From Bacteroidaceae bacterium (GTDB lineage Bacteria > Bacteroidota > Bacteroidia > Bacteroidales > Bacteroidaceae): a stretch of DNA of 64,000 bases. The stretch covers positions 1 to 64,000 of the forward strand of contig JAFXVZ010000032.1 in the NCBI GenBank assembly GCA_017534535.1, read 5' to 3'. Each line of letters opens with the position of its first letter. The stretch's first letter is position 1. Positions 1 to 64,000 of the stretch are shown in pieces. A program made the position numbers and the translations under genes. Below the pieces are notes generated by a model that saw only the letters and a list, made by a program, of their open reading frames with translations, did no database searches and was not told the DNA's origin.

Positions 1-52
1 GTGTCGCTGAGAAAACTGTATTCTGTATTACTGTATCAAAAGGCTAAGACAG
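1..52 (+). repeat. 52-bp dispersed repeat, copy 1
   Basis: Identical to 22794-22845 except for one base (position 30, a versus t). In the second copy this sequence forms the right arm of a 24-bp inverted repeat. Here the left part would lie before the window, so the element is cut by the window edge. Both copies are followed about 40 bp later by a 22-nt tandem array. Confidence 0.85.
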
Positions 53-96
53 CTTGTCTCAATGATGCATTACCCCCATGCTCCATCTTGTCAATT

Positions 97-162
97 GCTT
101 GGAGTAAATGCCCAGATTAATTGAAGGAAATGGTTTGATCGCTTAAAGCTATTGAGAAGTCG
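97..162 (+). repeat. 22-nt degenerate tandem repeat array C (3 units)
   Basis: Units 97-118, 119-140 and 141-162. They fit the consensus RSTTGAAGYAAATG, four free bases, then GATT. The first two units match nearly throughout; the third is weaker. The same unit recurs at 22885-22950, 39574-39661 and 49366-49431. Confidence 0.7.
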
Positions 163-500
163 CTCTGCGACTATGAGAATTGAGATCGTGCTACGCACGA
201 ATGAGTCCCTTCTTCTCTCTCTGTCACCAGAGATAGAAGAAGCAAGAGAGAGGCTGACGACTGCACCTGCGCAGCTAAAAATAAAGGGTTTTGACTACAA
301 AGAAATAACTCGCTTCGCTCTACAGATTTTTTAGCTTTACGTCAAATTCCCTTCATTTTATTAACGCTGCTCCGATGATGTCGGCTTTCGCCATTCGGAT
401 AGTTGCATTGAGGGCTATGGAAACAACCAGCCACATGGCTCACGGACCTATATGGGAAGCGATGCTAACCTAACAACACCCAATCATTCATAAATATGTA

Positions 501-1721
501 TCATTGATTTATATGATTCGATTCCATAACTTCAATGATAATACGCAAGGTATTGATGGTGGCAGGGAAGCCTATGTGAGGCATGCAGTTGATGACGGCA
601 GACACCACGGTCTCAGGGGTATTGCCCGCCTTGAGGCAACCCAGGAAATGGGAATGCAGTTGGCTGGGCGCTTGCAGTACTGTCAGCACCACGTAGGTAA
701 GCAGTTCGTGCATCTGCAGTGATAGACCATCACGCGAATAGATGTCGCCAAAGCAGACATCCGTCAGCAGGTCGGCCATTTGCTGTCCCATCTCACCAGG
801 CAGTCCGCTCATGGCACGGGCTATGCCGCCCTCGTATAATTGCCACTGGATGTCATGTCCCACTTGGTGACGAGTTGCAGGAGTAGTGGTGCCTTGGCTG
901 GGAAGAGGCAGGGTGATGCCCCGCTCTGTGAACAGACGGTTGACCACCTCCATGGCATCCAGCACCTTGGGAAAGCCTGCAAAAGGTGCCACCAGATAGA
1001 TGGCCTCGCGCAGCTCAACAGGGGTGACCCCAGCATCAAGGGCTGCACGGGCATGTGTTGCCACCTGCGACGCAGTGCCTAAAGCCGTGAGTGCCACACA
1101 CGATACCATCTCACGGGTCTTCAGGTCTAAATTGCCGATGTTACGCACATCCACGCCGTAGGCTCTCTGCATCAGGGCATACAGCTCCGGATCTGTCTGC
1201 ACGGATTGTTGATTGCTGGCGGATACACCTGCCAGATACTCTTCATCGGTCACTGCCCGCAGTTGATTAGCGTGAGGCTTGTCAGTGAGTTCTGTGACTG
1301 TAAGACATACACATGCTCCCTTTTCAGTAGCTCCATTCCAGTGCTTGGCATTGGCAGGCGTCACCACATAGTCACCCTTTCGCAACAGGCGCTTGGGTTG
1401 TCCTTCCTCTTGGTAGTAAGCTTCACCCTCGAGTATCATCAGCGTCTGCTCTGCATCGGGATGCAGGTGCCAGAAGTTGCGAGAGCCAGGTGTGAAAAGG
1501 AAATTCGCTATCATGCTGGTGCTGTTGTTTTTCAACAATCCTACATACACAGTACCTGTATTGTAATCGGCAGAAGCTGGTGCCGAAAGCGAATAGGCTA
1601 TGGTTAGTCCGTACTGCTGCTGGAGTTCAGCCACATTGATTGACTGGGTGGCAGGCTGTGCATAAGTCAAAGTACATGCCATAATTAATGTCAGTGTAAA
1701 AAAGAATTTCAATGTTTTCAT
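501..1721 (-). CDS. Secreted cupin / carboxymuconolactone decarboxylase family protein
   Basis: 406 residues with an N-terminal signal peptide ending near TLTYAQ. Residues about 60-150 form a cupin barrel (FWHLHPDAEQTLMILEGEA and a later H in NAKHWNG give the metal-binding histidines). Two AhpD-like CMD domains follow, at about 190-270 (EMVSCVALTALG) and 310-395 (LQMHELLTYVVLTVLQAP). Proteins of this build are usually annotated as 4-carboxymuconolactone decarboxylase-like, but in Bacteroidales the substrate is not known and no aromatic ring-cleavage genes are near. The canonical CxxC of AhpD peroxidases is not evident. It appears monocistronic, with a TATCTTTG -7 box at 1773-1766 on the minus strand. 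Confidence 0.85.
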   Translation of the reverse strand: MKTLKFFFTLTLIMACTLTYAQPATQSINVAELQQQYGLTIAYSLSAPASADYNTGTVYVGLLKNNSTSMIANFLFTPGSRNFWHLHPDAEQTLMILEGEAYYQEEGQPKRLLRKGDYVVTPANAKHWNGATEKGACVCLTVTELTDKPHANQLRAVTDEEYLAGVSASNQQSVQTDPELYALMQRAYGVDVRNIGNLDLKTREMVSCVALTALGTASQVATHARAALDAGVTPVELREAIYLVAPFAGFPKVLDAMEVVNRLFTERGITLPLPSQGTTTPATRHQVGHDIQWQLYEGGIARAMSGLPGEMGQQMADLLTDVCFGDIYSRDGLSLQMHELLTYVVLTVLQAPSQLHSHFLGCLKAGNTPETVVSAVINCMPHIGFPATINTLRIIIEVMESNHINQ

Positions 1722-1765
1722 GCCAATGGAGATTAATCAATGAATAAAAGCATAATAAATCGTTG

Positions 1766-1773
1766 CAAAGATA
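1766..1773 (-). promoter_or_regulatory. -7 box for the cupin/CMD gene
   Basis: Minus-strand TATCTTTG matches the Bacteroidetes TAnnTTTG -7 element, about 45 bp before the start codon at 1721. No clear -33 TTTG is seen. Confidence 0.5.
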
Positions 1774-1847
1774 ATACCATAATAACCATAGAGTGGTAAA
1801 TGTTTTACGGCCATGTGTACCTATTTTACGGAAAAGCAGGGGGGATA

Positions 1848-1881
1848 ACATAAGAAGGCTGCTGATGTAGCCTTCTTATGT
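1848..1881 (-). terminator. Terminator hairpin after the BspA-like gene
   Basis: A perfect 13-bp stem (ACATAAGAAGGCT with its complement) around an 8-nt loop, 37 bp past the stop codon of the minus-strand gene at 1919. The minus-strand flank after it is not strongly T-rich. Confidence 0.6.
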
Positions 1882-1918
1882 GTGATATGTGATATATCAT
1901 TAGCCAGATAAGTACTTA

Positions 1919-4411
1919 TTATGGCATTGCCTTGATTCGGTCGGCAAAGGAAGCCCACCATTCATTCGCCTTGTAGCTATCCACAGAACCAGCAGGCACA
2001 TAAATGATGGCATCCGTACCTATCAAAGCACCAAAACTCAATACGGGTGGAGTGGCTGGCATGCACATGATATAGGCGAGGTTACTGCAATTCTGGAAAG
2101 CATAGACACCAATCTCTGTCACACTTTCGGGTATCGTAAGATTTTCCAGACTTCTGCATTCAACAAATGTATTAATAGGGATGTTTGTCACACCTGAAGG
2201 AATATTGATGCTTATCAGGCTGCTGCAACGATTAAATGCGAAAAGGCCTATAGATGTCACGGTCTCAGGTATCTCAAGCTTGATCAGACTTCTGCATTCT
2301 TGGAAAACAAAATCGCCAATCCCTGTCAAGCTATCAGGCAATTTAATGCTGGTCAGATTGGAGCAACCCTCAAAAGCGCCTTTTGCTATGGAAGTTACTC
2401 CTGTGAAATACTGGAACTCATTGAAAGAGATTATGTCTTCTTGCCGCTTGAATATCTGACCGATATCCTTTACAGCAGCTGCCTCAGCATAACTCAGCTC
2501 ACCATCGCCGCTTGTATCCCAATTCTCAACGCAGATGGTCTTTACATAAGTGTCGGCAAAGAGGATATTATCTGTTGACGGTATTGCCTTGATTCGGTCG
2601 GCATAGTCGCTCCAACCTGCAGCATTCTTGTAATCTTCCAAGGAGGCTGAGGGGACATAGATAGGACAATCAGAGCCATCAAACGCATTACTATACAAAT
2701 GAGGCGGATCGAGAGGCAGAGAGGTAACGCTGGCCAGTTCGTCACAATCTTTGAAAGCTCTTTCACCGATGGCTATGACACCACCTGGTATCACGACGCT
2801 GAAGAGACCGGATTCCGAGAAGACTGCTCCGCCAATGGTTTTCAGGCTTTGAGGCAACTCAACGCCATTCAGGTTTACACATTTTCTGAATGCATCATGT
2901 GAAATGCCTGTCAATCCCTCATGCAGCTTAACACTGGAAAGATTCTCACAGCCATAAAAAGCATTAGCTTCTATGTGCAGAACCTTTGCAGGTATCTCAA
3001 TGCGGGTAAGACTAACGCAACCATAAAAAGTACTTGGGAAAATCCTATCAAGACTCTCAGGGAGCGTAACGTTGGAAAGGCTGGTGCAATTATAGAAAGC
3101 ACTATTAAAAATGGTTGTCACTCCTTCAGGTATCTCAATGCTGCTCAGGCCAGTACAATTCTGGAATGAGAAATAGCCAATGGTTGTTACACCTTCCGGA
3201 ATATCAATATTGGTCAGACTACTACAGCCATGAAAAGCAAAGTCTTCTAAAGATGTTACACCAGCAGGTATCTTTATGCTGGACAGGTTGGTGCAACCCT
3301 TAAAAGCTGAATTTGGTACTGACTTAATGCCTGTGAAATATTGGAATTCATCGAAGGCATTGATGTTAGTGGCATTTGAGAAGACATCACCTATATCCGC
3401 CACAGCAGCTGCCTCAGCATAACTCAGCTCACCATCGCCGCTTGTATCCCATTGCTCAACGCAGACAGCCTTTACATCATCGTCAGCAAAGATAATCGGT
3501 TCATTCTTTCTAAGTTCTTCCCCAATATCCACCGTCGGGTAATGGTTTATCTCACCACGCTTGATTTCCACGGATGCGGTTGTCTTCTTAATAATGCTTA
3601 CCGGCGCTCCAGTTACATCACGACTCTTAACCTCCAAGCTAAAGCCTTGCTCGAAAACCATTGGCGGCAAAGGGAAGTAAATGTCCACCACTTCGCCATC
3701 TTCCAGCGAGCCGTTAATGTACGTACGGAAGTCACCACCCAAGGTAGTGGGAGGTGCTGTGGTGACTGACTGTTTGGAGTCCAATTTAATGACAGGCTCT
3801 GCTGCTGAGAGGTCAACGGTTCCTGTGCCATAGAGCATCTCACCATTGTTGCCACGAAGATAGATTTCATTAATCCTGGTAGCGCCGGTGATGTTGAAGT
3901 GAATCATACCACCCAACTGCTTGAATACAAGATTGTTGTTATTAGAAACAGCCAGCATGGGGATATTGATGAGATCTCCCTCATTGACTCCTTGTGAGAA
4001 TAATGTGATGTGGAGAATGTTGGGGTTTTCGGCATCCTTTTCAATGAATGTTTCGGAAGAATAGGTGGGGAAAGCGGGGAAATAAGCATAGAATTCAGTT
4101 CCCGTTACCTCATCTTCTCCTACGAAAGTTGCTTTATTACCATCAACAATTCTTGGCGAGTAAAATTTTAACTCAGGATCCATATCACTGAACACGGCAA
4201 TCTGATCTTTCTCACCCCACCGCACACTTCTTTTGCCGTCTTGAACAACATCACCCATAGAAACACGGGTGTCAGCAGGCTCACCAATGGTAGCTGTGAA
4301 GGAGGTAAAAGTCTTTAATCCTTCATCAATACCATCACGAAAATCGTCATTTGTACAGGCTGATAATCCGAATGTCATCAAGATTATGCCCCAATACTTG
4401 ATAGCTTTCAT
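1919..4411 (-). CDS. BspA-like leucine-rich repeat lipoprotein with fimbrillin-like N-terminus
   Basis: 830 residues from the MKAIKYWG start, chosen over an upstream ATG because it gives a clean lipoprotein signal with lipobox LSAC. Residues about 25-290 resemble Mfa-like fimbrillin domains (VRWGEKDQIAVFS, YFPLPPMVFEQGF). Two modules follow, each opening with an EF-hand-like loop DTSGDGELSYAEA (about 322 and 632) and continuing into LRR_5 repeats of the TSIGDFAFxGCSSLT type. The first ends in YVPSASLEDYKNAAGWSDYADRIKAIP and the second in a near-identical cap, so the protein is an internal duplication. It is probably cell-surface exposed and adhesive, as known for BspA proteins of Tannerella and Prevotella. 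It stands alone, with a promoter at 4443-4436. Confidence 0.88.
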   Translation of the reverse strand: MKAIKYWGIILMTFGLSACTNDDFRDGIDEGLKTFTSFTATIGEPADTRVSMGDVVQDGKRSVRWGEKDQIAVFSDMDPELKFYSPRIVDGNKATFVGEDEVTGTEFYAYFPAFPTYSSETFIEKDAENPNILHITLFSQGVNEGDLINIPMLAVSNNNNLVFKQLGGMIHFNITGATRINEIYLRGNNGEMLYGTGTVDLSAAEPVIKLDSKQSVTTAPPTTLGGDFRTYINGSLEDGEVVDIYFPLPPMVFEQGFSLEVKSRDVTGAPVSIIKKTTASVEIKRGEINHYPTVDIGEELRKNEPIIFADDDVKAVCVEQWDTSGDGELSYAEAAAVADIGDVFSNATNINAFDEFQYFTGIKSVPNSAFKGCTNLSSIKIPAGVTSLEDFAFHGCSSLTNIDIPEGVTTIGYFSFQNCTGLSSIEIPEGVTTIFNSAFYNCTSLSNVTLPESLDRIFPSTFYGCVSLTRIEIPAKVLHIEANAFYGCENLSSVKLHEGLTGISHDAFRKCVNLNGVELPQSLKTIGGAVFSESGLFSVVIPGGVIAIGERAFKDCDELASVTSLPLDPPHLYSNAFDGSDCPIYVPSASLEDYKNAAGWSDYADRIKAIPSTDNILFADTYVKTICVENWDTSGDGELSYAEAAAVKDIGQIFKRQEDIISFNEFQYFTGVTSIAKGAFEGCSNLTSIKLPDSLTGIGDFVFQECRSLIKLEIPETVTSIGLFAFNRCSSLISINIPSGVTNIPINTFVECRSLENLTIPESVTEIGVYAFQNCSNLAYIMCMPATPPVLSFGALIGTDAIIYVPAGSVDSYKANEWWASFADRIKAMP

Positions 4412-4435
4412 AGTGAAGAAGTTTATTGTTTGTTG

Positions 4436-4443
4436 CAAATATA
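4436..4443 (-). promoter_or_regulatory. -7 box for the BspA-like gene
   Basis: Minus-strand TATATTTG, a perfect TAnnTTTG element 25 bp before the chosen start at 4411. This supports the MKAIKYWG start over the ATG at 4438, which would fall at or before the transcription start. Confidence 0.55.
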
Positions 4444-4571
4444 ATCATTTATCTGAAGAAAAGAAAGCTTTCAACCTTGTTTTTTTATAAAACAATGAAA
4501 GATGGCGGTGTTTTTATAAAAAGATATGCTAAATAATATACAGAAAAGTTGGAAATGTGGGGGAAAAGGTG

Positions 4572-4579
4572 TAGGTTTG
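4572..4579 (+). promoter_or_regulatory. -7 box for the small lipoprotein gene
   Basis: TAGGTTTG fits TAnnTTTG and lies 18 bp before the ATG at 4598; a near-match GTTG sits about 20 bp upstream. It excludes the earlier in-frame ATG at 4526. Confidence 0.5.
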
Positions 4580-4597
4580 CGAAATAATAGTCATTGC

Positions 4598-5230
4598 ATG
4601 AAAAGATACATGTACATATTGTTGGCGATGCTCTTATGTGCCTCTTGCCATCCGGTGAGGACTTTCAGGGTGAATAACCTGGTGGGGCGTGAGGTGCAAC
4701 AGACACTGAATTATCCCTACAGCTATGACCCTGTGTCAATAGAGGTGGACAGTGCGTTCTCGCCTTACGACTCGCCTATGTTCTACGACTTGCTGGTGGA
4801 GGATATGAGCTTGGACATAAGCATCGAGGCGTATGACACGAATATCAGGACTTACCTGATGACGATGGGTGTGGCAGAGAAGAGTTTCTCACCTGATGCG
4901 AGACGACAGTTTGAGGAGGCGAGGGCTGAACTTCAGAAGAATGTGGAGATGAAACGCGAAGCAGTGGCAAGGCAGTATGCTGTGAAGAACGGGATTGAGC
5001 GACTGAGGCAGGCGCCCAGGCAGTTTATCGGGTTTAAGGCATATCATAAGTATCATGCAATGGATAATAGCCTCAGGTTGTTGTTGCTGCATGAGTTGTT
5101 TATCGTGAGTCCCGGGCTGGATGCTATCCTGGGGAGGTATGACCTTGGTGACAAGTATGATCAGGGGATTAGGGAGAGGATTGAGGAACAGCGGACAGAG
5201 GATAGGAAGGTTGAGATGGAGGAGATATAA
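4598..5230 (+). CDS. Small lipoprotein of unknown function
   Basis: 210 residues from MKRYMYILLAMLLCASC, a typical lipoprotein signal with the modified cysteine at about residue 17. The mature protein is mainly helical. It is rich in Glu, Arg and Lys around residues 100-135 (RRQFEEARAELQKNVEMKREAVARQ is the core of a likely coiled coil) and ends in a charged tail. I do not recognise a family. It is transcribed away from the BspA-like gene, with only about 185 bp between the two starts, so the pair may share control. The frame ends directly at a heptamer repeat block (5232-5280). Confidence 0.65.
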   Translation: MKRYMYILLAMLLCASCHPVRTFRVNNLVGREVQQTLNYPYSYDPVSIEVDSAFSPYDSPMFYDLLVEDMSLDISIEAYDTNIRTYLMTMGVAEKSFSPDARRQFEEARAELQKNVEMKREAVARQYAVKNGIERLRQAPRQFIGFKAYHKYHAMDNSLRLLLLHELFIVSPGLDAILGRYDLGDKYDQGIRERIEEQRTEDRKVEMEEI

Positions 5231-5231
5231 G

Positions 5232-5280
5232 AATGAAGAATGAACAATGAACAATGAAGAATGAACAATGAACAATGAAA
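5232..5280 (+). repeat. Heptamer array, 7 units of AATGAAS/A
   Basis: Seven contiguous 7-bp units (AATGAAG or AATGAAC, last AATGAAA) directly after the stop codon at 5230. A second block in inverted orientation (TTATTCA units) lies at 5364-5384 beyond the 49-bp hairpin core. Confidence 0.85.
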
Positions 5281-5288
5281 GACTTCTC

Positions 5289-5337
5289 GGAGCAGCGAGA
5301 GCAGAGCGATGCTTGCATCGGCTATGCCGAGTCGCGA
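5289..5337 (+). repeat. 49-bp hairpin-rich repeat, copy 1
   Basis: Matches 7173-7221 at 48 of 49 bases. It contains small palindromes CGATGC-TT-GCATCG wait-free and CGGC-TAT-GCCG, and is flanked on both sides by heptamer blocks, so it looks like a composite interspersed repeat rather than part of a gene. Confidence 0.8.
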
Positions 5338-5363
5338 GGAGATTGGGCGAAGCCAATGAAGAA

Positions 5364-5384
5364 TTATTCATTATTCACTATTCA
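5364..5384 (-). repeat. Heptamer array, inverted flank of the 49-bp repeat
   Basis: Three units TTATTCA, TTATTCA, CTATTCA, which read TGAATAA-like on the minus strand, opposite in sense to the block at 5232-5280. Confidence 0.65.
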
Positions 5385-5408
5385 TTAAATAAACTGAAGC
5401 CAATGAAT

Positions 5409-5431
5409 AGGGGGAGTTTTTGACTCCCCCT
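5409..5431 (-). terminator. Terminator hairpin after fumarase
   Basis: A 9-bp G/C-rich stem (AGGGGGAGT with its complement) and a 5-nt loop, 26 bp past the fumarase stop on the minus strand. Confidence 0.7.
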
Positions 5432-5456
5432 AATTATTACAACTAAAGTTTTAGTT

Positions 5457-7100
5457 TTACTTGCAAGCGCAACGAGGCTTGATTTGCTTGAAGAAGTCGT
5501 TGCCCTTGTCATCTACCAGGATGAAGGCTGGGAAGTCAACTACCTCAATCTTCCAAACGGCTTCCATACCCAACTCTGGATATTCCACACACTCGATGCT
5601 TTTGATGTTGTTCTGTGACAACACTGCAGCAGGACCGCCGATAGAACCGAGGTAGAAGCCACCATGCTTCTTGCAGGCCTCAGTCACCACATCGGTGCGG
5701 TTACCCTTAGCAATCATCACCATTGAGCCACCGTGATCCTGGAACTCATCTACGTAAGGATCCATGCGGTTAGCGGTGGTCGGACCCATAGAGCCGCAAG
5801 GCATGCCCTTAGGTGTCTTGGCAGGACCAGCATAGAGCACAGGATGATCCTTGAAGTATGCCGGCAAATCCTCACCAGCATCCAGACGAGCCTTCAGCTT
5901 GGCATGTGCGATGTCGCGAGCCACGATGATGGTGCCGTTCAGTGATACGCGGGTTGCCACAGGATACTTTGACAGAATCTTGCAAACCTCACTCATCGGC
6001 TGGTTCAGGTCAATCTTCACCACATCACCCTCGCCTGCCTGACGCAGAGCTTCAGGAATCAATTCGCCTGGATTATCATCCAGCTTCTCAATCCAGATAC
6101 CATCCTTGTCAATCTTGGCCTTGATGTTGCGGTCAGCAGAGCAAGACACACCCATACCGATAGGACAAGAGGCACCATGACGAGGCAGACGAACCACACG
6201 GATGTCGTGTGCCATATACTTACCGCCAAACTGAGCGCCCAAACCGATGTTGTAAGCCTCTTCGAGGAGCTGCTTCTCCAGCTCTACATCACGGAAAGCA
6301 CGGCCATATTCGTTGCCTGTGGTAGGCAGTTCATCGTAGAAATGAGTAGATGCCAACTTCACGGTGAGCAGGTTCTTCTCTGCAGAAGTGCCACCAATCA
6401 CGAAAGCGATGTGATAAGGAGGACAAGCTGCTGTGCCTAAGCTCTTCATCTTATCTACCAAGAAAGGAATCAGCGTGCCGGGATTCTGGATGCGAGCCTT
6501 GGTCTCCTGATAGAGGTAAGTCTTGTTGGCTGAACCACCACCCTTAGTGACGCAGAGGAAGCGATACTCCATGCCCTCAGTAGCCTCGAGGTCAATCTGA
6601 GCAGGGAGGTTGCACTTGGTGTTCACCTCGTCATACATGTTCAACGGAGCATTCTGGGAATAGCGCAGGTTCTCCTCAGTGTAGGTCTTGTAAACGCCTA
6701 ATGAAAGAGCCTCTTCATCGCAGTAGCCCGTCCACACCTGCTGACCTTTCTCGCCGTGGATAATGGCGGTACCAGTGTCCTGACAAGTAGGAAGCTGACC
6801 CTTGCAAGCCACCTCAGAGTTGCGGAGGAACGACAGAGCCACATACTTGTCGTTGTCGCTGGCCTCTGGGTCAGACAAAATCTTAGCCACCTGCTCGTTA
6901 TGAGAGCGGCGCAGCATGAACGACACATCACGGAAAGCAGCATTTGCCAAAGCGGTCAAGCCTTCCTTCTCAATCTTCAGGATAGGTTTGCCCTCAAACT
7001 CGCTTACTGACACATAGTCTTTGGTAAGCAGATAATACTCAGTCTTATCTTCACCATGCTCGAACATGGGTTGATAGTGGAACGGAGGATTTGTTGCCAT
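5457..7100 (-). CDS. fumA: Class I (iron-sulfur) fumarate hydratase
   Basis: 547 residues, the usual length of the fused alpha/beta class I fumarases. It hydrates fumarate to malate in the reductive branch that yields succinate in Bacteroidales. The N-terminal part carries PTCQDTGTA (first cluster cysteine) and [22 protein letters not shown] supplies a later cysteine. The C-terminal half has [20 protein letters not shown] and [14 protein letters not shown], typical of the beta domain. It is a cytosolic single-gene unit: a terminator follows and a spacer of tandem octamer and heptamer repeats precedes it. No frameshift or missing key segment is visible. Confidence 0.95.
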
Positions 7101-7103
7101 AGT

Positions 7104-7143
7104 TGTTAGTTTATTAGTTTATTAGTTTATTAGTTAAATAGTT
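7104..7143 (+). repeat. Tandem octamer repeat upstream of fumarase
   Basis: Five 8-bp units (TGTTAGTT, three TATTAGTT, AAATAGTT) lie directly before the fumarase start codon, in the untranslated leader or promoter region of that gene. Confidence 0.75.
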
Positions 7144-7172
7144 TAATAATCAATTGTCAATTGTCACTTTTT

Positions 7173-7221
7173 GGAGCAGCGAGGGCAGAGCGATGCTTGC
7201 ATCGGCTATGCCGAGTCGCGA
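7173..7221 (+). repeat. 49-bp hairpin-rich repeat, copy 2
   Basis: Near-identical to 5289-5337 and again flanked by heptamers (GTCAATT units to the left at 7150-7166, four units to the right at 7236-7263). It lies between the DUF4954 gene and fumarase. Confidence 0.8.
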
Positions 7222-7235
7222 CAAAATAGGACGGA

Positions 7236-7263
7236 GTCAATGGTCAATTGTCAATCGTCAATG
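7236..7263 (+). repeat. Heptamer array overlapping the DUF4954 stop codon
   Basis: Four units GTCAATG, GTCAATT, GTCAATC, GTCAATG. On the minus strand this writes the last residues LTIDN and the TGA stop of the gene ending at 7244, so the repeat supplies the stop codon. Confidence 0.8.
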
Positions 7264-9238
7264 GCTTCAAACGTTCAATAAGCTCATTGCCCAAAGCCGT
7301 CTTTGCCTTAATGTGGTCGAGTACGGCAGTAACGAACGGATTACTCTCGAAGTCGCCACGCACCTGCTCGAAGTCCTGCTCCTTTTCAATCTTCGTGCCA
7401 TCAGCGCCGAAGCCTGTCATAGAAGCCAGCGAGAATTCCTTCTTGGCATCCTCATATACCATCTTATCGAGACCTATCACAGCTTCTTTCCACTTCTCCA
7501 CGATGTGGATGATGTCAGATGCCGTGATCTTCTCGGGATCCAAGTTGAAGAACTCCAGCATGCGTTCATAAGCCCACGTCCACTCGTAAGTATAATAATT
7601 GGTATGCATACGCTGGAAGTCGGCATTGATTTCCTTCAGCTTGTTCATCTTACCACTCTCGATACCATCGAGCAACTGGTCCACCTCGCTTTTGGGGGCT
7701 ATCAGACCAGAGATATCCACCCACTCGCCCTTGCCGATGGTGGTATCTGGCTTCAGGCGTTCACGAATCTCGGCATCGTTCTTGAACTGGATGCCCTCGA
7801 GTCGCTTGATGACGGAGTTGCCCAGGAATTTGCTGATACCTATCTCATAGAACTTGATGCCATTCACCAATGAAGAGTTGCGAATCTTGGCACTGTGGTA
7901 AGAATACTCATCGGAGAGTTCGCCAGAAGCATGACGCAGGTCGGTCAATATCTCGCATCCCTTGAACATCTTCTGGATGGTATAAGGACTGAGGAGGTTG
8001 TAGTTGATGCAATCCAACTTGTTAGGATCTGTGCGCTTGTCACGCTTCGGCCACTTCTGGGCATCACGGATGGTGCCCACACTGCGCAGGTTGACACCAG
8101 GCACCAGGTAGGTGGTGTCTTTCTGCTCAATCAGATAGCTGAACGGCAGGTTGGAGGTGTCAGAATGATTAACATGACGACCCATCACCAGCGAGAAAGC
8201 GCCCACGCGAGAAGGCCAGAGGATATAAGAATCAGATGAGGTCTTGGCACCACGTTCAAGTACACCCTGGTGGATAGGACCCAACTTATACATGTGATTG
8301 CTTTGATTAGAACCAGAACCTGCATTCATGAATGAGAACATACCCGCAATCAACAAAGTAGATTTGTGATGAGTCACCGTAAAAGGTCCAGCAAAGATGG
8401 CACAAGCCTCACCATTCTCCTCCTGACAATTGCTGAAGAACAGGGAGTCGGAAGCAGAGTAGCCGTGACCGATGGTGCAAGCCTGCCCCACGAAACAGCG
8501 TGTCAACATGGCGCCATCATCGAGTGACGAGCCTGAGGATATGATGAAATCATCGCAAATCACATTGTGTCCGATATGCACAGGAGCTTCCTGGTTGCTA
8601 TTCACCGAGCCATTATTCAGACGATTGGCACCAGTGATGTTGGCATAGGCACCAATGCGCACATTGGAGATGGAGCCTACATTGATGATGGTAACATGGT
8701 CGGCTATATCGCCCACCTCAGAAGCGTGTTTATCTGAATAGTAATCAGCTATCTCACGAAGGCGGATGGCCAATTCGGGACGATGACGATACATTGCCAT
8801 GATGTATGCCAACTGGGCAGAAAGCTTGTCGCTGATAGCCACCTCACGTCCGCCTGTCTCGTTGAGTACAGACACCTCTACGCCGTTGCCGAAGCGTGTC
8901 TTTCCATCCACCACAATATTATCTACATTTTCGATGTAGGTGTTCTCGCCGATGGTATAGTTGGCGATGTAATTGTGCACATTCTTGATATAGCATCCAT
9001 TACCAACGGTAACATTGTGCAAGGTGACGTGCCTCAAGCCAGCATGCTTGGTGATGCCACCCTTCAAGGTGAACTCTCCATGCAGTGAGCCCAAACGGAT
9101 ATCACCCGAGAAATGGGCGCCCACCACATACTGTGTGTCGAAGTCGGGTGCCACACTCACCCTACTCCAGTCGGTAGCTGTACAGCCCTGCTGTTCGAGC
9201 TGTGCCACCTCGTTCGTTGTTAAGTTTCTGTAGTTCAT
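7244..9238 (-). CDS. DUF4954 family left-handed beta-helix protein
   Basis: 664 residues resembling the DUF4954 family of Bacteroidetes. Residues about 40-330 show hexapeptide-like repeats (VTVGNGCYIKNVHNYIANYTIGENTYIENV; IRIGAYANITGANRLNNG class), the signature of the left-handed beta-helix of nucleotidyl- and acyl-transferases. No signal peptide is present, so it is cytosolic. The C-terminal third is alpha-helical. The start ATG overlaps the hflX stop by 4 bp, so the two are co-transcribed. Function is unknown; a sugar-nucleotide transferase-like role is only an inference from fold. The last five residues and the stop come from a heptamer repeat. Confidence 0.85.
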   Translation of the reverse strand: MNYRNLTTNEVAQLEQQGCTATDWSRVSVAPDFDTQYVVGAHFSGDIRLGSLHGEFTLKGGITKHAGLRHVTLHNVTVGNGCYIKNVHNYIANYTIGENTYIENVDNIVVDGKTRFGNGVEVSVLNETGGREVAISDKLSAQLAYIMAMYRHRPELAIRLREIADYYSDKHASEVGDIADHVTIINVGSISNVRIGAYANITGANRLNNGSVNSNQEAPVHIGHNVICDDFIISSGSSLDDGAMLTRCFVGQACTIGHGYSASDSLFFSNCQEENGEACAIFAGPFTVTHHKSTLLIAGMFSFMNAGSGSNQSNHMYKLGPIHQGVLERGAKTSSDSYILWPSRVGAFSLVMGRHVNHSDTSNLPFSYLIEQKDTTYLVPGVNLRSVGTIRDAQKWPKRDKRTDPNKLDCINYNLLSPYTIQKMFKGCEILTDLRHASGELSDEYSYHSAKIRNSSLVNGIKFYEIGISKFLGNSVIKRLEGIQFKNDAEIRERLKPDTTIGKGEWVDISGLIAPKSEVDQLLDGIESGKMNKLKEINADFQRMHTNYYTYEWTWAYERMLEFFNLDPEKITASDIIHIVEKWKEAVIGLDKMVYEDAKKEFSLASMTGFGADGTKIEKEQDFEQVRGDFESNPFVTAVLDHIKAKTALGNELIERLKPLTIDN

Positions 9239-10494
9239 ATATCTTGTTCATCTGCTTGAGGATACAGGAAATCGTTATAAGGATATTTCTGCACATGCAG
9301 CTCTCTCACCCGCTTATACATTTCCTCCCTCAGGTTATCAATATTCGTCTTTTCCTTGGCTGAGATGAAAATGCAATCGTCTTCCATCTTTGCCATCCAT
9401 GAGTTCATCAGTTCTTCCAATGAGATGTTTTCCTTCGTCTTGGGCGTCAGGTCGTCAGGGTCTTTCTCCACAAACGTATAGGCATCCACCTTGTTAAAGA
9501 TAATCATCGTGGGTTTGCCCCCTGCATCAATTTCTGCCAATGTCTTGTTCACCACCTTGATCTGCTCCTCAAAATCGGGATGCGAGATATCTACCACATG
9601 CATCAGCAAGTCGGCCTCACGCACCTCGTCGAGGGTGGATTTGAAGGAATCCACCAAGTCGGTAGGAAGCTTGCGGATAAAGCCTACGGTATCGCAGAGC
9701 AGGAAGGGTAAGTTGTCTATCACCACCTTGCGTACCGTGGTATCAAGGGTCGCAAAGAGTTTATTTTCTGCAAACACCTCACTCTTTGCCATCAAATTCA
9801 TCAGGGTGGATTTGCCCACGTTGGTATAGCCCACAAGGGCCACACGAATCATACGACCACGATTCTTACGCTGGGTGGACATCTGTTTGTCAATATCCGC
9901 CAGGCGTTGTTTCAAGAGGGACATACGGTTGAGGATGATGCGGCGGTCCATCTCGAGCTGTGTCTCACCAGGACCTCGCAAACCCACCATACCCTTACCA
10001 CCTCCGGCACCTGAGCCACCACCCTGACGTTCCAAGTGTGTCCACAGGCGTTGCAATCGGGGTAACATGTATTTGTATTGTGCCAGCTCCACTTGTGTCT
10101 TGGCACTGGCTGTCTGGGCACGCATAGCGAAGATGTCGAGAATCAAAGATGTTCTGTCAAGAATCTTCACTTTCAATACCTGCTCAATGTTACGAAGCTG
10201 TTTAGGAGAAAGTTCATCGTCGAATATAACCATACCCACCTCACGCTCCGCATCTTCTTCATCTAAAATATATTGCTTGATTTCCTGCAGCTTACCTTCT
10301 CCCACATATGTAACCGCATGGGCTTGTACGAGCTTTTGGGTAAAGCGACGCACCACCTTTGCACCAGCTGTTTCAGCCAGAAATTCGAGTTCATCCAAGT
10401 ATTCGTTGGTTTTCTGCTCGTTCTGCTTTTGTGTGATTAGACCCACCAGAACGGCGGTCTCGGTTTTAGCCTCGGATATTACAAATTCTTTCAT
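9235..10494 (-). CDS. hflX: GTPase HflX
   Basis: 419 residues, the normal length for HflX, a ribosome-associated GTPase that splits stalled ribosomes. An N-terminal HflX domain (DELEFLAETAGAKVV, FDDELSPKQLRNIE) is followed by a glycine-rich linker (GGGSGAGGGKGMVGLRGPGE, with TQLEMDRR). The G domain then has G1 GYTNVGKS, G2 around LDTTVRK, G3 DTVGF and G4 NKVD. Cytosolic. It is first in a two-gene unit with the DUF4954 protein; a TATATTTG -7 box lies about 30 bp upstream. Confidence 0.95.
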   Translation of the reverse strand: MKEFVISEAKTETAVLVGLITQKQNEQKTNEYLDELEFLAETAGAKVVRRFTQKLVQAHAVTYVGEGKLQEIKQYILDEEDAEREVGMVIFDDELSPKQLRNIEQVLKVKILDRTSLILDIFAMRAQTASAKTQVELAQYKYMLPRLQRLWTHLERQGGGSGAGGGKGMVGLRGPGETQLEMDRRIILNRMSLLKQRLADIDKQMSTQRKNRGRMIRVALVGYTNVGKSTLMNLMAKSEVFAENKLFATLDTTVRKVVIDNLPFLLCDTVGFIRKLPTDLVDSFKSTLDEVREADLLMHVVDISHPDFEEQIKVVNKTLAEIDAGGKPTMIIFNKVDAYTFVEKDPDDLTPKTKENISLEELMNSWMAKMEDDCIFISAKEKTNIDNLREEMYKRVRELHVQKYPYNDFLYPQADEQDI

Positions 10495-10523
10495 TCAAAA
10501 ATGTTCACAACAGTTTAACAGGG

Positions 10524-10531
10524 CAAATATA
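10524..10531 (-). promoter_or_regulatory. -7 box for hflX
   Basis: Minus-strand TATATTTG, a perfect TAnnTTTG element 30 bp before the hflX start codon. Confidence 0.5.
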
Positions 10532-10570
10532 ATAAAATCCTTTGAATATCTATGCAAAAAACCGAACTAT

Positions 10571-11509
10571 TTACAAAAAGAAGAGTGATGCACCGATGAC
10601 ACTTATTATTGCACCCACAATTTCAAGGGGTTTCACTTCCTGTTTGAACAAGATATGGGCAGGCCAGATAATAAGGACAGGAGTGAGCGCCATCAAGGTA
10701 GAGGCGATGCCTGCCTCAGTATATTGCACTGCCATCAGCGAGAGAGACACACCGATGAAAGGCCCAGTAAGAGTAGCTCCGATGGCGGCTTTCATACCTT
10801 TCCCATCTCTCAACGCCACAGGGAGGGTGTGGAACTCTTTCTGCAAAGCCATTATGCAGAGGAAACCCAAACTACCTGCTATGGCACGGATGAAGGTGGA
10901 AGCGAAAGGCAACAAATCATCTACTGCATCCATACCTGCAGGAACTCCTGTTTTATAATAATTCATACCGAGTTTGCTGAGCACGAGTCCTAAACCTTGT
11001 CCTACACCAGCACCAATACCGAAGAGCACTCCCTTTAAGGGAAGTTTCAAAGCCACCTTGTGATGACTCTCCTTATTACCTTTACTGAGTACGGACATAC
11101 CGATACCCGTAAGGGTTACCACCATACCTATCCAGGCTTGCAGGTGGAGGCGCTCACCCAGCATAATCCAACTGGCAAAAGCTGCTGTGGGAGGAGCTAA
11201 GGTCATAAAGAGCTGACCGAAACGGGAACCTATCAGGATGTAGGAATTGAAGAGGCAATAGTCGCCAAAGACATAGCCTACCAAACCTGACAATAAAAGC
11301 CATATCCAGGTTTCAGCATTGGTGTATTGGGGGATGGGTGATCCTGTGAATATCCACAAAGTTCCCCCCAATAAGCAAAGTGAGAGGAGCATGCGGATGA
11401 CGTTTAGTTGTAGGGCTCCGAGGCGTTTGCTCGCCACTTCAGAGCATAATGCCGTGATGGTCCATGAGAATGCTACCACCAACGATATGGTTTCACCTAA
11501 ATAATGCAT
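10571..11509 (-). CDS. EamA/DMT family transporter
   Basis: 312 residues with about ten hydrophobic segments in two EamA halves. The first half begins at the N-terminus (ISLVVAFSWTITALCSEVASKR) and the second opens near residue 150 (GVLFGIGAGVGQGLGLVLSK). It is an inner-membrane drug/metabolite exporter-type permease; the substrate cannot be told from sequence. It lies between hflX and a coiled-coil lipoprotein on the same strand. A strong hairpin at 11533-11562 separates it from the latter, so it probably has its own promoter. Confidence 0.88.
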   Translation of the reverse strand: MHYLGETISLVVAFSWTITALCSEVASKRLGALQLNVIRMLLSLCLLGGTLWIFTGSPIPQYTNAETWIWLLLSGLVGYVFGDYCLFNSYILIGSRFGQLFMTLAPPTAAFASWIMLGERLHLQAWIGMVVTLTGIGMSVLSKGNKESHHKVALKLPLKGVLFGIGAGVGQGLGLVLSKLGMNYYKTGVPAGMDAVDDLLPFASTFIRAIAGSLGFLCIMALQKEFHTLPVALRDGKGMKAAIGATLTGPFIGVSLSLMAVQYTEAGIASTLMALTPVLIIWPAHILFKQEVKPLEIVGAIISVIGASLFFL

Positions 11510-11532
11510 CGTGACTGGGATGATATAAAATC

Positions 11533-11562
11533 ATTTATCCCCGCCGATTGGCGGGGATAAAT
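11533..11562 (-). terminator. Terminator after the coiled-coil lipoprotein gene
   Basis: A perfect 13-bp stem (ATTTATCCCCGCC with its complement) closed by loop GATT, 10 bp past the stop at 11572, with an AT-rich minus-strand flank. Confidence 0.8.
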
Positions 11563-11571
11563 GCTAAATCT

Positions 11572-12474
11572 TTATTTCACCTGAATAACCAGGTACTTGC
11601 TGGCACTCCAGAATTGGGTTGGGTTGGTGATGTTCAGGGTCAACTCACCCTTAGCATCTTTTTCCAATGTATATGAGCCAGCGGGATGACTGGTCAGCAA
11701 TGTTGCCGATTTTGAATACAGGCGAATTTCCTTTGTGGTACGGATGTCGCACTCAGTGAAGTAATCCAAGTTAGCTTCGCCACTCTTCAGAACCTCACCC
11801 TTGCTAAACAACTCGCCATTCTTAAACAGACCACCACCAGTCAGAATCTTCTGTTCTTTCAGTTCACTCTTGGTACCAAATACAAACCAAGCGGTGTTCA
11901 AGGCACGATCTTGCTGCTCAACCACTTCGGTCTGCGCCATATTCTGAGCATGCAGCTCCTCTGTAACAGCAGTCAGTTCGCTCACAGCCTCATCGAGCTC
12001 CTGGATGCGGATGTTCTTCGCCATCAATTCCTGTTGCAGGGAAGCAATCTCAGCGGCTTTCTCCTCCAACTGTTTGGTAAAGGTCTCAACGGCCTTCTTC
12101 AACTGAGAGTTCTGGTTCTTGCTATTGGCCAACTGCTGGTTAAGTTTCTCAATCTGCTCACGATTCTCTTCCATCGTCTTCTTAATAAACTCGATATCAC
12201 TGGCAATCTGCTGTTTAGCACTTGCCGAACCTTCTCTCATAGATCCTCGTTGCAAATCCACACGGTTCTCAGCCGCACTGATCTGACGGAAACCTTCTGT
12301 AATTTGGTTGAATGTGCTCATCATATCGTCGAGTTCGGCATCGCGCACATTCAATTCATTCATCAGTGAGTCATTCTGCGCTTGCAGATTGTCTTTTTCG
12401 TTGCCACCACCAATCAGATTGCAAGAAGCAAAGCTAACTGCAGCAACCATCAATGTAAACATAATCTTTTTCAT
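11572..12474 (-). CDS. Coiled-coil lipoprotein of unknown function
   Basis: 300 residues from MKKIMFTLMVAAVSFASC (lipobox FASC); an in-frame ATG four codons earlier directly abuts the rsmI stop and is also possible. Residues about 25-190 form an extended heptad-rich coiled coil (EFIKKTMEENREQIEKLNQQ; LEEKAAEIASLQQELMAKNI). The last hundred residues are a compact beta-rich domain (WFVFGTKSELKEQKIL ... SASKYLVIQVK). Homologues in Bacteroidales are annotated only as hypothetical or septum-like lipoproteins. It is probably anchored in the outer membrane facing the periplasm and is likely transcribed together with rsmI. Confidence 0.7.
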   Translation of the reverse strand: MKKIMFTLMVAAVSFASCNLIGGGNEKDNLQAQNDSLMNELNVRDAELDDMMSTFNQITEGFRQISAAENRVDLQRGSMREGSASAKQQIASDIEFIKKTMEENREQIEKLNQQLANSKNQNSQLKKAVETFTKQLEEKAAEIASLQQELMAKNIRIQELDEAVSELTAVTEELHAQNMAQTEVVEQQDRALNTAWFVFGTKSELKEQKILTGGGLFKNGELFSKGEVLKSGEANLDYFTECDIRTTKEIRLYSKSATLLTSHPAGSYTLEKDAKGELTLNITNPTQFWSASKYLVIQVK

Positions 12475-12486
12475 ACGCTTCAACAT

Positions 12487-13173
12487 TTAATTTTTCCCAG
12501 CCACTACAATCACAAATTCACCGCGTGGCTCGGTCTCGGTGAAATGGGTTATCAATTCTTCAAGGGTACCTCTGAGGGTTTCCTCATGTACTTTGGAAAT
12601 CTCTCTCGACACCGATGCCTGTCGGTCTAAGCCAAAAACCTCACCCAACTGGGTAAGCGTTTTGAGTATGCGATAAGGCGACTCATAGAACACCATCGTA
12701 CGGGTCTCTTCTGCTAAGGCGTTAATGCGTGTCTGCCTACCTTTCTTTTGGGGCAGGAAGCCTTCGAAACAGAACCTGTCGCAAGGCAGACCACTATCTA
12801 CCAAAGCCGGAATGCAAGCTGTAGCACCTGGAAGGCACTGAACCTCCACCCCTGCTTTAGCACACTCACGAGCCAATAGGAAACCTGGGTCGGAGATGCC
12901 TGGCGTACCAGCATCGGATATCAATGCCACATTATCACCTGCCTGCAATCGACGAACCAAAGGTTCCACCGTTTGGTGTTCATTGAATTTATGGTGAGCA
13001 AAAAGTGCGCCATGCTGGATATCGAAATGCTTCAGGAGGATACCCGAGGTACGGGTGTCTTCCGCCAGAATCACATCCGCTTCCTTCAGGATTCGGATAG
13101 CTCGAAGCGTCATGTCCTCCATATTTCCCACAGGAGTAGGAACGATATACAGTATGCCTGTTTTCATGCTCAC
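12487..13173 (-). CDS. rsmI: 16S rRNA (cytidine(1402)-2'-O)-methyltransferase RsmI
   Basis: 228 residues of the SAM-dependent tetrapyrrole-methylase fold. Motifs are VPTPVGNMEDMTLRA at the start, AEDTRTSGILL, ISDAGTPGISDPG and FEGFLPQKKG, all diagnostic of RsmI, which methylates the ribose of C1402 in 16S rRNA. The length is somewhat shorter than the E. coli protein, as usual in Bacteroidetes. It begins 99 bp from the divergent tdk gene. A palindromic -7 region between the two likely serves both. Confidence 0.93.
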   Translation of the reverse strand: MSMKTGILYIVPTPVGNMEDMTLRAIRILKEADVILAEDTRTSGILLKHFDIQHGALFAHHKFNEHQTVEPLVRRLQAGDNVALISDAGTPGISDPGFLLARECAKAGVEVQCLPGATACIPALVDSGLPCDRFCFEGFLPQKKGRQTRINALAEETRTMVFYESPYRILKTLTQLGEVFGLDRQASVSREISKVHEETLRGTLEELITHFTETEPRGEFVIVVAGKN

Positions 13174-13232
13174 TTTTCAAAAATTCGGGGGCAAAGTTAT
13201 AAATTAATTGGCTGAAAATAGCAAATACTGCA

Positions 13233-13249
13233 CAAAAGTAGTACTTTTG
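13233..13249. promoter_or_regulatory. Back-to-back -7 boxes for rsmI and tdk
   Basis: CAAAAGTA at 13233-13240 is TACTTTTG on the minus strand (toward rsmI). TACTTTTG at 13242-13249 faces tdk. The two form one palindrome separated by a single base. Neither has a good -33 TTTG. Confidence 0.55.
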
Positions 13250-13271
13250 TAACATCATTTAGTATTTGACA

Positions 13272-13856
13272 ATGGAAGTTTATTCTGAAAACAATATGCA
13301 AGAGACCCGTTGCCGAGGTCGTATTGAGGTGATTTGCGGCTCGATGTTCTCCGGCAAGACCGAGGAACTGATCCGCAGGATGAAGCGTGCGAAGTTTGCC
13401 AAGCAAAAAGTGGAGATATTCAAACCCGCCATCGACACCCGCTATTCTGAGGAGGATGTGGTGACGCACGAGGGGCAGAGCATCGCCTCCACCCCACTCG
13501 ATTCATCGGCAAGTATCTTGTTGCTTTCGTCAGACATCAATGTGGTGGGTATCGACGAGGCTCAGTTCTTCGATATGGGCTTGCCTGATATCTGCAACCA
13601 ACTTGCCAATAATGGTATCAGAGTGATTGTGGCAGGTTTGGATATGGATTTCAGAGGAGTGCCTTTTGGCCCTATGCCTCAGCTGATGGCAATAGCCGAC
13701 GAGGTGACAAAGGTGCACGCCATCTGTGTGCAGTGTGGCGACCTGGCGATGTATTCGCATCGCAAGGTAAGCGGAGAAAAGCAGGTGATGCTGGGCGAGA
13801 CGCAAGAGTATGAACCGCTTTGTAGAAATTGTTACAATAAAATCGTAGGAAAATGA
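13272..13856 (+). CDS. tdk: Thymidine kinase
   Basis: 194 residues, type II thymidine kinase that phosphorylates thymidine in the salvage pathway. It has the P-loop [11 protein letters not shown], the Walker-B-like GIDEAQFFD, the lasso-region [10 protein letters not shown] and four structural zinc cysteines (CVQCG and CRNC). The ATG at 13272 is chosen over the TTG two codons earlier. Its stop overlaps the ATG of the downstream permease by 4 bp (ATGA), so the two are translationally coupled. Confidence 0.95.
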
Positions 13857-14965
13857 TACTGGACAAGAAGATTACATTCGACAGTTTTATCCGTGCTATA
13901 ATGGGAATCATCATTACAGTGGTTGTTCTAATGATACTTAACCGCTTGAGTGGTGTGTTGCTACCTTTCTTCGTAGCTTGGCTTATCGCCTATCTGATAT
14001 TCCCTTTGGTGCAGTTCTTCGAGGTGAAATGCAAGATGAAGTATCGTGTATTAGCAATTTTCTGTGCTATCAATATTGTGACAGCAGTAGGCTTGGGCTT
14101 TTTCCTACTGATTATCCCACCAATGGTGACTGAATCTTTGCGTATCAAGGATCTGCTCTTTGAATACATCGAGTCGTCGCCTCCAGATGGTGTGCCTGCG
14201 ATGATTCACGGTTTCATAGAAAGACACCTCAATCTGGATCAGCTCAAGAGTTTGATACAGCGTGAGGATTTTCTTACGGCTGTACGTGATGCGTTGCCCA
14301 AGGTGTGGAATGTGATTGCCGAGAGCATCAATGTGGTGTTCAGCTTCTTCTCTTTGCTGATGATTCTGCTCTACACCATATTTATATTGCTGGACTACGA
14401 GAGCATCTCTGAAGGATGGGTGAACTTGGTGCCTCAGCGTTATCGTCCGTTAAGCCTGAAGCTGGTGGCGGATGTGAAAGATAGTATGAATAAGTATTTC
14501 CGTGGGCAGGCGATGGTGGCTACCTGTGTGGGTATTTTGTTCAGTATTGGCTTCCTCATCATCGATTTCCCTTTGGCGATAGGTTTGGGCATGTTCATCG
14601 GTTTGTTGAATATGGTACCTTACCTGCAGATTTTGGGTTTTATCCCAACCATCATACTGGCTATATTGAAAGCGGCAGATACTGGAGGCAATTTCTGGCT
14701 TATCCTGCTTTCAGCTTTTGCAGTATTTGCAATTGTGCAGGCCATTCAGGACGGTTTCTTGACCCCAAGGATTATGGGTAAGGTTACGGGACTGAGTCCT
14801 GCCATCATCCTGCTTTCACTCTCCATCTGGGGTTCGCTGATGGGGGTGATGGGTATGATTATCGCACTACCCATCACCACTCTGTTGATTGCGTATTACC
14901 AGAAATATGTTATTAACCGAGAGCACCTCAAGAATCGGGACAAAAGCCCCGATTCTCAATCTTGA
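13853..14965 (+). CDS. AI-2E family (PerM-type) transporter
   Basis: 370 residues with the family layout: two N-terminal membrane segments, a soluble stretch at about 75-150, then five to six hydrophobic helices including [42 protein letters not shown] and [24 protein letters not shown]. Homologues export autoinducer-2 or exchange ions, and the substrate is not predictable. It is coupled to tdk by a 4-bp overlap. Its 3' end overlaps the convergent beta-helix gene by 10 bp. Confidence 0.88.
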
Positions 14966-16464
14966 TGATTAGGCACCAGCATGTCTTCCCATTTATTAAT
15001 GCTATCGGGACCTATGCGTCTGAATTCCGGATAGCGGAAGTTACCGTCATACCATTTGTTGGGCAAGTGACCACCTTGCACAAACTCCACCGTACCCCAA
15101 TGTCCCATTGGATGCATAATCTGGTTGTTACCCATCACGATGTTATGGTTCATGTTGAACAAAGCCGATTCCGGGTAGTTGGCAAAGAAGCGGCAGGAAT
15201 CTATAATCATATCTTCATTCCCCCAACTGTTGAACAGCGAGAACTCCTTGTTGGCAAAGATGTCGCAATTGTAGAACGTCAGATGCTTACTGTTGTTGAG
15301 GTCTGCGATGCCATAGGTACAATGACGGATAAAGGAATTCATCAGGGTTACATGCTCAGCCTGTCGGGTACAGAGTCCGTAAGTACCGCATCCAAAGAGG
15401 TCACAGAAGTCGATAATCACATTTTGTGAGTTTTCCACATTGATGACACCTCCGTCACAATAACCTTCGAAGGAATGCCCCAGGATGAGGTTGTCGATGA
15501 CAATATCCTCACAGAAGCTTAGTGAAAGTACGAAGGAATAGCGAGGCTCAGCATACAGCATAGCCCCCTTGCGCCCCCTGATAGCGAGGTGTTTCATATT
15601 GTTCAACACCAACTGCCTTCCATCCGTTACCGCTTCGCTGACGATAGCTTCACAATCAGCATCCACCTCATCATTCAAGAAAGACACTTCTAAGCGATTG
15701 GGCTTACTGGCAAAGTTATCGTCGTTCAAGCCTTCGGTAATATCTATCACCACATCCTCGTCAATAATCACCTCACGATTGCTACCCAAAGCATCGAAGA
15801 ACTCCTCGGCATTATGTACCACTATCTGTTTCTCATAAGGTTTGTTATAAAAATCGGGTATTCTCACCCCATGACGCATATAATCAGATAGCAGAGATTC
15901 CGAAATAATCAATTGCAGATTCGTTCTTCCAACAGCTGAAAGGGTCTTGCCACTCATCAGACGCTTCTGCAAAGCATGGCGCATCTGCTCCAGTTCTTTC
16001 GAGTTGAATTTCGAAAGGTAAGTGGTGTTCATCATAAAGGTGTCGAGCAGATCTTCCCAAGGTTTGGCTTCCATCTCTTCCTCTTCAGCCAGACACTCCT
16101 CTAAGCTGAGGGTTGTCTTGGTAAGGGTCCAGATGGCAGAGCCATCAGGCTTCTGCACCACCAAGTATTCCTTACCATTCTCTATCACATGCTCCACAGC
16201 CCATCCGTATTGGGCTCGATAAGGCGCATCAATCGAACCGATACTTACTGCTTGTACGGTATAGCGAGTCTTGTTGAAACGTCGCAAAAGGGTTTGCAGG
16301 GGCTCATGGTCGGCTGTCTCGCCAAACAGGTTCACAAATTGTCCGCTGATGCTCACGCTATAACGAGTATAGCCATCGAACCACCAACTCAAGTCCTGTA
16401 TATTCTGCGCATTCAGCTGGAGAGTAGCCAAAGTCACCAGCAGGCACAACAGTATCTTCTTCAT
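14956..16464 (-). CDS. Secreted right-handed beta-helix protein, paralogue 1
   Basis: 502 residues starting at MKKILLCLLVTLATLQLNAQ (signal peptide); an ATG two codons earlier is the alternative. The N-terminal domain has WWFDGYTRYSVS. A helical stretch (YLSKFNSKELEQMRHALQKR) leads to the conserved ALGSNREVIID motif. Parallel beta-helix coils run from about 240 to the end (FCEDIVIDNLILGHSFEGYC; DFCDLFGCGTYGLCTRQ). The last coils carry YPESALFNMNHNIVMGNN. It is clearly homologous to the two proteins upstream and lacks the C-terminal extension of the third. No catalytic signature of pectate lyases is evident, and function is unknown. It is last in a same-strand run of five secreted proteins. 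Confidence 0.8.
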   Translation of the reverse strand: MKKILLCLLVTLATLQLNAQNIQDLSWWFDGYTRYSVSISGQFVNLFGETADHEPLQTLLRRFNKTRYTVQAVSIGSIDAPYRAQYGWAVEHVIENGKEYLVVQKPDGSAIWTLTKTTLSLEECLAEEEEMEAKPWEDLLDTFMMNTTYLSKFNSKELEQMRHALQKRLMSGKTLSAVGRTNLQLIISESLLSDYMRHGVRIPDFYNKPYEKQIVVHNAEEFFDALGSNREVIIDEDVVIDITEGLNDDNFASKPNRLEVSFLNDEVDADCEAIVSEAVTDGRQLVLNNMKHLAIRGRKGAMLYAEPRYSFVLSLSFCEDIVIDNLILGHSFEGYCDGGVINVENSQNVIIDFCDLFGCGTYGLCTRQAEHVTLMNSFIRHCTYGIADLNNSKHLTFYNCDIFANKEFSLFNSWGNEDMIIDSCRFFANYPESALFNMNHNIVMGNNQIMHPMGHWGTVEFVQGGHLPNKWYDGNFRYPEFRRIGPDSINKWEDMLVPNHQD

Positions 16465-16479
16465 CGTCATCTCCTTTCC

Positions 16480-17952
16480 TTATGGTCTTCTGGGACCAAT
16501 GCCTTCTCTTACCTGCACACCATCACCTCGTTCATCATCCCAGAAGTAGTCAAGTTCTTCAAACGAGAGCACATTCACGTTACCTCTGTCGGCTTCCGGA
16601 TGCCACATCTCACAATTGTCGAGCATCACTTTTCTATCTACATAGAACAGGGCACCTCCGTTACGGAAGAAGTGACAACTATTGAACTTGGTATCAGTAG
16701 AGAGATAACCCCACACGCCATTATCATTATCATAGAAATCGCAGTCACGGAATGAGAAGTTTTTGCAATAGTTCAGGTCCATGATACCCTCAGAGCAGTC
16801 GTGAATTAAACAACTGTACATCGTCAGAAAGGAGGAGTTCATACCTATCACACCGTAAGTGCCACAACCATAGAGGTCACAACGATCTAGATAGACTACT
16901 TCGCTATTCTCTACCCTAATTACGCCTCCTGAGCAAATGCTTCCATCAGTATGTCCCATCACCAGATTCTGAAAACTGATGTTATAGCAATCCTTGAGAT
17001 TGAACACATTGGCATAACGAGGATTCACCACAATACTGGAACCTGGCTTGCCAATAATATTGAGATTTCTCACTTTATATAAGGTAAGCTGTCTGCCATC
17101 ATACACTTCCTCGCTGACGATTTTCTCGTTATCCGACTGATACTCGTACATGTCGTAAATCCAATCTCTACCTGGTTCCTGGAACAAAGCTTCATTTTCC
17201 AAATATTCACTCAGGTTGATTTCAGTATCCTCAGCAATGTTGATGATGCGGTTGCTACCCAAGGCTTTGATGAAATCCGCTGTATTGTCCACCTCGAACA
17301 TATCGGCCTCGTCATAGTCGTATTCACCTGCCGATAGGGCCATTCTGAGATAAGAGATAGGCTCTCTGCGGTTGATTTCTGGCACATTTTGCTCACTGAT
17401 GATGAGTTGCAGGTTTGTTTCTTCGATAATACTACGTTTGGTCTTGGCCTCCAACTTAGCTTGCATCCCTTTCAATTCATCCAAAGAGAATCGTCCCAGG
17501 TATTGGATGTTCATCAGAAAGTTTTCCAGCATAAAGTCAATATCCTCATTGTATTCAGCCTCTTGTTCCTGATTGGTCAGGTCTTGCAGGTTGTCGGGGG
17601 TAAGCACCAAGGTACTCACAATGCGTTTCTGTGGATTCCTCACTGCCAGGAAGTACATACCACTCTGACGGATATAGTTCACTTCCCACCCTGCTTCGGC
17701 ACGTTGGAAAGGACGTTCACCCTCACCTGTAATGAAATACTGACCATCTTTGTTGTCTAGCAGTAAATCAAAGGTGTTGCCTATGGTGCCAAACTCGTCT
17801 TCACCAACTAAGTGGACAGCTCCCACTTCGGGGTTCACCTTCACAGCTTCATAGCGGTATCTGCCGTCCCAAAACACATCGCCCACCTTAATGGTCTGTG
17901 CCTGAATCATTACGGCAGATAACAAACCTATTAAAAATACAATCTTTCTCAT
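16480..17952 (-). CDS. Secreted right-handed beta-helix protein, paralogue 2
   Basis: 490 residues, signal peptide MRKIVFLIGLLSAVMIQAQ. Same plan as its neighbours: VFWDGRYRYEAVKV near the N-terminus, the helical segment YLGRFSLDELKGMQAKLEAK, KALGSNRIINIAEDTEINL, DGRQLTLYKVRNLNIIG, then helix coils with LDRCDLYGCGTYGVIG and HDCSEGIMDLNYCKN. The 14-bp and 9-bp gaps to the adjacent paralogues point to one transcript. The recurring DLYGCGTYG coil is the strongest shared mark of the family. Function is unknown; a carbohydrate- or surface-binding role is only an inference from the fold. Confidence 0.8.
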   Translation of the reverse strand: MRKIVFLIGLLSAVMIQAQTIKVGDVFWDGRYRYEAVKVNPEVGAVHLVGEDEFGTIGNTFDLLLDNKDGQYFITGEGERPFQRAEAGWEVNYIRQSGMYFLAVRNPQKRIVSTLVLTPDNLQDLTNQEQEAEYNEDIDFMLENFLMNIQYLGRFSLDELKGMQAKLEAKTKRSIIEETNLQLIISEQNVPEINRREPISYLRMALSAGEYDYDEADMFEVDNTADFIKALGSNRIINIAEDTEINLSEYLENEALFQEPGRDWIYDMYEYQSDNEKIVSEEVYDGRQLTLYKVRNLNIIGKPGSSIVVNPRYANVFNLKDCYNISFQNLVMGHTDGSICSGGVIRVENSEVVYLDRCDLYGCGTYGVIGMNSSFLTMYSCLIHDCSEGIMDLNYCKNFSFRDCDFYDNDNGVWGYLSTDTKFNSCHFFRNGGALFYVDRKVMLDNCEMWHPEADRGNVNVLSFEELDYFWDDERGDGVQVREGIGPRRP

Positions 17953-17966
17953 ATTTCAGAATTTAT

Positions 17967-20039
17967 TTAGTCAGGCAAATCGTACCAAGTGGGTTGCCAG
18001 TCAGCAAAATTCCACTTGATAGCACGATGGATAATTTTATCACCTTGATCTTGGGAAATCTCCTTATTATCCAGCATATAGGACGTGTTGCCATTTTTCT
18101 TCGTTCCAGCCAACACGTGGAGAATGGTACTGTTCATCAACTGTATGGCGATGGTTGCTTGGTTGTTGCCTGAATAGCCTCTGAACACCACCCAGTTACC
18201 CTCCAAAATAACATCAGCATAGAAATCCTGACTCTCTATCCCCAAAATAACGGGGAAGCCAGCCTGCTGACCATACCACGCACCATGCTTGTTGTCGCGA
18301 TTGCGGAAGCAAATCTCAGGGGTACCATCATTATCCAAATCAATGGGTGCATACTTGTTAAATCGCTTATGTTCGAAATTGGTGCCAGTCTCTTCGTAAT
18401 CACTGAGCACTCGCGCATAGTTCTCGAAATACACAGCCAGTGATGGGTCATATTCATCGAAGCCCTTACCGTCTTCATTGAGGCCGCCTTCGCCAATCTT
18501 TTGCGGACCCACATCCTCTCTACGTTTCTCGTTAGCTCCGCGGTCACTGTTCCAGATGTAGTCAATCTCCTCAAAAGAGAGCACATTCTCATTACCTCTT
18601 TCATCCTCAGGTTGCCACATTTCGCAATTATCGATCATGGTCTTGCGGTCAACCATAAACAGTTCGCCCGCATTGCGGAAGAAGCGGCAATTATTGAACT
18701 TCAAGTTTGTGGTATGATAGGTAGATACACCACCCTTATTATCATAGAAGTCGCAGTTCATGAAAGTAGCGCCACTGGTATCCATGAGCCACATAATACC
18801 ATCAGAGCATTCACGAATCACGGTATTAGACATCAGTACGTTAGAACAATTTTCGGTTAGGATGCCGTAAGTGCCGCATCCATAGAGGTCGCAGTTATAG
18901 GCATAGATATTGCTGCTATACTTAGCCCCCAACACAGCACCCATGCAATAGCCATCTTCAGTATGGCCCAATGTGATGTTGTTGAAAGTGATGTCAGAGC
19001 ATTGATACAAGTTGAACACGCAGGCATAACGAGGCTCCACAATAATCTTGGAATCGGTGCCACCCTGAATAGTGAGGTTATTTACCTTATATAAGGTTAG
19101 TTGGCGACCATCATAAACATTCTCGCTGAAGATCCACACTAAGTAATCTTCATATTCATCCATGTCGCCATCTATCCAATTGGTATGGCGATTTTCCATG
19201 AAGAAATCATGTTCATTCAGTATCTTACTCAGGTTCAACGTAGTCCTGTCGGCAATGCGAACTGTTCTGTTGCTACCCAAGGCCAAGATAAACTCCTTTT
19301 CATCGCTCACCGTTACATATTGGTATTCCTCGAAGTCTAAATCTTTGGAGACTAAGTCTTCCACTTCAGCATAGTCGCCATCGGCTTCCACATCCTCAGC
19401 CTCCATCCGAGCATAGAATTCCTCACGGCTCATCAAAGGCTTCAGTCGCTCATTGGGATTCATCGCCAACTCGGTATCAATCAGCTGGATGTTAACCTTA
19501 CCCCTGATGTTCAAGTCGCCCATCTCCTGCAACTGCGCCTTCATCTCCTTGAGTTCCTCAGGTGAGAAGCGACACAAATACTGGGCATCCATCAGATAGG
19601 TGTTGAGCAAATCCTTCACAGGATACTCATCGGCGGTGATGCCATTCAGATATAGCTCTCTCATGCCCTGTAAGTCCTCATTATTTATATGGGTAATCAC
19701 ACTCACAATCCTGCCCTGCGGATTCTTGAAAGCTATGAAAGAAATGTTGTCTTCACTAATGTAGTTCACTTCCCATCCACCTTCTGCTCGCAGGAAAGGA
19801 ATGTAACCTGTGGCATTGAGGAAATACTGATTGCCTTGCCTACCTGGATTCAAGTAGAACTGATAATAGTTATACTCAATGTCGTAACCCTCAAAGTGAG
19901 TAGCACCCGAGGTATTATCCACTTCAGTCACCACAAAGCGAATCCTGCCGTCCCACCAAACTTGGTCTTGCTTAATCACCTGAGCCTGCAGGGCAAGGAA
20001 CGAGCAAATCATTGCTATAAAACACAAAATCTTTTTCAT
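17967..20039 (-). CDS. Secreted right-handed beta-helix protein with C-terminal extension, paralogue 3
   Basis: 690 residues, signal peptide MKKILCFIAMICSFLALQAQ. Residues 20-500 repeat the family architecture (VWWDGRIRFVVTEV, YLCRFSPEELKEMKAQL, ALGSNRTVRIADRTTLNL, NCDLYGCGTYGILTENC). It then carries about 190 extra residues absent from the other two. These include a calcium-loop-like APIDLDNDGTPEICFRN and end in WNFADWQPTWYDLPD. An acidic insert (EDVEADGDYAEVEDLVSKDL) lies before the LGSNR motif. The extension resembles the calcium-loop modules of extracellular proteins, but no enzyme motif is recognised. It is the longest member and lies third in the five-gene run. Confidence 0.8.
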   Translation of the reverse strand: MKKILCFIAMICSFLALQAQVIKQDQVWWDGRIRFVVTEVDNTSGATHFEGYDIEYNYYQFYLNPGRQGNQYFLNATGYIPFLRAEGGWEVNYISEDNISFIAFKNPQGRIVSVITHINNEDLQGMRELYLNGITADEYPVKDLLNTYLMDAQYLCRFSPEELKEMKAQLQEMGDLNIRGKVNIQLIDTELAMNPNERLKPLMSREEFYARMEAEDVEADGDYAEVEDLVSKDLDFEEYQYVTVSDEKEFILALGSNRTVRIADRTTLNLSKILNEHDFFMENRHTNWIDGDMDEYEDYLVWIFSENVYDGRQLTLYKVNNLTIQGGTDSKIIVEPRYACVFNLYQCSDITFNNITLGHTEDGYCMGAVLGAKYSSNIYAYNCDLYGCGTYGILTENCSNVLMSNTVIRECSDGIMWLMDTSGATFMNCDFYDNKGGVSTYHTTNLKFNNCRFFRNAGELFMVDRKTMIDNCEMWQPEDERGNENVLSFEEIDYIWNSDRGANEKRREDVGPQKIGEGGLNEDGKGFDEYDPSLAVYFENYARVLSDYEETGTNFEHKRFNKYAPIDLDNDGTPEICFRNRDNKHGAWYGQQAGFPVILGIESQDFYADVILEGNWVVFRGYSGNNQATIAIQLMNSTILHVLAGTKKNGNTSYMLDNKEISQDQGDKIIHRAIKWNFADWQPTWYDLPD

Positions 20040-20052
20040 AATTATCTTGTTT

Positions 20053-20736
20053 TTAATCTAATCCATTCCATTTTCCTTTGATGCGTTTACACTGTACGTA
20101 GAGCGATGGACAATTGAACACCTTAAAGAGCTCGCTGTCTGAGGTCTTGACAATCTCAATAGAACGTTGCTCAGTGTCCCAGCCCTTGCCCATGATGTAG
20201 ATGTACATCACTGTGCCGTCATAGAGCTGCATCTCCTGATGCTTGTTTGCACTTGCCTTCATATTGATGGTGTAGGGCTTCTTGGGGTTATAGCCGTTCT
20301 CAGGTGTAGCTCCTTCCAAGACTGCTGCAGGGAGATAACGTTGGCGATAAGAGTCGCCCTCACCCACATTCTTGAGTTTCTGACTCACGATGGACATCAC
20401 TGAACTCACATTATTCTCAGCATTGATGAGCTTAATGCACTGTTCGCCCACCTTGCTGTCGCGAGCATACATCTCCATCGCCATCGGCATCATGGCTGCT
20501 GCCCCATAAGGTGTCTCACCCAGAATCTGATATACATATTCAAACTCGTCGTAATCAGATGGAATGTGCGTGAAGGTTACCTTGCCTGTAGCTTTGGAGT
20601 TATACCTGTCGATACTCAGATTACCTTCCATCGTATAGGTGTGACCATTATAAGTGAAGCTTTCTTGTGCTTGACTCATACCCAATGTTCCTATTAGGAA
20701 GCATATCGTCAATAACAGTCTTTTCAATGTTTTCAT
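20053..20736 (-). CDS. Secreted protein of unknown function
   Basis: 227 residues, signal peptide MKTLKRLLLTICFLIGTLGMSQAQ. The mature part starts with a beta-rich YNGHTYTMEGNLSIDRYNSK and has a mixed middle (GAAAMMPMAMEMYARDSKVG) and TMYIYIMGKGWDTEQRSIEI-like strands at the end. It may belong to a Bacteroidales domain of unknown function (DUF6935 is my best guess and is unverified). It lies 19 bp downstream of the CocE hydrolase and 13 bp upstream of the beta-helix triplet, so it is probably co-expressed with them. Confidence 0.65.
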   Translation of the reverse strand: MKTLKRLLLTICFLIGTLGMSQAQESFTYNGHTYTMEGNLSIDRYNSKATGKVTFTHIPSDYDEFEYVYQILGETPYGAAAMMPMAMEMYARDSKVGEQCIKLINAENNVSSVMSIVSQKLKNVGEGDSYRQRYLPAAVLEGATPENGYNPKKPYTINMKASANKHQEMQLYDGTVMYIYIMGKGWDTEQRSIEIVKTSDSELFKVFNCPSLYVQCKRIKGKWNGLD

Positions 20737-20755
20737 AGGCTATTCATTTAGGTGA

Positions 20756-22540
20756 TTATTTCAATAATGGTATTTCAATGCTGCTCTGCGCATCCAAGTA
20801 AAGGGTTTGGTGTGCCACTCGCGTCTTACCTTGCGCCGACCACACGCCAGCATAATTGCTGTGTACGCTATACTGGGGGAAGTCGGACGAGGAGATGTCG
20901 AGGCGAATCTTACTGCCCGGCTGGAGTTGCCACATAATAGGCAAGGATTCGACATGCAGTTCCACCTGACTCCCAGGCTCATAGGTTTGACGAGCTCCCA
21001 ATGGGTTATTGCGGAAACCTAAAGTGGTGATGCCCGTGCGTATGTTGTAGGTCTTGCCATCGGGGAAGACCTCGCTAATCTTGTAGGTGAATGCGGTATC
21101 GTCGCAGTCGGTGCTTACGTGCAAGTTGATTTTCACCTGACCAGCAATGAGCAAGGGCTCTGTCAATGCCTCAGATACGAAGGACAATACATCGGGACGA
21201 TAGCCTACTTCGGGTTGCAATTGGCTACCTCTTCTTGTCGATGAATTAAACAAGGTTTCGCCACCAATGGAGAGGACTGGGTTTGTAGGGTCGTAATCAT
21301 ATTGACAATTGAAAGTTGATGATTGACGATTATCTTTGGTCAATTTACCATCTTTCGCCAAGTAATATACCGCAGTGTTACTATTATCCTTCATAGGCCA
21401 GCTACTTAAGCTATGCCACTTATCCTCACCAATCGCATATACCTTCACATCAGGCTTAGGTTCTTCGCCCTTCACCAACAAGTCATAGAACCACTGGAAC
21501 TGCAAGGTAGTGAGGTTGATATCCGTAGCATGGTCAAACCTACCAATCTGAGGTGTAATGATGTGCGAGTGATTCCAAGCACCTACAATGAGTTGGCTCT
21601 TGGCCTTGGTCTCCTCTGGCAAAAGGTTATAACCCAGAATAGTCCCCTCTTGATGATGGTCGAAATGACCTGCCACTACTACGATAGGCACTTTAATCTT
21701 AGGAGGAATGCTGCGCAGGGTTGCCCAAACACCCTGATGCCAATACGGATCGGTATAATCGGTATGCGAAATCCAATCACGATACCAAGGCAGCTCCACT
21801 CCAAAGAAATGAGTGTCCATCTGCTGCTGAGGCATGTAAGCCATCTGTTCGAAATACACCTTATCCAAGTCGGGTTTGGCAGGCTTCTCCTTGATTTCCT
21901 CGGCATTGTCTATCGCCCAAGCGGTAAGGATGTCTTGACGAAAGGCACCGTTGCTGTAAGCCGAGAGGTGACGGTCAACACCGTAGTGATGTATGAAGAT
22001 GCCCTTTACTTTCTCTGGCAATATATCGGCAATAATCCACGCTGTAAGTGCAGTGTAAGATTCTCCGAACAATCCGATGTTCTTACACCAAGGCTGATCA
22101 GCCACCCAGTTCACGAGTGCCAAACCATCGGAACGCTCATTCACATTGGGCTCATAAACACCTTCCGAGCCACCTTTACCTCTACAATATTGCACAATAT
22201 AAGCAATACCTCTGCGCGCATATGCTTGTCCTAAACGATCTGTATCCTCTAAACCGAGCCAGGTATAAGGGGTACGCATTACCAATACGGGCCAAGGACC
22301 CTGTGTTGTGGGTTTGTAAATGCGCGTCTTGAGATTCAGCCCATCGGCGGTTTGCACATCTATTAATTGGTACGCGTACCCGCACATAGGAGGAGCAATC
22401 TGAGTAGAGTCAGGCACAGCCGACACCGTTGAATGCCTCATCATCTCGCGATAAGCATCCAATTGAGTCTGCGTAAGTTGCTGAGCCTGAGCTACTATAC
22501 ACAACGTCGCCACCCATATTGCAAACAACATTCTATTCAT
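20756..22540 (-). CDS. Secreted CocE/NonD family serine hydrolase (X-Pro peptidase-like), copy 1
   Basis: 594 residues, signal peptide ending VAQAQQ. An alpha/beta-hydrolase core spans about 50-350 with nucleophile motif GLFGESYTA, then VVAGHFDHHQEG and a histidine near GAWNHSHIITPQ. A C-terminal jelly-roll domain (residues about 400-594) is typical of PepX/CocE proteins. Homologues cleave acyl or X-Pro bonds; the real substrate is unknown. A heptamer array (21301-21335) writes NRQSSTFNCQ at the junction of the two domains. A paralogue lies at 49772-51658. It is probably the first gene of the five-gene secreted-protein operon, with a promoter at 22574-22567. Confidence 0.87.
   Translation of the reverse strand: MNRMLFAIWVATLCIVAQAQQLTQTQLDAYREMMRHSTVSAVPDSTQIAPPMCGYAYQLIDVQTADGLNLKTRIYKPTTQGPWPVLVMRTPYTWLGLEDTDRLGQAYARRGIAYIVQYCRGKGGSEGVYEPNVNERSDGLALVNWVADQPWCKNIGLFGESYTALTAWIIADILPEKVKGIFIHHYGVDRHLSAYSNGAFRQDILTAWAIDNAEEIKEKPAKPDLDKVYFEQMAYMPQQQMDTHFFGVELPWYRDWISHTDYTDPYWHQGVWATLRSIPPKIKVPIVVVAGHFDHHQEGTILGYNLLPEETKAKSQLIVGAWNHSHIITPQIGRFDHATDINLTTLQFQWFYDLLVKGEEPKPDVKVYAIGEDKWHSLSSWPMKDNSNTAVYYLAKDGKLTKDNRQSSTFNCQYDYDPTNPVLSIGGETLFNSSTRRGSQLQPEVGYRPDVLSFVSEALTEPLLIAGQVKINLHVSTDCDDTAFTYKISEVFPDGKTYNIRTGITTLGFRNNPLGARQTYEPGSQVELHVESLPIMWQLQPGSKIRLDISSSDFPQYSVHSNYAGVWSAQGKTRVAHQTLYLDAQSSIEIPLLK
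21301..21335 (+). repeat. In-frame heptamer array inside the CocE hydrolase gene
   Basis: Five 7-bp units (ATTGACA, ATTGAAA, GTTGATG, ATTGACG, ATTATCT on the plus strand). On the coding (minus) strand they encode a NRQSSTFNCQ-like peptide in the linker before the jelly-roll domain. Confidence 0.7.
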
Positions 22541-22566
22541 ACATCATCTTAGTCTTTAATTACACA

Positions 22567-22574
22567 CAAAGGTA
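22567..22574 (-). promoter_or_regulatory. -7 box for the CocE / beta-helix operon
   Basis: Minus-strand TACCTTTG matches TAnnTTTG and lies 27 bp before the CocE start. No clear promoter is seen in the short gaps further down the run, which supports a single transcript. Confidence 0.5.
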
Positions 22575-22655
22575 CAAATAAAAAATTGAAACTGCAATGA
22601 ATTGTAGATGTTTTTTCAATGTAATGTCAACACTATACAGGGAAAGACAACCCGA

Positions 22656-22829
22656 ATACAGAAATACAGAATACAGTTTCTTTGGGAAGATGTATCAACG
22701 GTAAGTAAAAAAAGAGAATAATAAATTTTATTATTATATATATAATAAATATTATATATATAATAATAAGTTTTGTTTTGGCAGTTGGATGATGTGTCGC
22801 TGAGAAAACTGTATTCTGTATTTCTGTAT
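22656..22829. repeat. MITE-like element with 24-bp terminal inverted repeats
   Basis: 22656-22679 (starts ATACAGAAATACAGAATACA) is the exact reverse complement of 22806-22829. Nested inside is an AT-only hairpin (22728-22769) with a 19-bp perfect stem and loop AAAT. The right arm lies in the 52-bp sequence that recurs at window positions 1-52. No coding capacity. Confidence 0.75.
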
Positions 22830-22845
22830 CAAAAGGCTAAGACAG
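22794..22845 (+). repeat. 52-bp dispersed repeat, copy 2
   Basis: 51 of 52 bases match positions 1-52. Array D of the 22-nt repeat begins 40 bp downstream, as array C does after copy 1. Confidence 0.85.
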
Positions 22846-22884
22846 ATAGTGCAGTAAGACGTAGGGATGGCCAACACATTAATA

Positions 22885-22950
22885 GCTTGTAGCAAATGCC
22901 CCGATTGACAGAAACAAATGTACTGATTACTTGAAGTAATTGACAGGAGG
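22885..22950 (+). repeat. 22-nt degenerate tandem repeat array D (3 units)
   Basis: Units 22885-22906, 22907-22928 and 22929-22950. Units one and two share AAATG then GATT at the same offsets; unit three is ACTTGAAGTAATTGACAGG-like. The array ends 35 bp before the -33 box of the nitrilase promoter. Confidence 0.7.
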
Positions 22951-22984
22951 TATAGGGACGAAGGAAAAATTAGGTAGAGATATA

Positions 22985-23016
22985 TTTGCATGAATGACAA
23001 ATAATGAGTAGTTTTG
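22985..23016 (+). promoter_or_regulatory. Promoter of the nitrilase/ior gene block
   Basis: TTTG at 22985-22988, a 20-bp spacer and TAGTTTTG at 23009-23016: a full Bacteroidetes -33/-7 promoter. It is 38 bp before the ATG at 23054. Confidence 0.75.
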
Positions 23017-23053
23017 CAACCGAATTTGATTGTCACAAAACAAACTGTTAGTG

Positions 23054-23818
23054 ATGAAAGTGATAATTTTACAACATGATATCAAATGGGCGTGTCCTGC
23101 AGACAACCAACATCATCTGGAGGATCTGTTGATGCAACAGCCGAAAGCCGACCTGTTCGTGCTGACGGAGATGTTCTCAACAGGATTTGCCACAGAGCCT
23201 GAAGGCATTGCAGAAAGCGACGGTTCATCACTGCGCTGGATGCAACAAATGGCAAACAAACTGGATGCAGCGATTGCAGGCAGTGTAGCTACTGAGGAGA
23301 ACGGCCGATTCTACAACCGTTTCTACTTTGTAGAACCCAACGGCCAAGTAACGTGGTACGACAAGCGCCATTTGTTCACATACGGTGGGGAAGACAAGCA
23401 TTTTACACCAGGCAATAAGCGTGTAATTGTGAGTTTCCGTGGGACGAGATTCATGTTGCAGGTTTGCTACGACTTGCGATTCCCTGTGTGGAGCCGCAAC
23501 AGAGGTGACTATGATGCGATTATTTATGTAGCAAGCTGGCCATCGAGCCGCATAGAGGTTTGGAAGACTTTACTACGTGCCAGAGCTATTGAAAATCAAA
23601 GTTTTGTGATAGGTGTTAATCGTATAGGCAAGGATTTGAAGTGTGAATACCAAGGTGGCTCTGCTATTATCGACCCATACGGGCGAACTGTTGCTGAATT
23701 ATTTGATTTTCAAGAGGCTACAGCTATAGCGGAAATTGACATGAACGAGTTAGAGGCTTTCAGAAAGAAGTTTCCCGTGCTGAATGATGCCGACAATTTT
23801 GAAATGAATAAATATTAG
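23054..23818 (+). CDS. Nitrilase-family amidohydrolase (omega-amidase-like)
   Basis: 254 residues of the carbon-nitrogen hydrolase fold with the catalytic triad visible: Glu in VLTEMFSTGF, Lys in WYDKRHLF and Cys in LQVCYDLRFPVW. The DKRHLF and YDLRFPVWSRN context matches the omega-amidase (YafV/Nit2) branch, which hydrolyses alpha-keto-glutaramate-type products of transamination. The ATG at 23054 is preferred to an upstream TTG because of the promoter position. It lies 24 bp before iorA on the same strand, so it may act on side products of the amino-acid transamination encoded there. Cytosolic. Confidence 0.88.
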   Translation: MKVIILQHDIKWACPADNQHHLEDLLMQQPKADLFVLTEMFSTGFATEPEGIAESDGSSLRWMQQMANKLDAAIAGSVATEENGRFYNRFYFVEPNGQVTWYDKRHLFTYGGEDKHFTPGNKRVIVSFRGTRFMLQVCYDLRFPVWSRNRGDYDAIIYVASWPSSRIEVWKTLLRARAIENQSFVIGVNRIGKDLKCEYQGGSAIIDPYGRTVAELFDFQEATAIAEIDMNELEAFRKKFPVLNDADNFEMNKY

Positions 23819-23842
23819 TTAACTATTTGATTATTAATATAC

Positions 23843-25453
23843 ATGGAAAAGAAATTACTTTTAGGAGACGAGGCGATTGCCTTAGGAGCATTACACGCTG
23901 GATTGAGTGGTGTATATGCTTATCCAGGCACCCCATCTACCGAAATCACTGAGTTTATACAGGGCTCTCAGTTGGCAAAAGAACGCCAGGTGAGAAGCCG
24001 CTGGTGTACCAACGAGAAAACAGCTATGGAGGCTGCACTGGGTATGTCCTATATGGGCAAACGTGCCTTAGTATGTATGAAACACGTAGGCTTGAATGTC
24101 TGCGCCGACCCATTTGTAAATAGTGGTATGACGGGTGTCAATGGTGGTGTTATCGTATTGGTGGCAGATGACCCCTCGATGCACTCCTCACAGGACGAGC
24201 AGGATTCACGTTTCTATGGTAAATTTGCGATGATTCCTACTTTCGAGCCATCGAACCAGCAGGAGGCTTACGACATGATGGAGGCAGCTTTTGCCTACTC
24301 TGAGCAGCAGAACTTACCTGTGCTGATGCGTGTTACCACGCGTATGGCGCATAGTCGTGCAGTTGTGGAGGTAAAAAGCGAGGCACGTGAGCAGAACGAG
24401 CTCAACTACAATGCCGTTGCGGCAAACTGGGTGCTGCTTCCCGCCAATGCTCGCAGACGCAACGATGCTGTGACAGCCCAGCAGAAGCAATTGGAAGAGG
24501 ATGCTATCAACTCTACCTTTAATAAATATTGTGAAGGTCAGGACAAGTCATTAGGCATCATCGCCAGTGGAATTGGCTATAACTATGTCAAGGAATGCTT
24601 CCCCAAAGGTAATCCACATCCCGTTTTGAAAATATCACAATATCCATTGCCAAAGGTATTGGTGCGCCGCCTGTTGGACGAATGCGAGAAGGTGCTTATC
24701 GTTGAGGAAGGCCAGCCTTTCATTGAAGATATCGTTCGTGGAGTAAGCGAAAGCCAGAATATCTTGGGCAAGCTCGACGGAACCCTGCCCAGAACGGGTG
24801 AGCTGAACCCTGATATCGTGAAGAAAGCATTTGGTATGGAGAGCGACCAGTGTTTCGCTCCTTGTGAGGATGTTACTCCACGCCCACCTGCACTCTGTAT
24901 GGGTTGCGGTCATCGCGATGTATATACAGCTTTGAACGAAGTGCTGCGTGAATACGAGAATCCTCGCGTCTTCGGCGATATCGGCTGTTATACGCTTGGT
25001 TTCCTGCCTCCATTCCGTGCTATCCATTCGTGCGTTGATATGGGTGCTTCCATAACGATGGCGAAGGGTGCTGCCGATGCCGGTCAGTGGCCTGCCGTTG
25101 CCATCATTGGCGATTCAACCTTTACCCATAGCGGTATGACTGGTCTGCTGGACGCCATCAACGAAAATGCCAACATCACTGTGATTATCAGCGACAACCT
25201 TACCACAGGTATGACGGGCGGTCAGGATTCTGCAGGTACCAACAAGTTCGAGGCCATTTGTCGTGGCTTAGGCTTGAGCGACGAACACCTGAAGGTGGTG
25301 GTTCCTCTGCCAAAGAACATGCCGGAAATCACGCAGATCATCCGTGATGAGATTAACTACAAGGGCACCAGCGTGATTATTCCACGCCGTGAGTGCATGC
25401 AGACCTTGCAGAGACATTTGAAACAGAAAAAAGCACAGGAGGGAAATAAATGA
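23843..25453 (+). CDS. iorA: Indolepyruvate:ferredoxin oxidoreductase, alpha subunit
   Basis: 536 residues. An N-terminal pyruvate-oxidoreductase-type domain (YAYPGTPSTEITEF, GMSYMGKRALVCMKHVGLN) is followed by a thiamine-diphosphate domain with CMGCGHRD, GDIGCYTLG, the GDSTFTHSG metal motif and ISDNLTTGMTGGQ. IorA oxidatively decarboxylates aryl-pyruvates to aryl-acetyl-CoA. The chain stops soon after the TPP domain. The C-terminal two-cluster ferredoxin module of archaeal IorA is absent here, so electrons must leave through another iron-sulfur partner. It overlaps iorB by 4 bp. Confidence 0.94.
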   Translation: MEKKLLLGDEAIALGALHAGLSGVYAYPGTPSTEITEFIQGSQLAKERQVRSRWCTNEKTAMEAALGMSYMGKRALVCMKHVGLNVCADPFVNSGMTGVNGGVIVLVADDPSMHSSQDEQDSRFYGKFAMIPTFEPSNQQEAYDMMEAAFAYSEQQNLPVLMRVTTRMAHSRAVVEVKSEAREQNELNYNAVAANWVLLPANARRRNDAVTAQQKQLEEDAINSTFNKYCEGQDKSLGIIASGIGYNYVKECFPKGNPHPVLKISQYPLPKVLVRRLLDECEKVLIVEEGQPFIEDIVRGVSESQNILGKLDGTLPRTGELNPDIVKKAFGMESDQCFAPCEDVTPRPPALCMGCGHRDVYTALNEVLREYENPRVFGDIGCYTLGFLPPFRAIHSCVDMGASITMAKGAADAGQWPAVAIIGDSTFTHSGMTGLLDAINENANITVIISDNLTTGMTGGQDSAGTNKFEAICRGLGLSDEHLKVVVPLPKNMPEITQIIRDEINYKGTSVIIPRRECMQTLQRHLKQKKAQEGNK

Positions 25454-26022
25454 AAACAGATATCATACTTTGTGGTGTAGGAGGACAAGGCATCCTCTCC
25501 ATCGCTACCATCATCGGCGAAGCTGCCATGAACGAGAATCTTTACATCAAGCAGGCAGAGGTGCACGGCATGAGTCAGCGTGGCGGCGACGTGCAGTCGA
25601 ACCTGCGCATTTCAAGTGACCCTATTGCCAGCGATCTGATTGCTCGTGGTGGTGCCGATGTCATCATCTCAATGGAGCCAATGGAGGCTTTGCGATACCT
25701 ACCTTTCCTGTCGAAGGATGGCTGGATCATCACTAGCAGTACACCGTTCAAAAACATTCCGAACTATCCTGATATAGAAGTTATTAACGCTGACCTCGCC
25801 AAGTTGCCCCACGTCATCACCCTCAACATTGAGCAGATGGCAAAGGACAATGGTGTGCCCCGTTCTGCCAACGTCATCTTGTTAGGTGCAGCGCAGAAAG
25901 CCCTCGGCATTGAGTACGAGAAGTTGGAAGATGCCATCCGCCGCGTATTCGGACGCAAGGGTGACGCCATTGTGGAAGCAAATATCAAAGCTTTGGCTTT
26001 AGGAAGGGAGGCACAAAAATGA
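25450..26022 (+). CDS. iorB: Indolepyruvate:ferredoxin oxidoreductase, beta subunit
   Basis: 190 residues, the gamma-type POR domain that completes the IorAB enzyme. Recognised by LCGVGGQGILSIATIIGEAA at the start, AEVHGMSQRGGDVQSNLRI and the GADVIISMEPMEALRYLP segment. Start and stop overlap the neighbouring genes by 4 bp each (ATGA), a tightly coupled three-gene unit with the aminotransferase. Cytosolic. Confidence 0.94.
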   Translation: MKTDIILCGVGGQGILSIATIIGEAAMNENLYIKQAEVHGMSQRGGDVQSNLRISSDPIASDLIARGGADVIISMEPMEALRYLPFLSKDGWIITSSTPFKNIPNYPDIEVINADLAKLPHVITLNIEQMAKDNGVPRSANVILLGAAQKALGIEYEKLEDAIRRVFGRKGDAIVEANIKALALGREAQK

Positions 26023-27329
26023 GACCTACCCCTATCAAGAAGGAGATTGTTGACGGTCTGATAGCCCAGATGGGCATTCAGGACTTCGCCAAAGCCACCA
26101 TCCGAGAAGTGAAGCAGGTGGCTGCTATGTCTGAAAAGGAGAGTGGTGTGGAGTTTATCAAAATGGAGATGGGTATTCCCGGACTGCCTGCTGCACAAGT
26201 AGGCGTCGAAGCTCAGATAAAGGCTCTTCAGGACGGCATTGCACACTCCTATCCCGACATTCAGGGTTACCCTGAACTGAAGAAGCAGGCTTCACGATTC
26301 GTGAAAGCATTTATTGGCGTAGATATCGCTCCTGAGGGCTGCGTTCCAGTTACAGGAAGCATGCAGGGAACATTCGCATCGTTCCTGACTTGCTCACAAG
26401 CCGACAAAAGTAAGGACACCGTGCTTTTCATCGACCCAGGCTTTCCTGTACAAAAGATGCAGTTACAGGTGCAGGGCGTACCTTATGAGACTTTCGATGT
26501 TTACGACTTTAGAGGTGAAAAATTAGGAGCAAAGTTGGAGTCATATCTATCTAAGGGAAATATCTGTGCCATTGTCTATTCCAACCCAAACAACCCATCT
26601 TGGGTGTGTCTGACGGAGCAAGAACTTGAAACTATTGGCACGCTGGCTACGAAGTACGATTGCATCATCATGGAGGACTTGGCCTACTTCGCTATGGACT
26701 TCCGAGAGGATCTCTCTGTACCTTTTGAACCTCCCTATCAGCCTACCGTAGCCCGCTACACAGACAACTACATGCTGCTCATCAGTGGCTCGAAGGCTTT
26801 CAGTTATGCCGGTGAGCGAATCGGTGTGGTATGCATCAGCGACAAGTTGTTCCATCGTCACTTCGAAGATTTGGCAGCACGCTACGAGGGACTGCCTTTC
26901 GGACTGGTGTTCTCAACACGAATGCTCTATGCCCTGTCATCGGGTACCAGCCATTCGGCTCAATATGCTTTGGCCGCTATGTTCCGTGCTGCCTGCGATG
27001 GTGAATACAACTTCCGCAACGAGGTTAAGGTATACGGTGAACGTGCTCACAAACTGAAAGAGATTTTCTGCAAGCACGGCTTCCATGTGGTGTATGACAA
27101 AGACCTCGATAAGCCTGTTGCTGACGGATTCTACTTCACCATCGGTTACAAGAATATGACAAGCGGCGAACTGGCTCGCGAACTGATGTACTATGGCGTA
27201 TCTGCTATCTGTTTGATTACCACTGGTTCTCACCAAGAAGGCTTACGTGTATGTACCTCTTTTATAGAAGACCACCAGTATCAGCAGCTCGACGAGCGCA
27301 TGGCAATTTTTGAAGAAAATAACCCATGA
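26019..27329 (+). CDS. PLP-dependent class I/II aminotransferase
   Basis: 436 residues of the aspartate-aminotransferase fold. Motifs are YPDIQGYPELKKQASRF, VTGSMQGTFASF, IVYSNPNNPSW, MEDLAYFAMDF and SGSKAFSYAGERIG, with the PLP lysine in GSKAFSY. Coupling to iorAB suggests it supplies aryl-pyruvates by deaminating aromatic amino acids, though the true amino donor cannot be read from sequence. A bidirectional terminator follows and separates it from the convergent acyl-CoA synthetase. Confidence 0.9.
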   Translation: MRPTPIKKEIVDGLIAQMGIQDFAKATIREVKQVAAMSEKESGVEFIKMEMGIPGLPAAQVGVEAQIKALQDGIAHSYPDIQGYPELKKQASRFVKAFIGVDIAPEGCVPVTGSMQGTFASFLTCSQADKSKDTVLFIDPGFPVQKMQLQVQGVPYETFDVYDFRGEKLGAKLESYLSKGNICAIVYSNPNNPSWVCLTEQELETIGTLATKYDCIIMEDLAYFAMDFREDLSVPFEPPYQPTVARYTDNYMLLISGSKAFSYAGERIGVVCISDKLFHRHFEDLAARYEGLPFGLVFSTRMLYALSSGTSHSAQYALAAMFRAACDGEYNFRNEVKVYGERAHKLKEIFCKHGFHVVYDKDLDKPVADGFYFTIGYKNMTSGELARELMYYGVSAICLITTGSHQEGLRVCTSFIEDHQYQQLDERMAIFEENNP

Positions 27330-27351
27330 AGAGGGTGAATCAAAATGCAAA

Positions 27352-27385
27352 AAAGCTTCTCCCCTAAATTTAGGAGAGAAGCTTT
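27352..27385. terminator. Bidirectional terminator between ior block and acd
   Basis: A 10-bp stem AAAGCTTCTC with its complement, extended after one mismatch by CCTAAA/TTTAGG, and T-rich on the plus side. It serves both convergent genes. Confidence 0.8.
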
Positions 27386-27405
27386 AATAGTTTGTTTTGT
27401 ATTTT

Positions 27406-29469
27406 TCATTCCCCTTTCACTACCAGAATACGGGCATCAACCGCTATGACGTCGTTATCATCGGCAAGCAGAGGGTTGATGTCTATTTCTTTTATCTCTG
27501 TAGCAAAGCGCAGGAGGGTGCTCAGACGCACAATAATCTCTGCATACTTACGCTCGTTGATGCCTTTCTGACCTCGCGTTCCTTTAAGTATCTTATAAGC
27601 ACGGAGGGAGTGAATCATGGAGTAAGCTTCTTCATAACTCAACGGAGCAAGTCCTGACGAGACATCACGCAAAGCCTCGACAAAGATACCACCTAAGCCA
27701 CAGAGTACCACATGCCCAAAGCGTTCCTCGTATTTAGCACCAATAAATAGCTCGGTGCCCTTTATCATCTTCTGCACCATCACAGAAGTAGCCTCAGGGA
27801 TCTGCATCATACGGTCAAACTCAGCAGTCAGCACTTGCTTAGAACGAATGTTCAATGCCACACCACCCACATCACTCTTATGAACGGGTCCCACGACTTT
27901 GGCAACCACAGGATAACCCACACGCTCAGCAAATTCAGCCAACTCATCCTTCGAAGTAGAAACGAACTCAGGAACAAGAGGGATACCAGCACAGGAAAGA
28001 ACATCGCGTACCAAATCGGGCGACAAGTAACCACTCTCTTTAATGCTGCCAATCAGCTTGTAAAGACGAGAAATGTCGGTACCGTAAAGCTCAACCTCAG
28101 TACGTGCTGGTTCAGGAGTCTTCATAATCTGCGTCAATGCAGTGGCCAACGTCACCTCATCACTGAAATTAATGTGACCACGCTTCAAAAACTCCTGTAC
28201 CTCAAGACCGGCGGTACTAACACTGGGTAAGATGGGGAAAATTGGCTTCTTACATTCTTTTATCTTCTGGTGAAGGACATCATACACCTCAAATATTTTC
28301 ACTAATCCAGGTGTACCGAAGATGACCATAATAGCATCAATATCTTCCATTCGTTCACAGCAATCAATGGCAATACCCAAGTGTTCTGCTGTTCCCGTTG
28401 CCAATATATCGATAGGATTGGCCACGCTGCTACCAGGCAACAGTTTCGACTTCAACTCATCTGCCACAGGACCCGTAAGCGGTGGGACTTGCATACCTCC
28501 CTTAGAAAGAGCATCTGTTAGCATGACGCCTGGTCCACCAGCGTGGGTGACAATGGCAAAGTTTTTGCCTGTGAAGCGAGGCAACGTGAAAATGCAACCC
28601 ACAGTCGTCAGTTCTTCACGACCGAAACAGCGAACGATACCTGCCTTGCGGAATAAAGCCTCAACGGCAGAGTCGCTTGAGGCAATTGCTCCTGTATGAC
28701 TGCTGGCAGCCCTACTGCCGTTTTCTGACGAACCTGCTTTAATGGCAGCAATACGGCAACCTTTACGGATGAGCGAAGTAGCGTGGTACAGCAACTTATC
28801 AGGGTCGCTTATATTCTCAATATAGAGCAGTTTAATAAAAGAATCACGCTCAGGATCGAAGTGTTCATCCATATACTCCAGCACCGTTTCGATACCAATC
28901 TGCTTACCGTTGCCCACCGACCATACGCTATTGAAAGGCAGGCCTTTGGTAACAGCACTCTCGAGAATAAACACCGCTGTAGCACCACTACCAGAAATAA
29001 AATCAACGCCTTTAGGATTGAGTTGAGGAATAGGCTTAGTAAATACCGAGTGATGAAAGCGCGTCAGAAGTCCGATACAGTTGGGGCCAATTAGCGCACA
29101 GCCATACTTCTCACAAGTGTCTAAAATACGTTGTTCCAACAGAGCTCCCTCGTGAGTTTCTTCGCTAAAGCCCGCAGATATGATTATGAACGCACGAACG
29201 TTCTTCTCAGCGGCCAAATAGTCCACATAATCGGGACAATACTTTGCAGCTACCACAAGAATAGCCAAATCAGTGGGTGGCAACTCCTTCATATCGTGAA
29301 AGGCTTTGATACCCTGCACTTCGTCTTCCTTGGGATTAAGAATGCGTAACGTACCATTATAGCCACCATCCAATAAATTTCGCACCACTGCACCACCAGG
29401 TTTATGCTTATTATTGGAGCCACCGATGACAACGATACTCTCAGGCTGTAAAAGCTGTTTGTTTATCAT
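27406..29469 (-). CDS. ADP-forming acyl-CoA synthetase (acetate-CoA ligase family)
   Basis: 687 residues, a fused alpha-beta NDP-forming synthetase. The N-terminal CoA-binding domain has VVIGGSNNKHKPGG. Succinyl-CoA-ligase-like domains contain the conserved histidine region AASSHTGAIASSD. The C-terminal ATP-grasp half has VVAKVVGPVHKSDVGGVALN. Such enzymes convert acyl-CoA, ADP and phosphate to the free acid and ATP. Beside iorAB the likely substrates are aryl-acetyl-CoA from phenylalanine, tyrosine or tryptophan, as shown for archaeal homologues. It faces the ior block, and a -7 box sits at 29508-29501. Confidence 0.9.
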   Translation of the reverse strand: MINKQLLQPESIVVIGGSNNKHKPGGAVVRNLLDGGYNGTLRILNPKEDEVQGIKAFHDMKELPPTDLAILVVAAKYCPDYVDYLAAEKNVRAFIIISAGFSEETHEGALLEQRILDTCEKYGCALIGPNCIGLLTRFHHSVFTKPIPQLNPKGVDFISGSGATAVFILESAVTKGLPFNSVWSVGNGKQIGIETVLEYMDEHFDPERDSFIKLLYIENISDPDKLLYHATSLIRKGCRIAAIKAGSSENGSRAASSHTGAIASSDSAVEALFRKAGIVRCFGREELTTVGCIFTLPRFTGKNFAIVTHAGGPGVMLTDALSKGGMQVPPLTGPVADELKSKLLPGSSVANPIDILATGTAEHLGIAIDCCERMEDIDAIMVIFGTPGLVKIFEVYDVLHQKIKECKKPIFPILPSVSTAGLEVQEFLKRGHINFSDEVTLATALTQIMKTPEPARTEVELYGTDISRLYKLIGSIKESGYLSPDLVRDVLSCAGIPLVPEFVSTSKDELAEFAERVGYPVVAKVVGPVHKSDVGGVALNIRSKQVLTAEFDRMMQIPEATSVMVQKMIKGTELFIGAKYEERFGHVVLCGLGGIFVEALRDVSSGLAPLSYEEAYSMIHSLRAYKILKGTRGQKGINERKYAEIIVRLSTLLRFATEIKEIDINPLLADDNDVIAVDARILVVKGE

Positions 29470-29500
29470 AGTTATTTCCGGTTATTATAGTATGATGATG

Positions 29501-29508
29501 CAAAAATA
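29501..29508 (-). promoter_or_regulatory. -7 box for the acyl-CoA synthetase gene
   Basis: Minus-strand TATTTTTG, 32 bp before the start codon at 29469. The nearest TTTG (29526-29523) is closer than the usual spacing. Confidence 0.45.
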
Positions 29509-29549
29509 ATACATTTTGATGTCAAATGTAATTCTTTCACTCACTTTTT

Positions 29550-29580
29550 TTTGCAGTCATAGGAAAAAAGTGTACTTTTG
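29550..29580 (+). promoter_or_regulatory. Promoter of the first phenylacetate-CoA ligase gene
   Basis: TTTG at 29550-29553, a 19-bp spacer and TACTTTTG at 29573-29580, 41 bp before the ATG at 29621. Confidence 0.75.
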
Positions 29581-29620
29581 CGCCGCAAGGTAATTATTAG
29601 GTAACCATAAAGACAAAAAA

Positions 29621-30931
29621 ATGATTTGGAATCCGAACAAAGAATGTATGAGTCGCGATGAAATGAGCGCACTCCAAGGGAAAAGATTGCACAAGATTGT
29701 GAAGTATGTTTACCACAACGTGCCCTTCTATCGCCACAAGTTGCAGGAAATGGACATTACCCCCGATGATATTCGTACCATCGAGGATATTACCAAACTG
29801 CCATTTACGACCAAGAAAGACCTGCGTGACAACTATCCGTTTGGTCTGCAGGCTGCTCCGCAAAGTGAAATTATCCGCATCCACGCCTCTTCAGGAACTA
29901 CGGGCAACCCCACCATCGTGGGCTATACCCGCAAGGACATCGGGGTATGGACCGAGTGTATGGCTCGTTGCCTCACCGCTTTTGGCGTGACGCGCGATGA
30001 CATTTTTTCTGTAGCATACGGCTACGGACTTTTTACTGGAGGCTTAGGTGCACACAATGGTGTGGAAATGGTAGGAGCGTCTGTAGTGCCAGCCTCAACA
30101 GGTAACACAGAGAAGCATGCCAAACTGATTCGCGACTTGGGTATCACAGGAATCGCCTGTACTCCTTCCTATGCGTTGTATTTGGCTGAGACAATGGACA
30201 AGATAGGCATCACGAAAGACCAGATTAAACTGCGTGTGGGTGCCTTTGGTGCTGAACCCTGGACAGAGAAGATGCGTGAGGAAATCGAGGAACGTCTGGG
30301 TTTGAAGGGCTTTAACATCTATGGCCTGAGCGAAGTAATGGGGCCGAGTGTAAGCTATGAATGCCAAGCACAGCATGGTTCTCACATTAACGAAGACCAT
30401 TTCTATCCTGAAATCATCAATCCTGTAACTTTGGAGCCTCTGCCAGCAGGACAACAAGGCGAACTGGTGTTCACCACGTTAACCAAAGAGGGCATGCCTG
30501 TGCTGCGTTATCGTACACGTGACCTCTGCTCGCTGATGCCAGGCGAGTGCTCTTGCGGACGAACCAGCGTACGCATGTCGGCTATCCACGGACGTAGTGA
30601 CGATATGCTTATCATTCGTGGTATCAATGTCTTCCCATCACAGGTGGAGAGCGTAGTACTGAGCATGAAAGAATTTGCTCCTCGCTACATGTTGGTTGTG
30701 GATAGAGTGAACAACCTAGACACCTTGCAGGTTCAGGTAGAATTGCGCCAGGAATATTTCACTTCCACCTTCGATACGCCAGCTGCCATCGACGAACTCG
30801 AGAAGAAACTGGCAAGCAAATTGAAGAGTGTACTGAGTATCGCTGCTAAGGTGAAGTTGAAAGCGCCTAACACGATTGAACGCAGTCAGGGTAAGAGTGC
30901 GCATGTAATTGATAATAGAAATATTAAATAA
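29621..30931 (+). CDS. Phenylacetate-CoA ligase homologue 1
   Basis: 436 residues of the adenylate-forming family, PaaK type. It has the phosphate loop HASSGTTGNPTIV, IYGLSEVMGPSVSYEC, YRTRDLCSLMPGECSCGR and the C-terminal GRSDDMLIIRGINVFPSQVE. It would activate an aryl-acetate with ATP to the CoA thioester. With IorAB and the acyl-CoA synthetase nearby it could instead rescue or use aryl-acetates. One base separates its stop from the second copy, so both belong to one transcript. Confidence 0.9.
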   Translation: MIWNPNKECMSRDEMSALQGKRLHKIVKYVYHNVPFYRHKLQEMDITPDDIRTIEDITKLPFTTKKDLRDNYPFGLQAAPQSEIIRIHASSGTTGNPTIVGYTRKDIGVWTECMARCLTAFGVTRDDIFSVAYGYGLFTGGLGAHNGVEMVGASVVPASTGNTEKHAKLIRDLGITGIACTPSYALYLAETMDKIGITKDQIKLRVGAFGAEPWTEKMREEIEERLGLKGFNIYGLSEVMGPSVSYECQAQHGSHINEDHFYPEIINPVTLEPLPAGQQGELVFTTLTKEGMPVLRYRTRDLCSLMPGECSCGRTSVRMSAIHGRSDDMLIIRGINVFPSQVESVVLSMKEFAPRYMLVVDRVNNLDTLQVQVELRQEYFTSTFDTPAAIDELEKKLASKLKSVLSIAAKVKLKAPNTIERSQGKSAHVIDNRNIK

Positions 30932-30932
30932 T

Positions 30933-32246
30933 ATGATTTACAGTGATTATTTTAATCCAGAAGTAGAGACAATGTCTGAAGATGGGCTGAAAGCTCTACA
31001 GTTGGAACGCTTGCAGGAAACGGTGCGTCATTGCATGAACTCGCCCTTCTACCAGCAGAAATTTAAAGAATTAGGTATTACGCCTGATGACATCAAGACA
31101 TTAGACGATGTTCAGAAACTGCCTTTTACCTCGAAAGAGGATTTGCGCGAGAATTATCCTTTCGGATTGGCTTGCGTACCCATGAAGGATTGTGTGCGTC
31201 TGCACTCATCCAGTGGTACTACGGGTAATCCTACGGTAGTACTCCACACGCAGAAAGACCTAGACGAGTGGGCAAATGCTGTGGCTCGATGCCTCTGGAT
31301 GGTAGGTAGCCGTCCTGAAGATGTGTTCCAAAACTCAGCAGGTTATGGTATGTTCACAGCGGGCTTAGGCTTCCAATATGGTGCCGAGAAAGTGGGTATG
31401 CTCACTGTACCAGCAGCTGCAGGTAATACCATCCGCCAAATCAAGTTCATTAAGGACTTCGGCACCTCTGTGTTGCATGCTATCCCCAGCTATGCCTCAC
31501 GTATTTATGAGGTAATGAAGGAAGAGGGTGTGGATCCTCGTAAGGATACCAACCTTCGTGTACTTTGCATTGGTGCCGAGCCTCATAGCGAGGAACAACG
31601 CCAACGCATTGAACAGAACTTGGGCGTAAAGGCTTACAATTCTTATGGCATCTCAGAAATGATGGGACCAGGTGTCGCTTTCGAGTGCCCAGAGCAGAAC
31701 GGTCTGCATATCTGGGAGGACTATTTCATTGTGGAGATTATTGACCCTGTAACACTGAAGCCTGTACCTGATGGCGAGTTAGGCGAATTGGTACTTCCCA
31801 CCATCAACCGTGAAGCAATGCCGCTGTTGCGTTATCGTACGCGCGACCTGACACGCATCCTGCCAGGTGACTGTCCTTGTGGTCGTCACCACAAACGCTT
31901 GGCTCGTCTGCAAGGCAGAAGTGATGACATGATGATTCTGAAGGGTGTAAATATCTTCCCAATTCAGATTGAGAAGATTCTGTTGGGCTTCAAGGAGCTC
32001 AGTACCGACTACCTCATCACGTTGGAGACTAAGGACAGCAACGACATCATGACCATTGAGGTGGAGCTGAACCAGATGTTCACTGATGATTACAGTCAGT
32101 TGAAGAAGTTGGAGAATGAAATAAGACGCCAGCTGAAGGATGAGATCCTGATTACACCTACCATCAAGCTTGTACCTAAGGGAACATTGGTTGTTTCTGA
32201 CGAGAAGAAGGCTGTGCGTGTAAAAGATTTACGTAAACTATTTTAA
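30933..32246 (+). CDS. Phenylacetate-CoA ligase homologue 2
   Basis: 437 residues from the ATG at 30933. Clearly a paralogue of the preceding gene: HSSSGTTGNPTVVLHT, SYGISEMMGPGVAFEC, YRTRDLTRILPGDCPCGR, GRSDDMMILKGVNIFPIQIE. Differences around the acyl pocket (FQNSAGYGMFTAGLGFQYG versus FSVAYGYGLFTGGLGAHNG) suggest a different aryl substrate. The conserved cysteines near PGDCPCG are kept. An ACT protein gene follows 12 bp downstream, a common partner of these ligases. Confidence 0.9.
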   Translation: MIYSDYFNPEVETMSEDGLKALQLERLQETVRHCMNSPFYQQKFKELGITPDDIKTLDDVQKLPFTSKEDLRENYPFGLACVPMKDCVRLHSSSGTTGNPTVVLHTQKDLDEWANAVARCLWMVGSRPEDVFQNSAGYGMFTAGLGFQYGAEKVGMLTVPAAAGNTIRQIKFIKDFGTSVLHAIPSYASRIYEVMKEEGVDPRKDTNLRVLCIGAEPHSEEQRQRIEQNLGVKAYNSYGISEMMGPGVAFECPEQNGLHIWEDYFIVEIIDPVTLKPVPDGELGELVLPTINREAMPLLRYRTRDLTRILPGDCPCGRHHKRLARLQGRSDDMMILKGVNIFPIQIEKILLGFKELSTDYLITLETKDSNDIMTIEVELNQMFTDDYSQLKKLENEIRRQLKDEILITPTIKLVPKGTLVVSDEKKAVRVKDLRKLF

Positions 32247-32258
32247 AGAATAACGACT

Positions 32259-32687
32259 ATGACGATCAAACAATTATCAATTTTCCTTGAGAATAAGTCG
32301 GGTACATTAATTAAGGTACTCGATTTGTTGAAGAAGTCGAATATTCAGCTCATCGCTACCACGATAGCTGACACGGCTGAATATGGCATCTGTCGCATCA
32401 TTTGCAGTGAGCCGGCAAGGGCTTACCTGGAGTTGCAAGAAGGTGGAGTGGCAGTAGCGCTGACTGATGTGTTTGCCATTGAGCTGGACAACATTCCTGG
32501 TGCTGGCGCTGACGCTATCCAGGCTTTCAGTGAATGCGGTATCAGCATCCCTTACCTGTATTCATTCCTGACAGGCAAAAAGGCCATACTAATCTTCCGT
32601 ACTGACAACAATGATCAGGCTCGTGAGGTAATTGCCAAGAACAACCTGAAGTTTGTGACTGAAGCAGATTTGGCTAATTGGGCGTAA
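32259..32687 (+). CDS. Tandem ACT domain protein
   Basis: 142 residues composed of two ACT domains (KQLSIFLENKSGTLIKVLDL at 3-65 and ALTDVFAIELDNIPGAGADA at about 70-140). ACT domains bind amino acids, so this is a likely sensor or regulatory subunit for the aryl-CoA ligases beside it. A separate regulatory role is not excluded. No DNA-binding or catalytic domain is present. Last gene of the plus-strand ligase unit. Confidence 0.88.
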   Translation: MTIKQLSIFLENKSGTLIKVLDLLKKSNIQLIATTIADTAEYGICRIICSEPARAYLELQEGGVAVALTDVFAIELDNIPGAGADAIQAFSECGISIPYLYSFLTGKKAILIFRTDNNDQAREVIAKNNLKFVTEADLANWA

Positions 32688-32709
32688 ATAAAAAGTGAAA
32701 GCATTTAAA

Positions 32710-32731
32710 GGGGGAGCTGAAAAGCTCCCCC
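32710..32731 (+). terminator. Terminator after the ACT gene
   Basis: A 9-bp stem (GGGGGAGCT with its complement) closed by a GAAA tetraloop, followed by a T-rich stretch. It also lies just past the stop of the convergent carboxylesterase gene. Confidence 0.8.
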
Positions 32732-32740
32732 CTTACCGTT

Positions 32741-34138
32741 TTACTCCTTGATCTTAAACTCGTAAATCACAGGATTAGCTTTAGTCGCAGGTGCCCAAGC
32801 ATTGCCAGTCTTTCCATTTGGATTACCATACTTCGCAAAGTTCGTCCAAGCATCCACCATTTCGTCAGATAGCTTGAAATCAGCTTCGGTGAATGGACGC
32901 CAGCTACGTCCCAAAGTATGGAATACAAACCACAACTCACTACTATGGAAGGAACCCTGCAGACTTGGACGACCATCGCTTGGCAATTTCCTATCAAACA
33001 AATAGCAATAAGTTGGCTTGGATGACAATGAGTCACGAACTGCAGCAAACTTCAAAATGGGTTGACTCAAGTCCATCATATCGTCGCCTGTGTAGCCTAA
33101 CATATAAGGCACATCGGCCAAAGACTTATCATAGGTAGCTTGGTCGAAACTCTTATCCAAGACTATCCCATCAACATGGGGAGAAAGCATTCCTCCTACA
33201 CCACGAGGTGCTCTACCGTAAGCATCATAAACATCTTGAGCACTTGCAGCACGCATCTCAGCCAACGACTTGAAGCCCATATGTCCCATCAGCTCTACGC
33301 CAACTTGGTCAAACTCTGTTTGTAACTTTCCTTCACCTGTTGAAATAAACTCACCCAAGCCACCACCGCTCTGCACAATTGCCTTAGATATCAGACCTTT
33401 ACTCATAGGAGAAGAACACAAGTTTCGAATGCTGGCACCACCTGCACTCTGTCCGAAGATGGTGATATTTTCAGGGTCACCACCAAACTGTGCTATATTG
33501 TTCTTAACCCATTTCAGAGCTGCAATCTGATCAAGCAAACCATAATTACCTGACACATGATCAGGGTCTTCTGCTGAAAGCTCTGGATGATTATAGAAGC
33601 CAAATATACCCAAGCGATAGTTGATAGTCACCAAAATCACATCGCGCTGTGCCCATGCATCACCATCCATCTCGGTCTCGAAGCCCCAGCCACCGAGGTA
33701 AGCGCCACCATGTACCCACATCGCCACAGGCAATTTCTTCTCAGGATGTCCAGGTGCTTTTTCTGGCACCCATACATTCAAGTAAAGGCAATCCTCTGAG
33801 TAATGAGGGTCATCGCTCAAGAAATGAAACTCAGTACCATACTGCCCATCCTGAGGATTACGGGTACGCTGCATGGCTGCATCACTGAATTTGTCTGCCA
33901 CCTTCACACCCTCCCATGCCATTACAGGCTGAGGACGTTTCCATCGCAAATCACCTACAGGAGGTTCAGCAAAAGGTACACCTTTATATACTATTACACC
34001 TTCAGCATCAGAAGGGACACCTTGAATCTGTCCACCTTCAATGGTAAGAACGGGATTTAACTCGCTTTTTTCACCTAAGGAAGTGCAACTTACCAGAAAA
34101 GCGGCGAAAGCAAACATGAATAAGTTCTGTTTTCTCAT
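32741..34138 (-). CDS. Type-B carboxylesterase lipoprotein
   Basis: 465 residues from MRKQNLFMFAFAAFLVSC (lipobox LVSC); an ATG four codons earlier would leave only an 11-nt leader after the promoter. Carboxylesterase/lipase type B fold: YKGVPFAEPPVGDLRWKRPQ, EDCLYLNVWVP, oxyanion MWVHGGAY, nucleophile FGQSAGGAS and a late histidine in SFHSSELWFVFH. It hydrolyses carboxylic esters, perhaps on plant-derived polymers together with the CE1 esterase and GH9 enzyme transcribed divergently beside it. Surface or periplasmic. Confidence 0.87.
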   Translation of the reverse strand: MRKQNLFMFAFAAFLVSCTSLGEKSELNPVLTIEGGQIQGVPSDAEGVIVYKGVPFAEPPVGDLRWKRPQPVMAWEGVKVADKFSDAAMQRTRNPQDGQYGTEFHFLSDDPHYSEDCLYLNVWVPEKAPGHPEKKLPVAMWVHGGAYLGGWGFETEMDGDAWAQRDVILVTINYRLGIFGFYNHPELSAEDPDHVSGNYGLLDQIAALKWVKNNIAQFGGDPENITIFGQSAGGASIRNLCSSPMSKGLISKAIVQSGGGLGEFISTGEGKLQTEFDQVGVELMGHMGFKSLAEMRAASAQDVYDAYGRAPRGVGGMLSPHVDGIVLDKSFDQATYDKSLADVPYMLGYTGDDMMDLSQPILKFAAVRDSLSSKPTYCYLFDRKLPSDGRPSLQGSFHSSELWFVFHTLGRSWRPFTEADFKLSDEMVDAWTNFAKYGNPNGKTGNAWAPATKANPVIYEFKIKE

Positions 34139-34155
34139 TTTTTTAGTCATATTAG

Positions 34156-35370
<1,215 letters not shown>

Positions 35371-35381
35371 AATTTCAACTT

Positions 35382-35418
35382 AAGGGGGCAGATAGCTATG
35401 GGCTTTTGCCCCTTTTTT
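35382..35418 (+). terminator. Terminator between CE1 and GH9 genes
   Basis: GGGGCA at 35385-35390 pairs with TGCCCC at 35407-35412, extended weakly on both sides, with a T tract at 35413-35418. It may be partial, since the GH9 start follows 20 bp later with no clear promoter. Confidence 0.6.
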
Positions 35419-35437
35419 CACGAAATCAAATTAGATC

Positions 35438-37945
35438 ATGAGAAAGTTTATCCTCTTAATGGCTGGTCTTTTTGTTGCTTCTCTTTGCCAAGCACAAGGT
35501 CTCCAGCTCAACGATCTGGAGTATTTTGAGCGTCAGGGTGTGAACGTACTAGTGTTCAGCAACCGTTTCAACGGTGGTTTCAATGACGAGAAAGACTCAG
35601 GTATAGAGATCATCCATCATGGAGTACGCACCGCTCAAGGTGGCGCCATTAGATTAAACAACGCCCCCGAGCAATGGGACTTGGTGCCTACGCTTGTCAA
35701 CCGCAAGGTAGATAAAGCTAACAATGCTATCGAAATCTCTATGCGCTACGAAGACTATGATTTTGATAGTCGTGTGGTAGTTACAGGCAAAGGTAATGCA
35801 GTAGAGATCAGTGTATATCTCGATAAACCAGTACCTCAAGCCATCGTTGGAGAAGCTGGTTTCAACCTCGAGTTCCTGCCCTCTCAATACTGGCTCAAGA
35901 CCTTCATGATGGATGGTCGTTTGAATCGTTTTCCTCGTTATGCAGCCAGCGAGACTATAACGCGTCCTAACAGCGAGAAAGCTCGTCAGTTCAAGGGTTT
36001 CAAGACTTATGACGACAGAGGTACCGACCGCTTTATCGACCCTCTCCCTTTGGAGAAAGGACACTCGTTGCTGATGGCAATGGACGACCCAGAGCGAATG
36101 GTAAAGGTAACTAGTGAAGCTGAGTTGTTGCTTTATGATGGTCGCATCCTAGCTCAGAATGGTTGGTTTGTACTGCGCAGCATCCTACCTGCCAACAAAA
36201 CGGGCAAGGTACTATCTTGGACAGTAGAGCCTCATGCTATCCCCAATTGGATTCGTGAACCTAACATCGGCTTCTCACAAGTAGGTTATGTGCCTGAACA
36301 ACCTAAGGTAGCAGTCATTGAACTCGACAAGAAAGACACCATGAAGCCTACCGCTTCTATCTTCCGCATCCGTGAGGACGGCACCACCAGCGAGGTGTTC
36401 AAGGGCAATATCCAGCCTTGGGGACCTTACTTCAAGTACAATTATGTGAAGTTTGATTTCTCATCTGTTCGCGAGTCTGGCATTTATTATATCCAATATG
36501 GAGATATCAAGACCAACAATTTCTTGATTGACAATAGCGTGTATGACAAGATAACAGACGCCACTACCGACGTTTGGATTCCTATCCACATGAACCACAT
36601 GACTGTGAATGAGGGCTATCGCGTGTGGCATGGTGAGCCGTTTAAGGAAGGTTACTTGCAGGCACCCCCAAGCGACCACTTCGATATGCACAGACAAGGA
36701 GAGAAAACAGAAACGAAATATCAGCCTTACGAGCTGATTCCTGGCTTGAGCGTAGGTGGTTACTTCGATGCGGGTGACTTCGACATTGAGACAGGTGCCA
36801 ACATTGGTGTGGTGGAAAATCTGGTACGAGCATGGGAGTTGTTCAAATCACAACGCGATGAAACCTTCGTGAGCGAACAACAACGCTATGTTGATTTGCA
36901 TCGGCCTGACGGCACACCTGATATCCTGCAATACATCGAGCATGGCACCCTAAATTTGGTAGCACAAGCTGAACAGATTGGCCACATGGCAACTACTTTG
37001 TCCAATTCTGTGCTTGACAACTACCATCATTTAGGTGATGCAGCCTCCATCACTGATGGTTTGCACTATGACCGCAGCCTGAAGCCGTACGAAGTTTCTG
37101 CCGATGGTAAGTCAAGTGGTACTCCTGACGACATGTGGGCATTCACAACCCGCAATGCCTGGATGGATTTCCGTGCTGCTACCATGTTTGCAGCAGCCAG
37201 TCGTGCATTAGAGGGGTATAACGACGACCTCTCGAAGCGTGCCCTTGCACAGTCGAAGCGACTGATGCAGGAAGCCAATGCCTTGATGGCTGATGGCAAC
37301 AATGCCTCTCGACGAATGGGTAGCAACATGGCAACCAACCTGCAGCTCTATGCGGCTACGCACGAACAGTCTTATTTAGATAGTTTCAAAAACCAAATCT
37401 GGCAGGCAATGGATGACAATGCCGTCAACAACATGCAAACTGCGTTGGATGCCATCCCCTATATGGACGAGACCTATAAGCTGCGTCTGCGTCCCTATAT
37501 CCAAAAGTATCAAGAGTATATCAAGAGTTTCGACAAGGACAATCCTTATGGAGTACCAATCGGTTTGGGTAATTGGGCAGGTAGCGGCAATGTAGTAAGC
37601 TTTGGCACCACCATCTGTTTCGCTTACCTATATTACCCAGATATCATCCAAAAAGACGATATCTTCCGTGCAGGCAACTATCTATTTGGTTGTCACCCTT
37701 ATCACAACTACTCATTGGTAGCAGCTATAGGAGCTGCTCGTCCAAAGGCAGTGTTCTATGGTAACAACCGTGCTGACTTTTCATTCATCCCTGGCAACGT
37801 AGCTCCAGGCTTGCTATTCCGTCAGCCTGACCATTTCGAGAACTATGACGACTGGCCTTTCCTTTGGGGACAAAACGAGGGTACTGTTGGTGGTAATACA
37901 CAATATGTTATCTTCGGTGAGGCGTTTAAGAATGTGCTGAAATAA
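35438..37945 (+). CDS. Secreted glycoside hydrolase family 9 enzyme
   Basis: 835 residues, signal peptide MRKFILLMAGLFVASLCQAQ. Residues about 20-270 are a beta-rich domain I cannot assign. An Ig-like cellulase N-terminal domain follows (about 275-370: IGFSQVGYVPEQPKVAVIEL). The (alpha/alpha)6 GH9 barrel starts near 380, with the catalytic-aspartate motif GGYFDAGDF and the acid glutamate in WGQNEGTVGGN near the C-terminus. GH9 enzymes act mainly on cellulose or mixed-linkage beta-glucans; the exact bond is not predictable. No SusC/SusD pair is nearby, so it is not part of an obvious utilisation locus. Confidence 0.9.
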   Translation: MRKFILLMAGLFVASLCQAQGLQLNDLEYFERQGVNVLVFSNRFNGGFNDEKDSGIEIIHHGVRTAQGGAIRLNNAPEQWDLVPTLVNRKVDKANNAIEISMRYEDYDFDSRVVVTGKGNAVEISVYLDKPVPQAIVGEAGFNLEFLPSQYWLKTFMMDGRLNRFPRYAASETITRPNSEKARQFKGFKTYDDRGTDRFIDPLPLEKGHSLLMAMDDPERMVKVTSEAELLLYDGRILAQNGWFVLRSILPANKTGKVLSWTVEPHAIPNWIREPNIGFSQVGYVPEQPKVAVIELDKKDTMKPTASIFRIREDGTTSEVFKGNIQPWGPYFKYNYVKFDFSSVRESGIYYIQYGDIKTNNFLIDNSVYDKITDATTDVWIPIHMNHMTVNEGYRVWHGEPFKEGYLQAPPSDHFDMHRQGEKTETKYQPYELIPGLSVGGYFDAGDFDIETGANIGVVENLVRAWELFKSQRDETFVSEQQRYVDLHRPDGTPDILQYIEHGTLNLVAQAEQIGHMATTLSNSVLDNYHHLGDAASITDGLHYDRSLKPYEVSADGKSSGTPDDMWAFTTRNAWMDFRAATMFAAASRALEGYNDDLSKRALAQSKRLMQEANALMADGNNASRRMGSNMATNLQLYAATHEQSYLDSFKNQIWQAMDDNAVNNMQTALDAIPYMDETYKLRLRPYIQKYQEYIKSFDKDNPYGVPIGLGNWAGSGNVVSFGTTICFAYLYYPDIIQKDDIFRAGNYLFGCHPYHNYSLVAAIGAARPKAVFYGNNRADFSFIPGNVAPGLLFRQPDHFENYDDWPFLWGQNEGTVGGNTQYVIFGEAFKNVLK

Positions 37946-37952
37946 GAGAGTT

Positions 37953-37980
37953 TGTTGGGATAGGGTTGCCTATCCCAACA
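37953..37980. terminator. Bidirectional terminator overlapping the end of the fucose-isomerase-like gene
   Basis: A perfect 12-bp stem (TGTTGGGATAGG with its complement) and loop GTTG. The stop codon and last codons of the convergent minus gene (37970 onward) form one arm; the plus side is followed by a T-rich run. Confidence 0.85.
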
Positions 37981-39160
37981 TTTCTTTTAACACGCTTCCC
38001 CAACGTCCAGGCAGTATGATATGATGGTTGCCAATCGGCTCATTCAGAAAATACAATGCCTGGGCTTTGTCATTTAATTGTATGACTTGCTGTGTGCGAC
38101 ATAAATCGGGCTTAGCTTGGCTGTATAGTAATACCCCTTCGGCTATAAAACTACGTTTCAAATCCCCAGACAGTTTGAATACAGTCACCTCACCTTCTTT
38201 CATATAACCCCGTATGCCCACACCTATTCCCGATTCAAAATGAGTATCAAACTCGTAACGTTCTACCATATTCAATGGGATGGTGCAATGGGCGAAAAGC
38301 ATCTTGCCCGTTTCCACATCAATAGAAGCTGGGTTGGCTTGGAAGCCAGAAACGCCAGTAAGCGATTTCGCCACCATCATGGATATCATCGCTGGGACGT
38401 CACCTTCGCATCCTGACACAATCCCCTCCGCATTCAACTTCGCCAAAGCCAGACAGCCCGTATTCTTCACAGCAGTAAGCAGGTCAAAGCATCTCAACGT
38501 GAAACCTTGCAGATTATATTTGTTTATTATCTCTTTCAATGACGCATAGATACGTTCTGCACCAGGCAAGGCATCGTTTATCTTTGCCACCTCAGATGTC
38601 AATGTCGTATCTTTTAGTGGTGTGCTCTCAATAGTGGCAATCAGTTCGTCCATCGGCACATCAAGTAATTCGATACCCAATTTCTTATGTATCTCCTCTC
38701 TGTTGGCTTCACTGGATATCAGCCAATCAGAAGGTTTCCCAATTACTCCCAATCGGCACCCCCTCAGTTGAGCTCTCGCCTCCCCAACCTTCTGCAAGAC
38801 CTCTATCCTTTGTCGGATATAGGCATTGCTTCCATGAATAATTTCTCCACGAATGCCTATCTGCCTAAGGAAGGAAAGAATCTCCATCGAAGCCGCCAAC
38901 GAATTGCTTTTTCCTGAGGTTAACAGATAAAATGGAGCATCTGACAGTTGCTGCAACTTAGGTAACAGACTTTTGAATATGCCCTCAGTACCACCTGTCC
39001 GCACATAAATCAAGCTCAAAGGATGTGAGCCATAGTCAGCATAATCACTGCCCTTCATTTCATAATCAATACCCAAGGCTCCTAAGAATTCTTTGGTTAC
39101 CACATCCACCTCTTGCTCATCATGCAATTCGGAGGTTAATGTATAAATCGCTATACTCAT
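37970..39160 (-). CDS. L-fucose/L-arabinose isomerase-like protein
   Basis: 396 residues from MSIAIYTLTSELHDEQ; an in-frame extension to 39247 is rejected because it crosses the promoter. The fold segments SLIYVRTGGTEGIFKSLLPK, RCFDLLTAVKNTGCLALAKLN and GCEGDVPAMISMMVAKSLTG resemble the sugar-isomerase (FucI/AraA) family. The protein is shorter than true FucI (about 590) and AraA. CEGDVPAM and HCTIPLNM are the likely metal-binding positions. A sugar isomerase role is an inference. It is a single gene with a -7 box at 39190-39183. Confidence 0.72.
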   Translation of the reverse strand: MSIAIYTLTSELHDEQEVDVVTKEFLGALGIDYEMKGSDYADYGSHPLSLIYVRTGGTEGIFKSLLPKLQQLSDAPFYLLTSGKSNSLAASMEILSFLRQIGIRGEIIHGSNAYIRQRIEVLQKVGEARAQLRGCRLGVIGKPSDWLISSEANREEIHKKLGIELLDVPMDELIATIESTPLKDTTLTSEVAKINDALPGAERIYASLKEIINKYNLQGFTLRCFDLLTAVKNTGCLALAKLNAEGIVSGCEGDVPAMISMMVAKSLTGVSGFQANPASIDVETGKMLFAHCTIPLNMVERYEFDTHFESGIGVGIRGYMKEGEVTVFKLSGDLKRSFIAEGVLLYSQAKPDLCRTQQVIQLNDKAQALYFLNEPIGNHHIILPGRWGSVLKEMLG

Positions 39161-39182
39161 AATCCATTCAATTTTTATGGAA

Positions 39183-39190
39183 CAAAAATA
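39183..39190 (-). promoter_or_regulatory. -7 box for the fucose-isomerase-like gene
   Basis: Minus-strand TATTTTTG, 23 bp before the ATG at 39160. This decides the start of that gene. Confidence 0.5.
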
Positions 39191-39273
39191 GAAAAAAGCG
39201 TTGAAATACCCAAGAGTCAAGCTTACGAAAAAACTTTTTCCCCGCAAAGCATTGTTATTTCAAGAAAAGTGAT

Positions 39274-39281
39274 TATCTTTG
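39274..39281 (+). promoter_or_regulatory. -7 box for tRNA-Lys
   Basis: TATCTTTG, a perfect TAnnTTTG element 27 bp before the first tRNA base. Confidence 0.55.
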
Positions 39282-39308
39282 CAGCCGATTTCAACAATCA
39301 TGGTGACA

Positions 39309-39381
39309 GATCCGCTAGCTCAGCAGGTAGAGCACAACACTTTTAATGTTGGGGTCTTGGGTTCGAGCCCCAAGCGGATCA
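39309..39381 (+). tRNA. tRNA-Lys (anticodon TTT)
   Basis: A complete cloverleaf: 7-bp acceptor GATCCGC/GCGGATC, D stem GCTC/GAGC, anticodon stem CAACA/TGTTG with loop CTTTTAA (anticodon TTT at 39342-39344) and T stem TTGGG/CCCAA with TTCGAGC. Discriminator A; CCA is not encoded. It is a stand-alone gene with its own promoter and terminator. Confidence 0.95.
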
Positions 39382-39386
39382 CTAAA

Positions 39387-39413
39387 AAGAGAGGCTTCTA
39401 CGCCTCTTTTTTT
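39387..39413 (+). terminator. Terminator after tRNA-Lys
   Basis: AGAGGC, loop TTCTAC, GCCTCT, with an A-run before and a T-run after: a classical intrinsic terminator six bases past the tRNA. Confidence 0.85.
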
Positions 39414-39760
39414 GTTTCTCATCTATTATACCTCTATTCAAGCCAGAGCTTACAAGTAGCAAAGTGTCTGTTTGGTTATTCCAAGCTGGAAGCTTGATTA
39501 TTGCAAACTTTGGGTGTGCTTAGGCTTCGATTCGCAGAAAGGGGAAAAGCGACATTTAGAACACTTAAGAATTGCTTGAAGCTAATGCTTCAATTAGTTG
39601 AAGTAAAAGGGGCGTTTACTTCGGGAGGATGGTCCATTTGCTTGGACTAAATGAGCCTTATGCCCGGAGCACCTAAAAACAATCCTAAAAGGAGAAATTT
39701 AGAACAGTTTTGCTGTTGGCTTTTTATCGTTACTCAAAATAGTATCTTTCCCCAAAAACA
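39414..39760. other. Intergenic region with array A, no credible gene
   Basis: No gene is supported. It contains the longest 22-nt array (39574-39661, with a weaker fifth unit to 39683) and two related copies of a TTTAGAACA motif on either side of it. A possible 72-codon frame starting before the tRNA is an artefact. Confidence 0.6.
39574..39661 (+). repeat. 22-nt degenerate tandem repeat array A (4 units)
   Basis: Units 39574-39595, 39596-39617, 39618-39639 and 39640-39661; GCCCGGAGCACCT at 39662 looks like a decayed fifth. The first two read GCTTGAAGCTAATG and AGTTGAAGTAAA at their starts. The array ends 99 bp before the carbonic anhydrase promoter. Confidence 0.7.
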
Positions 39761-39792
39761 TTTGGAAATATGCAGGCAAGGAGTTATCTTTG
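39761..39792 (+). promoter_or_regulatory. Promoter of the carbonic anhydrase operon
   Basis: TTTG at 39761-39764, a 20-bp spacer and TATCTTTG at 39785-39792. An in-frame ATG at 39770 lies inside the promoter, so the ATG at 39821 is the start. Confidence 0.75.
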
Positions 39793-39820
39793 CGAAAGCA
39801 AACTATTAAAGAATGATACC

Positions 39821-40363
39821 ATGATTGACCAGATTATTGCCTATAACAAGAAGTTCGTGGAAGAGAAGGGCTACGAGCAGTATATCACCGATAAGTACCC
39901 AGACAAGAAGTTGGCGGTGCTTTCATGTATGGACACCCGACTGACAGAGTTGTTGCCTGCAGCATTGGGCTTGAAGAATGGAGATGCCAAAATCATCAAG
40001 AATGCAGGTGGTTTGGTGATTTCGGCTTTCGACTCAGCCATGCGAAGCCTGATTGTCGCTATTTATGAATTAGGTGTACAAGAAATAATGGTGGTGGCTC
40101 ATTCACATTGTGGAGCCTGCCACATGAGCTACGACCATTTCCACCATGAAATGATAGCCCGTGGAGTGACAGATGATACTCTCAACACCATCCGCAAGTG
40201 TGGCATTGACCTTGATGCTTGGTTAGAGGGGTTCAAGGATACACCTACCTCAGTAAGAAAAACCGTTGAGACCATCAAAACCCATCCGCTGGTTCCGAAA
40301 GACATTGTGGTTCGTGGTTTTATCATTGATTCTGAAACAGGAGAGCTGGAAGAAATTTTGTAA
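39821..40363 (+). CDS. Beta-class carbonic anhydrase
   Basis: 180 residues. It interconverts carbon dioxide and bicarbonate. Zinc ligands are visible in LSCMDTRL (Cys, with the Asp-Arg dyad) and HSHCGACH (His and Cys). The helix-rich C-terminus ends VVRGFIIDSETGELEEIL. The length and motif spacing match the small prokaryotic subclass. Cytosolic; it may supply bicarbonate for carboxylation in succinate fermentation. First of three plus-strand genes. Confidence 0.92.
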   Translation: MIDQIIAYNKKFVEEKGYEQYITDKYPDKKLAVLSCMDTRLTELLPAALGLKNGDAKIIKNAGGLVISAFDSAMRSLIVAIYELGVQEIMVVAHSHCGACHMSYDHFHHEMIARGVTDDTLNTIRKCGIDLDAWLEGFKDTPTSVRKTVETIKTHPLVPKDIVVRGFIIDSETGELEEIL

Positions 40364-40375
40364 ATCAAAAAGATT

Positions 40376-41023
40376 ATGAAAAGACCTGACCCCAACAAGG
40401 CTTTCCCAAATCCCAACATTCCAAGCCTCTGTTATATCAAAAACGTGGTGAAGAACCCACGCATTATCATTGGCGACTACACCTATTATAATAATGTGGA
40501 TGGTGCTGACCAGTTCGAGAAGCATGTCACTCACTTTTATGACTTCATTGGTGACAAACTGGTTATTGGCAAGTTCTGTGCTATTGCCAAAGGAGTAGAA
40601 TTCGTGATGAATGGTGCAAACCACAGGATGGATGGTGCAAGTACTTATCCTTTCTACATCATGGGAGGCGATTGGGGCTCTGCCATTGCTCCTGTAAAAG
40701 AGGAACTTCCACTAAAGGGAGATACCATTATTGGCAATGATGTATGGATTGGGCAACATGTAACTATCATGCCTGGAGTTCATATTGGCGATGGTGCCAT
40801 CATTGGTGCAAATTCTGTGGTTGCTAAAGACATACCTCCCTATTCTGTTGCTGTGGGCAATCCTTGTCGGGTAGTCAAGAAACGCTTTGATGACGAGCTG
40901 ATTGACTTATTACTCCAACTCAAATGGTGGGACAAACCTATTGAGGAAATTGAAAGCTTGATGCCTATTCTCTCTTGTGGCGATTTGGAGAAGGTGAAGA
41001 AAGAGATAAAAACAATGCTATGA
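40376..41023 (+). CDS. Vat-family xenobiotic O-acetyltransferase homologue
   Basis: 215 residues of left-handed beta-helix acetyltransferases. The substrate loop with the catalytic histidine, FVMNGANHRMDGASTYPF, is followed by IIGNDVWIGQHVTIMPGVHIGDGAIIGANSVV. This matches the streptogramin A (virginiamycin) acetyltransferase branch. Many chromosomal members do not confer resistance, and nothing here proves that it does. It starts 12 bp after the carbonic anhydrase gene and overlaps the next gene by 4 bp. Confidence 0.85.
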   Translation: MKRPDPNKAFPNPNIPSLCYIKNVVKNPRIIIGDYTYYNNVDGADQFEKHVTHFYDFIGDKLVIGKFCAIAKGVEFVMNGANHRMDGASTYPFYIMGGDWGSAIAPVKEELPLKGDTIIGNDVWIGQHVTIMPGVHIGDGAIIGANSVVAKDIPPYSVAVGNPCRVVKKRFDDELIDLLLQLKWWDKPIEEIESLMPILSCGDLEKVKKEIKTML

Positions 41024-41616
41024 TTATTCTGATTACAGGAGCATCACATATGGGGAAAACACTTCTGGCACAGAGAGTGTTGGAGGAATACCACTTCCCT
41101 TATCTTTCCATCGACCATTTGAAGATGGGATTGATTCGTAGTGGCATAACACAGCTTACGCCAGAAGACGATGATGCCCTCACAGATTATCTTTGGCCTA
41201 TTGTCCGTGAAATAATGAAAACGGCAATTGAGAATCTGCAAAATCTTATTATAGAAGGATGCTACATACCTTTTAACTGGAGAAAAGATTTTGACGAAAA
41301 CTATTTATCTTCCATCCAGTTTATTTGTCTGGCAATGACGGATGCATATATTGATGCTCATTTTGAAGATATCAAAAAACATGCTTCCGTCATTGAGACA
41401 AGACTTAATGATTCATACATCACTATCGAAAAGTTGAAAGATGACAACCATTATTATATCAATGCATTTACACAAGAAGGTGAACAGGTTACACTGATTG
41501 ACAAGGATTTCGAGAAAAATATCAGTTCTCTCATAAAGTCATGTTTTACATGCTATCCTCCCAACGCCAATGCTGACGCAGTTCATTCGTCATATCGTCC
41601 CAATCCTGCAAAGTGA
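41020..41616 (+). CDS. P-loop nucleotide-binding protein of unknown substrate
   Basis: 198 residues, starting at the ATG that overlaps the acetyltransferase stop. Walker A is ITGASHMGKTLLA, followed by the kinase-like YLSIDHLKMGLIRSG and NLIIEGCYIP. This looks like a small-molecule kinase or AAA-33-type ATPase (cf. adenylate/zeta-toxin-like kinases). Its last 71 bp overlap the convergent GNAT gene, which is unusual. A role with the acetyltransferase (a modification pair) is inferred only from coupling. Confidence 0.7.
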   Translation: MIILITGASHMGKTLLAQRVLEEYHFPYLSIDHLKMGLIRSGITQLTPEDDDALTDYLWPIVREIMKTAIENLQNLIIEGCYIPFNWRKDFDENYLSSIQFICLAMTDAYIDAHFEDIKKHASVIETRLNDSYITIEKLKDDNHYYINAFTQEGEQVTLIDKDFEKNISSLIKSCFTCYPPNANADAVHSSYRPNPAK

Positions 41617-42079
41617 ATGTACCCTCACCGATTATCATAATGGTCATCTCCAGATTGTCATAAGAACGAAATACATTCGTATCTCTGAAACCATTACGCA
41701 GATAAAACTCATGGCGACGACGACGCTGAACAATATTGTCGCATGCTTGGCGATGCGACTCCATATCAAATACAATAGTCTGTTCTTTATACTTACCCAT
41801 CAACATTCTTAGCATTTCTTGCCCATAGCCTTTGTTTCGCAATTCTTCACGCACAGCAAAGTACCAGAACCAATTAAACGAAGGCCGGGGATATAAAATC
41901 GTTAAGCCCACAAAAGTTCCAGCATCATAATAGGTGGTAAAGTCCAGGTGCATCTCATCTATCAGTCGCATCAAATCATTCCAAGGAATCTGTTCATTCT
42001 TAGGAAATCCCGACTCATACAACTCCTTTATTTCTTTATCGCCTTTATTTTTTGCTGTAATCTGCTTCGTAATCATCAT
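41546..42079 (-). CDS. GNAT family N-acetyltransferase
   Basis: 177 residues; an ATG one codon later is equally possible. GNAT fold with the acetyl-CoA loop REELRNKGYGQEMLRMLM and core strands TIVFDMESH. The C-terminal QDWDDMTNELRQHWRW tail extends past the fold into the region overlapping the P-loop gene. Substrate unknown. A minus-strand -7 TATATTTG lies at 42116-42109, back to back with the promoter of the SlyD-like gene. Confidence 0.82.
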   Translation of the reverse strand: MMITKQITAKNKGDKEIKELYESGFPKNEQIPWNDLMRLIDEMHLDFTTYYDAGTFVGLTILYPRPSFNWFWYFAVREELRNKGYGQEMLRMLMGKYKEQTIVFDMESHRQACDNIVQRRRRHEFYLRNGFRDTNVFRSYDNLEMTIMIIGEGTFTLQDWDDMTNELRQHWRWEDSM

Positions 42080-42137
42080 ACCCTCCTAATTAACATCAAT
42101 ATTTCTCGCAAATATAGCTAAAATAAAGAAAAAGTTG

Positions 42138-42145
42138 TATTTTTG
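42138..42145 (+). promoter_or_regulatory. -7 box for the SlyD-like gene
   Basis: TATTTTTG, 34 bp before the ATG at 42180. It supports that start over an in-frame upstream one at 42135. Confidence 0.55.
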
Positions 42146-42179
42146 CACCCATAATTATTCACAAGAACAACTTATAGTA

Positions 42180-42755
42180 ATGGAAAACAAGTTTATAACG
42201 GTTGCCTACAAGCTCTACACCATTGAGGATGGCGACAAGGATTTTGCAGAAGAGGCTACCGCCGAGAAGCCTTTCGAGTTTATTTCAGGGGTGGGTCTGA
42301 CTTTGCCTCAGTTTGAGGAGCATATCAAGGATTTGCAAGCTGGCGAGACTTTCGATTTCGTGATTGACAAGGAGAATGCTTATGGTATTTATGACGAACG
42401 CCAGGTGGTGACATTGCCCAAAAAGACTTTCGAGATTGACGGCAAGTTCGACAGTGAACACATTGTGGAAGGTGCTATCATTCCATTGATGAATGCTGAG
42501 GGTCAGCGTTTCAATGCCAGTGTGAGCGAGATTACTGAGAATGAGGTAACTGTTGACCTGAACCATCCTTTGGCAGGTTGCGACCTGCAGTTCATGGGTA
42601 CTGTGATTGAAAGTCGCCTCGCCACCAATGAGGAACTTGCCGCTGTTGCCAAGATGATGAGTGGCGGATGCGGAGGTTGCGGTGGTGGATGTGAGAGTTG
42701 TGGCGAGGGCGGATGCGAAGGCGGATGCGAAGGTGGTTGCAATGGTTGCAACTAA
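42180..42755 (+). CDS. SlyD-like FKBP-type peptidyl-prolyl isomerase with cysteine-rich tail
   Basis: 191 residues. The FKBP domain (KPFEFISGVGLTLPQFEEHI) and the inserted chaperone flap (AYGIYDERQVVTLPKKTFEI, AEGQRFNASVSEI) match SlyD. The last 32 or so residues are almost only Gly, Cys and Glu, with eight cysteines, replacing the histidine-rich metal tail of E. coli SlyD. This suggests a metal-binding (nickel, copper or zinc) folding helper; that is an inference. Its stop overlaps the convergent CyuA-like gene by 4 bp. Confidence 0.9.
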   Translation: MENKFITVAYKLYTIEDGDKDFAEEATAEKPFEFISGVGLTLPQFEEHIKDLQAGETFDFVIDKENAYGIYDERQVVTLPKKTFEIDGKFDSEHIVEGAIIPLMNAEGQRFNASVSEITENEVTVDLNHPLAGCDLQFMGTVIESRLATNEELAAVAKMMSGGCGGCGGGCESCGEGGCEGGCEGGCNGCN

Positions 42756-44047
42756 CGCTTACTTGTCATAATCTGAAGCACGAGACGATCTGTCTCGTTC
42801 ATGCCTTGCGCCCCAATCTCAGTAAGGTTGCGGATGCTGGTGTCAATATCTTCATCAATGATACCCTCTAAACTAGTAACACAACGGTTCTCCATCGCCA
42901 TTACGGCAGAGAGGACCGCTGTGGAGACACCAGTTGTTACCTTCAAGGCACAACTCGGCTTAGCTCCGTCACAAATCATACCTGTCAGATTGGCTATCAT
43001 GTTCTTTACGGCGAAGGTAATCTGTTGGTATGTTCCTCCCATCAGGTAAGTGATGCCACAACTGGAACCAGTGGATGCTACCACACATCCGCAAAGTGCC
43101 GACAATCTTCCCAAACTCTGCTTGATATAGATAACGGTGAGGTGACTCAACATCAAGGCACGAATTAACTCTTCCCTGGATTTCCCTGTTTCCTCTGCAT
43201 AAATCAACACAGGATTTGTGCAAGAGATACCCTGATTGCCACTACCAGAGTTACTCATCACAGGTATCATAGCCCCACCCATTCGGGCATCACAGGCACC
43301 TGAAGTATAAGCCAAAATCTTCGAAAAAATGCTACTACCCATCAATTCCTTCTCAAGAGAACCTTGTAGGATATGCCCTAATCCGTGTCCGTAATCGCCT
43401 TTGAAAGAGAACTCTGCCGCTTGTTTGTTTAAGCGAGCTGACTCCAAGATAAAGTCAATCTCCTCCAGTGGAGCTGTCATCGCAAAATCATATACCCTTT
43501 GAAAACTCAGTTTTACATCTTCTTCCTCAGTTTCTTCCTGACAAGGCTCACGCTTGTCCATCAACACCTCACCATCATGTTCCAAATACACGAATCGGGT
43601 ATGTCCACCTGCAATGATAGCCCTTGCCTCATGTCTTTCAGCTTGACATAACACCTCCACATAAAGTTTGTCGCAAATGCCCTCCTTCAAACCGATGCAA
43701 ATACGTTTCCCAGCGATGAATGCCTTGCCTAGCTCAACTGCTTCTGGTGTGCAATCACGCAATACCTCCAACTGATACTCCGACTTGCCAACCAAAGCTC
43801 CCAAAGCAATGGCAATGGGCAAGCCTATCATCCCTGTGCCAGGAATACCCACACCCATAGCGTTCTTCAGGATATTGCCACTCAACATGACATCAATATG
43901 TTCAGGTTTGCATTCCAACAACTCTGTGGCACGTGCCACACACAAAGCTACGGCCACAGGTTCCGTGCATCCGATAGCAGGGACTACTTCTCTCTGTATC
44001 AGACGGATGATTTGATTTCTCTCAGTTAAAGTAAACGGTTCACTCAT
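42752..44047 (-). CDS. CyuA/YhaM family protein (L-cysteine desulfidase-like)
   Basis: 431 residues of the UPF0597 family related to the L-serine dehydratase alpha domain. Motifs are PAIGCTEPVAVALCVARATE, GMIGLPIAIALGALVG, SGACDARMGGAMIPVMSNSG and ICDGAKPSCALKVTTG, whose cysteines would hold a 4Fe-4S cluster. Members such as CyuA degrade L-cysteine to pyruvate, sulfide and ammonia; a serine-type substrate is possible. Cytosolic, single gene, with a -7 TATTTTTG at 44078-44071. Confidence 0.85.
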   Translation of the reverse strand: MSEPFTLTERNQIIRLIQREVVPAIGCTEPVAVALCVARATELLECKPEHIDVMLSGNILKNAMGVGIPGTGMIGLPIAIALGALVGKSEYQLEVLRDCTPEAVELGKAFIAGKRICIGLKEGICDKLYVEVLCQAERHEARAIIAGGHTRFVYLEHDGEVLMDKREPCQEETEEEDVKLSFQRVYDFAMTAPLEEIDFILESARLNKQAAEFSFKGDYGHGLGHILQGSLEKELMGSSIFSKILAYTSGACDARMGGAMIPVMSNSGSGNQGISCTNPVLIYAEETGKSREELIRALMLSHLTVIYIKQSLGRLSALCGCVVASTGSSCGITYLMGGTYQQITFAVKNMIANLTGMICDGAKPSCALKVTTGVSTAVLSAVMAMENRCVTSLEGIIDEDIDTSIRNLTEIGAQGMNETDRLVLQIMTSKR

Positions 44048-44070
44048 GACATAATCTCATTTAGGTTTTG

Positions 44071-44078
44071 CAAAAATA
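44071..44078 (-). promoter_or_regulatory. -7 box for the CyuA-like gene
   Basis: Minus-strand TATTTTTG, 24 bp before the start at 44047. Confidence 0.5.
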
Positions 44079-44145
44079 AGAAAAAAATTGGTGAATGTCA
44101 GAAAAAGTACTTACCTTTAGCTGTTCAAATGAAGATTTTTGCAAT

Positions 44146-45222
44146 ATGTTCAATACTTATGGTAATATTTTCCGACTGACAACCTTCGGAGAGTCGCATG
44201 GAGCAGGCATCGGAGGGGTAGTTGACGGCATGCCGGCTGGCATAGAGATTGATATGGATTTCATACAACAGGAGCTCAGTCGCAGAAGGCCTGGACAATC
44301 GGCTTTAACTACCTCGCGCAAAGAACCCGACGAGGTGGAACTTCTCTCTGGTGTATTCGAAGGTAAATCAACTGGAACTCCCATTGGTTTCTTGGCACGA
44401 AACACCAATCAACATAGTCAGGATTACGACAACCTGCGTGATGTGTTCCGCCCTTCTCACGCCGACTTCACCTATCAGATGAAATATGGTATCCGTGATC
44501 ATCGAGGCGGAGGACGGTCCTCGGCTCGTGAAACCATAGCCCGCGTAGTAGGTGGTGCTTTGGCAAAGTTAGCACTGAAGCAATTGGGTGTCCACATCAC
44601 AGCTTATACGCAACAAGTAGGTAATATCTCTTTAAACAAAGGTTATACTGATTATGATTTCTCTCTGATAGAACAGAATTCCGTTAGATGCCCAGATCCG
44701 GACAAAGCTGCTGAGATGGAAACCTTAATCAAAGAAGTGAAAGCAGCAGGAGACACCATTGGCGGAGCTATCCGATGCGTCATTCAAGGTTGTCCCATTG
44801 GTTTGGGAGAACCTGTTTTTGGCAAACTACATGCAGCTTTGGCAAGTGCAATGATGGGCATCAATGCCGCCAAAGGTTTTGAATATGGCGAGGGCTTTGG
44901 TGGAATGAATATGCGAGGCTCTGAGCAAAATGATGTGTTCTATAATAAGAATGGTATCATCGAAACTCGCACCAACCACTCGGGTGGCATACAAGGTGGT
45001 ATCAGCAACGGACAAGACATCTGTTTCCGTGTGGCATTCAAGCCTATAGCAACTCTGCTCTTTGAGCAACCCACTGTGGATATTGCAGGAAATGAAGCTG
45101 TTGTAAAAGCCAAAGGTCGTCATGACCCTTGTGTCCTACCTCGTGCTGTGCCTATCGTTGAGGCTATGGCAGCTATGACAATTCTCGATTATTACTTACT
45201 CAATAAAACTACCAAACTATGA
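44146..45222 (+). CDS. aroC: Chorismate synthase
   Basis: 358 residues from [19 protein letters not shown], the usual start; an upstream in-frame ATG at 44095 gives an unlikely extension. It catalyses the last shikimate step, EPSP to chorismate, with reduced flavin. Signatures: [10 protein letters not shown], the [16 protein letters not shown] loop, GSEQNDVF and [10 protein letters not shown] near the C-terminus. Its end overlaps the downstream peptidase by 4 bp (ATGA). Confidence 0.96.
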
Positions 45223-46568
45223 TTAAACAATACATCCAAGACAATGAGGCTCGTATGCTGGACGAGCTTTTCAGCTTGATTCGCATCCCCAGCATCAGTT
45301 CAGAATCGGCACATAAAGAAGATATGATTCTTTGTGCGGAACGATGGAAAGAGTTGCTCTTAGCAGCTGGTGCCGATAAAGCCGAGGTGATGCCTTCAGA
45401 TGGCAACCCAATGGTTTATGCCGAGAAAATGGTTGACCCCAATGCCAAAACCATCTTGATTTATGGACATTACGACGTGATGCCCGTGGAGCCATTAGAC
45501 CTTTGGAAGACTGATCCTTTCGAGCCGGTTATCAAAGATGGAGTTATTTGTGCTCGTGGTGCTGACGACGATAAAGGTCAGAGCTTCATCCAAGCGAAAG
45601 CTTTTGAATATGTGGTAAAGAACGGCTTGCTGAAGCATAATGTGAAGTTCATCCTCGAGGGTGAGGAAGAGATTGGTTCCATGAGCTTGGAGCCTTTCTG
45701 CGAGAAGCACAAGGAAATGCTGAAGGCAGATATCATCTTGGTTTCTGACACCTCTATGTTGGGTAAAGACCTGCCCTCATTGACTACGGGTTTGCGAGGC
45801 TTGTCTTATTGGCAATTGGAGGTGACTGGTCCTAACCGTGACCTGCATAGTGGACACTTTGGTGGTGCCGTTGCCAATCCTATCAATGTGCTTTGCAAGC
45901 TAATAGCTCAGATGACGGATGCTGATGGCCGTATCACCGTACCTCATTTCTACGACGATGTAGAGGAGGTGCCGGCTGAAGAGCGCGAGATGATTGCCCA
46001 CATCCCATTCGATTTGGAGAAATACAAGAAGGCCATTGATGTGGAAGAGGTTTGTGGAGAGAAGGGCTATTGCACTTTAGAGCGCAATAGTTGTCGTCCT
46101 TCTTTCGATGTGTGTGGCATTTGGGGTGGTTATACGGGCGAAGGTGCCAAGACAGTAATCCCAAGCAAGGCTTACGCCAAGATTTCCACACGCTTGGTGC
46201 CTCATCAGGATAACGAGAAGATTGGTCAACTGATGATGGATTACCTTCAGGAGATTGCCCCTAAGAGTGTGAAAGTGAAGGTGGAATACCTGCATGGAGG
46301 CGAGAGTTATGTGTGCCCTATCTCATTGCCTGCTTACAAGGCTGCAGAAAAGGGTTTCGAAAAGGCGTTTGGCAAGAAGCCTTTGGCTGTGCGTCGTGGG
46401 GGTAGTATTCCTATCATCGCCACGTTCGAGAAGGTGCTGGGCATCAAGACAGTCCTCATGGGCTTTGGCCTCGAGAGCAATGCCATCCATAGCCCCAACG
46501 AGAACTTCCCTCTCGAGATTTTCCGCAAGGGCATTGAAGCTGTAGTGGAGTTCCACAAGAACTTCTAA
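45219..46568 (+). CDS. M20 family dipeptidase
   Basis: 449 residues, ArgE/DapE/PepV-like metallopeptidase. Zinc ligands and catalytic residues: YGHYDVMP (His, Asp), [22 protein letters not shown] (Glu pair), a later Asp in LVSDTSMLG and His near [13 protein letters not shown]. The dimerisation domain sits at about 185-330. It is a cytosolic dipeptidase and probably recycles peptides imported for amino-acid fermentation. Coupled to aroC by overlapping start and stop codons. Confidence 0.92.
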
Positions 46569-46589
46569 GTCTATGCCAAAATATGAAAA

Positions 46590-46617
46590 AGGCACTCCGA
46601 AAAGAGTGCTTTTTTTA
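46590..46617. terminator. Bidirectional terminator between the M20 peptidase and topB
   Basis: GCACTC with its complement around loop CGAAAA, flanked by an A-run on one side and a long T-run on the other. It serves both genes; the topB stop lies at its edge. Confidence 0.85.
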
Positions 46618-48846
46618 TGGTTTTACTGAAAAGGGGAGGCGGAAGGTACATCCAGTTTTCCATTCTGAACAGCCATAGGCAGTTTTGCCCTTAATTATAT
46701 GACCATGAGCACATACAGGGCAAGGCTTTCCAATGATGCTATCATCAGGAACCATTTTTTCGTTGAACGTTGACGACTGACCATTGATAGTTGGCTTAAC
46801 TCCATCATTACGGACTTTACCCGCTACCTCATCCGAACTATTATTGACCTTAGTTTGCTGCACTTTAAGCTTTTGCTGGCCATTCACCTTTGCTGACTTC
46901 TTCTTTTTCTTCTCCTCTTCAGGATTCACTACAGTAATGCGACGATTCGAATTATCCGATAGTACAGCATTCACAATCTCAGTCACCATTTGCTTCAGTT
47001 CATCGAGGAACTGTCCTGCTTGGTAAGTTTTCTTTTCTATCTCACGCAACTTCTTCTCCCAAAGACCTGTGAGCTCAGCGCTCTTGAGCAGCTCCTCTCG
47101 AATGAGGCCAATCAGTTCGATACCTGTTGGGGTAGCCACCAAAGTCTTACGTTCCTTACGAATATAATTGCGCTTGAACAACGTCTCAATGATAGCAGCT
47201 CTTGTTGATGGGCGACCAATGCCATTCTCCTTCATAGCATCTCGCAACTCATCGTTATCCACCAACTTACCAGCAGTTTCCATCGCTCTCAGCAAAGTCG
47301 CCTCCGTATAAGGCCTTGGGGGTTGCGTCCACTTTTCCTGTAGTTCAGGGAAATGAGGACCTTGCTCACCTTTCTTAAATTGAACGTTCACCGTTGACCG
47401 TTGGCCGTTATTCTCTCCTGATTCCTCATCAACATCTCCTTTAAACACCACCCGCCAACCAGGATCAAGAACTTGTCGCCCACTGGTTTTGAAGGGGATA
47501 TCCTCTACCCTACCTTCTATCGTTGTAGTACTGATCTTGCACTCTGGATAGAACACAGCTATGAAATGTCGAGCCACCAGGTCGAACACTTTCTTCTCTT
47601 GGTCAGTCAGGTTTACAGGAGGCTGACCCGTTGGGATAATGGCATGGTGGTCAGTCACTTTGGAGTTGTCGAAGACTTTCTTGCTCTTAGGTAATGGACC
47701 GTTGACCGTTGACCGTTGACCATTGACCGTTTTGCCAACAAGAGGTTCTGTTAGGCTTTCATAGCCCTTCAAGCCTCTAAGAATATTCGGGCATTTGGGA
47801 TAGATATCATCACTCAAGAAGGTGGTATCCACACGAGGATAAGTCGTTACCTTCTTCTCATACAGACTTTGGATGAGCTTTAGCGTTTCATCGGCGCTGA
47901 AATTGAACTTCTTGTTACAATCCACCTGCAGAGAAGTCAAATCATACAAACGGGGAGGATATTCCTTACCCTGCTTCTTCGTCACATCCGTCACTTCGAA
48001 AGGCAAGTCCTTGATGCGTTCCACCAAAGCCAAACCATCTGCCTCATTAGCGATGGGTTCCATACCTGGATTATCAATTTTTGAGATATCGACAGGCTCA
48101 TCGTCCTTCTTATTCTTCTCAGCCTCCGCAATCAGTTCTTCGTCACTTTTCTTCACCACTGCATTGAACAACGTATCGCGATAGGTAGTTTTGAGCTCCC
48201 AATATTGGCGAGGCACAAAGTTCTCGATTTCCTGTTGGCGATTCACAATCAGCGCCAAAGTGGGGGTTTGCACACGTCCGATACTCAGAACCTGGCGATT
48301 CTGACCATATTTAATGGTATAAAGGCGTGTGGCGTTCATGCCTAAGAGCCAATCGCCGATGGCACGACTCAATCCTGCCTCATAGAGCGACTGATAGTCG
48401 GATGCCTCATGCAATCGGTTAAATCCCTCACGGATAGACTCTTCCGTCAGGGATGAAATCCAAAGTCTTTTTACGGGACACTTCGCCCCAGCTTTCTGCA
48501 TCACCCATCGCTGTATCAGTTCTCCCTCCTGACCAGCATCACCACAGTTGATGATCATGTCGGCTTTCTGCATCAGTCCCTCAATGATGTGGAACTGCTT
48601 CTCGTATGTAGGATTAGAGATGAGTTTGATGCCGAAGCGTGGAGGTACCATTGGCAAGGAGCCTAAGCTCCAAGATTTCCAAGCATCTGTATAATCCTGC
48701 GGTTCTTTGAGTGTACAAAGATGACCGAAGGTCCAGGTTACCTGATAACCGTTACCCTCGATATATCCGTCCTTGCGTTCCCTCGCCCCCAAGACCTGCG
48801 CTATATCCCTTGCCACCGATGGTTTTTCTGCTATGCAAACAATCAT
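46615..48846 (-). CDS. topB: DNA topoisomerase III
   Basis: 743 residues from MIVCIAEKPSVARDIAQVLG. A toprim domain (INCGDAGQEGELI) is followed by the type IA core with SIGRVQTPTLALI and the catalytic-tyrosine motif TTYPRVDTTFLSDD, then RPSTRAAIIETL. A C-terminal four-cysteine zinc ribbon (CPVCAHGH ... GCSEWKTGC) closes the protein. It relaxes and decatenates DNA. Oddly, the gene has three or four heptamer-derived inserts encoding VNGQRST-like peptides (residues about 377, 484, 660 and 689). The first two fall inside the core and the others in the C-terminal linker. Confidence 0.94.
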   Translation of the reverse strand: MIVCIAEKPSVARDIAQVLGARERKDGYIEGNGYQVTWTFGHLCTLKEPQDYTDAWKSWSLGSLPMVPPRFGIKLISNPTYEKQFHIIEGLMQKADMIINCGDAGQEGELIQRWVMQKAGAKCPVKRLWISSLTEESIREGFNRLHEASDYQSLYEAGLSRAIGDWLLGMNATRLYTIKYGQNRQVLSIGRVQTPTLALIVNRQQEIENFVPRQYWELKTTYRDTLFNAVVKKSDEELIAEAEKNKKDDEPVDISKIDNPGMEPIANEADGLALVERIKDLPFEVTDVTKKQGKEYPPRLYDLTSLQVDCNKKFNFSADETLKLIQSLYEKKVTTYPRVDTTFLSDDIYPKCPNILRGLKGYESLTEPLVGKTVNGQRSTVNGPLPKSKKVFDNSKVTDHHAIIPTGQPPVNLTDQEKKVFDLVARHFIAVFYPECKISTTTIEGRVEDIPFKTSGRQVLDPGWRVVFKGDVDEESGENNGQRSTVNVQFKKGEQGPHFPELQEKWTQPPRPYTEATLLRAMETAGKLVDNDELRDAMKENGIGRPSTRAAIIETLFKRNYIRKERKTLVATPTGIELIGLIREELLKSAELTGLWEKKLREIEKKTYQAGQFLDELKQMVTEIVNAVLSDNSNRRITVVNPEEEKKKKKSAKVNGQQKLKVQQTKVNNSSDEVAGKVRNDGVKPTINGQSSTFNEKMVPDDSIIGKPCPVCAHGHIIKGKTAYGCSEWKTGCTFRLPFSVKP
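46762..46796 (+). repeat. In-frame heptamer array in topB (C-terminal linker)
   Basis: Five 7-bp units (GTTGAAC, GTTGACG, ACTGACC, ATTGATA, GTTGGCT on the plus strand) encode INGQSSTFN on the minus strand. A more decayed block lies near 46840-46890 (VNGQQKLKVQQ). Confidence 0.7.
47379..47413 (+). repeat. In-frame heptamer array in topB (core)
   Basis: Five 7-bp units on the plus strand (ATTGAAC, GTTCACC, GTTGACC, GTTGGCC, GTTATTC) encode NNGQRSTVNV on the coding strand. Confidence 0.75.
47701..47731 (+). repeat. In-frame heptamer array in topB (near the active-site region)
   Basis: Three identical GTTGACC units, one ATTGACC and a partial GTT. On the coding strand they give TVNGQRSTVNG, the cleanest example of the peptide written by this repeat. 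Confidence 0.85.
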
Positions 48847-48863
48847 AAATATCAATTTGGGTG

Positions 48864-48894
48864 CAAAGATAGTGCAAGCCGAAGACAGAACAAA
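48864..48894 (-). promoter_or_regulatory. Promoter of topB
   Basis: On the minus strand TTTG (48894-48891), a 19-bp spacer and TATCTTTG (48871-48864), 18 bp before the topB start. The leader would be only about ten bases. Confidence 0.7.
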
Positions 48895-48988
48895 ATAAAC
48901 TGTTTATTTTTTATGGGGAGGCGAAGCCTATCTTATCTAAAGATAGTGGAAAGAGTTAATGGAACAAATAATGGTTAGTTATTTTTAT

Positions 48989-49033
48989 GTATAGGCGAAG
49001 CTTGTATCACCAAATAGTGCAAGCTGACTATAC
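48989..49033 (-). terminator. Long imperfect hairpin after the GG-leader peptide gene
   Basis: GTATAG/CTATAC at the base, an internal loop, then AGCTTG/CAAGCT and CAC/GTG towards the tip. It begins 32 bp past the stop at 49065 and is a likely terminator or 3' end structure. Confidence 0.55.
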
Positions 49034-49064
49034 GCTTCTCATTCTATTCCAAGTTATTCCCTAT

Positions 49065-49265
49065 TTAATTCCCAACAGGAGCACACTCTCTTAATATACT
49101 GTTACCACCAAATGTATATCTTCCACCTGCCACATTATCCAACTCATCGTCAGATAGTTCTTCACGCATAACCACCTGAGCATCCTTATCCACGCCCTCG
49201 ATAGTGAGTTTCTTTACATTGTCGTCAATTTCAATCTGCACGATTTTTTTGTTCTTGGTTTCCAT
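49065..49265 (-). CDS. Small peptide with a double-glycine leader (possible RiPP precursor)
   Basis: 66 residues. The leader has the acidic helix and cleavage signature EELSDDELDNVAGG (GG at residues 47-48) that marks Bacteroidales GG-type natural-product or bacteriocin precursors. The predicted core is 18 residues, RYTFGGNSILRECAPVGN, with one cysteine. No maturase, radical-SAM enzyme, peptidase-transporter or immunity gene is found in this window, so it would be processed in trans or is a solo gene. A minus-strand TATCTTTG -7 box (49299-49292) sits between arms of a 9-bp inverted repeat. Confidence 0.7.
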   Translation of the reverse strand: METKNKKIVQIEIDDNVKKLTIEGVDKDAQVVMREELSDDELDNVAGGRYTFGGNSILRECAPVGN

Positions 49266-49269
49266 ATCG

Positions 49270-49315
49270 TTAACAATTTAATAACATTATGCAAAGATAC
49301 AAAATGAATTGTTAA
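49270..49315 (-). promoter_or_regulatory. -7 box flanked by a 9-bp inverted repeat (GG-leader gene)
   Basis: TTAACAATT at 49270-49278 and AATTGTTAA at 49307-49315 surround minus-strand TATCTTTG (49299-49292). The arrangement suggests an operator over the promoter; both arms being AT-rich, chance is possible. Confidence 0.45.
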
Positions 49316-49365
49316 AAGACAGGGAAATGGTCTGTTAAATATTGTGAAGAGCCCCTGTTCAACTT

Positions 49366-49431
49366 GCTTCAAGCGAATGGCTTGATTAGTTGAAGTAATC
49401 GGGCCTTTTAGTTGAAGCAATCACTTAACTT
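49366..49431 (+). repeat. 22-nt degenerate tandem repeat array B (3 units)
   Basis: Units 49366-49387, 49388-49409 and 49410-49431, opening GCTTCAAGCGAATG, AGTTGAAGTAAT and AGTTGAAGCAAT. Downstream GAGGATGG also occurs after array A. Confidence 0.7.
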
Positions 49432-49580
49432 ATCGAGAGAATTTTGAAACCTACTCGGAGAGGATGGACGGTCAGGTCGGAGTTGCTTAACTCACCACAT
49501 AATCAACGCTAAAGAATTTTGAAATAAGACCTATAGACTTCACCTTTAACACTTAACAAACAATAATACAAGAAGATGAA

Positions 49581-49611
49581 AGTGTGAAGTCATTTGCTAA
49601 GACTTCACACT
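49581..49611. terminator. Isolated perfect hairpin, no adjacent gene
   Basis: AGTGTGAAGTC and its exact complement (11 bp) around a 9-nt loop. It is far from any gene end: the nearest stops are those of topB and the peptide on the other side. It could end an unseen transcript or be a regulatory element. Confidence 0.4.
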
Positions 49612-49703
49612 CAAAACTCATTAATTCACAATAATTAACCCATGAAAGTGAAATGTATGCGTCTTATTTTAAAATTCGTCGCCATTAATAATACCCGATG
49701 ATA

Positions 49704-49735
49704 TTTGCATTTCTCTGCAACATCCATTATATTTG
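49704..49735 (+). promoter_or_regulatory. Promoter of the second CocE hydrolase gene
   Basis: TTTG at 49704-49707, a 20-bp spacer and TATATTTG at 49728-49735, 37 bp before the ATG at 49772. Confidence 0.75.
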
Positions 49736-49771
49736 CACCATTATTTATTATTAGGATAATAGAGAAATGCT

Positions 49772-51658
49772 ATGAAAAGAATAGGATTAAGTATAGCGTG
49801 CTTGCTGATTTGCCTTTGCATACAAGCACAAGATGTGACTCGTGAGTGGGTGGAACAGCACTATAACAAGCGAGAGGTGATGATTCCCATGAGGGATGGC
49901 GTCAAGTTGTTTACAGCTATCTATGAACCCAAAGACGCAACGAAGCTGACGCCTGTAATTATGCAACGAACCCCTTATCAGGCATCACCTTATGGTGCAG
50001 GCTATAGCGGCAACCTCTGGGGCAAAATGAGGAACTATGCCCGTGAGCGTTATGTCATTGTGTTGCAGGATGTTCGTGGAAAATGGATGAGCGAGGGCGA
50101 CTTCGTGGATGTGCGTCCTTTCATCGCCAACAAACAATCCAACAAGGACATTGACGAGGCAAGCGACACTTATGACACCGCTGAGTGGATTGTCAACAAC
50201 GTAAAAACAAACGGCAACATTGGCGTGTTAGGCACCTCATATCCAGGCTTCTACGCGACAATGGCTGCACTGAGCGGCCATCCTGCCATCAAAGCAGTAG
50301 CTCCTCAGGCCCCAGTAACGGATTGGTGGATGGGCGACGACTATCACCATCATGGCGTGCTGATGATTACAGACATGCTGAACTTTGTGGCTCAGTCGTT
50401 TGGCCGTCCTCGCCCTGTGCCCACCAAGACGCAAACCCGCATGAAGCCTTTCTTCCTGGACGATGAATATTCTTTCTTCCTGCGAGAGAAGACGTTAAAG
50501 AACATCACTAAGATTGTGGGCGACAGCATCGCCTTCTGGAAAGACCTGATGGCTCATCCTAACTATGATGAATTCTGGCAGGCTCGCGATGCGCGTAGGC
50601 ATATTAAAGATGTGAAGCCGGCAATCTTGTTGACAGGAGGTTTGTTTGATGCTGAGGATTGCTACGGCACCTGGGGCGTGTATAAAGCATTGAAGGCTCA
50701 GAGCCCTCAAACGGAAACACAGTTCATCATGGGCCCCTGGTTTCATGGGGCTTGGGAAAGAGACAGAGGCAACCACTTAGGCGACATCTATTTTGGTGCC
50801 AACACCTCTGACTATTATTTACATGAGGTGGAGTATAACTTCTTCCAGCATTACCTGAACGGCGAAGGCCCAGAGCCAGACCTCGACAACCATATTTATA
50901 TGTTCATTACAGGTGCCAACGAATGGAAGAAGTTTGACCAATGGCCTCCACGAAGCAGTGAGCCGCTGAGCTTCTACCTGCAAGCGGATGGTAAACTCAC
51001 CAATCAAACGCCTACTCTGACGAAGTCGTTTAGTGAATACACCTCCGACCCTAACCATCCTGTGCCCTATACCGATGCAATCAACAGCAGAAGGGCACGT
51101 GAGTATATGACTCACGACCAGCGCTTTGCAGAGCGTCGTCCTGATGTATTAACTTTCCGCACGGAGACGCTGACAGAGGATGTCACCCTAACAGGTGAGA
51201 TTATGGCTGATCTGCAGGTAGCAATCAGTACAACGGACGCCGATTTTGTGGTAAAGGTAATCGATGAGTTCCCCGAAGATTTCAAATACAGCAAGGAAAT
51301 CGAGGATAAATTCAATGGAGGACGACCCATCACCACTATCATGGGTAGTTACCAGATGTTGGTGAGAGGAGAGGTAATGAGAGGCAGATATCGCAACAGC
51401 TTCGAGCATCCAGAAGCCTTCAAGCCTGGACAATTGACACAAGTAAAGTTTGCCCTGCCTGACATCGCCCATTGCTTCCAGAAAGGGCATCGCATCGTGA
51501 TTCAGGTGCAGAGTACCTGGTTCCCGTTGAACGACCTGAATCCACAACAATTCATCGACATCACCCAGGCTAATGAGCAGGATTTCGTGAAGTCCGACAT
51601 CAAAATCTTCCACGAAAAGGCTCATCCGTCAAAGATTACGGTGAATAGACTGAAATAA
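49772..51658 (+). CDS. Secreted CocE/NonD family serine hydrolase, copy 2
   Basis: 628 residues, signal peptide MKRIGLSIACLLICLCIQAQ. The hydrolase core has VIMQRTPYQASPYG, nucleophile GVLGTSYPGFYA (in the GxSxG position), LTGGLFDAEDCYG and MGPWFHGAW. A C-terminal jelly-roll domain has VTLTGEIMADLQVAISTTDA. It is a paralogue of the gene at 20756-22540 but without the heptamer insert. The family acts on ester, amide or X-Pro bonds; substrate unknown. Single gene with its own promoter; the next promoter starts at its stop codon. Confidence 0.88.
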   Translation: MKRIGLSIACLLICLCIQAQDVTREWVEQHYNKREVMIPMRDGVKLFTAIYEPKDATKLTPVIMQRTPYQASPYGAGYSGNLWGKMRNYARERYVIVLQDVRGKWMSEGDFVDVRPFIANKQSNKDIDEASDTYDTAEWIVNNVKTNGNIGVLGTSYPGFYATMAALSGHPAIKAVAPQAPVTDWWMGDDYHHHGVLMITDMLNFVAQSFGRPRPVPTKTQTRMKPFFLDDEYSFFLREKTLKNITKIVGDSIAFWKDLMAHPNYDEFWQARDARRHIKDVKPAILLTGGLFDAEDCYGTWGVYKALKAQSPQTETQFIMGPWFHGAWERDRGNHLGDIYFGANTSDYYLHEVEYNFFQHYLNGEGPEPDLDNHIYMFITGANEWKKFDQWPPRSSEPLSFYLQADGKLTNQTPTLTKSFSEYTSDPNHPVPYTDAINSRRAREYMTHDQRFAERRPDVLTFRTETLTEDVTLTGEIMADLQVAISTTDADFVVKVIDEFPEDFKYSKEIEDKFNGGRPITTIMGSYQMLVRGEVMRGRYRNSFEHPEAFKPGQLTQVKFALPDIAHCFQKGHRIVIQVQSTWFPLNDLNPQQFIDITQANEQDFVKSDIKIFHEKAHPSKITVNRLK

Positions 51659-51659
51659 T

Positions 51660-51690
51660 TTTGATAATTAAAAACCTTTGCTTATTTTTG
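51660..51690 (+). promoter_or_regulatory. Promoter of the G1P dehydrogenase operon
   Basis: TTTG at 51660-51663, a 19-bp spacer and TATTTTTG at 51683-51690, immediately after the upstream stop codon and 22 bp before the ATG at 51713. Confidence 0.75.
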
Positions 51691-51712
51691 TGAGGTTGAA
51701 ATAATATTTATT

Positions 51713-53176
51713 ATGCAGAATTATGAGTTTTCACTGGAGTTTAATCCAGACATTATCCAACATATCTATTCCTTGATTAAGGAAGACCCTGCTTACACAC
51801 CCCGTTTCTTCAGAAGTGGGATGTTGCAAATGGAGCAGGCGTTGCAGTCCATTAACGATACTCGTGCCATGCGCATCGGTCCTGGTATATTGACGCAGGT
51901 CGGTGAGCTGTTTATAAAGCAGTTCCCTCACGATCGTGCTATCGTGGTGGCAGATACCAACACCTACCCCATTGCCGGCAAAACGGTTGAGGAGGCCCTG
52001 ATGAAGGCAGGTATCGTAGTGGAAGAACATCTGATATACGAGGGGCAGAACTTGCATGCCAACTTTGACACAATGGGTATTCTGCTTGACAGGCTGAAGC
52101 AGCTGCCTCAGGATGTGATCCCTATTGCTGTGGGAGCTGGTACGGTAAATGACCTCACAAAGTTGGCTTCCCATTTGGCAGGTCGTCATTATATGGTAAT
52201 ACCAACTGCAGCATCGAATGGTGGTTATACAGCATATGGAGCTGCTATCCGCATGAATGGCATCAAGCAGACCTTCCCTTGTCCTGGTCCACAGGCCGTA
52301 CTTGCCGATACGGATATCATCATCCATGCGCCTACGGAACTAAACCAGAGTGGATATGCTGATTTGTTAGCGAAGATGACATCTGGTGCCGACTGGATTT
52401 TGGCAGACTGGATGGGTATTGAGCATATCAATGAGAAGGCTTGGAAGATGAGCCAGAGCGGTTTCCACGAGACGATGATGTCAGTAGAACGAATCATGGC
52501 AGGTGAGCCTATCGATGAACGTCATAACATCGAGAAGATGATGGAGGGCTTGTTGCTAAGTGGTTTGGCCATGCAGGTGACGAAGAGCGACTTACCTGCA
52601 TCAGGTGCTGAGCATCAGTTGACAGGCATTTGGGAAATGGAGCGAGCCGTTAGTGGCAAGGATAAAATGCCTCACGGTAAGTTGTTGAGCATCGCCCTTC
52701 TGACAGTAACTGCTATCTATAACAAGCTTCTGACCTGCTCATTGGAGGAGGTTTTGGATGTAAATAGAATCGTAAAGGAATGGCCTTCTTTGGAGGTGTA
52801 TGAACTTCAGGCCCATGAGGCATTGAGCAAGGTGGGCTTGCAAAAGTTGGGTATGCAGGTGGCTGTGTCTAACTATGTGACACCTGAGCAATTGAGCATT
52901 GAGTTGCAGCAGTTGAAAGAGTATTGGCCCGAGGTTAAAGACCGGCTGAACCAACAGGTTATGCCTGTAAGACAGTTGTATGATACCTTGAAGTTGGGTG
53001 GCATGCCTACCAAGCCTGGCGAGGCTGGCATCAGTTGGGAACATGTGTATCAAACAGTGAAATGTGTGCCTTACCTGAGCAAGCGATTCAATGTGTTGAG
53101 TCTGGTGGCAAGAACTGGATACCTGAATCCTTGGCTCGACGATTTGTTTAAGAAAACGAAAAAGTGGTTCGACTAA
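51713..53176 (+). CDS. sn-Glycerol-1-phosphate dehydrogenase family protein
   Basis: 487 residues of the iron-containing alcohol dehydrogenase superfamily, G1PDH/AraM branch. Motifs: IPIAVGAGTVNDLTKLASHL (nucleotide), VIPTAASNGGYTAYGAAI, the metal sites GADWILADW and SGAEHQLTGIWEME. It would reduce DHAP to sn-glycerol-1-phosphate, the archaeal-type stereoisomer. The chain is longer than typical AraM, with an N-terminal extension (FRSGMLQMEQALQSINDTRA) before the core. It lies 15 bp upstream of a GDPD gene, suggesting a link to glycerophospholipid metabolism. Confidence 0.82.
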   Translation: MQNYEFSLEFNPDIIQHIYSLIKEDPAYTPRFFRSGMLQMEQALQSINDTRAMRIGPGILTQVGELFIKQFPHDRAIVVADTNTYPIAGKTVEEALMKAGIVVEEHLIYEGQNLHANFDTMGILLDRLKQLPQDVIPIAVGAGTVNDLTKLASHLAGRHYMVIPTAASNGGYTAYGAAIRMNGIKQTFPCPGPQAVLADTDIIIHAPTELNQSGYADLLAKMTSGADWILADWMGIEHINEKAWKMSQSGFHETMMSVERIMAGEPIDERHNIEKMMEGLLLSGLAMQVTKSDLPASGAEHQLTGIWEMERAVSGKDKMPHGKLLSIALLTVTAIYNKLLTCSLEEVLDVNRIVKEWPSLEVYELQAHEALSKVGLQKLGMQVAVSNYVTPEQLSIELQQLKEYWPEVKDRLNQQVMPVRQLYDTLKLGGMPTKPGEAGISWEHVYQTVKCVPYLSKRFNVLSLVARTGYLNPWLDDLFKKTKKWFD

Positions 53177-53191
53177 TGAATAGAATGAATA

Positions 53192-53986
53192 ATGAAAAAA
53201 GGGATAATTATGAAGGAATCTGTTTATAAGCTTGGCTTTGTATTGGCATTACTGTTGGCAATGGCCAATGGTCAATGGTCGACACTCAACGCACAAAAGG
53301 TGATTTGTCATCGTGGCTTCTGGGACACCCCTGGATCTGCTCAAAACTCCATCGCTTCTTTGGTGAAAGCCGACTCCATAGGAGCATACGGCTCTGAGTT
53401 CGATGTATGGATGACTGCTGATGGTGAGTTGGTGGTAAATCACGATAAGGTATTCAAGGGTGTGAATATGGAAACGGACAACTTTGAGAAGATAAGAACT
53501 GTCCGCTTGGACAATGGCGAGAAGCTCCCCACTCTAGATGAGTATCTGGCTAAGGGCAAAGAACTGAAGACCAGGTTGATTTTGGAGATGAAATCGCTCT
53601 CCGACTTTAATCGTGAAGATGAGTGTGCAGCAAAGATTGTGCGTAAACTGAAGCATTATGGTGTATTGGAACGCACGGATATCATCGCATTCAGCATCAA
53701 TGCTTGTTTGGCTTTCAAGAAACTGTTGCCTAATACCAAGATTTATTACCTAGACAACGACTATACACCCAAAAAACTGAAAACATTGGGTTTTGCCGGA
53801 TTGGACTACGAGCAGAATGTGTTGAAAGACAATCCTGAATGGATAGTGGAAGCACACAAACTGGGGTTGGAAGTGAATGTCTGGACAGTAAATGACGTTG
53901 ATGCCTTGCAGTTTTTCATCGATGAAGGCGTTGATTATATAACAACGAATAACCCTCTGAAGCTTCAACAACTTTTAGAGCACTAA
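53192..53986 (+). CDS. Secreted glycerophosphodiester phosphodiesterase
   Basis: 264 residues; the first ATG is taken, with one six codons later as alternative. GDPD TIM-barrel motifs: VICHRGFWDTPGSAQNS, GSEFDVWMTADGELVVNHDK (acid residues and histidine), LILEMK and VWTVNDVDALQFFIDEGVD. It hydrolyses glycerophosphodiesters to glycerol-3-phosphate and an alcohol. The end of the signal peptide is written by a heptamer array: NGQWSTLNAQ precedes the mature KVICHRG. Co-transcribed with the dehydrogenase before it and pyrH after it. Confidence 0.9.
   Translation: MKKGIIMKESVYKLGFVLALLLAMANGQWSTLNAQKVICHRGFWDTPGSAQNSIASLVKADSIGAYGSEFDVWMTADGELVVNHDKVFKGVNMETDNFEKIRTVRLDNGEKLPTLDEYLAKGKELKTRLILEMKSLSDFNREDECAAKIVRKLKHYGVLERTDIIAFSINACLAFKKLLPNTKIYYLDNDYTPKKLKTLGFAGLDYEQNVLKDNPEWIVEAHKLGLEVNVWTVNDVDALQFFIDEGVDYITTNNPLKLQQLLEH
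53257..53291 (+). repeat. Heptamer array at the GDPD signal-peptide end
   Basis: Five units GGCAATG, GCCAATG, GTCAATG, GTCGACA, CTCAACG. In frame they encode ANGQWSTLNA, i.e. the cleavage region of the signal peptide. Confidence 0.75.
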
Positions 53987-53991
53987 TAATA

Positions 53992-54708
53992 ATGAACAAT
54001 ACTATGTTTAAGAGAATATTACTGAAACTGAGTGGCGAAAGCCTGATGGGTGCCAAGGGACATGGCATCGACGAAAACCGATTAGCTGAGTATGCCCAGC
54101 AAATCAAGGAAATACACGATATGGGCGTGCAGATTGGCATTGTGATTGGTGGCGGTAACATCTTCCGTGGACTGAGTGGAGCCTCTAAGGGCTTCGATCG
54201 TGTTAAAGGCGACCAAATGGGTATGTTAGCAACAGCTATCAACTCTTTGGCTTTGAGTAGTGCACTGACTGCTATTGGTGTGAAGACCCGTGTACTGACA
54301 GCTATCCGCATGGAGCCTATTGGCGAGTTCTATACCAAGTGGCGTGCCATCGAATGCATGGAAGCTGGTGAGGTGTGTGTGTTTGCTTGTGGCACTGGCT
54401 CTCCTTACTTTACTACCGATACAGGTTCCAGCTTGCGAGGCATTGAAATCGAGGCAGATGTGATGTTCAAGGGTACTCGTGTAGATGGTGTATATACCGC
54501 TGACCCAGAGAAGGATCCTACAGCTACGAAGTTCGACGATATCTCATACGATGAGGTGTTGGCTCGTGGTCTCAAGGTGATGGACCTCTCTGCCATCTGT
54601 ATGTGTAAGGACAATGGTCTGCCCATCGTGGTGTTCAACATGGACGTGGTGGGTAACCTCAAGAAGGTAATCAATGGTGAAGGCATTGGAACCTTAGTTC
54701 ACCCCTAA
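53992..54708 (+). CDS. pyrH: UMP kinase
   Basis: 238 residues of the amino-acid-kinase fold. KRILLKLSGESLMG at the start, VIGGGNIFRG, FACGTGSPYFTTDTGS and GVYTADPEKDPTA are diagnostic. It phosphorylates UMP to UDP. The ATG at 53992 is used; one four codons later (MFKRILLK) is as good. The gap to GDPD is 5 bp. Followed by frr and rsgA: the pyrH-frr pairing is widely conserved. Confidence 0.95.
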   Translation: MNNTMFKRILLKLSGESLMGAKGHGIDENRLAEYAQQIKEIHDMGVQIGIVIGGGNIFRGLSGASKGFDRVKGDQMGMLATAINSLALSSALTAIGVKTRVLTAIRMEPIGEFYTKWRAIECMEAGEVCVFACGTGSPYFTTDTGSSLRGIEIEADVMFKGTRVDGVYTADPEKDPTATKFDDISYDEVLARGLKVMDLSAICMCKDNGLPIVVFNMDVVGNLKKVINGEGIGTLVHP

Positions 54709-54738
54709 CTTAAAAACTTAAAAACTTAAGAACTTAAA
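54707..54738 (+). repeat. Tandem octamer repeat between pyrH and frr
   Basis: Four 8-bp units (AACTTAAA, AACTTAAA, AACTTAAG, AACTTAAA) start at the pyrH stop region and end 12 bp before frr. Confidence 0.75.
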
Positions 54739-54749
54739 AGCTAATAAAT

Positions 54750-55310
54750 ATGAAAGACGTAAAGACTGTAGTGGCTGAGGCTCAGGAAGCAATGGGCATG
54801 GCCGTAGAATATTTGGAAGACGCACTGGCTCATATCCGTGCCGGCAAAGCCGATGTTCGCCTGTTGGATGGCATCAAGGTCAACTCATACGGATCTATGC
54901 AACCCATCCAGAATTGCGCTTCAGTGACAACACCCGATGCACGTAGCATCGCCATCAAGCCTTGGGACAAGAATATGTTCCGTGTAATTGAGAAAGCTAT
55001 CATCGACTCTAATCTAGGTATCATGCCTGAAAATAACGGTGAGGTAATTCGCCTTGGCATCCCTCCTTTGACAGAAGAACGTCGTATTCAGCTCACCAAG
55101 CAGTGCAAAGGCGAGGCTGAGAATGCCAAGATGAGTATCCGCAATGCTCGTCGTGACGGTATCGATGACCTGAAGAAATCTGTAAAGGAAGGTCTGTCTG
55201 AAGACTTCCAAAAGGATGGAGAAGAAGAACTGAAGAAGTTGCACGATAAGTTCATCAAGCAGGTGGACGAAGTGCTGGCAGCGAAGAACAAAGAGATTAT
55301 GACGGTATAA
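54750..55310 (+). CDS. frr: Ribosome recycling factor
   Basis: 186 residues, the canonical length. It has the three-helix-bundle motifs AHIRAGKADVRLLDGIKVN, GSMQPIQNCASVTTPDARS, NNGEVIRLGIPPLTEERR and ISIRNARRDGIDD-type AKMSIRNARRDGIDDLKK. It releases ribosomes after termination. The leader contains the octamer repeat 54707-54738. rsgA follows after 3 bp. Confidence 0.96.
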   Translation: MKDVKTVVAEAQEAMGMAVEYLEDALAHIRAGKADVRLLDGIKVNSYGSMQPIQNCASVTTPDARSIAIKPWDKNMFRVIEKAIIDSNLGIMPENNGEVIRLGIPPLTEERRIQLTKQCKGEAENAKMSIRNARRDGIDDLKKSVKEGLSEDFQKDGEEELKKLHDKFIKQVDEVLAAKNKEIMTV

Positions 55311-55313
55311 ACT

Positions 55314-56252
55314 TTGCGAGGACTCGTCATTAAAAATACAGGAAGCTGGTACCTCGTTAAGACCGACGAGGGACCAGTTGTGGAGTGCAAAATCAAAGGC
55401 AACTTCCGACTCAAGGGCATCCGCAGCACCAATCCAGTTGCTGTGGGTGATTGGGTGCGTATTATCCGTAACCCAGAGGGCACAGCGATGATATCTGAGA
55501 TAGAAGACCGCAGGAACTACATCATACGCAAGGCCTCGAACCTTTCAAAGCAGAGCCACATCATTGCTGCTAATCTCGACCAGGCTTTTCTCTTGGTAAC
55601 GGTGAGCCATCCAGAAACCAACACCATTTTTATAGATAGGTTTTTAGCCACCGCCGAGGCTTATCGAGTACCTGTGTGTCTGATTATCAACAAAACCGAC
55701 CTCTACAACGAAGATGAGACTCGGTATATGCTCGCCCTCATCAACTTATATACTACCATCGGCTACAACTGTTATCCTATGTCTATTAAGACTGGCGAAG
55801 GAACAGATGCTGTGAAAGAAAGACTGCAAGGCAAGGTGACATTACTTTCTGGTAACTCAGGTGTAGGCAAGTCGTCTTTGATTAATCTCTTACTCCCTGA
55901 TTTGGATTTCAAGGCAAAGACTGCAGAGATATCTGCTGCTCACCTCAAGGGTATGCATACTACTACTTTTAGTGAGATGTACGAGCTCCCCGAAGGTGGC
56001 TATATCGTTGATACTCCTGGTATCAAGGGTTTCGGCACCTTCGATATGGAGGTAGAGGAGATAGGTCATTATTTTCCAGAAATATTCCACACTTCTGCCA
56101 ATTGCAAGTATGGCAACTGTACCCATACCCACGAGCCAGGCTGTGCAGTCCGTGAAGCCGTAGTGCAACACCTAATCAGTCAAAGTCGCTATGCCAGCTA
56201 CCTAAGTATGCTGGACGATAAAGACGAGAAAAAATATCGCGAAGCATACTAA
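55314..56252 (+). CDS. rsgA: Ribosome small subunit-dependent GTPase A
   Basis: 312 residues with a TTG start codon (55314): no suitable ATG exists and homologues begin M(K/R)[11 protein letters not shown]. An OB-fold N-terminus is followed by a circularly permuted GTPase with order INKTDL (G4), [14 protein letters not shown] (G1) and DTPGIKGF (G3), then the zinc motif [14 protein letters not shown]. It assists maturation of the 30S subunit. Last gene of the five-gene operon. Confidence 0.95.
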
Positions 56253-56498
56253 TTTTTGTTTACAGATATTGTCTATCAACTGGAAAACGGAGAAATCATC
56301 TACGTGCCAGAATAGCTGTCGCAACGTTTTCTATAGGCGATGCAAAAGCTTGTTATGGGTGGTCGGAATATCTTCTACAAAGAGTTGGGAAGCCTCCCAT
56401 GAGTTGCCGGAATATCTCCTTTACCCCCATAACAGATACTGGAATGGATGATAGAAAATACCAGGAAGACTTATAGTAAAGCCTCCGATTCAACAAGA
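56253..56498. other. Convergent intergenic region with secondary structure
   Basis: Between rsgA and the Smr gene. TGTTATGGG (56351-56359) pairs with CCCATAACA (56426-56434), inside which CGGAATATCT occurs twice (from 56364 and 56408) and TGGGA/TCCCA forms a hairpin. No gene is supported. It may act as a terminator region. Confidence 0.45.
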
Positions 56499-57638
56499 TT
56501 AATGTATCGTGACCTGCGTTGCCCCGAATCCATATTCCTGGAAACTGGCATCCTGCCATTTGCAACGAGGATATTTGCGCTTGAGCTCATCAAGAATGGC
56601 CTTACGCAAAACTCCTTCACCCTTGCCATGAATGAACACAATGCGCTTACCATGCTGATTTTTATATTGCTCCATCACTTCCACAAACTTCTTGAGTTGG
56701 TATTGCAACATATCGGCATTGCTCAAGCCGTGGGTATTGTCTAATAGCTCATTTATATGCAAATCAACTTCCAAAATCGCATTACGGTCATCTTTCTTTT
56801 GCACAGGCTTACGGGCTGGCTGCACGTCTCTTTTCTGTATCAAGGCATTCTTCACTTCCTCGGCACTCACGTACAACTGCTTGGCAGGCTGGTCGTTTCG
56901 CACAATATCGTATAGCAAGGCTGGCTCTTCAAAGAAATCATTGTCCTGGAAGGTATGCAACTTGTAGAATTTCACGACATCTATACGCAACTCTACACTT
57001 ATGGCAGGCTTTAAGGCATAAGGTTTATTCTCTTTAAAGGCAATGCATTGAACTACCACACGTTCCAAGTCATTAAGCTGAGACTTTTCAAACTCTTCCA
57101 AGAATAGTTTGATATTGGGCTCAATCATACCTTGTGAACGCACTTGGCACGATTGGTTTTCCAAATTACAATAGGTGTAGTAGAGATAGTAGTTGCTGTC
57201 GTTTACCAGATAGGTTTCGAAAGATGTACTGCTGACCTGCTTGATGTCAACAGGAACGTAGGCGAGATAGACATTCAACACATCTCCACCTTTGATTTCG
57301 GGTTGACCATTGACCATTGACCGTTGACCGTTATTATACTCCCCCGGCCTAAAAGCCACCCCTTCTATTTTAGAGTGGGAGCTTTGAGAAGAACTCTTTC
57401 CCCGATACGGAGCAGCAACATCAGACTTGCCTCGAGGAGGATCCTCCACCTTCTTCTGTTTCTGCTGGGGTGTAGGAATATTGTAATCATCCGTTTCTAT
57501 CACCACCAGCTCTTTTATTTGCATAGGAATCTCAAAACCATCAGCATCTTCTACCAATGCGATGTCTTTACCTTGAAAGCCTACTACCTTACCCCCTCCC
57601 ACTTCTGAGAGAAAGCGCACCTTATCACCTATCTTCAT
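56499..57638 (-). CDS. Smr domain protein (DUF2027 family)
   Basis: 379 residues from [20 protein letters not shown], chosen over an upstream ATG for homology to DUF2027 proteins. An N-terminal SH3-like segment and two beta domains lead to a C-terminal Smr domain: [11 protein letters not shown] and [16 protein letters not shown]. Smr domains nick or bind DNA or RNA; this one lacks the MutS ATPase, so it is not MutS2. A heptamer array writes [11 protein letters not shown] at about residue 107 in the linker. Cytosolic. Confidence 0.85.
57302..57336 (+). repeat. In-frame heptamer array in the Smr gene
   Basis: Five 7-bp units on the plus strand (GTTGACC, ATTGACC, ATTGACC, GTTGACC, GTTATTA) encode [10 protein letters not shown] on the minus strand. 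Confidence 0.8.
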
Positions 57639-57663
57639 TTTTGTTTGTCTATTAATAATATAA

Positions 57664-57686
57664 GAGGTGCCCCTTGAAGGCACCTC
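57664..57686 (-). terminator. Terminator after the unknown secreted protein gene
   Basis: GAGGTGCC with its complement around a 7-nt loop, 10 bp past the stop at 57696, followed on the minus strand by an AT-rich run. Confidence 0.6.
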
Positions 57687-57695
57687 CTTTATACA

Positions 57696-59570
57696 TTACT
57701 CATACTTGAATGCCATATAAGAGTGAGGCTTCACCATCATGGCGAACTTACTCATTGGCTTACGCGTATACTTAATCAAAATATCCTCCTGGTTAGCATT
57801 TACCACAGTGCCATCTTCGAGGTTAGTGAACTTCTTGAACTTGGTATCACCAACAAGCTTGATATCTACTGGTTCATCATTGAAGTTCTCAACGATCAGT
57901 GTCTTGTTGTCATACATGAACAAACTCACCTTTGCAGGGCCTTCCATGTAGAAATCCATATCCTGACTCATGATGCGACGAATCTCATTCAGCACTGGTT
58001 CTGGATAGTCATACAGGTTACCCTTATCATCTGGAACAGTCAGCACATAGAGATATGCACCTGAATACAATGCCTTATGCAGAATAGGGAAGCCAGACAC
58101 GCCACCTGTCAATGGGCGACCTGCACTGATTACCTCCCAGCTATCGTTGGTCTGATACAGTACCTGAGGGATGATAAACTCACGACTGCTCTTGCCAAAA
58201 CGGCCAAAGTCGTTCACAATAGCCTTGAGGTCAGAACAACGCAACTCAGCCACCTCGGCAATCTTCTCAGGAATAGCCTTCAGCAAACCACTGGTGATAA
58301 TCACATCGTGCCCACTCTGTAGCTGTTTCTTGATCTTGGTCATGATGTCAGGATCGCCAGCTGCCTGCTCAGTCAAGAGCACGATATTCTGATCAGTAGC
58401 GAAAGAAGGATACATATCCATCGGCAGACCCATCATACCCAAGTAGTTCTGCAGGAAGTCTTCGCCCAACACATGGAAAGGTTTGTAAGACTTGATACCG
58501 ATAGGATTACCCAACTTGCCACACAGCTCATCTGCCTTGCGTAATACCACATCAGCGATGCGAGCCATCGTAGAAGGAGTAACTGTTTTGCCATTGTTTT
58601 GGAATGGCGCACGCATCTGATCGTAGTCCCAGCTGGTACCTGTACCTTGCCAAGGACCACGGAACTCATCCCTCAGATTCACACCAATCAACTGGTTGTA
58701 AGCGAATAGCATCACGTCACGACCCTTGGCAATAGCTGTCAGGTGCAACTGCTCAGCATAGCGGTCCATGCTCATGTTGATGCCACCTGAGTCAACCCAT
58801 CCACCACCGTTATAGCCAGGACGTAGGTTTTCAAAGTAACGCATGATGTTATAGCTGAGGTAATTCTGCAAGTGTTGGTCGCCTGCTGGGTCACGTGTCT
58901 CAGTACCAGTCCACACACCATCGAAGATTGTTGGACCATCTTGAAGGTTGAAACCTAAGCCTGCAAAGTGGTCATACCAGTTAGGGTATTTAATGATGAC
59001 CTTCACTTTAGGATTCACTGCCTTTGCAGGGCCTACCACCAAGTTACGGCCAGCTTCGTTCATCAGCTTCAGACGATATTCAGTCCAAGTCATATTACCT
59101 TTCGCGGCAATCTCTACAGGACTCTTGCAACTAGTGAAGAAAAAGTCGTCGAGCAGGAACTCATCGAAATGCTTTGCCGTATGCTCAGCTATCTCCTGCA
59201 CTTTCTTCCTATGCTCGGGGTCAGAGTAGCAGAATGTCTCAAATTCATTGCTCTCATCAATGGTGTAAGTAATACCACCAGCCACTTCTATACCCTGCTT
59301 AAGGAAGAAGTTCTTTGCTTTCTCAAGGGTAGCATCATCTACTATCAACAGGTCGCGATGTGTCTCCAGATAAATTTTATCCACATCCAGCTGATCAGAG
59401 ATAGTCTTCCAAGTGGACTCCAGCCACTGTGTGTCCTTCATCTTATCCACTTCATACGCACGAACATACACTGAAACCTTGAAGTTTCTGTGCTTTGCCT
59501 CTGCATAGCCCACCATTATAAAACAAGCCAAGAGACAAAAACAAACTTTTAAAAACAAACCTTTTTTCAT
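57696..59570 (-). CDS. Secreted protein of unknown function, probable TIM-barrel hydrolase
   Basis: 624 residues from MKKGLFLKVCFCLLACFIMV (signal peptide). I do not recognise a named family. The N-terminal half alternates strands and helices like a TIM barrel, with FDEFLLDDFFFTSCKSP carrying acidic residues after a strand, VKVIIKYPNWYDHFAGLGFN and GVWTGTETRDP. This pattern is seen in glycoside hydrolases. A Rossmann-like middle (LQSGHDVIITSGLLKAI) and a C-terminal beta domain follow. Next to a Tsx-like channel and nucleobase permeases its role is unclear. The start five codons earlier is less likely. Confidence 0.65.
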   Translation of the reverse strand: MKKGLFLKVCFCLLACFIMVGYAEAKHRNFKVSVYVRAYEVDKMKDTQWLESTWKTISDQLDVDKIYLETHRDLLIVDDATLEKAKNFFLKQGIEVAGGITYTIDESNEFETFCYSDPEHRKKVQEIAEHTAKHFDEFLLDDFFFTSCKSPVEIAAKGNMTWTEYRLKLMNEAGRNLVVGPAKAVNPKVKVIIKYPNWYDHFAGLGFNLQDGPTIFDGVWTGTETRDPAGDQHLQNYLSYNIMRYFENLRPGYNGGGWVDSGGINMSMDRYAEQLHLTAIAKGRDVMLFAYNQLIGVNLRDEFRGPWQGTGTSWDYDQMRAPFQNNGKTVTPSTMARIADVVLRKADELCGKLGNPIGIKSYKPFHVLGEDFLQNYLGMMGLPMDMYPSFATDQNIVLLTEQAAGDPDIMTKIKKQLQSGHDVIITSGLLKAIPEKIAEVAELRCSDLKAIVNDFGRFGKSSREFIIPQVLYQTNDSWEVISAGRPLTGGVSGFPILHKALYSGAYLYVLTVPDDKGNLYDYPEPVLNEIRRIMSQDMDFYMEGPAKVSLFMYDNKTLIVENFNDEPVDIKLVGDTKFKKFTNLEDGTVVNANQEDILIKYTRKPMSKFAMMVKPHSYMAFKYE

Positions 59571-59604
59571 AATGATAACCACTTATTTGTATACTTCGTT
59601 TTAA

Positions 59605-60348
59605 TTAAAATGTCCATTTTGCAGCAAGGGAAGGAATGAGATAGAACTTATCATTCTCTCCCTTATTGTTGAATACGAAGTTATTGCTAAACTCCAACTC
59701 AGTACCCAAACTCAAGTTGACGCCATCCATACCCTTCAAGGTGTTGAGGTTCACCCAGAACTGAGGTTGGCTCAGCATGATAAACTTACCCTTTACCTCT
59801 TTGTCGTACCACACATCCAGAAAACCTGAGAAAGTGAGCAGACCTTGTGAAAAGTTGACTCCCCAAACCATCGTACCCTGGAAGCTGGAGTAAGCATCTC
59901 TGCCAAAGCCATTGAAATACTGTTTGTAGAGAGCTGACAAGGAGAAATTACGTTGGCCATCAGCACTCACCCAATTCCAAGATGGACCAAACAACAAGGC
60001 ATGCTGGAAGCGATTACCTATAGCAGTATGCTCAATAGTGGTGGCACCACCATTATACTCTATATGAGCTGCCCATTGCTTATGGATAGTAAACTTACGG
60101 GTTATCTCCCAATAAACACCAGCTGCACCATCAGTGTAGTAGTTGATATCGGAGAAGAAGAAGGTAGAGCCCCATTTATCAGGTTTAAACATCTCAATGG
60201 TTGAGGTGATATTAGGACGTCCAGACAAGTCACCATACAACGTATGGCCGAGGTCATACAAAAGCTGTATATTCTGACCGTTAACCTTTGACCATTGACC
60301 ATTGACCGTTAACAAGCCTATAGCTAAACATAATAACCACTTTTTCAT
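59605..60348 (-). CDS. DUF5020 family outer-membrane protein (Tsx-like)
   Basis: 247 residues from MKKWLLCLAIGLLTVNGQ; the ATG three codons earlier comes from a heptamer array. The mature protein is a beta-barrel of about 12 strands (STFFFSDINYYTDGAAGVYW, SLSALYKQYFNGFGRDAYSSF, NLSLGTELEFSNNFVFNNKG, ending in a Phe). DUF5020 members resemble Tsx nucleoside channels; with two nucleobase permeases directly upstream on the same strand a nucleoside/nucleobase channel is likely. The signal-peptide end is written by a heptamer array (VNGQWSKVNGQ). Confidence 0.8.
   Translation of the reverse strand: MKKWLLCLAIGLLTVNGQWSKVNGQNIQLLYDLGHTLYGDLSGRPNITSTIEMFKPDKWGSTFFFSDINYYTDGAAGVYWEITRKFTIHKQWAAHIEYNGGATTIEHTAIGNRFQHALLFGPSWNWVSADGQRNFSLSALYKQYFNGFGRDAYSSFQGTMVWGVNFSQGLLTFSGFLDVWYDKEVKGKFIMLSQPQFWVNLNTLKGMDGVNLSLGTELEFSNNFVFNNKGENDKFYLIPSLAAKWTF
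60280..60314 (+). repeat. Heptamer array at the DUF5020 signal-peptide end
   Basis: Five 7-bp units on the plus strand (GTTAACC, TTTGACC, ATTGACC, ATTGACC, GTTAACA) encode TVNGQWSKVNG on the minus strand, across the cleavage site. Confidence 0.8.
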
Positions 60349-60352
60349 ATCA

Positions 60353-60380
60353 TTCATTATTTATTGTTCATTATTCATTG
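60353..60380 (-). repeat. Heptamer array between DUF5020 and the AzgA-like permease
   Basis: Four units TTCATTA, TTTATTG, TTCATTA, TTCATTG (AATGAA-like on the minus strand), filling most of the gap between the two genes. Confidence 0.75.
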
Positions 60381-60387
60381 ATTATTT

Positions 60388-61704
60388 CTAAAGCAGTGGT
60401 GCAATGTATTTCAGCACAAAAAATGCAGCCAACACATACATCACCCAAGAAAGTTCTTTGCCCTTGCCAACCAGCACCTTAACAATCACGTATGACAACA
60501 TACCCAGTACGATACCTTCTGAGATACTGGCCGTAAATGGCATCATCAAAATGGTAACAAAGCAAGGCAATGCCTCCGACATATCATTGAAGTCGAGTTG
60601 TGTGATAGGCCTGATCATCATCACACCCACTAACACCAGGGCGCTGGTGGTTGCAGCTGATGGAATCATCAGGAACAAAGGTGAGAAGAACAAGGCAAGA
60701 ATGAAGAGCATAGCTGCAGAGAAAGCCGTCAGGCCTGTTCGTCCTCCTTCTGCAATACCTGTGGTACTCTCTACATAAGTAGTTACAGTTGAAGTACCAC
60801 AAAGTGCACCAACCGTTGTACCCACAGCATCAGCCATCAATGCCTTGTTCAAACCAGGAATTCTACCATTCTTGTCAGCAAAGCCTGCACTGGTGGATGC
60901 ACCTATCAAAGTGCCCAAAGTATCGAACAAGTCCATAAACAACAGGGTGAACACCACAATTAGATACTCCACATCGAGAGCCAGGAAACGAGAGAAATCG
61001 AACTTCAGTGCCACAGGACCTATTGATGATGGCAAACTCACCAGAGAGAAGTTCTCGGGAATTTGTGTCACCCCAAAAGGAATGCCTATCAAAGTCATCA
61101 CCAAGATGGTGATGAACAAAGCACCTTTCACATTGAGTTTCAACAAAGCAGCTCCAAGCAATATACCTATCACTGCTACCAACGAGGTGGGAGACCAACT
61201 GCAGAGTGAGGTGATAGTAGAATCACTGGCCACAATAACCCCACCATTCTTCAAACCGATGTAGGCAATGAAAAGGCCAATACCCACAGAGATAGAATAA
61301 CGAAGATTCAAAGGGATGGCATTGACGATGGCTTCGCGAACTCGTAAGACGGTAAGCAAAATGAAGATAACACCCTCAAAAAGCACAGCTGCCAAAGCCT
61401 CTTGCCAAGAATACCCCATCACAGCCACCAAAGTATAGGCGAAGAAAGCATTCAAACCCATGCCTGAAGCCAAAGCGAAAGGCATCTTGGCATAGAAAGC
61501 CATCACCAAAGTCGCCACAGCTGCAGCAATGACAGTAGCAGAGAACACTGCAGCCTTATCCATACCGGCATCTCCCAAAATCAATGGGTTTACAGCTAAG
61601 ATGTAACTCATAGTCAAGAAGGTAGTCAGACCTGCCAACAATTCTATCTTAACCCTGTGTTGCGTGGGGTCGAAACCCAAATAGCTCAAAAGTTTATTTT
61701 TCAT
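60388..61704 (-). CDS. NCS2 family purine permease (AzgA-like)
   Basis: 438 residues, about 12 to 14 hydrophobic segments. Family motifs are TFLTMSYILAVNPLILGDAG, ALASGMGLNAFFAYT, LFMDLFDTLGTLIGAS and TVGALCGTSTVTTYVESTTG, typical of proton-coupled adenine, guanine or hypoxanthine importers. Inner membrane. It lies 5 bp after the uracil-type permease, so the two form a transcription unit with the DUF5020 channel downstream. Confidence 0.92.
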   Translation of the reverse strand: MKNKLLSYLGFDPTQHRVKIELLAGLTTFLTMSYILAVNPLILGDAGMDKAAVFSATVIAAAVATLVMAFYAKMPFALASGMGLNAFFAYTLVAVMGYSWQEALAAVLFEGVIFILLTVLRVREAIVNAIPLNLRYSISVGIGLFIAYIGLKNGGVIVASDSTITSLCSWSPTSLVAVIGILLGAALLKLNVKGALFITILVMTLIGIPFGVTQIPENFSLVSLPSSIGPVALKFDFSRFLALDVEYLIVVFTLLFMDLFDTLGTLIGASTSAGFADKNGRIPGLNKALMADAVGTTVGALCGTSTVTTYVESTTGIAEGGRTGLTAFSAAMLFILALFFSPLFLMIPSAATTSALVLVGVMMIRPITQLDFNDMSEALPCFVTILMMPFTASISEGIVLGMLSYVIVKVLVGKGKELSWVMYVLAAFFVLKYIAPLL

Positions 61705-61709
61705 AGCGT

Positions 61710-62912
61710 TTAGTTATTTGTTCCTTTCGGCAAAATCAAGTTCAGCACCAAGCCCACCAAAGCTGCTAAGCCAATGCCTGAGAGACTGAATGAACCAGCT
61801 GTCAGGACAGCACCGCCAATACCCGTAGTCAGTATCACACTGGCAATGATGACATTGCGAGTCACCCCAAAATCAACATGATTACGCATCAAGTTCTGAA
61901 TACCCACAGCTGCAATAGAACCAAAGAGCAACAGCATAATGCCACCCAACACTGCTTGTGGAATGCTCTGCAACAAAGCATTGAGCTTACCCACCACAGA
62001 GAACAGGATAGCCGCAACAGCAGCTATGCGTAATACTTGGGGATTGGTAATACGTGTAATCTGCACTGCACCAGTAACCTCACTATAAGTGGTAACAGGA
62101 GGACCACCCAACAAGGAAGCAGCTAAACAAGCCAAGCCATCACCCAACATAGTACGATGAAGACCTGGATTTTTCACGAAGTCCTTGTCTGCTACAGCAC
62201 TAATGGCATACACATCTCCAACATGTTCCACCACTGCGGCAAGTGCCACAGGCATCATAAAAATGAAGGGCTCCCATTGGAATGCAGGCAACTGAGGATG
62301 GCGAATATGCTCTGGCAAAGCCAACCAGGGGGCACTGACCACAGCCGAAAAGTCAACTTCTCCCAAGCAGATTGCCACGATAAAGCCAGCAATGATACCA
62401 CAAATCACAGGAACCAGCTTGAGCAAGCCCTTACCAAACATCAGTACTGCCACAGCTACAGCCAAACTAATAAGCGCCAAAAGCCAGTTGGTCTTCGCCA
62501 TATCCACGGCTGTACCACTCAGGGAAAGACCTATCAACATGATGACAGGACCAATCACAACAGGAGGGAATAGCCTATCAAGCAACTGCATACCCTTCCA
62601 CTTTACCAAGCCTGCTACAATAAAATAGATGAGTGAAACACCCGCAAAGCCTGCCAAGGTGCCTGGCATGCCCCATTGAGCCGAAGCAGCAATGATGGGA
62701 GTAATGAAGGCAAAGCTGGAACCCAGGAATATGGGCACCAAGCCCTTGGTCACTAAATGGAAAATGAGTGTGCCTACGCCTGCCGAGAACAAAGCGGCAG
62801 AGGGGTCAAGACCCACTAACAAAGGCACTAACACAGTAGAGCCGAAAGCCACAAAAAGGAATTGAACGCCTACTACTGTCTTTCGAAATGGTGTTAGATT
62901 TACGTCTTCCAT
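61710..62912 (-). CDS. Uracil-xanthine permease family protein
   Basis: 400 residues of the NCS2/UraA branch with about 14 hydrophobic segments. Motifs: QFLFVAFGSTVLVPLLVG, FLGSSFAFITPIIAASAQWG, VEHVGDVYAIS and GGPPVTTYSEVTGA. A proton symporter for uracil or xanthine is likely. First gene of the minus-strand uptake set. A divergent promoter region with queA lies upstream. Confidence 0.92.
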   Translation of the reverse strand: MEDVNLTPFRKTVVGVQFLFVAFGSTVLVPLLVGLDPSAALFSAGVGTLIFHLVTKGLVPIFLGSSFAFITPIIAASAQWGMPGTLAGFAGVSLIYFIVAGLVKWKGMQLLDRLFPPVVIGPVIMLIGLSLSGTAVDMAKTNWLLALISLAVAVAVLMFGKGLLKLVPVICGIIAGFIVAICLGEVDFSAVVSAPWLALPEHIRHPQLPAFQWEPFIFMMPVALAAVVEHVGDVYAISAVADKDFVKNPGLHRTMLGDGLACLAASLLGGPPVTTYSEVTGAVQITRITNPQVLRIAAVAAILFSVVGKLNALLQSIPQAVLGGIMLLLFGSIAAVGIQNLMRNHVDFGVTRNVIIASVILTTGIGGAVLTAGSFSLSGIGLAALVGLVLNLILPKGTNN

Positions 62913-62936
62913 GTATCTACATTTAGATTATTTATG

Positions 62937-62963
62937 CAAATATATGGATTTTTATTATCTTTG
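62937..62963. promoter_or_regulatory. Divergent -7 boxes for the permease operon and queA
   Basis: Minus-strand TATATTTG (62944-62937) faces the permease start at 62912. Plus-strand TATCTTTG (62956-62963) lies 20 bp before the queA ATG at 62984. Neither has an obvious -33 TTTG. Confidence 0.55.
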
Positions 62964-62983
62964 CACTCAAAATCGACGAAAAT

Positions 62984-64000
62984 ATGACGGAAAATCCAAA
63001 ACATATCAAAATTCAGGACTTCAACTACGACCTTCCGGACAATAGAATTGCCAAGTTCCCTTTGCCTGTGAGAGACCAGTCGAAGCTATTGCTTTATCGT
63101 CAAGGTAAAGTAAGCGAAGACATTTTCACCTCCCTGCCCAACTATATAAATAAAGGTGAACTGATGGTGTTCAACAATACGAAAGTAATTCAGGCTCGCC
63201 TGCATTTCCGTAAGGAAACAGGCGCCTTGATTGAGGTGTTCTGCCTGGAACCCATCTCGCCAACTGACTATGCCCTAAACTTCCAACAGACAGAGCACTC
63301 GGCTTGGTTGTGTTTGATAGGCAACTTAAAGAAGTGGAAAGGGGAGACCCTGCATCGAGAGATGATTGTGAAAGGCAGGCTCATAACCCTGAGGGCAGAA
63401 CGAAAACAACCTGTGGGCACCAGTCATTGGGTGGATTTCCGTTGGGATAACCCCAAGGTAACCTTTGCCGATATCCTGGAAGTGTTTGGCGAGTTACCCA
63501 TCCCACCTTATTTAAATAGAGAGACACAGGAAAGCGATAAAGTTACTTACCAGACAGTGTATTCCAAGATCAAGGGCTCAGTTGCAGCTCCAACGGCAGG
63601 CCTGCATTTCACCACTCGCGTGCTCGATGCCCTTAAAGGAAAAGGTGTGGATTTAGAGGAATTAACTCTTCATGTAGGCGCAGGCACATTCAAACCCGTT
63701 AAAAGTGAAGAGATTGAAGGGCATGAGATGCATACGGAATGGATATCCGTTCGCAAGGCTACCATAGAAAGCCTCATCAATCATGGAGGTAAGGCAATAG
63801 CTGTGGGAACTACCTCTGTTCGTACGTTGGAGTCGCTTTACCACATGGGTGTAACGCTGATGCTGAACCCAGAGGCAACTGACGAGCAATTGAAGGTGAA
63901 GCAATGGCAACCCTACGAACTTCCGTCTGAGGTTCAGGGCATTACTTCCGTAGAAGCATTACAGGCTTTGCTCGATTATATGAATAAAAATGACTTGGAG
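62984..64000 (+). CDS. queA: tRNA preQ1(34) S-adenosylmethionine ribosyltransferase-isomerase, partial
   Basis: 339 codons are present with no stop; the gene runs off the window end and should finish after roughly 70 more residues. It begins MTENPKHIKIQDFNYDLPDN. It has FPLPVRDQSKLLLY, MVFNNTKVIQARL, KIKGSVAAPTAGLHFT, ELTLHVGAGTFKPV and IAVGTTSVRTLES, all classic QueA motifs. The enzyme adds the cyclopentene-forming ribosyl group of SAM to preQ1 in the queuosine pathway. Cytosolic. Confidence 0.93.
   Translation, partial: MTENPKHIKIQDFNYDLPDNRIAKFPLPVRDQSKLLLYRQGKVSEDIFTSLPNYINKGELMVFNNTKVIQARLHFRKETGALIEVFCLEPISPTDYALNFQQTEHSAWLCLIGNLKKWKGETLHREMIVKGRLITLRAERKQPVGTSHWVDFRWDNPKVTFADILEVFGELPIPPYLNRETQESDKVTYQTVYSKIKGSVAAPTAGLHFTTRVLDALKGKGVDLEELTLHVGAGTFKPVKSEEIEGHEMHTEWISVRKATIESLINHGGKAIAVGTTSVRTLESLYHMGVTLMLNPEATDEQLKVKQWQPYELPSEVQGITSVEALQALLDYMNKNDLE

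Follow-up and report, generated by a model that had tools for sequence, protein, structure and literature searches.

Intergenic 22-bp tandem arrays in a Bacteroidaceae genome form the core of short modular elements, and their period recurs in other species

Four loci in a stretch of 64,000 bases from a Bacteroidaceae genome (hereafter the window; the genome, G000, comprises 2.7 Mb in 49 contigs and is 89% complete) carry a degenerate 22-bp sequence in tandem, raising the question of what kind of element these arrays represent and what holds their period. A sequence-only reading of the window had proposed four arrays with 13 units in total, and all of them were recovered at the coordinates proposed for them, in a register of exactly 22 bp. 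The arrays and the sequences that accompany them are listed here by position in the window, with E values from a profile, R1, that is described below.

1..52, + strand: dispersed 52-bp sequence preceding the family-A leader, near contig ends here and at contigs C2, C36 and C35
97..162, + strand: 22-bp array of family A, 3 units; a leader at 53-96 lies in front and is common to the copies at C2, C36, C35 and C31
22794..22845, + strand: second window copy of the dispersed 52-bp sequence, 98% identity over 52 bp, 39 bp ahead of the array at 22885
22885..22950, + strand: 22-bp array, 3 units with a weak middle unit; R1 profile E 4.5e-8, units in the training set
39553..39563, + strand: left flank motif of family C', CATTTAGAACA, recognized by eye; also left of the array at locus L125, less exact at L129
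39574..39661, + strand: 22-bp array of family C', 4 units; R1 E 3.4e-10, in the training set
39662-39683, + strand: degenerate fifth unit of family C', continuing the 39574 array in phase
39695..39706, + strand: right flank motif of family C', AAATTTAGAACA, recognized by eye
49366..49431, + strand: 22-bp array of family D, 3 units; R1 E 1.5e-10, in the training set
49432..49475, + strand: family D continuation in phase, a TCGAGAGAATTTTGAA block followed by the diverged unit CTCGGAGAGGATGGACGGTCAG

The array at 49366 runs on in phase past the end first assigned to it, and the profile search placed a further array at contig position 64839, just beyond the window. Four units, at 22907, 39618, 141 and 49410, score low, below one non-array site, in a matrix trained on the same 13 units. 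The 39618 unit (beginning ACTTCGGGAGGATG) is found again as the third unit at other loci, and we regard it as real because it recurs there as a unit type. The non-coding location proposed for all four arrays held for three, which overlap no ORF of at least 80 aa, but the array at 22885 overlaps a 94-aa ORF, which we take as spurious. By our own simple ORF calls, which are not an annotation, 53 of 57 arrays have no overlapping ORF and 4 overlap a short one. The common strand direction likewise applies to the four arrays of the window but not to the genome, where matches divide into 26 forward and 26 reverse.

To determine how far the family extends within G000, the two-unit pattern TTGAAGYAAATGNNNNGATTNNTTGAAG was searched with up to 3 mismatches, yielding 52 matches (several per array, with near-palindromic arrays able to match on both strands) versus 1 for the reversed control, so that the 22-bp arrays are not the product of chance. 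Profile R1, built from 27 two-unit stretches that match by construction, gave at least 77 matches in G000 at E ≤ 1, among them at least 36 separate loci at E < 1e-3, a lower bound because 150 of the 1348 first-look candidates were scored. The possibility that the family has no further copies, raised with the first description of the arrays, can thus be set aside. The proposed comparison of the 22-bp phase with shuffled DNA did not refute the arrays either: after dinucleotide shuffling, intergenic DNA yielded no tandem match over lags 9 to 60. At identical thresholds, however, the noncoding DNA of the window itself also lacked any lag-22 locus, owing to the degeneracy of its four arrays, and larger samples are needed for the lag-22 phase test to succeed.

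Outside its own genome, this array sequence appears from profile and pattern searches to occur in few genomes only. At E ≤ 1e-6 the profile matched in 4 of 158 genus-group genomes (G000 with 31 matches, G260 with 5, G006 with 3 and G281 with 1), a search in which part of the first-look candidates was scored and misses are possible. All four of these genomes are less than 90% complete; with stricter search filters in use, the 93 genus-group genomes of 90% or higher completeness and no more than 5% contamination had no such match. The match coordinates in G260 and G006 are those of G100 and G101, which contain loci of the metagenome-assembled genomes RGIG9776 (yak omasum) and RGIG4876 (roe deer rumen), both labelled Bacteroidaceae bacterium. 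A phylum-group draw of 118 genomes returned pattern matches in G000 and in 3 others, the latter with 1 match each at 2 mismatches, which we take as chance. Genome G018, first noticed via a pattern match, contains 22-bp arrays of another sequence with a common TTGAAG core.

The unit itself approximates RSTTGAAGYAAATGGCYCGATT and is nearly palindromic, its opposite strand reading nearly alike, and its two dyads are centred on positions 5 and 16, a spacing of 11 bp. In a set of 170 distinct units taken from 57 arrays, positions 1 and 9 (purine-pyrimidine, R1-Y9) were paired in 92 units compared with 71 in shuffled units (0 of 1000 shuffles as high), and positions 4-6 paired weakly above the shuffled level (3 of 1000 shuffles); pairs 3-7 and 2-8 and all pairs of the second dyad showed no covariation in the same 170 units.

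We considered whether the arrays are transcribed and act as tandem or long hairpins in a structured RNA, be it an sRNA, a leader or a 3' UTR element. Promoter-like sites (TTTG-N18-22-TAnnTTTG) follow three of the window arrays as the sequence-only reading had stated, 35, 100 and 273 bp past the array ends. Such sites, directed away from the array, accompany 12 of 36 arrays compared with 60 of 720 random points, which is suggestive, but the association is not significant against length-matched array-free gaps (12/32 vs 5/28, p=0.15). Arrays of families C and C' can be folded into long hairpins, with z to -5.9 on the consensus strand, and the consensus strand gives the better fold of the two strands in 40 of 57 short arrays. 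Across 11 family C/C' elements, however, mean folding on the two strands was -35.9 vs -35.3 kcal/mol, with the consensus strand better in 5 of 11, and an arm-swap test gave pairing of 0.583 within elements vs 0.589 between elements at the best axis (permutation p=0.76). Given arms without covariation, conservation seems to lie in the sequence at each position of the phase and not in base pairing. The arrays occupy long gaps (median 522 bp), and the 45 with both neighbours called fall into 13 convergent, 12 divergent and 20 co-directional gaps, counts that stand without a baseline for all gaps; divergent gaps are not avoided, which together with the arms lacking covariation argues against a structured RNA. 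Rfam 15 identified tRNA only, both in the window at gathering scores and in 13 loci at E up to 0.5. On balance, the two-strand folds, the arm-swap test, the unit covariation and the Rfam search do not support a structured RNA, which we consider highly improbable, and the mostly negative RNA tests suggest that double-stranded DNA, not RNA, is the more likely form in which the element acts. The two options put forward with the first description have thus fared differently: the structured RNA is disfavoured, and a helix-face array for a cooperative protein fits the 11-bp dyad spacing and the sequence-level conservation.

The arrays do not stand alone. Each forms the core of a short non-coding element of modular build, made up of a leader, about 2-7 units and a tail, and we treat leader, array and tail as one element because the flanks are common to copies. 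Array length ranged from 2 to 7 units among the 57 arrays, and the longer elements in which they are embedded were sorted by eye into families A, B, C, C', D and E. Over 134-179 bp, the family-A copies at C2, C36, C35 and C31 share 85-95% identity with the window. Contig ends are close to the copy in the window and to those at C2, C36 and C35, so a longer repeat probably adjoins these four. Family D contains a CTCGAGAG-type block, to which some copies add diverged in-phase units. The left flank motif of family C has 8 sites in G000 vs 2 for the reversed control; for 7 of the 8 an array is about 25 bp away, and the remaining site, with 3 mismatches, lies within the tail of one of those seven elements. 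Family C ends in GCATAAATAT-type motifs in direct orientation, as judged by eye.

Comparison of the array loci with G100, in which matched regions beside the window arrays are about 80-84% identical, provided one informative alignment. The array at 49366 has a G100 counterpart in the same gap, with units 1-2 identical (44/44) and 95 of 110 bases identical over the array and its continuation, compared with 53/110 in the left flank, 77/110 in the right flank and 136/175 further right. At this one locus, the array is better conserved between G000 and G100 than its flanks. G100 has extra diverged units in phase on the right, so that unit number differs in register between species at one locus, a difference seen once. 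A short ORF near 49366 is identical at 100 of 121 positions, and the conservation of the array locus over 110 bp is about that of this ORF. The array at 39574 had no copy on C61, the corresponding contig of G100, among the profile matches listed and in 811 bases read, and we conclude that this array is not indispensable. Three more gaps hold arrays in both species (L143/L165, L126/L171 and L148/L164), with sequences or families too different for good alignment; they are not counted as evidence because both sides were fetched for holding arrays.

A modular build of this kind could belong to a selfish non-autonomous mobile element of MITE- or REP-like type, in which a transposase or related enzyme recognizes the palindromic units and sets the 22-23 bp period. 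Consistent with this explanation, several families keep a leader or tail at a fixed offset from the array, the 39574 locus shows a presence/absence difference, and a known MITE of Porphyromonas gingivalis is described with a 23-nt tandem core and IS5-like ends (PMC4596501). Searches for the corresponding machinery count against it: the REP-associated transposase RAYT (PF01797) had no match in G000 (89% complete as noted), G018 or G023, and six RAYT loci in G100, G101 and G011 had no lag-22 locus within about 3 kb, by a method that misses degenerate arrays. Likewise, the end sequence of the P. gingivalis element is not enriched near the arrays. No target-site duplication was found, in an empty-site comparison that gave no clean boundary. 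We regard a mobile element with an enzyme-set period as rather unlikely.

The period itself recurs beyond this sequence family. A set of 69 genus-group stretches, none of them selected for arrays and together comprising 109 kb of noncoding DNA, contained 42 noncoding tandem loci, 22 of them at lag 22 and 6 at lag 23, with none at lags 16-20 and 24-29; the loci are not independent, since some adjoin each other or belong to one family. The peak at 22-23 was stable over four threshold settings, and 4 of 57 coding tandem loci of the genus group fell at one of these two lags. Other Bacteroidales families, sampled in 31 stretches, had lag 22 at 2 of their 8 noncoding loci; five stretches from other Bacteroidota, a small control of 10 kb noncoding DNA, had 0 of 2 noncoding loci at lag 22 or 23, and three E. 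coli stretches contained no noncoding tandem locus. Lag 41 occurred once in each of two sample groups. These counts rely on a greedy ORF mask, with low-complexity loci and loci lying 30-70% inside ORFs dropped and stretches of less than 1,000 bases skipped (by locus length, 2 of the 69 genus-group and 2 of the 31 other-family stretches). The G000 stretches in the sample avoided known loci of the array family, and the genus-group set takes in one G100 stretch fetched as a window orthologue.

The sequences of the 22/23-bp arrays look unrelated between species, and it is the period, not the sequence, that stands out as recurring across them. Dyad symmetry was significant (p<0.05) in 15 of 30 lag-22/23 arrays relative to column-shuffled arrays (Fisher p 8e-13; two of the arrays are from other families), the remaining 15 not being significantly dyad-symmetric. 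Two genomes picked from the lag-22/23 tandem loci each have a family of their own: G011 a 22-bp family with 26 matches vs 0 for the control, and G023 a 23-bp family with 88 matches vs 10 for the control, each with 0 matches in two other genomes searched. Fragmented assembly alone is no explanation, since examples lie on contigs of 6.5 Mb (G020) and 5.3 Mb (G029). In the open literature, judged from titles and the starts of abstracts, with subscription journals mostly outside that scope, we recognized no report of the 22-bp family or of a 22-23 bp period shared across Bacteroidales; tandem-repeat units of up to 11 bp are discussed in PMC4060949.

A common period in unrelated sequences could also arise if slippage or template switching at palindromes favours duplications of 22-23 bp in this clade, making the arrays neutral minisatellites without a role. 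Besides the recurrence of the period across species, the location of the arrays in long gaps and the in-register difference in unit number at 49366 agree with this explanation. Slippage without a preferred length should spread the period, however, yet lags 16-20 and 24-29 are empty in the 42 loci; the units at 49366 are better conserved than their flanks, and the distinct leader and tail modules common to several loci are left unexplained. We consider neutral minisatellites improbable.

Together, these data are best read as describing a modular DNA element comparable to BrickBuilt, a MITE of P. gingivalis; the core of the element here resembles a cooperative array of putative dimer-binding sites. 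Dyads one helical turn apart and repeating every two turns would present cooperative sites to a dimeric DNA-binding protein, and protein-protein spacing would fix the period at 22-23 bp. Copying of the element within each genome may then let its letters drift together. Other species of the group do have different sequences with the same period. As a whole, this account, combining a modular element, a cooperative dimer-binding array, a period fixed by protein spacing and within-genome copying, has in our judgement slightly less than an even chance of being correct, the binding being inferred; it predicts a footprint period of 11/22 bp. A broader proposal, which we hold to be doubtful, is that the arrays belong to a class of Bacteroidales intergenic elements defined by geometry, that is, tandem palindromes of 22-23 bp whose separate high-copy families are re-invented or replaced in each species and whose period is held by a putative conserved architectural protein or enzyme.

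How do the arrays compare with known repeat systems? A CRISPR array is ruled out, as the units are contiguous at exactly 22 bp, without unique spacers. Pneumococcal BOX elements resemble the arrays in being modular intergenic elements whose middle module is repeated a variable number of times, and differ from them in phylum, unit length and sequence. REP and BIME elements, as described in PMC3733652, PMC2817692 and PMC3116915, share with the arrays the form of small intergenic palindromes in many copies that are sometimes clustered, but the units here are contiguous at 22 bp; a REP/BIME system with a RAYT mobilizer is not supported, with no RAYT in G000 and 0 of 6 RAYT loci in relatives accompanied by a lag-22 locus. 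For P. gingivalis, PMC4596501 cites the 464/PgRS MITE as well as tandem repeats of 22, 23 and 41 nt in strain W83 whose exact locations were not identified; the same period classes (22, 23 and 41) occur in our sample.

The view that no named element is like these arrays did not survive this comparison, since BrickBuilt is a close named analogue, albeit unrelated in sequence. It is described in PMC4596501 as having 19 intergenic copies with a spacer-less 23-nt tandem core of variable unit number, a leader and a tail, predicted long stem-loops and IS5-like ends. The arrays likewise are intergenic and multi-copy, with a spacer-less tandem core of about two helical turns between leader and tail; they differ in being short (2-7 units) and in having several alternative leader and tail types. 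Membership in BrickBuilt is supported by neither unit nor end sequence: within 300 bp of the 57 arrays, the best matches to the BrickBuilt unit AGAYCATARTATCCTCTCRTRTG had 6-10 mismatches vs 7-10 in 57 controls, and the terminal inverted repeat GAGACCTTTGCA was not enriched, with 2-4 mismatches near the 57 arrays vs 0-5 in 57 controls. Should conservation act on the period and not on the sequence, BrickBuilt would exemplify a widespread chromosomal feature, and the constraint on period would point to a protein or enzyme common to a group of gut bacteria.

A stretch of about 3 kb that includes a family-A array (a type with a shared leader, sorted by eye) is 95.7% identical between the window's own genome, G000, and a relative, G100 (fetched stretches L141 1203-4198 vs L159 1157-4173). 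Most other matched regions of the two genomes are only ~65-88% identical, with one 487-bp match at 92%, and the segment is possibly a recent transfer or a mobile segment.

A 52-bp dispersed sequence containing a CTGTATT heptad repeat (window 1-52 and 22794-22845) adjoins arrays and also lies close to several contig ends. An inverted partial copy is located ~115 bp away at window 22656-22679, and contig C24 has a similar arrangement.

By eye, some family-A-like arrays are also adjoined by tandem units composed of GAGAA plus a hairpin. These units and the genes neighboring the arrays are as follows.

Window 151-208; L133 from 4043; L141 beside its array: GAGAA-plus-hairpin units, by eye
Window 20756-22540, minus strand: X-Pro dipeptidyl-peptidase (S15/PepX) gene, adjoining an array
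Window 49065-49265, minus strand: ORF of 66 aa containing a stretch, ELSDDELDNVAGG, that resembles a double-glycine leader
Window 49772-51658, plus strand: X-Pro dipeptidyl-peptidase (S15/PepX) gene, adjoining an array

As judged by eye, the hairpin units recur with a period of ~22 bp, and their stems vary in sequence while self-complementarity is kept (e.g., GTCGC..GCGAC, ACTTGC..GCAAGT and GTTGC..GCAAC). A second repeat family, one whose stems have undergone compensatory changes, is what these units resemble.

The 66-aa ORF beside the 49366 array is possibly a peptide precursor. Part of it is 100/121 identical in G100; a Pfam search returned no match, and its match to the CTB bacteriocin family was below cutoff.

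Tandem repeats were also observed elsewhere. G018, from the same genus group, carries 22-bp arrays of about six copies at L175 and L176, the latter with the consensus TTCTTGAAGTCAACGGAACAAC, and both share a TTGAAG core with the window's 22-bp family. Separately, noncoding tandem repeats of 41 bp occur in G000 and a genome from another family (L183 5796, L260 3640), and their period equals that of the P. gingivalis MITE 464/PgRS repeat, as cited in PMC4596501.
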